From assembly GCA_030149115.1 (NCBI GenBank), contig JASBSE010000418.1, positions 1 through 32,931 of the forward strand: a DNA stretch of 32,931 nucleotides, written 5' to 3'. The notes below the pieces were generated by a model. It was not told the origin of the DNA. It searched no databases and saw only the letters and a program-made list of their open reading frames with translations. Positions 1 through 32,931 of the stretch are shown here, piece after piece; position 1 is the stretch's first letter; each line of letters opens with the position of its first letter. Origin of the DNA: Winogradskyella sp. Lineage in GTDB: Bacteria; Bacteroidota; Bacteroidia; Flavobacteriales; Flavobacteriaceae. The position numbers and the translations under genes are program-made.

Positions 1-26
1 GCGAGTATGATGTAGCAGTTTAAAAA

Positions 27-341
27 ATGAGAACTAATCTAAATACTAATTATCATAAAGGTCGTTTTCGTTGTGGAGAATGGGCAAAACATTTACGTCC
101 TTTTTCAAAGCGAATTGGTAATAAAAGATTTAGAAAAAGTACTTTAGAGACCATCGAAGATGAGTTGAGAAACGAATTTGTTACATGGCCTAAAAAAAGA
201 GGAATCAAAAAAAACATTAAGGTTAAAATAACTACTGATTCGAATGGAAACACTTATAGTCGTATTGAAAAATATGGTAGTTTAAGAGATCTGAAAAACT
301 CAATAAATAGGCCTTGTGTAATTAGATATAAGATACTCTAA
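27..341 (+). CDS. small basic hypothetical protein
   Basis: 104-aa ORF with ATG start just upstream of and co-directional with the GT9 gene; Lys/Arg-rich; no family recognised. Confidence 0.55.
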   Translation: MRTNLNTNYHKGRFRCGEWAKHLRPFSKRIGNKRFRKSTLETIEDELRNEFVTWPKKRGIKKNIKVKITTDSNGNTYSRIEKYGSLRDLKNSINRPCVIRYKIL

Positions 342-355
342 GAATTAATTTAAGA

Positions 356-1420
356 TTGAAAATTTTAATCATACAACAAAAAATGATTGGTGATGTTTTG
401 GCTTCAAGCATATTGTTTGAAGCCATTAAGCATCAATATCCTGATGCAGAATTACATTACCTCATTAATACGCATACCTTCCCTGTTGTAGATCAAAATC
501 CTTATATAGATAAGATTCATTTTTTTACACCAGAACATGAAAAAAGCAAATTGAAGCTTATAAAATTTGCCAAACAGCTTAGAAAAGAGAATTACGATGT
601 TATCATTGATGTTTACTCTAAATTATCGAGTAATCTTATCACCTTACTTTCTAAAGCAAAGATTAAAATTTCTAAGTATAAACCTTATACATCTTTTATT
701 TATAATCATACCTATAAAGATGCCAATAAAGTTATCTCAAAAGCTGGATTAGCTATAGAAAACCGGTTACAGTTGCTTATACCATTAGGTATTGATATTA
801 GCAATATTGTTAGACCAAAAATTTATTTAACAGAAGAGGAAAAATCTAAAATTAAAGTTTTTTTAGAATCAAATCGCATAGATACCAGCAAACCACTATA
901 CATGATTGGTGTTTTGGGTAGCGGACCTAATAAAACCTATCCGTTTGACTATATGGCTTCAGTGATTGATACGATTGTAAAAACACAGCCCAAAAGTCAG
1001 ATTTTATTTAATTATATACCAAACCAAGAAGCTGATGCCAAAGCCATTTTAGATTTGTGTAAATCTGAAACTCAAAACAATATTCATTTTAACGTTTTTG
1101 GTAAAAGTTTGAGAGATTTTTTAGCTATTACGCAACATTGCGATGCACTAATAGGAAATGAAGGCGGAGCTATAAACATGGCGAAAGCTTTAAGTATACC
1201 TACATTTACTATTTTTTCACCTTGGATAAAAAAAGAAGCTTGGAATATGTTCGATGATGGCAAAAAACACCTTTCTGTTCATCTAAAGGATTATGACAAA
1301 CAACCGTATTTAGATATAAACCATCCAAAGGAGTTAAAATCTAAAGCTTCAGAATTGTATTTAAAATTTAAACCTTCTTATTTTGAAGAAGACTTGGTTA
1401 AATTTTTAGAAAGGTTATAG
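356..1420 (+). CDS. glycosyltransferase family 9 (heptosyltransferase-like)
   Basis: TTG start; MKILIIQQKMIGDVLASSILFEAIKHQYPDAELHYL N-terminus and GNEGGAINMAKALSIPTFTIFSPW C-terminal motif typical of GT9/ADP-heptose transferases. Confidence 0.88.
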   Translation: MKILIIQQKMIGDVLASSILFEAIKHQYPDAELHYLINTHTFPVVDQNPYIDKIHFFTPEHEKSKLKLIKFAKQLRKENYDVIIDVYSKLSSNLITLLSKAKIKISKYKPYTSFIYNHTYKDANKVISKAGLAIENRLQLLIPLGIDISNIVRPKIYLTEEEKSKIKVFLESNRIDTSKPLYMIGVLGSGPNKTYPFDYMASVIDTIVKTQPKSQILFNYIPNQEADAKAILDLCKSETQNNIHFNVFGKSLRDFLAITQHCDALIGNEGGAINMAKALSIPTFTIFSPWIKKEAWNMFDDGKKHLSVHLKDYDKQPYLDINHPKELKSKASELYLKFKPSYFEEDLVKFLERL

Positions 1421-1422
1421 GC

Positions 1423-2244
1423 TTAATCTTTCTTAATACCGTATTCAGTCCACTTCAAATTTTCTTTTTTCACTTTAGCTCTAATCGCTAAATTTCTATC
1501 TAAAGATTCTTGTGTTTTATAACCACGTGCATGATCGAGATGCAGACAAATAGCTTTGTAACGTATTTGTTTTGTTTTAATGCCATTGTTTACCAAACGC
1601 TCACCCAACTCTCTATCTGGTCCACCATATTGCATACGCTCGTCATATCCATTTATCGCAATTAAATCAGATTTCCAAGCAGAGGAATTACAATTATTAA
1701 ATGTAGCACCTGTTGGAGTTACTACATCTAAGAAGTTAGCCAGACCATTTTTTGCAGAAAGCTTTAGCTTGTTTTTTCCGCTAAGTTCCCCTTGGTCTTT
1801 TAGCCATTTCACTTCAAAACAACGTTTAGACCTTATATCATCTTCGGCAATAGTTTCACTAATATCCATTGGCAGTTTACAGTATCCACCAGATAAAAAA
1901 TAACCTTTTTCGGCATGTTTTGCATGGGTTTCCACAAAATCTTCACGTGGAATACAATCTCCATCCGTAAATAAGATATAATCGTTTTTTGCCATGACAA
2001 TAGCTTCATTCAAAATCTTTTGGCGTCTGTAGCCTTTGTCTTCATGCCAAGCGTGCGTAATTTCTACAGGGTAATTTTCTTTAAACCTATCTATTAAATT
2101 TTTGGTTTCTACAGTAGACCCATCATCAGCAATAATAATATCAAAATCTTTATAGGTTTGTACACTGTAACCGTACAATACTTTTTCTAACCAATCGATT
2201 TTATTATAAGTAGCAATAATGACTGTAATTTTTGGTAACGCCAT
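1423..2244 (-). CDS. family 2 glycosyltransferase
   Basis: ITVIIATYNKIDWLEKVL, IIADDGS, FTDGDCIPREDFV motifs of a GT-A fold GT2 enzyme. Confidence 0.88.
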   Translation of the reverse strand: MALPKITVIIATYNKIDWLEKVLYGYSVQTYKDFDIIIADDGSTVETKNLIDRFKENYPVEITHAWHEDKGYRRQKILNEAIVMAKNDYILFTDGDCIPREDFVETHAKHAEKGYFLSGGYCKLPMDISETIAEDDIRSKRCFEVKWLKDQGELSGKNKLKLSAKNGLANFLDVVTPTGATFNNCNSSAWKSDLIAINGYDERMQYGGPDRELGERLVNNGIKTKQIRYKAICLHLDHARGYKTQESLDRNLAIRAKVKKENLKWTEYGIKKD

Positions 2245-2249
2245 GGATT

Positions 2250-3077
2250 TTATCTCTTAATACCAAATTTGGTATATGTTGATTTATTTCTTTTTGTCTC
2301 CTTACGAATTTTCAGATTTAAAGTCTCTGCATCTTCATTTTTATAAGGTCTTTCGTGATACAAATGTACACAAATAGTACTATATCTTACTTGCTTGAAT
2401 CTTACACCATTATTCATCATTCGCTCACCTACTTCCCTATCTTCACCACCATATTTCATACGTTCGTCAAAACCATTTACGGCCAAAATATCGCTTTTAA
2501 AACACGACACATTCATACCATCAAAAGTAGCTTTTGTTGGAGTTAACGTATTTAAAAGATTTGCCTTGACTTTAGAATTAGTTAACTTATTTAACTTAAA
2601 AGTCTTGGGCTGACCTTTGACTAAAAGCCATTGTTTATCAAAACATTTTTGGCTATCTACTGTCTCTTTGGTTATGCTTTGAGATATTTTTTCAGACAGC
2701 TTAAAATATCCTCCAGAAAGTGCATAATTAGTTTGCTTTAACTTTAAATGAGTTGCTACAAAATCCGCTCTTGCAATACAATCTCCATCTGTAAATATGA
2801 GATATTCTGAATTTGAAGCGCTAATAGCTTTGTTAAGAATTTTTGTTTTCTGAAAGCCTTCATCCTCTTGCCATATATGAATAACATCTATGCTTGACTT
2901 CTTAGAAAATTCATCAACCACAGCCTTTGTTCTCTCATCAGAACCATCATCCGCTATAATCAACTCAAAATTAGATTCGGTTTGAAGATCATAACTATGT
3001 AAAACCAGCTCTAACCATTTTGGTTGATTGTATGTACTAATAATAACCGAAGCTTTAAGTTGTGATTGCATAAGCAC
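2250..3077 (-). CDS. family 2 glycosyltransferase (paralog of 1423..2244)
   Basis: VIISTYNQPKWLELVLHSY, IIADDGSDERTK, FTDGDCIARADFV; collinear similarity to the adjacent gene. Confidence 0.88.
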   Translation of the reverse strand: MLMQSQLKASVIISTYNQPKWLELVLHSYDLQTESNFELIIADDGSDERTKAVVDEFSKKSSIDVIHIWQEDEGFQKTKILNKAISASNSEYLIFTDGDCIARADFVATHLKLKQTNYALSGGYFKLSEKISQSITKETVDSQKCFDKQWLLVKGQPKTFKLNKLTNSKVKANLLNTLTPTKATFDGMNVSCFKSDILAVNGFDERMKYGGEDREVGERMMNNGVRFKQVRYSTICVHLYHERPYKNEDAETLNLKIRKETKRNKSTYTKFGIKR

Positions 3078-3112
3078 AAAAATACTATTTTTACAACAGT
3101 GAAATTACAAGT

Positions 3113-3871
3113 ATGCTAAAACTATCTGGTGTTATCATTACCTTTAATGAAGAGCGAAATATCGAACGATGTTTACAGTCTTTAGTTAATGTTGTTGATG
3201 AAATTGTGGTTGTAGACTCTTATTCTACAGATAACACCAAAAGAATTTGCCAAAAATTTAGTGTAAAGTTTATTGAGCAAAAATTTCTTGGATACACCGA
3301 ACAGAAAAACTTTGCTTTAGAGCAAACTACACACAAGCATATTGTTTCTCTTGATGGTGATGAGGCGCTTTCTAATGAACTTCAAAAATCTATAATTAAG
3401 CTAAAAAATAATTGGGGTTTTGATGGGTATTATGTTAACCGTTATAATAATTTTTGCGGACAATGGATAAAGCATAGCGATTGGTACCCTAATAAAAAAT
3501 TACGCGTTTTTGATAAAAGCAAAACAAAATGGACAGGTCATAAAATTCACGAAACAATTAAATTGAATAACCCAAATGCTGAAGTTGGTTATTTAAAAGG
3601 TGATATTCTTCATTACACTTACCAAAGTTATGAGGAAATGGATAAAAAAACCGAATATTTTTCTTCCATTGCAGCTCAAGCTTATTATGAAGAAAATAAA
3701 AAAGCAACATTATGGAAACTCATTTGGAATCCGTTATGGGCTTTCTTTAAATCTTACATTCTAAGATTAGGGTTTTTAGATGGTAAAAATGGTTTTAGAA
3801 TTTGTTACCAAACATGGAAAATTACTTATTTGAAGTATAAAAAATTAAGAGCACTAAAAATGAATTCCTGA
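3113..3871 (+). CDS. family 2 glycosyltransferase, LPS core type (WaaE/KdtX-like)
   Basis: LSGVIITFNEERNIERCLQSLVNVVDEIVVVDSYSTDNTKRIC and LDGDEALS motifs. Confidence 0.87.
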   Translation: MLKLSGVIITFNEERNIERCLQSLVNVVDEIVVVDSYSTDNTKRICQKFSVKFIEQKFLGYTEQKNFALEQTTHKHIVSLDGDEALSNELQKSIIKLKNNWGFDGYYVNRYNNFCGQWIKHSDWYPNKKLRVFDKSKTKWTGHKIHETIKLNNPNAEVGYLKGDILHYTYQSYEEMDKKTEYFSSIAAQAYYEENKKATLWKLIWNPLWAFFKSYILRLGFLDGKNGFRICYQTWKITYLKYKKLRALKMNS

Positions 3872-3872
3872 T

Positions 3873-4631
3873 TTATTTTTTCCAAAATTTAAGTTTCTTT
3901 TTCAACCGTTTTTTTCTGTAATACTTTTCTTGAAAAGCCTGTGTAGAACTCCACATGAGATTAAACACTTTCTCATATGGCTCATTACAACATTTAGAGT
4001 ATTCATCACTCATAACCTTTACCATAGACTCATGTGTAGTTAATTTCGCAAAGTTTTTAATTCTAGTCTCAAAATCCATAGGTTTAAACTTCATTCTATT
4101 CAAGTCTACGAGGTAAAAATGGTACGAATCTTCACTTTTTTTAATTAAGGTATTACCTGGTGAATGATCTAAAAAATTAACATTCTTCTCATGTAAATCA
4201 TATGTAAACCTTGTAAAAGCTCTCAAAATGTTTTCATGATTTGGGTAATTCAGGTCCTTGGTTAGTTCTCTATAGGTTATATCGCATTCTAATTGCTCAC
4301 TTATATAGTAGCTCTGTTTAAATAATAGAGGAGTCTTAAACTCATAATAGGCAATTGGCTGTGGTGTGCCAATTTCAAGTTTTAAAAGTTCATTTGCATA
4401 CTCAAAAGAACGCTGTGCTTTACTTTTTCTAAAGAACCTATAAGCTATTTGATTAATAATATTAGGAATTTTGAACGACTTTACATTTAGTATTTTGTCC
4501 TTTATTTTAAACAGCTTTAAAGAATTTCTATCTTGATTTCCAAACGGAGTTCCTGTAGTCTCAAAATTTATAATACCACTATCTAACTGTGCTGTAATTG
4601 TTGTGAATTTTTCTTCTATCACTCTATTCAT
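3873..4631 (-). CDS. Kdo/lipopolysaccharide kinase-like protein (InaA family)
   Basis: FLDHSPGNTLI (HGDxxPGN-like catalytic loop) followed by YLVDLNRMKF; located in an LPS gene block. Confidence 0.72.
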   Translation of the reverse strand: MNRVIEEKFTTITAQLDSGIINFETTGTPFGNQDRNSLKLFKIKDKILNVKSFKIPNIINQIAYRFFRKSKAQRSFEYANELLKLEIGTPQPIAYYEFKTPLLFKQSYYISEQLECDITYRELTKDLNYPNHENILRAFTRFTYDLHEKNVNFLDHSPGNTLIKKSEDSYHFYLVDLNRMKFKPMDFETRIKNFAKLTTHESMVKVMSDEYSKCCNEPYEKVFNLMWSSTQAFQEKYYRKKRLKKKLKFWKK

Positions 4632-4719
4632 AGTACAAAATTACAATTAGTTTATAACTTTTACTTTAATTTAGCCAATATTGAAACAAATCTATAACGA
4701 CTTTTGAGACCATATAAAA

Positions 4720-5616
4720 ATGAAAAACATTTTATCTTCATTAAAGAGAAAACATATTAAAAGCAGAACGCTCAAAACTATTTTAAATAACGAACAAAAA
4801 AATAATTCTGTTGTTAATCTTCATAGAATAGATAAAAATAATGTTGGTGATTTTTATTGTGCACCACACCTCTATTTTGATGTTTTAAAAGATAAAGCCT
4901 TAGACATATTTGATTATAAAGTTGATGATAGAAATGTGACCAATAATTTCATTGAAAAAATCTCAAATAATAGTCTAATTATTGGTGGTGGTGGATTATT
5001 GAATCGTTCTGGCTTTTCTAAACAAATGGAGCTTTTTGAAAAACTAACAGAAAAAAATAAGAAAATTGTACTTTGGGGTTTGGGTCATAACCGTAAAGAT
5101 CATTTCACATTCAATAAAAAAGTAGACTACAATATAGATATATCAAAATTTGGATTGGTTGGTACAAGAGATTATAGTATGCCTGGAGAATATGTTCCTT
5201 GCGTAAGTTGTATGCATAGCATTTTTGATAATGACTATTCTAGCGTTCAAGAAACTGGTATAATCTTCCACAAAGACACTCTGAAAAAAAACAACCTATT
5301 AAAACGGCTAGAAAACTATCCTACGAGCTCTAACACAACTAATCTTGAAGAAATGGTTGGTTTTATTGGTAAATCCGAAACTATTGTAACAGATAGCTAT
5401 CATGCGATGTATTGGTCCTTACTTTTAAACAAAAAAGTAATTGCAATACCCAACTCTTCAAAATTCTACGATTTTAAATACAAACCCGTTTTTTCTTCTT
5501 TCGACAATTTTGAAGACGATATTAAGAAAGGGCAGAGTTATTCGGGAATTTTAGAAGAATGTCGTGAGATTAATCATAAATTTGCCGACAAAGCATTCAA
5601 CTATCTTAACTTATAA
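4720..5616 (+). CDS. polysaccharide pyruvyl transferase-like protein
   Basis: NVGDFYCAPHLYF, SLIIGGGGLLNRSGF, VLWGLGHN, VTDSYHAMYWSLLLNKKVIAIPNSSKFYDFKY. Confidence 0.8.
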   Translation: MKNILSSLKRKHIKSRTLKTILNNEQKNNSVVNLHRIDKNNVGDFYCAPHLYFDVLKDKALDIFDYKVDDRNVTNNFIEKISNNSLIIGGGGLLNRSGFSKQMELFEKLTEKNKKIVLWGLGHNRKDHFTFNKKVDYNIDISKFGLVGTRDYSMPGEYVPCVSCMHSIFDNDYSSVQETGIIFHKDTLKKNNLLKRLENYPTSSNTTNLEEMVGFIGKSETIVTDSYHAMYWSLLLNKKVIAIPNSSKFYDFKYKPVFSSFDNFEDDIKKGQSYSGILEECREINHKFADKAFNYLNL

Positions 5617-5621
5617 TAAGG

Positions 5622-6470
5622 ATGGAGTATAACCATTTTTTAATTACTCGTTTTAATCTTAGAAATCCTAAATGGGTTTCTGATAAAAAAAACACACCTG
5701 TTTTAACAGATCAATGGCACGAAAACAGATTTAAACTATTTAATGATTTTTGTTTTGAAAGTGTTAAAGCCCAAACCAATCAAAATTTCCAATGGCTTGT
5801 TTTTTTTGATACTACTACACCTCAAAAGTTTAGAGATATTATAGATACTTTTAAATCTAAAATGGAGAATTTTGTTCCTATCTACATAGATGGAATGGAT
5901 TTATTTTTGCCTTCAATTAAAGAATATATCTCTAACTACGATAGTGAATACATTATAACAAGTCGTATAGATAATGATGATTGTATTAGCAAATTTTATA
6001 TAAATGAAGTACAAAAAAGATTTAATCGTCAAAACTTCATGGCTGTAGATTTCATAGATGGTTATTCTTTACAGATAAAACCAGATGTAAAGATTGGTAA
6101 GCGAATAGACCAATACTCACCTTTTATTAGTCTCATTGAAAAAAATGATAGCCCAAAAACAGTATGGAGTGCAAGCCACTCACATTGGAAACGCGAAAAA
6201 AACGTTCTTTTTGTTAGAAATGTAAGTGTCTGGACTGCTGTTTCTCATTTAGAAAATAAAGTTAATGGATTTGGCGGCTACGGAAAAGTAAATATTGACG
6301 ATTACTTAGATACTTTTAAAATCACTCAAAATCAACAAGATTATATTAAAGAAAATATAACACCTGGGAATGTTTGGGAATCTAACAATCTAAAAATGAG
6401 GCTAAAATCTCTTTTTAATTACCATTACAAAAATCTTAAAAAATCCATAGGTGTATATAAGTTTAAATAA
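5622..6470 (+). CDS. putative rhamnosyltransferase / glycosyltransferase
   Basis: YNHFLITRFNLRNPKW...FNDFCFESVKAQTNQNFQWLVFFDTTTP...IITSRIDNDDCIS resembles the putative rhamnosyl transferase family. Confidence 0.75.
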   Translation: MEYNHFLITRFNLRNPKWVSDKKNTPVLTDQWHENRFKLFNDFCFESVKAQTNQNFQWLVFFDTTTPQKFRDIIDTFKSKMENFVPIYIDGMDLFLPSIKEYISNYDSEYIITSRIDNDDCISKFYINEVQKRFNRQNFMAVDFIDGYSLQIKPDVKIGKRIDQYSPFISLIEKNDSPKTVWSASHSHWKREKNVLFVRNVSVWTAVSHLENKVNGFGGYGKVNIDDYLDTFKITQNQQDYIKENITPGNVWESNNLKMRLKSLFNYHYKNLKKSIGVYKFK

Positions 6471-6527
6471 ATCACATTAAAATAGTTATAACACCTGTTT
6501 TAATTTTATTTAGATTGTACCACATCA

Positions 6528-6547
6528 ACTTATAAATATTTATAAGT
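6528..6547. promoter_or_regulatory. perfect 20-bp palindrome overlapping the upstream promoter region of the cca-type gene
   Basis: ACTTATAAATATTTATAAGT is identical to its reverse complement; ends 2 bp before a TATCTTTG -7 box. Confidence 0.6.
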
Positions 6548-6549
6548 CG

Positions 6550-6557
6550 TATCTTTG
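6550..6557 (+). promoter_or_regulatory. Bacteroidota -7 promoter element (TATCTTTG)
   Basis: Exact match to TAnnTTTG, 25 bp upstream of the ATG at 6583. Confidence 0.7.
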
Positions 6558-6582
6558 CAAAACCATTTTTATTGGGTGAAGT

Positions 6583-7998
6583 ATGACTTACAAAACAGCT
6601 CTAAAACACGATATTTTTGAAACTATTTCGCAATCTGCAGACGAACTGCAGCTAGATTGTTATGTCATAGGAGGTTTTGTACGTGATTATCTCCTTGAGC
6701 GTGGCGATGCAAAGGACATAGATGTGGTTGCTATTGGTAGTGGTATAGACCTTGCTCAACAAGTTTCCAAAAACCTACCGACCAATCCTAAAGTACAGGT
6801 TTTTAAAACTTATGGCACAGCAATGTTGCGCTACAATGATATTGAAGTAGAATTTGTTGGTGCTCGTAAAGAAAGTTATAATGAAGATAGTAGAAACCCA
6901 GTTGTTGAAAATGGCACCTTACAAGATGATCAAAACCGAAGAGACTTTACTATAAATGCTCTTGCATTAAGTCTTAACACATCTAATTTTGGTGAACTAT
7001 TAGACCCATTCAATGGTATTGAAGATTTAGACAGAGGTATAATTAGAACACCTCTAGACCCAAATATTACTTACAGTGATGATCCGTTACGAATGATGCG
7101 CGCAATTCGATTTGCAACACAATTAAATTTTAAAATTGAAGAAAATTCGTTGAGAGCTATAACAGCTAATAAGGATAGAATAAAAATCATTACTAAAGAA
7201 CGTATTGTAACTGAGCTAAATAAAATACTAGGAAGTGATAAGCCTTCAATAGGATTTAAACTTCTGGAAAAAACAGGCCTCTTAGATTACATTCTTCCAG
7301 AACTTACTGCGCTTAAAGGTATTGATGAAGTCGAAGGCCAACGTCACAAAGATAATTTTTACCACACCTTAGAAGTTGTAGATAACATTTGTGAAACTAC
7401 TGACAACCTTTGGTTGCGCTGGGCTGCACTTTTACACGATATTGGAAAAGCTCCTACCAAAAAATTCCACAAAAAAATTGGATGGACGTTTCATGCCCAT
7501 GAGTTTGTAGGTTCTAAAATGGTTTACAAATTATTCAAACGACTTAAAATGCCTTTGAATGACAAAATGAAATTTGTTCAAAAAATGGTATTCATGAGTT
7601 CTCGTCCAATTGTTTTAGCTAGTGAGGTTACAGATTCTGCAGTTAGACGTTTAGTCTTTGATGCAGGGGAACATGTTGATGACTTAATGACACTTTGCGA
7701 AGCTGACATTACAACAAAAAATCCTAAAAAGTTCAAGAAGTATCATAACAACTTTAAACTTGTAAGAGATAAAATTGTGGAGGTTGAAGAACGTGATCGT
7801 GTACGTAATTTTCAACCACCAGTTTCTGGTGAAGAAATAATGAAAGCTTTTAATCTTAAGCCATCAAAGGAAATCGGAATTATAAAAGAAGCTATAAAAG
7901 AAGCCATTTTAGAAGGTGAAATACCAAATGAACATGAAGCTGCATTTGAATTAATGCTAAAAAAAGGAAAAAACTTAGGGCTAACTATTGAAAACTAA
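6583..7998 (+). CDS. cca: CCA-adding tRNA nucleotidyltransferase / poly(A) polymerase family with HD domain
   Basis: [22 protein letters not shown] nucleotidyltransferase motif, [40 protein letters not shown] motif. Confidence 0.93.
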
Positions 7999-8016
7999 AA
8001 AATAAAGAATTGGTAA

Positions 8017-9033
8017 ATGAAAAAAGATAACAAAGCCGTAATCTATTGGCTACTTACTGGTTGTGTTTTAATTTTTATAATGGTAATTGTTGGCGGTATT
8101 ACCAGGCTAACACATTCTGGTCTTTCCATTTCTAATTACAAGTTAATTTCAGGAACAATCCCTCCTATGAATGAAGTAGAATGGAATGAGGCCTTTGAGC
8201 TTTACAAGCAATATCCTGAATATCAAAAACTAAACAATCACTTCACTTTAGAAGAATTTAAAGATATTTACTTTTGGGAATGGATTCATCGTGTAATTGG
8301 TCGTTTTATTGGTTTAGTATTTATCATTCCTTTTTTCTATTTTTTAATCAGAAAACAACTTTCAAAACCTACCATTAAAAAATCGATTTTACTATTATTC
8401 ATGGGTGGCTTTCAAGGTTTTCTAGGTTGGTATATGGTAAAAAGTGGACTGGTTGACAGACCAGATGTAAGTCATTACAGATTAGCAGCACATTTAACTA
8501 CAGCATTTTTAACCTTTGCCTATACATTTTGGGTCGCATTAGATTTAATGTTCCCTAATAAAAAAGCTATAGACACTAAACTTAGAAATTTCATTAGAAT
8601 AGGTTTAGTTATATTAATCATTCAGATTATTTATGGTGCCTTTGTAGCTGGGTTAGATGCAGGTTGGATACACAACCACTGGCCTTTTATGAGTGAAGGC
8701 AAACTTATTCACGAAACTGTTTACACAGAGCACAACCCAACATACCTCAACTTTATTGAAGGAAAAAGTGGTGTGCAGTTTGTACACAGAACATTAGCAT
8801 ATTTTGTAGTGGTTTTCATTTTATCAATATGGTACAAAGCCACTCGTAACGATATTTCCAAATGGCAAACTAAAGGTGTTAACAGTCTTCTGCTTGTAGT
8901 TGGCATTCAGTTTTTATTGGGTGTGCTTACATTATTACTTGCAGTACCAGTTTGGTTAGGTGTTTTGCATCAGGTTGTTGCATTTATTTTATTGAGTTGT
9001 ATGGTTTTTACACTGCATCGTTTTAGTAAATAG
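8017..9033 (+). CDS. ctaA: heme A synthase, COX15/CtaA family
   Basis: VGGITRLTHSGLSI, FWEWIHRVIGRFIG, GWYMVKSGLVDRPDVSHYRLAAHL, FVHRTLAYF, LGVLHQVVAF; multi-pass membrane protein. Confidence 0.93.
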   Translation: MKKDNKAVIYWLLTGCVLIFIMVIVGGITRLTHSGLSISNYKLISGTIPPMNEVEWNEAFELYKQYPEYQKLNNHFTLEEFKDIYFWEWIHRVIGRFIGLVFIIPFFYFLIRKQLSKPTIKKSILLLFMGGFQGFLGWYMVKSGLVDRPDVSHYRLAAHLTTAFLTFAYTFWVALDLMFPNKKAIDTKLRNFIRIGLVILIIQIIYGAFVAGLDAGWIHNHWPFMSEGKLIHETVYTEHNPTYLNFIEGKSGVQFVHRTLAYFVVVFILSIWYKATRNDISKWQTKGVNSLLLVVGIQFLLGVLTLLLAVPVWLGVLHQVVAFILLSCMVFTLHRFSK

Positions 9034-9035
9034 TT

Positions 9036-9043
9036 TAAATTTG
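9036..9043 (+). promoter_or_regulatory. candidate -7 promoter element (TAAATTTG)
   Basis: Match to TAnnTTTG lying 4 bp before the ATG at 9048. Confidence 0.45.
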
Positions 9044-9047
9044 CACC

Positions 9048-9563
9048 ATGATTTACAGATTTAGAGTCATATTAGACAACGATACAGAAGACGATGTGTT
9101 TCGCGATTTAGAAATTCGTGAAACCGACACAATGGAAGATTTGCATAACATCATTACCCAATCTTTTGGCTTTGATGGTATGGAAATGGCTTCTTTTTAT
9201 ATTAGCGATGACGAATGGAACCAAGGTGAAGAAATTGCCATGATGGACATGAGTGAAGCTGGTAACGAAGTTAAAATGATGAGTACAACGGTTATCAAAG
9301 ATGTTGTACACGAGGCTTCACCAAAGCTAATCTACGTTTACGATTTTTTAAGCATGTGGACATTTTATGTGGAACTTGCTGAAATTGTAGACGAAGCCCA
9401 AGGTACAGATTACCCTAACCTAATGTTTGTTCACGGTCAAATTCCTGACGAAGCACCAGATAAATCTTTTGAAGCTGAAGATGATGATGCCTTTAACGAG
9501 TTTGATGATGATCTAGATATTGATGATTACGAGAATCTAGATTTTGACGAGAACTGGAACTAA
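9048..9563 (+). CDS. plasmid pRiA4b ORF-3 family-like protein with acidic C-terminal tail
   Basis: YRFRVILDNDTEDDVFRDLEIRETDTMEDLHNIITQSFGFDGMEMASFYIS resembles the pRiA4b ORF-3 fold; Asp/Glu-rich tail DDDAFNEFDDDLDIDDYENLDFDENWN. Confidence 0.75.
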   Translation: MIYRFRVILDNDTEDDVFRDLEIRETDTMEDLHNIITQSFGFDGMEMASFYISDDEWNQGEEIAMMDMSEAGNEVKMMSTTVIKDVVHEASPKLIYVYDFLSMWTFYVELAEIVDEAQGTDYPNLMFVHGQIPDEAPDKSFEAEDDDAFNEFDDDLDIDDYENLDFDENWN

Positions 9564-9568
9564 AAAGA

Positions 9569-10630
9569 CTAAAAGAAATTTTTCATATTAATGCCTTGGT
9601 AATTTCGCTTTACGAAATCTAAGGCATTTTTTAATATACCTCCCATATTTTGGCAGCGTCTAAACTCTAAATCGTTTGTGTAATTATAAATTTCCTCTTT
9701 CAATAAATCTATATGCTTTGGGATAGAAATTACATCGTTATCCATACAATCTAGAAGTTCACTTATTCTACTTTGATAACTTAACATGCGTTTTGCAATA
9801 ATAGATCGTTCCTCAATTTTGTATTGGTCTATGGATTCCTTCTGAATACGATCTCGCACTAATTCTACCATCTTGTAGTTTTCTTTAAAAAACTGAGGTC
9901 TGTAAATTTTCAATTTTCCTTCATAGCTCTGTTGGTCAAAATCTATAGCTCTAATTTTATAAACCACATGGTCAAAATCGTGAGTAGGTACTATAACATA
10001 GTTGTAAGAACGCATATCACCTAGTAACCTAATCATACAACGTTCATTAAACTTCACAAACTCTTTTGCTATTTGGGATTTTTCAGATTCAGTACATTGT
10101 GGCAACATATTTTTTATAAATTCATCGCCAGGAATACCTGCAATATGCTCCTCTATTAAAGTATCTTTATAAACCAAAAAGTTTAAATTGTATGGAGATA
10201 ACATGTGCTCTAGTTCTAATCCATAAACTCTAGAGGCATCGCCTTTTTTAACATAGAAATAAGTATAATTATCGTTAAGTATATTTCTTACCTTAACTCT
10301 AAAAGGTTTAGAATTTCCGAACGTACAATAATCTACAGCATCTACATTAAGATACTTAAAAATGTCTTCATTACCATCAGATATTAAAATAGAGTATACA
10401 AGTTTTAGACTTCGATCAATTTCTTCACGTTCAAACTCATTGTAATAAACACGCACCCATAGTGTATCCTCATCGTTTTTATCGTATACTACAACAGAAC
10501 CTTGAAAACGTAGCAAATCATCATAAAAAATAGGTAAACGTATATTGCGGTTATAGGACTTTAGATAATTATGCAGCTTATCATTAATTGGATAAGATGG
10601 CTTCTTTTTAGAAATTTTTAAATCTTCCAT
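9569..10630 (-). CDS. conserved hypothetical protein with kinase-like motifs
   Basis: 353-aa ORF; LLGDMRSYNYVIV...RAIDFDQQ resembles the HGDxxxxN...hDFD motifs of APH/protein-kinase-like folds. Confidence 0.7.
   Translation of the reverse strand: MEDLKISKKKPSYPINDKLHNYLKSYNRNIRLPIFYDDLLRFQGSVVVYDKNDEDTLWVRVYYNEFEREEIDRSLKLVYSILISDGNEDIFKYLNVDAVDYCTFGNSKPFRVKVRNILNDNYTYFYVKKGDASRVYGLELEHMLSPYNLNFLVYKDTLIEEHIAGIPGDEFIKNMLPQCTESEKSQIAKEFVKFNERCMIRLLGDMRSYNYVIVPTHDFDHVVYKIRAIDFDQQSYEGKLKIYRPQFFKENYKMVELVRDRIQKESIDQYKIEERSIIAKRMLSYQSRISELLDCMDNDVISIPKHIDLLKEEIYNYTNDLEFRRCQNMGGILKNALDFVKRNYQGINMKNFF
9590..9632 (+). terminator. intrinsic terminator for the pRiA4b-like gene, inside the convergent CDS
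   Basis: AATGCCTT...ATTTCG-CTTTA-CGAAAT...AAGGCATT followed by T-run TTTTTT (9627-9632). Confidence 0.8.
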
Positions 10631-10753
10631 ATCAACTAATTAATACTAAAGTAAGGTTTTATATCGTTATTTTGTAACAAATATTTTAAACACTCGTCTT
10701 ACTTACATAACCAATCTATACTGGACTTTCAGTATTAAAAAAACCAATCAATT

Positions 10754-11683
10754 TTGGAACAACCCATTCTCACAATTAACAATCTTACTAAAAAATTCGG
10801 CGCTCTTACGGCTGTAAAAGATTTAAGCTTTACAATAAATAAAGGCAACGTATATGGCATCTTAGGACCTAATGGAAGTGGTAAATCTACTACTTTAGGC
10901 ATTGTTCTTAACGTAGTGAATAAAACCAGTGGATCCTTTAAATGGTTTAATGGAAATACATCTACACATGATGCTTTAAAGCAAGTAGGTGCTATTATAG
11001 AGCGACCAAATTTTTACCCTTACATGACAGCAGAACAAAACCTAAAATTGGTCTGTAGAATAAAAGGTGTTGACCATAGTAAAATTGATGAAAAACTTGA
11101 AGTAGTTGGCCTTTTAGAAAGAAAACATCATAAGTTTAAGACTTATTCTTTAGGAATGAAACAGCGTTTAGCCATTGCTTCCGCCTTACTTAACGATCCT
11201 GAAATATTAATTTTAGATGAGCCTACTAACGGTCTTGATCCACAAGGAATTCATCAAATACGTCAAATCATTAAAGACATAGCAGCTGGTGGAACAACCA
11301 TCCTATTAGCTTCTCACCTTCTGGATGAAGTTGAAAAAGTATGTTCTCATGTTGTAGTTCTTAGAAAAGGTGAAAAATTATACTCTGGCCGTGTTGATGA
11401 AATGATTAGTAGTCATGGCTTTTTTGAGTTAAAAACTGACAAAAAGAAAGAGCTTATTTCAATCTTAGAATCTCATCCAAATTTTAGTAAACTAAAGATT
11501 GAAGAAGAATTAATCACAGCCTTTTTAAATGAACCTATGTCTGCATCGGACTTTAATAAACTGATGTTTGACAAAGGTATAATCCTATCTCATTTGGTAA
11601 AACGAAAAGAAAGCCTTGAAGAGCAATTCTTACAACTAACAGATGAAAATGAGATTAATCAAGAAATAGGAAAATTAAATTAA
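10754..11683 (+). CDS. ABC transporter ATP-binding protein (ABC-2 / BcrA-like)
   Basis: TTG start; Walker A GPNGSGKST, signature YSLGMKQRLAIA, Walker B ILILDEPTNGLD. Confidence 0.95.
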   Translation: MEQPILTINNLTKKFGALTAVKDLSFTINKGNVYGILGPNGSGKSTTLGIVLNVVNKTSGSFKWFNGNTSTHDALKQVGAIIERPNFYPYMTAEQNLKLVCRIKGVDHSKIDEKLEVVGLLERKHHKFKTYSLGMKQRLAIASALLNDPEILILDEPTNGLDPQGIHQIRQIIKDIAAGGTTILLASHLLDEVEKVCSHVVVLRKGEKLYSGRVDEMISSHGFFELKTDKKKELISILESHPNFSKLKIEEELITAFLNEPMSASDFNKLMFDKGIILSHLVKRKESLEEQFLQLTDENEINQEIGKLN

Positions 11684-11706
11684 AACTAAGCACAACCAAC
11701 CACATC

Positions 11707-12540
11707 ATGTTAAGATTATTAAAAATAGAATTTGATAAATTAAGATATAATAAAGCAAGTAGAATACTTATACTTACCTATTTCATTTTACTTGTACTAA
11801 TAGCTCTTTTTGCAGTAATAAAGTTTGATATCGGCCCAGTTAAATTTCATTTAGCTGAAATGGGAATTTTTAATTTCCCGTATATCTGGCACTTTAATAC
11901 TTTTGTAGCAGGATTATTGAAGTTTTTCTTACTACTGGTTATTGTCTCAATGGTATCCAATGAGTATAGTAATAAAACTTTAAAACAAAATCTGATAGAT
12001 GGTTTAAGTAAGAAAGAGTTTATACTATCTAAGTTTTACATGGTTTTAGCATTCTCGCTAATATCTACAGTATTTGTATTTATTGTATCATTAGTACTAG
12101 GTTACATCTACTCAAGCTATACAGAGTTTTCGATAGTCTTTACAGATTTAGAATACCTACTCGCCTTCTTTGTTAAGCTTGTTGGGTTTTTCTCTTTTGG
12201 TTTATTTTTAGGTGTACTTATAAAGCGATCTGCCTTTGCCGTAGCAACAATGGTTGTATTATTTTTAATAGAGTTTATAAGTTGGAGCGTTGTATCCGCA
12301 TATAATAGAGGTACTGACTTTGCTGACAATATTTACCAATATATGCCATTTAAATCCTTATGGAATTTAATTGACGAGCCTGGCTCTAGACTATCAGCAG
12401 TACAAGCATTAGCCAATCAAATAGAAGAAGATTTATCTTACGATTACGCAGTACACTGGTACGAAATAGCTATTGTATTAGGTTGGTCTGCACTTTTTAT
12501 CTTTTTATCTTATCAATTATTAAAAAAGAGAGATTTATAA
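11707..12540 (+). CDS. ABC-2 type transporter permease
   Basis: Multiple hydrophobic helices, adjacent to the ATPase gene; MVSNEYSNKTLKQNLIDGLSKKEFILSKF motif of ABC-2 permeases. Confidence 0.88.
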   Translation: MLRLLKIEFDKLRYNKASRILILTYFILLVLIALFAVIKFDIGPVKFHLAEMGIFNFPYIWHFNTFVAGLLKFFLLLVIVSMVSNEYSNKTLKQNLIDGLSKKEFILSKFYMVLAFSLISTVFVFIVSLVLGYIYSSYTEFSIVFTDLEYLLAFFVKLVGFFSFGLFLGVLIKRSAFAVATMVVLFLIEFISWSVVSAYNRGTDFADNIYQYMPFKSLWNLIDEPGSRLSAVQALANQIEEDLSYDYAVHWYEIAIVLGWSALFIFLSYQLLKKRDL

Positions 12541-12643
12541 TAGCTTTGTTGTAATTGCTATGTGATTTTAATACTAAATCTAGGAGTTTTTGAGTTCTAG
12601 TTGTTATATTGTATTAAAGTGTGTAGTGTACATTAAAGCAATT

Positions 12644-15600
12644 ATGAAAAAGAAATACGCCTTACTATTTGCATTTTTTTATTGTGTTTTTACAATGGCA
12701 CAAGAAGAAACTACAAACTGGGCTTTTGGTAACCAAGCTGGATTAAATTTTGACTTAACAACAGGTAATGTTGTTCCTATTTCAACATCAATAAGTACTT
12801 CCGAAGGCTGCTCTACTATCTCCGATGAAAATGGTATTTTGCAATTTTATACGGATGGACGTACAGTATGGAATCGTAATCATCAAATTATGCCTAATGG
12901 TGATTACTTTGGTGATACAGGGTTACTCGGAGATCCATCCAGTACTTCCTCTGGAGTAATTGTACCACATCCTACAAATGACAATTTATATTACATCTTT
13001 ACGGTAGATGAACCTCATCACAATAATGCATGGGCAGCACCTAATCAAGGTCCTGCTGATGAAAATGGAAATCCTATAAATTTTTATGAAGAAACTTATG
13101 GCGACTTTCAATCGGTACCTAATGATGATGACGGATTTAATAATGGTTTTAATTACTCATTAGTAGACATGACTCTCAATGGAGGTTTTGGAGATGTTGT
13201 TGCTTCAGAAAAGAATATCCACTTGGTAACTTATGACACTTCTCAACCCGACCAAGAACTCTATAAATGTGCAGAAAAAATAACCGCCGTTCAAGGGGCA
13301 GACTGCGAAACAATGTGGGTTATAACTCAATTTGTGGACACCTTCTATGCATTTAAAATAGATGCTAATGGTTTTAATGATTTAACCCCAGTTACTTCAA
13401 CTTTAACACCAAACATTACAACACAAGGTTATAGAAGAAATGGTATTGGTTATATGAAATCCTCACCTGATGGTAACAAAATAGCTGTTTGCCATGCCCA
13501 AAATGGTGTGTTTCCAAGTGATGATGATGCAGCACCAAGCACTGGTAGTTTTTGGCTCTATGATTTTGACAATGAAACAGGGCAAGTTAGTAATCCTGTG
13601 AATTTAGTATCTAATATGCAAAGTTATGGTACTGAGTTTTCTGCTGACTCTAAAAAACTATATGTAACAAATAATAATGTAGTAAGGCAGTTTGACCTTG
13701 ATAATAATAATGCTGAGACCATAGTATTTCAAGGCACACAGTTTATCTCATCTATGCAGCTAGGTCCTAACAACAAAATATATGTATGTAATGGACAAAG
13801 TCAAAATAGCCTTGATGTTATTGAAAATCCTGGTGAAGCCGGTTTAGCATGTAACTACAACCAAGGTGGTCAACCTTTGGCTAGTGGCACTAGTGCCACC
13901 TTAGGGTTACCCCCTTTTATTACTTCTCTACTTGGATTTGAAATAGACATCATTAGAAACGGAATTAGTACCTCGGAATTAAGTTTGTGTACTGGAGATA
14001 ATTACACCTTACAGGCTGATGAAATTACAGGTGCCGATTATGTTTGGTCCTTTGATGGTACTCCTATTGCTGGAAATAATCAAGCCCAGTTAATAATAGA
14101 TTCTCCAGGTTTTTATGAAGTTTACATAGAACCTAACAATGGAGATTGTCCCATAGAAGGTAGTGCTGTTGTAGGTGTTTTTGATATTCCTGTAGCTAAC
14201 ACAGTTTCTAATGTTACCGTTTGTGATGATTCTATAAACGATGGTATTGTTAGCGGTTTAGACTTTACAGATAAAAATGATGAGGCCCTCTTAATGCAGT
14301 CCCCTGCACAGTACAATGTACGTTATTTTGAATCGATGGATAATGCTATTAATCTCGAAAATGAAATCAACTTTCCTTACACAAACATTAGTAGTCCTCA
14401 ACCAATTTTTGTAAGAGTAGAAAACTCAGATAATACCAATTGTTTTGACATAACAAATTTTGAGCTTGAAGTCATTAGTACTCCACAAATTGTTCAAATT
14501 AATAATATTGAATTTTGTGATAACGAAGGAGATCCAACAGATGGAATTGCAACCATAGAATTAGGTGATTTAATTGCACCTATAAGAGGTGATCAGTCTG
14601 AAACCGAAACCAATATTACCTTTCATTCTTCACAACAAGATGCTGATGACAATACAGATCAGCTACCTCTAACATACACCACAAATTCTGGTGAAATTTT
14701 TATTAGAATTGAAAACACCAATAACACAAATTGTTATAGCACAGGAAGTTTTATTCTTGATGTTAATGACGCACCTATAGCAAACGATATTACAATTTTG
14801 CAGTGTGATGAAGATGGTATACCAGAAGGATTCACATCCTTTAACATTAATCTGTTTAATGATGATGTTATAAATAACGAACCAAACCGAAATGTAACCT
14901 ATTACTTATCTCAAGTAGATGCAGAAAATGAAGAAAACGAAATTGATGCTGATGCTTTTGAAAATTTCTTTAACCCTCAAATCGTTTATGCTAGAGTTAT
15001 TAATACAAATACTGGCTGTGTAAGCTATAGTGAAGTTTCGTTAGAAGTAAGCACAACCTCGTCAAACGACACGAGTTTAGTTGCTTGCGATACTGATGGT
15101 ACAGAAGATGGTTTTATGGCATTTAGTCTTATTGCATCAAACCCAATAGTCTTGGCTGGTGCACCTGCAGGACTAGAGGTGCAATACTATGAAACCTATG
15201 AAGATGCGCTTTTAGAAAATAATGCACTTAGCGATACTTACACTAATACAACTCCTTATAATCAAATCATCTATGCACGCGTAGAGAATTCTAACGCATG
15301 TTATGGTATAAGTGAAATAGAACTTATTGTGAATGAACTACCAGATATTGAAACTGAATTTGAAACACTATACTGTATTAACAGTTATCCTGAAACCATT
15401 GTGTTAGATGCAGGAATTATTGACGACTCACCTAGTAATTACACCTACTCTTGGTCTACAACAGAAACTACATCTACAATTGAAGTTAATGAGCCTGGCA
15501 CATATACCGTAACTGTTTTTAATAGCAACAATTGCAGCAAACAAAGAACTATAACTGTTTTACCATCCAATATTGCTACTATAGATAATATTGAAATTGT

Positions 15601-16051
15601 TGACGCCTCAAACAATAATTCTATAACCGTTTTAGTTTCTGGTGAAGGTGATTACGAATATGCGTTAGATGATATTAATGGTCCTTATCAAGATTCTAAT
15701 GTATTTGAAGATATTTCACCAGGTCTCTACACAGTATTTGTTAGAGATAGAAACGATTGTGGAATTTCAGAAGAGCTGGTTTCAGTTATTGGTTTTCCAA
15801 AATTCTTTACACCAAATGGTGATGGCACTAACGAGTTTTGGCAAGTAAGAGGCATTAATAATCAGTTTCAAGCTAATTCTTTAATTCTTATTTTTGACCG
15901 TTACGGAAAACTTTTAACAAAGCTTAATCCTCTTGGTCCTGGTTGGGATGGTAGATACAATGGTGCTAACATGCCTGCAAGCGATTACTGGTTTAAAGTA
16001 GAATTAGAAGATGGAAGAACTTTTACAAGTCATTTTGCATTAAAACGATAA
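12644..16051 (+). CDS. T9SS type B sorting domain protein: beta-propeller-like head, about 4 stalk repeats, gliding-motility-associated C-terminus
   Basis: Start moved from 12590 to the ATG at 12644, which begins a signal peptide MKKKYALLFAFFYCVFTMAQ; C-terminus PKFFTPNGDGTNEFWQVRGI...IFDRYGKLL...GWDG...ASDYWFKV. Confidence 0.88.
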   Translation: MKKKYALLFAFFYCVFTMAQEETTNWAFGNQAGLNFDLTTGNVVPISTSISTSEGCSTISDENGILQFYTDGRTVWNRNHQIMPNGDYFGDTGLLGDPSSTSSGVIVPHPTNDNLYYIFTVDEPHHNNAWAAPNQGPADENGNPINFYEETYGDFQSVPNDDDGFNNGFNYSLVDMTLNGGFGDVVASEKNIHLVTYDTSQPDQELYKCAEKITAVQGADCETMWVITQFVDTFYAFKIDANGFNDLTPVTSTLTPNITTQGYRRNGIGYMKSSPDGNKIAVCHAQNGVFPSDDDAAPSTGSFWLYDFDNETGQVSNPVNLVSNMQSYGTEFSADSKKLYVTNNNVVRQFDLDNNNAETIVFQGTQFISSMQLGPNNKIYVCNGQSQNSLDVIENPGEAGLACNYNQGGQPLASGTSATLGLPPFITSLLGFEIDIIRNGISTSELSLCTGDNYTLQADEITGADYVWSFDGTPIAGNNQAQLIIDSPGFYEVYIEPNNGDCPIEGSAVVGVFDIPVANTVSNVTVCDDSINDGIVSGLDFTDKNDEALLMQSPAQYNVRYFESMDNAINLENEINFPYTNISSPQPIFVRVENSDNTNCFDITNFELEVISTPQIVQINNIEFCDNEGDPTDGIATIELGDLIAPIRGDQSETETNITFHSSQQDADDNTDQLPLTYTTNSGEIFIRIENTNNTNCYSTGSFILDVNDAPIANDITILQCDEDGIPEGFTSFNINLFNDDVINNEPNRNVTYYLSQVDAENEENEIDADAFENFFNPQIVYARVINTNTGCVSYSEVSLEVSTTSSNDTSLVACDTDGTEDGFMAFSLIASNPIVLAGAPAGLEVQYYETYEDALLENNALSDTYTNTTPYNQIIYARVENSNACYGISEIELIVNELPDIETEFETLYCINSYPETIVLDAGIIDDSPSNYTYSWSTTETTSTIEVNEPGTYTVTVFNSNNCSKQRTITVLPSNIATIDNIEIVDASNNNSITVLVSGEGDYEYALDDINGPYQDSNVFEDISPGLYTVFVRDRNDCGISEELVSVIGFPKFFTPNGDGTNEFWQVRGINNQFQANSLILIFDRYGKLLTKLNPLGPGWDGRYNGANMPASDYWFKVELEDGRTFTSHFALKR
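13884..13899. repeat. 16-bp perfect palindrome within coding sequence
   Basis: GTGGCACTAGTGCCAC. Confidence 0.7.
14190..15340 (+). repeat. about 4 protein-level stalk repeats
   Basis: Recurring VCDDSINDG.., FCDNEGDPTDG.., QCDEDGIPEGF.., ACDTDGTEDGF.. each followed by DA...PQ.IYARVEN...C; boundaries approximate. Confidence 0.75.
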
Positions 16052-16053
16052 TA

Positions 16054-18513
16054 TTGAAACCAAATCTATCACTTTATAAAAATCTATTAGCTCTAGCTAT
16101 ATCATGTTTTAGTATCTTTTGCTATAGCCAAGAACCAAACGATTGTGTTAATGCTATTACAGTCTGCGGAAACTCAACACTAGAACTTGATGCTCAAGGT
16201 ATTGGTGTCCAAGAAGTAGAAGGCTTGAATTTATGCGGGAGCAGAGAAAATAACAGTATATGGCTCGAAGTGACTATAGCTACATCAGGAACTTTAGCAT
16301 TCACTCTAACACCTGCAAGCACAAACATTTCCGAGGATTATGATTTCTTTTTATTTGGTCCAAATGTTACCTGCGGAAATATTGGACAGGCCGTAAGGTG
16401 TTCTACAACAAACCCACAAGCAGCAAATCAAGGTAACAATCTCACAGGAATGAGTCCAGACGATCCGGATCCTGATGAAGGTCCAGGAGCTGATGGTGAT
16501 AGCTTTGTAAGCGATTTAGATGTACAGGCAGGAGAAACCTATTTTTTAGTTATTGATCGTCCAATAGGAAATAGTCCTTTTTCCATAGAGTGGACTGGTA
16601 CAGCGACATTCCCAGAAAGTCCTTCAAATCCGGTTTTAACAAACCCGAACATTACAAGTTTACCACCATTAGAACTTTGTGATAATGTTGCACCTTTTGA
16701 TGATTTAATCACAGAAATTGATCTCACTACACTTAGACAAGATGTTATTAATGGTGAAGGTGATGTTGCTGTAAGTTTTCATAATACTGAAAATGACGCT
16801 AACATTAACATTAATCCTTTAGGAGATATTTTTACTAGTTTTTTTAGTACTCAGACCGTTTTTATACGCATAGAGAATACAACCACAAATTGTTTTATTA
16901 TTAATACAATGGTTGTTAATGTTTCTTCATTTTCAAATTTTAATCTACCAACAATCTATGAGGTTTGTGATGACGACACAGATGGTGATGACCAAAATGG
17001 GCAAACAACATTTGATTTCGATGTAAAAACTCAAGAAATCACTAATGGCATTTTGGGTGCAAATTTTAACATAAGTTATTATTTATCAGAAAGTGATGCT
17101 ATAGCTAATACTTCAGCTTTACCAACTATTTATACTAACACTGTAGCAACTCCAACCGAAATTTTTGCTAGAATTGAAGATATAAACAGTGGCTGTATTG
17201 GTTTTACCTCGTTTGATATTGTTGTAGCCGCCAAGCCAATTGCTAATGACGTATCGCTAATACAATGTGATGAAGATGGTATCCCAGAAGGTTTTACCAC
17301 ATTCAATCTTAATGAAATATCCGGAGACATTACTAACGGAGATTCAAGCGCAGATGTATCCTACTACCTATCTCAATTAGATGCAGAAAATGACGAAAAT
17401 GAAATTAATGCCAGTGCTTTTGATAATTTCTTCAATCCACAAATTGTGTACGCAAGAGTTACCAATACTTCAACAGGTTGCGTAAATTTTAGTGAAGTTT
17501 CTTTGGAAGTGAGTACCACATCTTCTAACAATGCTAGTATTGCTATATGCGATGACGATGGCAATGAGGACGGTTTTGCACTTTTCAACCTTAATAATAC
17601 CAATGCCATTGTGCTCGCTGGAGCACCTGTTGGTTTAGATCTTCAATATTTTGAAACCTATGAAGATGCCCTGGTTGAAACTAATCCGCTTGGCACAAAT
17701 TTCACAAATACCATTCCTTATAATCAAACGATTTATGCTCGCGTTGAAAACTCCAATGCTTGTTATGGAATAAGTGAAGTTGCACTTACCGTTTACGAAC
17801 TTCCAAATATTGAAACCGAATTTGAAACGCTGTACTGTCTCAATAGTTTCCCTGACACAATTGTTTTAGATGCTGGTATTATTAATGACTCACCGAGCAA
17901 CTATTTATTCAATTGGTCAACTGGTGAAGACACAGCCACCATAGAAGTTGATGCGCCAGGCACGTACAATGTTAGGGTTAGCAATGTCAATGGCTGTTTT
18001 AAAGACAGAACCATTACAGTTTTACCATCTAATATTGCAACTATAGAAAACATTGAAGTCGTTGACGCATCTAATAATAATTCAATTACAGTTTTAGTTT
18101 CTGGTGAAGGTGATTATGAATATGCCTTAGATGATGTTGATGGACCTTACCAAGATTCTAATGTTTTTGAAGACGTATTACCAGGATTATATACAGTATT
18201 TGTGAGAGATAAAAATGACTGTGGCATTGCGGATGAATTAGTATCGGTTATTGGTTTTCCTAAATTTTTCACACCAAATGGTGATGGTACAAACGAATTT
18301 TGGCAAGTCAAAGGAATAAATAATCAGTTTCAGCCAAATACCAGTATCTTAATTTTTGATCGTTACGGTAAATTGCTAGTAGAACTCAACCCGCTTGGTG
18401 GAGGTTGGGACGGCACTTATAAAGGAAAAAAAATGCCAAGTAGCGATTATTGGTTTAAAGTACAGCTAGAAGATGGTCGCGTCTTTACCAGTCATTTTAG
18501 TTTGGTGCGATAA
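16054..18513 (+). CDS. T9SS type B sorting domain protein: pre-peptidase-like head, about 4 stalk repeats, same tail as 12644..16051
   Basis: TTG start 2 nt after the previous stop; signal peptide ...ALAISCFSIFCYSQ; head NSIWLEVTIATSGTLAFTLTP..DYDFFLFGP; C-terminus PKFFTPNGDGTNEFWQVKGI...DYWFKVQLEDGRVF. Confidence 0.88.
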   Translation: MKPNLSLYKNLLALAISCFSIFCYSQEPNDCVNAITVCGNSTLELDAQGIGVQEVEGLNLCGSRENNSIWLEVTIATSGTLAFTLTPASTNISEDYDFFLFGPNVTCGNIGQAVRCSTTNPQAANQGNNLTGMSPDDPDPDEGPGADGDSFVSDLDVQAGETYFLVIDRPIGNSPFSIEWTGTATFPESPSNPVLTNPNITSLPPLELCDNVAPFDDLITEIDLTTLRQDVINGEGDVAVSFHNTENDANININPLGDIFTSFFSTQTVFIRIENTTTNCFIINTMVVNVSSFSNFNLPTIYEVCDDDTDGDDQNGQTTFDFDVKTQEITNGILGANFNISYYLSESDAIANTSALPTIYTNTVATPTEIFARIEDINSGCIGFTSFDIVVAAKPIANDVSLIQCDEDGIPEGFTTFNLNEISGDITNGDSSADVSYYLSQLDAENDENEINASAFDNFFNPQIVYARVTNTSTGCVNFSEVSLEVSTTSSNNASIAICDDDGNEDGFALFNLNNTNAIVLAGAPVGLDLQYFETYEDALVETNPLGTNFTNTIPYNQTIYARVENSNACYGISEVALTVYELPNIETEFETLYCLNSFPDTIVLDAGIINDSPSNYLFNWSTGEDTATIEVDAPGTYNVRVSNVNGCFKDRTITVLPSNIATIENIEVVDASNNNSITVLVSGEGDYEYALDDVDGPYQDSNVFEDVLPGLYTVFVRDKNDCGIADELVSVIGFPKFFTPNGDGTNEFWQVKGINNQFQPNTSILIFDRYGKLLVELNPLGGGWDGTYKGKKMPSSDYWFKVQLEDGRVFTSHFSLVR
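16650..17800 (+). repeat. about 4 protein-level stalk repeats
   Basis: LCDNVAPFDD.., VCDDDTDGDDQNG.., QCDEDGIPEGF.., ICDDDGNEDGF..; boundaries approximate. Confidence 0.72.
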
Positions 18514-18556
18514 ATATTAATCGTAATTTAGACATAACCTAACCAATCCAAGCCAT

Positions 18557-20398
18557 TTGAAACAGGCACATTACATATTTTCTATACTACTTTTGGGCTT
18601 AGTATTACCATTATCTGCTCAAGATATTTCTCTGTTTGAACAATTTAATGGCAGATACGATTATACTGCTATTGGAAACACCTTAAATCAGGCAGAAAAT
18701 AATATAGACCAGAGTTTTTGTTCGCTTTTAGAATCCTCTAGTGCTAACCTTACATTAGATGCAGACAATCAAATTGTAAAAGCATATTTGTATTGGGCAG
18801 GTTCCGGATTTGGTGACACAGAGGTCACTTTAAACGGAACACAAATTTCTAGTCAAGAGATATATACCGTAACCTACAGTGATATTTTTAACGGACAATT
18901 AGAATATTTTTCCTGCTATGCAGACATAACCGATTTAGTTATTAATGAAGGTAATGGGACCTACATGTTTTCAGATATGGATATAAGTGCAGACTTGATG
19001 TCTAATCCGGGTTATTGTAATAACAGAACAAATTTTGGTGGTTGGAGTATTTATGTTATCTATCAAAATGATAACCTTCCTTTAAATCAAGTTAACCTAT
19101 ACCAAGGTTTAGAAATTATTAACCGTAATGTACAAGAAAAAGAAATTATTCTAGACAATATTGATGTCATTGATAATATCGGTGCAAAAATTGGCTTTTT
19201 GGCTTGGGAAGGAGATAATAGTTTAAACTATGGAGAATCTCTATCTGTAAACAACAATGTATTATCTAATCCTCCTTTGAATCTTTCTGACAATGCTTTT
19301 AATGGCACCAACACCTTTACAAATTCTACTACATTTTATAATGCTGACTTAGATGTTTATAATTTAGAAAATAATATAAATATTGGAGATACCTCTGCTT
19401 CAATAAAATTAACTACAGGAGGTATCAATGAAAATGGAGGTTTTAGTGCAGATCTCATTATTTTGAACAATATAATTACAGTACTAAACAGTCAATTACC
19501 TGATGCTACTATAGATGTTAATGATTACATAGTGAATTGTGGAGATAATAGCGTTGAGCTATTTTATACGGTCAACAATTTTAATAGTACAGATGTTTTA
19601 CCAGCCAATACACCAATTGCATTTTACTTAGGCAATCTTCTGGTAGGACAAAGTCAAACCGTAAATAATTTAGATATTGGGGAGTCAGAATCTAACTCTA
19701 CTATTGTAACGATTCCCGAAAACTCTGACCCAAATTTAACCATAACAGCTATTGTCGATGATGATGGTACCATGTCTGGAGTTGTGACAGAAACTAACGA
19801 AGACAACAATATTAATTTTGTTGAAATTGAATTATTAGTAATTCCAGATATTATTACTTTACCTGGTCTTTCAGGTTGTAATGAAGGTTTTGAAACTTCG
19901 ACCTACAATTTGTATGAAGCATTAATTAACCTAGAGTATGAAGAAGAGGATGTCTCTTTTTATCGATCACTTGAGGATTTAGAAACGGCATCAAATCCAA
20001 TTTTAATACCAACCACATATAACAATCTTATAAATCCTGAAACCATCTATGTGAGGATAGAAAGTCCACCATGTTATGAAATTTATCAGTTTCAACTTTA
20101 TATAGAAAATTGCCCACCTTATGTACCTGATGGATTTTCACCAAATGACGATACATATAATGATTGGTTTAACATACAAGGTTTGTATGATATTTTCACA
20201 GAGCACCAACTAAAAATATATAACCGCTATGGTGATATTGTTTTTGAAGGTAATAATGAAAAACCTTGGTTTGGGAAAATTAACAGAGGATTAAACAATC
20301 ATGGCAGTATTGTCCCTGTTGGTACATACTTCTACATTTTAAATCTCAATGATCCTGACTATCGACCAATGGTAGGTTGGGTGTACGTAAATTACTAG
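18557..20398 (+). CDS. T9SS type B / gliding-motility-associated C-terminal domain protein with one stalk-like repeat
   Basis: TTG start; signal peptide IFSILLLGLVLPLSAQ; VKAYLYWAGSGFGDTEVTLNG head; CARDB-like central part; VPDGFSPNDDTYNDWFNIQGL...IYNRYGDIVFEG C-terminus. Confidence 0.85.
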   Translation: MKQAHYIFSILLLGLVLPLSAQDISLFEQFNGRYDYTAIGNTLNQAENNIDQSFCSLLESSSANLTLDADNQIVKAYLYWAGSGFGDTEVTLNGTQISSQEIYTVTYSDIFNGQLEYFSCYADITDLVINEGNGTYMFSDMDISADLMSNPGYCNNRTNFGGWSIYVIYQNDNLPLNQVNLYQGLEIINRNVQEKEIILDNIDVIDNIGAKIGFLAWEGDNSLNYGESLSVNNNVLSNPPLNLSDNAFNGTNTFTNSTTFYNADLDVYNLENNINIGDTSASIKLTTGGINENGGFSADLIILNNIITVLNSQLPDATIDVNDYIVNCGDNSVELFYTVNNFNSTDVLPANTPIAFYLGNLLVGQSQTVNNLDIGESESNSTIVTIPENSDPNLTITAIVDDDGTMSGVVTETNEDNNINFVEIELLVIPDIITLPGLSGCNEGFETSTYNLYEALINLEYEEEDVSFYRSLEDLETASNPILIPTTYNNLINPETIYVRIESPPCYEIYQFQLYIENCPPYVPDGFSPNDDTYNDWFNIQGLYDIFTEHQLKIYNRYGDIVFEGNNEKPWFGKINRGLNNHGSIVPVGTYFYILNLNDPDYRPMVGWVYVNY

Positions 20399-20467
20399 AT
20401 TTGTTAAGATTTTTATCCGTTTATCTTTTTCATTTGCAGGTAAAATAGTCATCAATTAATTTTAAGT

Positions 20468-20660
20468 ATTGTGCGCAGGTTTTATCCTCCCTCTAACCAT
20501 GAGCACACTTCCCTCTTATAATTATTTATCGAAAGCTATGTTTTTCCGATTAAGGAAAACAACAATATGGAGTTTCAGGTTAAGAAACATTATTTGTTGA
20601 GGCTGTAATGTTTTCAGAAATTTCAATTTGGGAGAAAGACCTCTTTTTGAGGTCTTTTTT
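20468..20660 (+). ncRNA. candidate structured RNA (sRNA or 5' leader), family unknown
   Basis: No convincing ORF; hairpins TGTGC/GCACA enclosing CAGGTT/AACCATG, GTTTTTCC/GGAAAAC (20540-20560), GAAACATTA/TAATGTTTTC (20584-20615), ending in an intrinsic terminator. Confidence 0.4.
20635..20660 (+). terminator. intrinsic terminator
   Basis: AAAGACCTC TTTTT GAGGTCTTT followed by TTT: perfect 9-bp stem with T-tract. Confidence 0.85.
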
Positions 20661-20790
20661 GTAAGATAATGATTATAAAACACTTAAAAATGTTAACGTT
20701 TTATGTATTTAATCGTATTTATTTGTATTTAATCTTTATTACCTTTACTTTTCACCCTATAAGCGCACAAAACTATCAGCCCCAAAAAGA

Positions 20791-20798
20791 TAAATTTG
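20791..20798 (+). promoter_or_regulatory. candidate -7 promoter element (TAAATTTG)
   Basis: TAnnTTTG match 24 bp upstream of the ATG at 20823. Confidence 0.5.
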
Positions 20799-20822
20799 TG
20801 AAGCATAAACTTAACCTAACTT

Positions 20823-23800
20823 ATGGATTATATCAATCGCTCCCTCCTGTTATGCCTATGCATTATTAGCAGCTTTTCTTTCGCACAACAAATCACTGTA
20901 GATAATTCCATTAGCCCTCAAAATTTAATTGAAAATAATCTTATACAAGGCTGTGTAGAAGTTTCAAATATTAGTTCACCATCTAACGGTAGCTCAGTCG
21001 GTCTAGGAAGTTATGGGTATTTTGAAAGAGGTACATCCAATTTTCCTTTTGAAAATGGAATTGTTTTAAGTACAGGAAATGCCAATTCGGCCGGAAACAG
21101 CCAAAATGCAGCTACCTTGAATGAAGGAAATAGCAATTGGGGAACCGATCCTGATTTAGAAACTGCACTAGGTATATCAGGCACATTAAATGCTACTTCA
21201 TTAGAGTTCAATTTTATTTCAATATCTAATCAAATTCAATTTAATTACATTTTAGCTTCAGAAGAGTATTTTGGTAACTTTCCTTGTCAATATTCAGATG
21301 GGTTTGCCTTTTTAATAAGAGAGTCTGGCACCAATGCACCTTATACTAATATTGCTTTAGTTCCTGGTACTACAACACCAGTAAACACCAATACGGTTCA
21401 TGATGAAATTGTTGGATTTTGTGGAGCTTCAAATGAGCAGTATTTTGAAGGTTATAGTCTAGGAGACACCAATTACAATGGGAGAACAACAATATTGTCT
21501 GCGGCAGCTACGATTCAACCAAACGTAGAATACCAAATAAAGTTAATAATTGCCGACCAAACGGACGAGAACTATGACTCTGCTGTTTTTATTCAAGGTA
21601 ATAGTTTTAATGCTACTGTAGATTTAGGTGAAGATTTTTCAACCTGTGCGAGTGATGTAACTCTAAATGGAAATATTGGTAATCCGCAAGCAACATACAA
21701 TTGGTATTTTAATGATGTATTAATTCCTGGTGAAAACCAAACTACGCTAGACACTAATATTTCGGGAAATTACCGCGTTGAAATTGAAATTCCTTTATCT
21801 GGAAGTTCTTGTGTTATTGAAGATGATATTAATATTACCTTAAGTTCAACTCAATCTTCTGATCCAATATCTGATTTTGAAGTATGCGACGACCCTAGTA
21901 ATGACGGCATTGAAACTTTTGATTTGAGCACAAAGGACGCAGAAATTTTAGCTTCTGTACCTACTTCAAATTATGATATATCATATCATTACTCTAGCTC
22001 CGAAGCACAAAATGGAGATAATGCAATAAATAGTCCTATTCAAAATACTACCAATCCACAAACTATATATGTTAGAATTGAAGATACTAACAATGGTTGT
22101 TTGGCATTTTCTACAATTAATCTAATTGTTAATTCTTTACCTAATATAAACGACCCTTTACCATTAGAAGTTTGTGATGATCAGGTTGCAGATGGATTTA
22201 CCACTATAGATTTAAATATTAAAAATGATGAGATTACTAATGGTCTTACCAATCTAGTAGTTACTTATCACAGTACACTAGCTGATGCTTCAATTGGTAC
22301 AAATCCATTACCAATGCCTTATGTAAACACAAATACTAACGAACAAGTTTTTGTAAGTGTAAGAGATGAATTTACAGGTTGTATCAGTACAACAACATTA
22401 GATATTACTGTTTTAGATAATCCTGTTATAAATACAGATGATCATTACATAGATGCTTGCGACGCAGACCATGATGGCTTTGCTAGCTTTGATTTAACAA
22501 GTATAATTCCAGATGTATTAGAAGGATTAACAGGCGTTACTGTTACATTTCATGAAACTAACGAAGATGCTTTAACAGGAAGCAACCCTATTACAGATGC
22601 CACTAATTACACTAATATTACGTCTGAAGAACAGATTGTATATATCAGAGTTGAAAATAATACTACTGGCTGTGCCTCTGTGACACCAGTAGAACTGCAC
22701 ACCAACTTATTATTAACAGCTACAAATATTGATGATATCTCTCTTTGTGATATTGACAATGACGGAGTTGAAGAATTTAATTTTTCAGGTATTGCAACAA
22801 GTATTATAAATGATTTACCAGATGAATTTGCCATCGCTGTTGAATTCTACTTAACCGAAGACGATAGAGATAATCAGGTAAATGCATTAGACCAAACCGT
22901 ACCATTTATTCCAACCAGCAACCCACAAACCATTTACTTAGGTTTAACAAGTGCTACATGCTACGATGTAGAACAAATAGATTTAATTTTAATTCCTGTT
23001 TATGAATTTGAGTCTATTATTAATCAGACCGTATGCGATGAAGATCAAGATGGCATTACAACAACAGATTTATCTCAGTTTGATACACAGGTCACAGAAG
23101 CCTTAGATGGATTTAGCGTAACTTATTTCTTAACAGAAGATGATGCCAGAAACAATACAAATGTTCTTCCAAACTTTTACACTAATACTTCAAACCCATT
23201 TACAGTTTATCCAAGAATTACTTCAAATGAAACAGGTTGTTCTGATATTAACTTTTTTGAAATTACGGTTTTAGAAGCACCTGTTACTTCTACTCCATCC
23301 GATATTGTGATTTGCGATAACGATCAAGACGGATTATTTACTATCAACCTATTAGATGTTATTCCTGAAGTAGTTAGTAGCACAACTGATAGACAAATTA
23401 GTTTTCATACTAGTCAAACCAATGCGGATAATGGCAGCAATGCCATAACCAACGAAAGCACATATAATGCGCAAACCGAAACCGTTTACGTTAGAGTAGA
23501 AAACACCAATACTGGCTGTCATTCTACTGAAACATTAAGTATTACCGTAAACACTTTACCTGTTTTTACAGCTATTGATAATTACAAAATCTGTGAGGAT
23601 AGTAGCGATGGTTTTGCAGATTTTATATTCAACACTAAGGATACTGAAATTTTAAATGGTCAAACAGGTAAGCAAGTTCTATATTATTTAAATCAAAATG
23701 ATGCAGACAACAGAACAAATGCCATTGACAAAGATGTAGCTTATCAAAACATCTCAACACCACAAACCATTTTTGTAAGAGTGGAAAATCTCACAGATCA

Positions 23801-25658
23801 AGATTGTTACGGCACTTCTAGTTTTATAATTGAAGTTGGAACAAACCCTGTTTATAATGAGCCTACTGATTGGTTTGTTTGTGACGATATATCTAACGAC
23901 GGCTCAGAAACTTTTGATTTGTCAACAAAGATTACAGAAATATCAGACGGAATTTCAGACAACTTAAGTGTAACGTTTTACACCTCATTAAATAATGCCG
24001 AAAACAGTATAGATCCTTTACCTCTTGAGTATACCAATACAGTAAATCCGCAAACTATTTTTGTTCAAATTGATAATGGAACAATATGTAATTCTATTAC
24101 GTCTTTTGAATTAAATGTTGTACAAGTACCAGATGTTAATCCTTCAGTACCTTTAATTGGTTGCGATACGGATTATGATGGATTTACGGAGTTTGATCTG
24201 ACCAATGCAGAATTTGATATTTTGGATGTTAGACAAGATGATATCGAAATTACTTATTTTGAAAACTATGAAGATGCTGAGGCCAACATTAATACGATTT
24301 CTAATCCTGAAACCTACACTAACACAAGCAATCCGCAAACAGTTTATATTAAAATAAACAATACGATTTCTAACTGTTATGTATTGGTTCCAATAGATTT
24401 AAGTGTAAACATGCCTCCTGTTATAAATGATTTTCAATCTTATGATATATGTGAAAATGAAGATAATAGTTTCGACTTAACTGAAATTAACGAAGTCATT
24501 ATGGACGAAAGTTTTAATGTAATATTCAGTTACTATACTAACGAAATTGATGCTTACGCAAACGAAAATGCACTAAATACTGATTACACATATTTAACCA
24601 ATAACGATACACTTTTTGCACGTGCTGAATTTAGTACAACGCATTGTTTTACTGTATATGAATTTAATCTCAATGTCAACCCGCTTCCAATTGCCAATCA
24701 ACCAAACGATTTAGTAGCTTGTGATGATGATTATGATGGATTGTTGGACTTTAATTTAACACAGCAGAATGCCCAAATACTTGGTATACAAAACCCAACA
24801 AACTTCACAGTAACTTACCATAATTCTGAGGATGATGCTAACAACAACTTATCTGCTGTAGATGTAGATTACATGGCTTTTGATTCTGAAGTCATATATG
24901 CAAGAGTAGAAAATAATGTAACAGGATGCTATTCCGTAACACAATTTTCTGTTATAATTCATCCTCTACCTGTTATCGATATTGAAGACCAAGTGATTTG
25001 TTTAGACAATTTACCATTAATTGTTTCTGCAAACACTAATAACCCAACTGACCAATACATTTGGTCTACCGGTGAAACTACACCAGAGATTACAATACCA
25101 CAAATTGGAACCTATTGGGTAACAGTAACTTCTGAGTTTGGTTGCGAAAACACCAGAGTGTTTAGTGTAGCAGAATCAGAAGCTGCAACAATAGAAGCCA
25201 CAGAGATTATAGATTTTTCAGACCCTAATAATATCACGGTAACTATTAGCGGTATTGGCGACTACCTCTACCAATTAGATGATGGTGAGCCACAAGAATC
25301 TAACTTTTTTGATAATGTTGGCATGGGCTACCATACCATTACTATAATAGATTTAAACGGCTGCTCTGAAGTAACAAGAGATGTTTTGGTTATAGACATT
25401 CCAAAGCATATGTCACCAAATGGTGATGGTCAATACGACACCTGGCATATTGTTGGTGTAGAAACACTTCCTGGAACCATTATCCATATTTTTGACCGTT
25501 ATGGTAAACACTTAGCGACATTAAGGCACGATAGCCCTGGTTGGGACGGCACTTTAAATGGTCATAAACTACCTGCCAACGATTATTGGTTTGTTGCAAA
25601 TGTAGCAAGAGGGAATCAATTCTTTGAAGTAAAAGGTCATTTCGCTATTCGTCGTTAA
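20823..25658 (+). CDS. giant choice-of-anchor L / T9SS type B sorting domain protein with about 11 stalk repeats
   Basis: Signal peptide; head GSYGYFERGTSNFPFENGIVLSTG...FNYILASEEYFGNFPCQYSDGFAFLIR; C-terminus PKHMSPNGDGQYDTWHIVGVETLPGTIIHIFDRYGKHLATL. Confidence 0.9.
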   Translation: MDYINRSLLLCLCIISSFSFAQQITVDNSISPQNLIENNLIQGCVEVSNISSPSNGSSVGLGSYGYFERGTSNFPFENGIVLSTGNANSAGNSQNAATLNEGNSNWGTDPDLETALGISGTLNATSLEFNFISISNQIQFNYILASEEYFGNFPCQYSDGFAFLIRESGTNAPYTNIALVPGTTTPVNTNTVHDEIVGFCGASNEQYFEGYSLGDTNYNGRTTILSAAATIQPNVEYQIKLIIADQTDENYDSAVFIQGNSFNATVDLGEDFSTCASDVTLNGNIGNPQATYNWYFNDVLIPGENQTTLDTNISGNYRVEIEIPLSGSSCVIEDDINITLSSTQSSDPISDFEVCDDPSNDGIETFDLSTKDAEILASVPTSNYDISYHYSSSEAQNGDNAINSPIQNTTNPQTIYVRIEDTNNGCLAFSTINLIVNSLPNINDPLPLEVCDDQVADGFTTIDLNIKNDEITNGLTNLVVTYHSTLADASIGTNPLPMPYVNTNTNEQVFVSVRDEFTGCISTTTLDITVLDNPVINTDDHYIDACDADHDGFASFDLTSIIPDVLEGLTGVTVTFHETNEDALTGSNPITDATNYTNITSEEQIVYIRVENNTTGCASVTPVELHTNLLLTATNIDDISLCDIDNDGVEEFNFSGIATSIINDLPDEFAIAVEFYLTEDDRDNQVNALDQTVPFIPTSNPQTIYLGLTSATCYDVEQIDLILIPVYEFESIINQTVCDEDQDGITTTDLSQFDTQVTEALDGFSVTYFLTEDDARNNTNVLPNFYTNTSNPFTVYPRITSNETGCSDINFFEITVLEAPVTSTPSDIVICDNDQDGLFTINLLDVIPEVVSSTTDRQISFHTSQTNADNGSNAITNESTYNAQTETVYVRVENTNTGCHSTETLSITVNTLPVFTAIDNYKICEDSSDGFADFIFNTKDTEILNGQTGKQVLYYLNQNDADNRTNAIDKDVAYQNISTPQTIFVRVENLTDQDCYGTSSFIIEVGTNPVYNEPTDWFVCDDISNDGSETFDLSTKITEISDGISDNLSVTFYTSLNNAENSIDPLPLEYTNTVNPQTIFVQIDNGTICNSITSFELNVVQVPDVNPSVPLIGCDTDYDGFTEFDLTNAEFDILDVRQDDIEITYFENYEDAEANINTISNPETYTNTSNPQTVYIKINNTISNCYVLVPIDLSVNMPPVINDFQSYDICENEDNSFDLTEINEVIMDESFNVIFSYYTNEIDAYANENALNTDYTYLTNNDTLFARAEFSTTHCFTVYEFNLNVNPLPIANQPNDLVACDDDYDGLLDFNLTQQNAQILGIQNPTNFTVTYHNSEDDANNNLSAVDVDYMAFDSEVIYARVENNVTGCYSVTQFSVIIHPLPVIDIEDQVICLDNLPLIVSANTNNPTDQYIWSTGETTPEITIPQIGTYWVTVTSEFGCENTRVFSVAESEAATIEATEIIDFSDPNNITVTISGIGDYLYQLDDGEPQESNFFDNVGMGYHTITIIDLNGCSEVTRDVLVIDIPKHMSPNGDGQYDTWHIVGVETLPGTIIHIFDRYGKHLATLRHDSPGWDGTLNGHKLPANDYWFVANVARGNQFFEVKGHFAIRR
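21860..24970 (+). repeat. about 11 protein-level stalk repeats
   Basis: CDDPSNDG, CDDQVADG, CDADHDG, CDIDNDG, CDEDQDG, CDNDQDG, CEDSSDG, CDDISNDG, CDTDYDG, CENEDNS, CDDDYDG at roughly regular spacing; boundaries approximate. Confidence 0.85.
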
Positions 25659-25713
25659 ACACTTACATACAGCAAATTATTACTTAAAACAAAGGAAAGT
25701 ATAAGCTTTTTCC

Positions 25714-25721
25714 TATCTTTG
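25714..25721 (+). promoter_or_regulatory. Bacteroidota -7 promoter element (TATCTTTG)
   Basis: Exact TAnnTTTG, 47 bp upstream of the ATG at 25769, adjacent to the inverted repeat AGGAAA/TTTCCT. Confidence 0.6.
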
Positions 25722-25768
25722 ATTTTAAGAGTACTGAAGTAATACCAAAAGTCCTCTAAAAAAAAGCT

Positions 25769-28700
25769 ATGACAAGGAATAGATTACTTACTCTTCTCCT
25801 AGTTTTGTCGTTTGTGAATTTTTTGTTCTCTCAACAAATATTGACCGACAACTCGCTAACTCCACAACAACTTATCCAAGGTTTAGTAGGTGAAAATTGT
25901 GCTACAGCAAACAACATATCATCACCATATAATGGTAATGTAAATAACATAATCAGTTATGGAAATTTTGAGAGAGGCACCTCTAACTTCCCACTAGAGA
26001 ACGGTATCATATTATCTACTGGAAGTATAACAAAAGCTGGAAATTCCGTCATAACCGAAAACCTGAGTGATGGAGATATAAACTGGGAAACAGATCCTGA
26101 TGTATTAAATATTCTTGGCATTGACCAAACACTTAATGCTACATCTATTCAATTTAACTTCAGTACAGCCAATAATTTTGTGGCCTTTAAATATCTTTTT
26201 GCTTCCGACGAATATCAGCAAGATTACCCTTGTAATTTTAGGGATGTATTTGCTATTTTAATCCGTCCAGCTGGAAGTACTGATTCTTTTGTTAACATAG
26301 CATTGGTACCAGAATCAACAACAGAAGTAAGTACCAATACAATTCATCCAAATATCAATGGCTTTTGCGAAGCCATTAACGAAGACTACTTTCAAGGTTA
26401 CAACTTACCGAGCACCAACTACAATGGGCAAAGTGTTGTGTTAACAGCCAATGCAGACGTTATACCTAATGAAGTCTATGAAATTAAATTTGTAATTGCA
26501 GACCATATCGATCAACGCTTCGATTCTGCTGTTTTTATTGAGGCCGAAAGTTTTGGTGGCGCTGTAGATCTTGGGCCTGATCAAGAAGTTTGCGGTAGTG
26601 ACTTGACGCTCGATGCTACAATTAATAATGCTTCCGCTACTTACGCATGGTTTTTAGATAATACAGTAATAGCAGGAGAAACCAATCCAACACTTCTAGT
26701 TAATGAGTCTGGCACATACAGGGTTGAAATTACAATTCCCAATCCTGACAACAACTGTGTCCTAGAGGATAGTATCACGCTCGAAATAATTCCCTATCAA
26801 GAAGCTGCATCTATTGAAGATATTTCTGTATGTGACCCAGCTCCTAGCGACGGTATTTACGACTTTGATTTTGCACTTTTAAAGAATGACGAAATTTTAG
26901 CTAATTTATCATCACCTAATTATATTATTTCCTACCATGTCACTCAAGAAGATGCACAAAATAATATAAATCCTATTTTAGGCATCTATCAAAACATACA
27001 ACAAGAAGAAACTATTTATGTAAGGATAGAGAGTTTAAATGGTGATTGCTTACAGATAGGAAGTTTTAATGTAATTGTTAATCTTTCTCCCAATACACAA
27101 GAGTATGTAATTGAAGTTTGTGAAGGGCAAATAACCGAAATTACACTAACAGACCTGAGTGATCTTGACTACACAGTTTCTAATTACGAATTTGGCAGAA
27201 CTGTTACATATTATCTAACCGAAGAAGATGCTATAAATCAAGAAAATGCACTTGAAGATTTTCCTTTGCTAGAAGAACCTATTGCATCATTTATTGCAAG
27301 AGTAGAAACTAATGAAAGTGATTGCTACTCTCTTGAGACTATTTATTTTGAATATCAGCAACCTCCAGAATTAGGTGTTGATAAAATAATATTTGATAAT
27401 TGTCTAGATCCTCTATATTGGGAAATAACTGTCACTGAAGATGGATCTATTATTACCGATTTTAATTCAAGGGTCTACTCCTATAATCTAGCTGAATATG
27501 TTGACATTTTAGAGAATCAATATCCTGGTTTTACATTTAGACTTTTAGATTTTATCGCCTCTGTTCCTCCTACAATAAGTTCAAATAATCTTGTAATGAC
27601 TGCCAATTATGGTGTATCTATTGGAGACTACTGTGAAACTCCTGTTGTTATAGAATTCCATAAAAACCTACTCTACACTGTGTTGGGTGAAAATAGATTC
27701 ATCGAAAAATGTGATGACGGTTCAAATGATGGAATTTTAGATTTTAACTTAGAAGAAATAGTTGAGGAGCTTAAACAAGGTTATGACATCGATATTGTTT
27801 TATACGAATCCGAAGAAGACGCAATTGATCAACAAAACCCAATAGATTTATCTACACCCTATACCGTTGTAAATTCTGTAGAACTATTTATTAGAAGCTC
27901 TTACAATGGATGCTCTCATGTTTCAAAACTTGAACTGGGCATTCTAGAATCTACATCATTAACACCGCAGGCAGTTACAACTTGTGGCAATTACAATGAA
28001 GATAGCAATACCACTACAGTTTTTTTACACCAGTTTGATGCTATTATGACTCAAGATATTTTTACCAATAACGTTGAGTACTATTTAACAGAAGCCGATG
28101 CCATAAATGGTGAAAATGTTTTAGGTGAAACTTATGATATTACAGGTAATACGCAGCGTTTTTATGTTAAAGCATCCGATTTATTTCTTGAGTGTGCAGA
28201 TATCACGACCTTAGATGTTACTATACCTAACCAAATTAATCTAGGCACTTTGGAGCCTTTAATTGTATGTAATTATGCTAATGATGGTTTTGAAACGGTT
28301 GATCTTGAAAATTATATTTCAGAAGTTTTTGATGATTATGAAGACTATAACATAACCTATTATTTATCATCAGATGATGCAATCTCAGAAGCATCATCAA
28401 TTGGTAACCCAAGCATGTTTGAAACCGAAAGTATTGAGGTTTTTATTCGACTTCAACTAACATCAGCCATAGACTGTTTTGCTATAGACAGTTTTTATGT
28501 CAATATCATTGCTAATCCCCAAATAGAAAACATTGAAGATATTGCCAATTGCGAATTAGACCCCAACAACCCATCAGATTTTATATTTGAAGAATATGAT
28601 CTTCAAATCATCAACAACCAGCAAGGTATGCAAGTCTTTTATTACGAGACTGAAAACGATGCAATAAATAGAGAGAACGAAATAGATAAAACCGTTCCTT

Positions 28701-30616
28701 ATCAAAATATCTCAAACCCTCAAACAATATATGTTAGGTTAGAAAACCAATCTGGAAACAATTGCTTCACTGTTGCACCAATGCAAATAGAAGTCAGACA
28801 AGCACCAGATTACAATTTCCCATCCGATATTTTTGAATGCGACGTGAATAATACAGGATTTGCAACTACCAATCTTAATAATACAATCCAAGAAATAGAA
28901 CTCGGTAGTACAACAGACTTAAACATTTCTTTTCACGCTACACCACTCAATGCAGAACTAGGCACCAATGCCATTCCATTAAACTACACGGCTACAAGCA
29001 ACCCTCAAATCATTTATGCTAGAATTGAAAATGCAAATTCCGGATGCTATAATGTTGAAACCTTTAGTCTTAATACACTTTCATTACCTGAAGTTACCTA
29101 TGGACAGTCCTTAGTAGCCTGTGGTAATAATTATGACACTTCTGTTGAATGGAATTTAACTGAAATTGAACTGAACATTTTAGATGGAAGACAATACAAC
29201 ATTGACTTTACTTACTTTAATTCTGAAGTCGATGCCCAGAATAATGTTAATGCAATTGCCAATCCAACAACGTATACCAATTTTACCAGCCCAGAAACTC
29301 TTTTTGTCAAGGTTCGTAATGCAACTACAAATTGTTTTTCTGTCGTGCCTTTTGAACTTATTACCAATTCACCTCCTGCAATAAATGACTTTGGGGTTTA
29401 TGACGTATGTGATAATGATGATAATACCGTAGACTTACATGATGTTGATTTGCTGTTGGTAGATAACACTTTCAATATTTTAATAAGTTATTACCAAACC
29501 GTAGTCGATGCCGAAAATGACGATAATGCATTAAGTACAGACTACATCTACTCAAACAACACCGAGAATCTTGTGGCAAGAGTAGAATATACTACCACAG
29601 GTTGTTATGCAATCTATCCGTTTGAATTGAGAATAAATCTACCTCCTATTGCCAATCAACCTATTGACATTGTAGAATGTGACGATAATTTTGATGGACA
29701 GTTAACGGTTGATTTGTCCCAACAGGATACCTCAATTCTAAATGGTCAAAATTCTGATGAGTTATCAGTAAGCTACTATGCTTCTGAAGTCGATGCTATT
29801 GAAAACAGCAATAGCTTATCCAATCAATATGTTACTACAAACAATGAGGTTATTTTTGCAAGGGTCGAAAACAACATGACTGGTTGTTTCAATGTTACTC
29901 AATTTTCGGTTATCATCAATAACAAACCCTTTGTTGATATTGATAACCAAGTGCTTTGTCTCAATGACTTACCTCTTGTAGTTACTGCAGAAACCAATAA
30001 CCCACAAGATAGCTATGTTTGGTCTACCAACGAGACTTCGCCATCAATTGAGATTTCGACTATTGGAACTTATTCCGTAACCGTGACCAATACATTTGGT
30101 TGCCAAACCACATCTTCATTCGAAGTAATAGAATCCGACTCAGCCGAAATAGATGTTGTAGAGACCATAAACTTTGCAGATCCTAACAATATAGTGTTAA
30201 CGGTAACTGGAATCGGGAATTATCTATATCAATTGAACAATTTGCCTTTTCAGACTTCAGGAACGTTCTACAATGTACCCATAGGTTACAATACCGTAAC
30301 CATTATTGACCAAAACGGTTGTGCGCAGATTACCAGAGAGGTTTTGGTCATCGATACTCCTAAGCATATGTCTCCCAACAATGATGGCCAGTATGATACG
30401 TGGCACATTACTGGTGTAGAGACCCTTCCTGGAACGGTCATTTATATCTTTGACAGATATGGCAAGCTTATAAAGACGCTCTTACACAGCTCTCCAGGTT
30501 GGGATGGTAATTATAATGGTAATCCTATGCCAGCTGGCGATTATTGGTTTATTGCCAAGGTAAGACAAGATGGTAATTATTTTGAAGTTAAGGGACATTT
30601 CGGTTTGAGGCGTTAG
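25769..30616 (+). CDS. giant choice-of-anchor L / T9SS type B sorting domain protein, paralog of 20823..25658
   Basis: Signal peptide LLTLLLVLSFVNFLFSQ; head ISYGNFERGTSNFPLENGIILSTG...FASDEYQQDYPCNFRDVFAILIRP; C-terminus PKHMSPNNDGQYDTWHITGVETLPGTVIYIFDRYGKLIKTL. Confidence 0.9.
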   Translation: MTRNRLLTLLLVLSFVNFLFSQQILTDNSLTPQQLIQGLVGENCATANNISSPYNGNVNNIISYGNFERGTSNFPLENGIILSTGSITKAGNSVITENLSDGDINWETDPDVLNILGIDQTLNATSIQFNFSTANNFVAFKYLFASDEYQQDYPCNFRDVFAILIRPAGSTDSFVNIALVPESTTEVSTNTIHPNINGFCEAINEDYFQGYNLPSTNYNGQSVVLTANADVIPNEVYEIKFVIADHIDQRFDSAVFIEAESFGGAVDLGPDQEVCGSDLTLDATINNASATYAWFLDNTVIAGETNPTLLVNESGTYRVEITIPNPDNNCVLEDSITLEIIPYQEAASIEDISVCDPAPSDGIYDFDFALLKNDEILANLSSPNYIISYHVTQEDAQNNINPILGIYQNIQQEETIYVRIESLNGDCLQIGSFNVIVNLSPNTQEYVIEVCEGQITEITLTDLSDLDYTVSNYEFGRTVTYYLTEEDAINQENALEDFPLLEEPIASFIARVETNESDCYSLETIYFEYQQPPELGVDKIIFDNCLDPLYWEITVTEDGSIITDFNSRVYSYNLAEYVDILENQYPGFTFRLLDFIASVPPTISSNNLVMTANYGVSIGDYCETPVVIEFHKNLLYTVLGENRFIEKCDDGSNDGILDFNLEEIVEELKQGYDIDIVLYESEEDAIDQQNPIDLSTPYTVVNSVELFIRSSYNGCSHVSKLELGILESTSLTPQAVTTCGNYNEDSNTTTVFLHQFDAIMTQDIFTNNVEYYLTEADAINGENVLGETYDITGNTQRFYVKASDLFLECADITTLDVTIPNQINLGTLEPLIVCNYANDGFETVDLENYISEVFDDYEDYNITYYLSSDDAISEASSIGNPSMFETESIEVFIRLQLTSAIDCFAIDSFYVNIIANPQIENIEDIANCELDPNNPSDFIFEEYDLQIINNQQGMQVFYYETENDAINRENEIDKTVPYQNISNPQTIYVRLENQSGNNCFTVAPMQIEVRQAPDYNFPSDIFECDVNNTGFATTNLNNTIQEIELGSTTDLNISFHATPLNAELGTNAIPLNYTATSNPQIIYARIENANSGCYNVETFSLNTLSLPEVTYGQSLVACGNNYDTSVEWNLTEIELNILDGRQYNIDFTYFNSEVDAQNNVNAIANPTTYTNFTSPETLFVKVRNATTNCFSVVPFELITNSPPAINDFGVYDVCDNDDNTVDLHDVDLLLVDNTFNILISYYQTVVDAENDDNALSTDYIYSNNTENLVARVEYTTTGCYAIYPFELRINLPPIANQPIDIVECDDNFDGQLTVDLSQQDTSILNGQNSDELSVSYYASEVDAIENSNSLSNQYVTTNNEVIFARVENNMTGCFNVTQFSVIINNKPFVDIDNQVLCLNDLPLVVTAETNNPQDSYVWSTNETSPSIEISTIGTYSVTVTNTFGCQTTSSFEVIESDSAEIDVVETINFADPNNIVLTVTGIGNYLYQLNNLPFQTSGTFYNVPIGYNTVTIIDQNGCAQITREVLVIDTPKHMSPNNDGQYDTWHITGVETLPGTVIYIFDRYGKLIKTLLHSSPGWDGNYNGNPMPAGDYWFIAKVRQDGNYFEVKGHFGLRR
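26810..29930 (+). repeat. about 11 protein-level stalk repeats, including divergent ones
   Basis: CDPAPSDG, CEGQI.., divergent block, CDDGSNDG, CGNYNEDS, CNYANDG, CELDPNN, CDVNNTG, CGNNYDT, CDNDDNT, CDDNFDG; boundaries approximate. Confidence 0.75.
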
Positions 30617-30656
30617 TTATAACCTATACTTAACACTTTTTAATATTTTCTATGCG

Positions 30657-30664
30657 TATCTTTG
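30657..30664 (+). promoter_or_regulatory. Bacteroidota -7 promoter element (TATCTTTG)
   Basis: Exact TAnnTTTG, 18 bp upstream of the ATG at 30683. Confidence 0.65.
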
Positions 30665-30682
30665 CACTCTCTAAAAATTGAG

Positions 30683-32931
30683 ATGAAAAAGGTAGTAAGA
30701 TTCTTTGTGTTTTTTATTTCTCTATTTACCTACTCACAGAATATTGTAGTAGATAGCCAATCCTTTACACCACAACAACTTATAGAAAATATATTAATTG
30801 ACAGTAATTGTATTACTAATATTAATGTAACCAATGTTGTAAGTGGTGATTTTGGTGGCACAGACCAAAGCTATGGCTATTTTGATGCTTCTGGCACAAA
30901 CTTTCCTTTTGAAACTGGTATTGTAATGAGTACTGGTCGATTAGCAAATGTCCCTGGCCCGAACAATAATTTAAGTGATGATGATGCACCTAATTGGGTT
31001 GGCGATCTTGATTTGGAAAATGCACTTAACGAAAGTAACACCTTCAATGCCACAATACTAGAGTTCGATTTTACTGCTGTTGCTCAGCAGGTTAGTTTTC
31101 GTTATCTATTTGCTTCAGAAGAATACCAAGAAAATAATCCAAACAGCTGTCAGTATTCAGACTTATTTGGATTTTTGATTCGACCCACTACTGGGCAAAA
31201 CCAATACGAAAATATTGCATTGGTTCCAGACACCAATACACCTGTAAAGGCCACAACGGTAACTCCTGGTGTTCCTGGGTCTTGTCCACCTCAAAACGAA
31301 TTTTACTTTGGCTCTTACAACGGTAATAATTCACCGATAAATTTTAACGGTCAAACAGCGGTTTTAACAGCAACGGCAAATGTTGTTCCCAATCAGTCCT
31401 ATCATGTAAAGCTAGTCATTGCAGACGAGCAAAATTATCGTTACGATTCTGCTGTTTTTCTTGAGGCTGGTAGCTTTCAATTATCTACAGATTTAGGTCC
31501 AAACCGACTTATTACCACAGGTAATGCATTGTGCGAAGGTGAAACTTTAGAGCTTAATGCAAACAATCCTTCTTTAAGTTCATATAGCTGGTATAAAGAT
31601 GGTGTTTTACAAGAAACTACACCAAACTGTTTGAACTGCGGCTTTTTCACAGTAACCGAACCTGGAACTTATAATGTTGAAGTTACTATTTTAGATGACT
31701 GCATTTCCTACGGAGACATTATTGTTGAATATGCTCCTCTCCCACTTGGTCAAGACTCAATTTTAACGGAATGTGATTTAGATACTGATGGTTTAACGAC
31801 TTATAATCTTTTTGACGCTTCAAATGACCTAACCAACAATGATAATAATCTCGTTGTAGCAGGCTTCTATTTCACAGAGGAAGATGCCACAAACAACACT
31901 AACCCAATAAACAATCCAACGAACTTTCAAAATAGCATATCGTTTCAAAATGTATATGCACGCATTATCAATGCTGCCAATTGTTTTGACGTTGTTGCCT
32001 TGGAATTACAAACCTCAAACAATACAATTTCAATTCCAGATTTAGGCGCTTGTGATGGCATAGACTTAGATGGCTTTGCCACGTTTAGCTTAAGTAATAT
32101 TGAAGCTTCTATCATTGCTCAAATTCCTACAGGTTCAGAAGTAACATATTATGAAACCCTTGAAGATGCTTTAAGTGAAAGCAACCCTTTACCAAATAAT
32201 TACACCAACATAATTGCGGATACTCAAACCATTTTTGTAAAAATTAAAAACGATAATCAGTGTTTCAGCATTTCAACAGCAAACCTTAATGTACTTTACA
32301 CTCCTGTTTTAGAAGCAGACGAAACCTTAATTTATTGTACAAATACGTTTCCTGAAACCATTACACTTCATGGAGGCGTTTTAAATGATTTACCAAACAA
32401 TTACTACTATGAGTGGTACTTTAATGGTGCTTTGACAGATGTTGACACCTCATTCAATGAAATCAATGAAGCCGGAAACTATACAGTTATTGTCACTGAT
32501 CCTAACGGTTGTTCTTCAAGCCGAACACTAACAGTAAACGCATCTGAAACAGCTATTGTTGAAGGTATTTCTATTGAAGGTATTTCGCCAAATAATACCA
32601 TTACCGTCAATGTTACTGGGCAAGGCTTTTACGATTATGCGATTGATGATATTAATGGCTTTTACCAAGAGAGCAATGTATTTACTAATATTTCTGAAGG
32701 TGAACATACCATTTATATAAATGACAGGAATGGTTGTGGCATCGTTGAAGAAACCATAACAATAGTTGGTATTCCAAAATTCTTTACACCAAATGGTGAT
32801 GATGTTAATGACACTTGGCAAATTGTAGGCACCAATACAAATCTCAACCAAATTGAAAGTCTACAGATTTTTGATCGCTACGGAAAAATAATGCTGCAAT
32901 CCTATTCTGGTGGTTTTAGTTGGGACGGAAA
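30683..32931 (+). CDS. choice-of-anchor L / T9SS type B sorting domain protein, 3' truncated by window end
   Basis: Open frame from ATG 30683 to the window end, absent from the ORF track (no stop in window): MKKVVRFFVFFISLFTYSQNIVVDSQSFTPQQLIENILI...GYFDASGTNFPFETGIVMSTG...FRYLFASEEYQ...GIPKFFTPNGDDVNDTWQIVG...IFDRYGK...SWDG. Confidence 0.88.
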   Translation, partial: MKKVVRFFVFFISLFTYSQNIVVDSQSFTPQQLIENILIDSNCITNINVTNVVSGDFGGTDQSYGYFDASGTNFPFETGIVMSTGRLANVPGPNNNLSDDDAPNWVGDLDLENALNESNTFNATILEFDFTAVAQQVSFRYLFASEEYQENNPNSCQYSDLFGFLIRPTTGQNQYENIALVPDTNTPVKATTVTPGVPGSCPPQNEFYFGSYNGNNSPINFNGQTAVLTATANVVPNQSYHVKLVIADEQNYRYDSAVFLEAGSFQLSTDLGPNRLITTGNALCEGETLELNANNPSLSSYSWYKDGVLQETTPNCLNCGFFTVTEPGTYNVEVTILDDCISYGDIIVEYAPLPLGQDSILTECDLDTDGLTTYNLFDASNDLTNNDNNLVVAGFYFTEEDATNNTNPINNPTNFQNSISFQNVYARIINAANCFDVVALELQTSNNTISIPDLGACDGIDLDGFATFSLSNIEASIIAQIPTGSEVTYYETLEDALSESNPLPNNYTNIIADTQTIFVKIKNDNQCFSISTANLNVLYTPVLEADETLIYCTNTFPETITLHGGVLNDLPNNYYYEWYFNGALTDVDTSFNEINEAGNYTVIVTDPNGCSSSRTLTVNASETAIVEGISIEGISPNNTITVNVTGQGFYDYAIDDINGFYQESNVFTNISEGEHTIYINDRNGCGIVEETITIVGIPKFFTPNGDDVNDTWQIVGTNTNLNQIESLQIFDRYGKIMLQSYSGGFSWDG
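31740..32300 (+). repeat. about 2 protein-level stalk repeats
   Basis: ECDLDTDGLTTYNL.., ACDGIDLDGFATFSL.. each with DA...QTIFVKI/NVYARI...C. Confidence 0.7.

Follow-up and report, generated by a model that had tools for sequence, protein, structure and literature searches.

The window, which is the entire contig (32,931 nt) of a Winogradskyella MAG, carries six consecutive genes (g1–g6) whose products all carry a T9SS type-B C-terminal domain (CTD). We consider it somewhat probable that they constitute an ordered, family-wide locus of T9SS-exported surface proteins with stalks of near-fixed length, a shared track-coupled carrier, and a diversifying slot between g4 and g6. This reading is built on the architecture, its conservation, the fixed repeat number, the variable slot, and the association of CTD class with carrier. 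Type-B T9SS proteins are common, yet few have been studied. Here a family-wide set stands in one place and in a fixed order and is predicted to share a carrier; movement can be assayed by a published method, which makes the function of the set simply testable.

Architecture of the array

The array is borne out by the ORFs, all consecutive on the plus strand; g1 to g5 are complete, and g6 is open at the contig end (Table 1). In relatives, full-length g6 has 791 residues and is followed by uvrB. The array proteins are 613–1615 residues long. Matches to the type-B CTD (TIGR04131/PF13585) exceed the curated cut-offs in all six, as originally predicted, with g3 barely passing TIGR04131 (36.5 against a cut-off of 35 bits). 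Judged by eye, the N-termini have a basic start, a hydrophobic core, and an A/S-Q junction, and the AF2 models of g1 and g4 have a helix at the N-terminus. The same genome encodes SprA (in pieces, over the cut-off), PorP/SprF-family proteins, and GldJ. We propose that the array products are T9SS type-B substrates, predicted to be cell-surface proteins.

Table 1 Features of the array and its surroundings (positions in the window)
Feature	Position	Strand	Description
ABC transporter ATPase	10754–11683	+	ORF; left neighbour of the array
ABC transporter permease	11707–12540	+	ORF; left neighbour of the array
g1	12644–16051	+	Signal peptide (by eye), beta-propeller head (~19–430), Ig-like domain, 4 repeats (nt 14186–15337), PKD/Ig-like linker, type-B CTD
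g2	16054–18513	+	Signal peptide (by eye), ~180-aa head without family match, 4 repeats (nt 16642–17796), linker, type-B CTD
g3	18557–20398	+	Signal peptide (by eye), ~415-aa head without family match, 1 repeat (nt 19832–20104), type-B CTD of a different class (end VGWVYVNY)
Intrinsic-terminator-like hairpin and U-run	20635–20660	+	Between g3 and g4; MFE −19 kcal/mol, z −4.5; not called by a simple scanner
Tandem direct-repeat element	20704–20734	+	TGTATTTAATCG-N8-TGTATTTAATC, 20-bp period; 88 bp upstream of the g4 start; also kept ahead of g4 orthologues
g4	20823–25658	+	Choice-of-anchor L head (36–262), Ig-like domain, 11 repeats (nt 21849–24959), linker, type-B CTD; invariant member family-wide
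g5	25769–30616	+	Choice-of-anchor L head, 10 repeats (nt 26795–27346 and 27674–29920), ~118-aa non-repeat segment, type-B CTD; sits in the variable slot
Central variable block of g5	27056–28558	+	~Residues 430–930; from comparison with relatives' g5
g6	30662–32931	+	Incomplete at the contig end, lacking the C-terminal ~30 aa; choice-of-anchor L head, Ig-like domain, 2 repeats (nt 31736–32296), start of type-B CTD

The modular build that had been predicted, with different heads on a common stalk and tail, is supported by domain matches and the repeat profile. The AF2 model of the g1 head (pLDDT 85.6) matches the propellers 3fgb, 8okv, and 3dsm in Foldseek with target TM scores of 0.55–0.58, supporting the proposed beta-propeller. 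The heads of g4, g5, and g6 are, as expected, clear members of the choice-of-anchor L family NF038133 (155, 138, and 164 bits, respectively, against a cut-off of 27; E 1e-40 to 1e-48), a family whose name is uninformative on function. A literature search for choice-of-anchor L, for the array locus, and for gene conversion among such genes found no paper in the library searched. The pre-peptidase-like head assigned to g2 and the CARDB head assigned to g3 were dropped, since neither has a Pfam or PDB match, even when orthologues are included.

The last ~560 residues of g1 and g2 are 65% identical, with unrelated heads, and in other genera 26 genes combine a propeller head with a g2-like tail. 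Head swapping is thus real at the scale of the family.

The stalk repeat

The stalk is made of a ~94-residue repeat with two invariant cysteines. No match was found in Pfam (32 copies searched singly), the PDB (profile), or NCBIfam (whole proteins); by these comparisons the repeat is an unnamed domain family. The cysteines may form disulfides that stabilise each domain. Copies inside one protein are mostly 20–40% identical, and the repeats are visible in the protein only, there being no tandem repeat at the DNA level in the array. With the profile built in this analysis, g1 to g6 have 4, 4, 1, 11, 10, and 2 repeats (all E about 1e-12 or better). These are the counts first given except for g5, for which 11 had been claimed. 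Residues ~527–644 of g5 (~118 aa), between canonical copies 2 and 3, are not repeat, and a gap of 107–116 residues is common to all 12 g5-type 10-repeat genes found in relatives. Because the gap fills the missing position and recurs in these genes, g5 still has 11 "positions".

Conservation of the locus and of stalk length

Among the 60 Flavobacteriaceae genera sampled, 52 have the array next to the ABC transporter. Exactly 11 repeats are present in the g4 orthologue of 59/60 genera and of 16/16 Winogradskyella, and 803 of 825 g4 repeats (97%) keep their positional identity. Each class of paralogues has a length of its own that hardly varies. Judging from this distribution, the array is an old, ordered Flavobacteriaceae locus with stalk lengths almost fixed across the family. 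The original prediction, which named identical architecture and copy number across many genera as the outcome that would speak against it, is contradicted here by g4, and the other genes come near to the same constancy.

These results bear on the proposal that the proteins are length-variable adhesins, whose reach is adjusted as recombination adds or removes repeats and whose specificity is set by swapped heads. Paralogues do differ in repeat number; g5-type genes with 10, 11, 14, or 17 repeats exist, as do, across genera, propeller genes with 1, 2, 4, 6, or 9. However, the constancy of g4 largely refutes the proposal for this gene, and in g5 it is the middle that varies while the head is conserved; we regard it as very unlikely, and the claim that variable repeat number sets reach mostly fails. 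Slippage was also rejected as the source of stalk length, because the repeats keep their positional identity and share no repeat at the DNA level. The retention of an 11-repeat g4 stalk copy by copy in about 60 genera argues that both the length and the single domains are under selection; neither seems free to vary. Each array protein consists of a head, a stalk of ~94-residue, probably disulfide-stabilised domains whose length is near-fixed for its paralogue, and a type-B CTD, and would be exported by the T9SS.

CTD classes and the putative carrier

No SprF gene is found in the array, either in the window or in relatives, and in the complete relative genome G026 all nine clear SprF-family genes adjoin other type-B genes. 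In F. johnsoniae, one carrier serves three orphan type-B substrates, and CTDs decide between moving and staying put; conserved CTD motifs, though required, do not by themselves confer carrier specificity (PMC12618676). The C-x-C of SprF is linked to GldK by a disulfide, and gliding depends on it (PMC12635249).

CTDs of the array class, ending in HF-x-L/I-x-R, neighbour carriers with a C-x-C tail in 11/11 distinct pairs, compared with 0/32 for other CTD classes; the 11 pairs are not independent, since just two carrier lineages, from five related genomes, account for all of them. The CTDs of g1, g2, g4, and g5 fall in this class, whereas that of g3 belongs to a non-C-x-C class. The closest paired CTD in G026 is 58% identical to the g1 and g2 CTDs, and its carrier ends in ECNCPAIN. 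A single copy of this carrier occurs in 168/200 genera, among them 68 of the 71 that have a near-full-length g4, and C-x-C is kept in 18/20 sampled tails. Many genomes that lack g4 have the carrier too. No relatives of the proposed carrier came up in a PDB search.

From CTD similarity, we infer that the array proteins, having no SprF-like carrier of their own, use this one genome-encoded carrier, whose periplasmic C-x-C tail would couple to the GldJ/GldK gliding track. The products of g1, g2, g4, g5, and probably g6 would then be moving adhesins whose heads each stand off from the cell by a fixed distance that differs between the proteins, and g3 may be anchored differently, its CTD being of another class. 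The presence of a g3-like protein with another CTD class inside the array means that the members need not share one fate.

The alternative that the proteins are static cell-surface or matrix adhesins, envelope-anchored for cell-cell or surface attachment and uncoupled from the gliding track, is less likely. F. johnsoniae does have static type-B CTDs, with static foci from at least one such CTD and the Fjoh_1123 CTD static in most cells (PMC12618676), and the g3 class agrees with this alternative. The g1, g2, g4, and g5 CTDs, however, are of the class found beside C-x-C-tailed carriers, and the array lacks the PorE-type operon companions that static systems have.

The variable g5 slot

The slot between g4 and g6 holds 0–3 genes among close relatives, with 10, 11, 14, or 17 repeats each. 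Variation inside g5 lies in a central block of ~500 residues, which is only 32–42% identical to that of relatives' g5, whereas head and tail are 78–87% identical. Where g5 differs between relatives, the change falls in mid-stalk, and both head and tail stay conserved, which is the reverse of the claim that the head sets specificity.

In G026, which has tandem copies g5a and g5b, the heads are 97.8% identical over 1314 bp and the 3′ parts 91.8% over 2182 bp at the DNA level, and the middles are ~39% identical in protein. At fourfold sites, the two G026 heads are 92% identical to each other, compared with 54% to the orthologue in the relative G001. Near-identical ends around a divergent middle read as a signature of recombination, suggesting that tandem g5-type copies may swap and homogenise their ends and keep different central blocks. 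The signature comes from relatives and not from the window. Recombinational diversification, raised originally for the whole array, is therefore upheld insofar as tandem copies recombine in relatives, but the diversity is confined to this one slot.

Alleles of a second strain, whose middles are of different types, are also present in the bin, and one of them (C156) resembles G026 g5b. Together with the changing gene number, the diverging middle block, and the homogenised ends, this observation is in line with a locus for recognition or escape, at which the central block is seen by phage, protists, or neighbours (kin discrimination) and the proteins are mainly surface identity markers. A relaxed, fast-evolving stalk would look variable too, however, and the two classes, a and b, are retained from one species to another (the G026 and G001 class a middles are 86% identical), so this is not extreme hypervariability; as a full account we find it improbable. 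A combined model, in which a fleet of fixed-length gliding adhesins shares one track-coupled carrier and a recombination-driven recognition slot defines partner or strain specificity through its central blocks, is rather doubtful. Whatever the central block may bind, this slot, where gene ends are homogenised and middles diverge, offers a definite target in the search for recognition or escape in marine flavobacteria.

Comparison with known systems

SprB, the gliding adhesin of Flavobacterium johnsoniae, resembles the array proteins in being a very long surface protein with repeats and a type-B CTD. Its carrier SprF belongs, like the carrier proposed here, to the PorP/SprF family and has the same C-x-C periplasmic tail (PMC12635249). 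The SprB gene is adjoined by its carrier gene, whereas the array has none; the array proteins are far shorter, and their movement is only predicted. The orphan type-B substrates of F. johnsoniae are alike in having no adjacent SprF gene and apparently sharing one carrier, but the carrier proposed in Winogradskyella adjoins another type-B gene instead of standing alone, as it does in G183 and L221.

In the PDB, only grappling hook protein A (GhpA) of Aureispira sp. (9flp and related) matches the g4 CTD (E 7e-4), and GhpA fragments rank among the top Foldseek neighbours for the models of both g4 and g1. GhpA differs in being a single 5898-residue hook protein, and the repeat profile has no sequence match to it. 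It was rejected as the fold of the stalk repeat: the Foldseek matches span several domains, and since the query TM is only ~0.2, no fold is claimed.

The g3–g4 gap

Sigma-70 promoters are no more frequent in the gap between g3 and g4 than in shuffles, and an Rfam search gave no match. A TGTTAAC block conserved in the genus occurs in only 4/60 family-wide, and the tandem TGYRTTTMATC element (Table 1) took its place. The hairpin with its U-run suggests that g1–g3 and g4–g6 lie on separate transcripts.

Organization and conservation of the array

All six genes of the array (g1 to g6) are present and run in one direction, and each carries a type-B C-terminal domain (CTD) of the type IX secretion system (T9SS), in agreement with the original prediction. 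A profile built from the g4 copies of the stalk repeat finds 4, 4, 1, 11, 10, and 2 repeats in g1 to g6, as predicted except for g5, where about 11 had been claimed. Comparison of the locus for repeat-copy and head differences revealed a conserved order, a fixed g4 stalk, and variation in the slot between g4 and g6. The locus is a conserved surface-protein set in which the stalks are fixed and a single slot diversifies, more ordered than originally thought.

The gene order in the 16 congeners examined is permease, propeller-4, (H2-4), H3-1, choice L-11, variable slot, and choice L-2, where choice L denotes choice-of-anchor L heads, H2 and H3 denote g2- and g3-type heads, numbers are repeat counts, and parentheses mark the g2-type gene, which is absent from genome G013 together with g6. 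In most of them, uvrB follows soon after the choice L-2 gene. A g4 search of one genome per genus in 200 genera of the family gave matches at E ≤ 1e-60 in 106, near-full-length in about 71. In 20-kb stretches taken around 60 of these matches, the ABC transporter is kept in 52 and uvrB lies within reach in 28, and 59 carry a choice-L gene whose repeats number exactly 11, in a sample biased towards similar length by its selection for long g4 matches. The same search also caught 17-repeat genes (G066, G180, and G190), so that other lengths were not invisible to it. Exceptions are a shorter frame in G070 (1445 aa) and a frame with a stop in G181. Among 75 orthologues, 803 of 825 g4 repeats best match the window repeat of the same position. 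The fixed count and this positional identity contradict the variable stalk length proposed originally, as far as g4-type genes are concerned. In g4, the repeats (0.52–0.65) are less conserved than either the head (0.76) or the CTD region (0.72–0.74).

The window is the entire contig C5 (32,931 bases). The best g4 matches are from Winogradskyella, with identities of 89% and below, and named Winogradskyella contigs are among the congeners, which places the host in this genus. The genome containing the window is metagenome-assembled (3.38 Mb, 626 contigs, 79% complete, 5% contamination), and four other contigs (C304, C567, C462, and C156; loci L181, L015, L182, and L183) hold array pieces of a second strain. 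These are alleles of g4 (89–93% identical to the window), a g5-type gene, and g6 (89%). The assembly is a mixture of at least two close strains.

Features outside the array genes in the window
Position	Strand	Feature	Remark
356-6470	both	Glycosyltransferase, WaaP-like kinase, and pyruvyltransferase genes	Surface polysaccharide cluster
9569-10630	−	353-aa protein	No Pfam match; in many genera a gene similar in size and orientation precedes the ABC transporter
		Glycosyltransferase, tRNA nucleotidyltransferase, and COX15/CtaA genes, then ABC ATPase and permease	Left of the array
20635-20660		Terminator-like hairpin	Separates g1-g3 from g4-g6
20704-20734		Tandem direct-repeat element TGYRTTTMATCG-N8-TGYRTTTMATC	Before g4; separates g1-g3 from g4-g6

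Structure of the repeat

All 32 repeat copies contain exactly two cysteines, at both invariant columns, and in 22 of them the residues around the first cysteine also fit a loosely defined acidic loop. We infer that the repeat forms a disulfide and binds calcium. The AF2 model of the g4 head, the Ig-like domain, and two repeats (60 orthologues) has a mean pLDDT of 89, with about 90–97 in the repeats. Their strand-helix-strand-helix-strand-strand order is not that of an Ig fold.

Duplication and the variable slot

Within the window, repeats from the second half of g4 mostly have the g5 repeat of the same position as their nearest relative, and the final two repeats of g1 match those of g2 at 67–68%. 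Since the repeats match by position between paralogues, the g4/g5 and g1/g2 pairs originated through duplication of whole or half genes rather than separate expansion of their repeats. Such pairing argues against free assembly from the interchangeable parts originally suggested.

Congeners have 0 to 3 genes between g4 and g6, with 10, 11, 14, or 17 repeats. The window g5 is 78–87% identical to those of relatives in the head and tail and 32–42% in residues 430–900. In the complete genome G026, the adjacent g5a and g5b share 97.8% identity in their first 1314 bp and 91.8% in their last 2182 bp, with middles 39% identical in protein. At four-fold sites, the heads of these two copies are 92% identical, versus 54% between g5a and its G001 orthologue, the middle of which is 86% identical to that of g5a. 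The same picture at G026 alone would result if a recent duplicate had had its middle replaced. G035 shows a like pattern in its tail (nucleotide identity 97%; head, 67%). By these identities, neighboring copies homogenize their ends while middle types persist between species. Older pairs in G005, G002, and G004 have lower middles, and homogenization is absent there. The suggested recombinational diversification is supported for the slot in relatives (G026 and G035) and not for g4 with its fixed 11 repeats. The g1 genes of G026 and the window differ mainly in the head (15–80% identity versus about 90% in the tail). Roles in adhesion and of the variable block are putative.

Element between g3 and g4

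The tandem element consists of two direct repeats spaced by about two turns of the helix, a layout that may resemble LytTR-type operators. In 3.57 Mb of strand searched there are 66 half-site pairs, of which 38 immediately precede a gene with at least nine repeats; base-shuffled sequence gives about 20 pairs. A stricter pattern gave 21 sites in five genomes versus 0 for the reversed control. Each Winogradskyella genome has 3–6 further sites, several of them 60–115 bp before apparently secreted-protein genes.

C-terminal domains and carriers

A SprF-family carrier exports type-B substrates and decides their final location (PMC12618676); the periplasmic tail of SprF carries a C-x-C motif that bonds to GldK and that gliding requires (PMC12635249). 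No SprF-family gene lies inside the array, and all nine clear ones in G026 adjoin other type-B genes. When carrier-paired CTDs were sorted by a profile of the g1, g2, g4, and g5 CTDs, the top 11 all ended in HF-x-L-x-R, and their carriers, which represent only two lineages, all had C-x-C in the last 25 residues (11/11). Among the remaining 32, no carrier had C-x-C and five had C-x-x-C. The g3 CTD, at 29 bits on this profile, falls among other classes. The g6 CTD is truncated in the window; that of its G026 orthologue is closest to an orphan CTD (51%), followed by the CTD paired there with the carrier ending in ECNCPAIN (47%).

A CNC-tailed carrier is present in the window's genome (contig C136, tail ECNCPAIN). 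It is single-copy in 168 of the 200 genera, with two copies in one genus, and the 168 include, by manual count, 68 of the 71 genera with near-full-length g4, one of the 68 being a weak match (E 9e-58). The motif is kept in 18 of 20 sampled tails, and a reading-frame error may account for one of the two exceptions. No type-B CTD was found beside this carrier in G183 (L221), a setting also reported for Fjoh_1677. Export of the array proteins through T9SS is well supported, and their coupling to the gliding track is a specific prediction.

Two type-B genes far apart in G026 (L233 and L239) have CTDs 99% identical, and in several assemblies no more than ~230 bp separate the carrier beside this CTD from a contig edge, as if the repeated CTD broke assembly. 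G097 (e.g. L204, L210, and L216) has three SprF-like genes that score equally (304 aa, 304.9 bits) and lie next to different type-B CTDs; they seem to stem from recent copying of a type-B/carrier pair.
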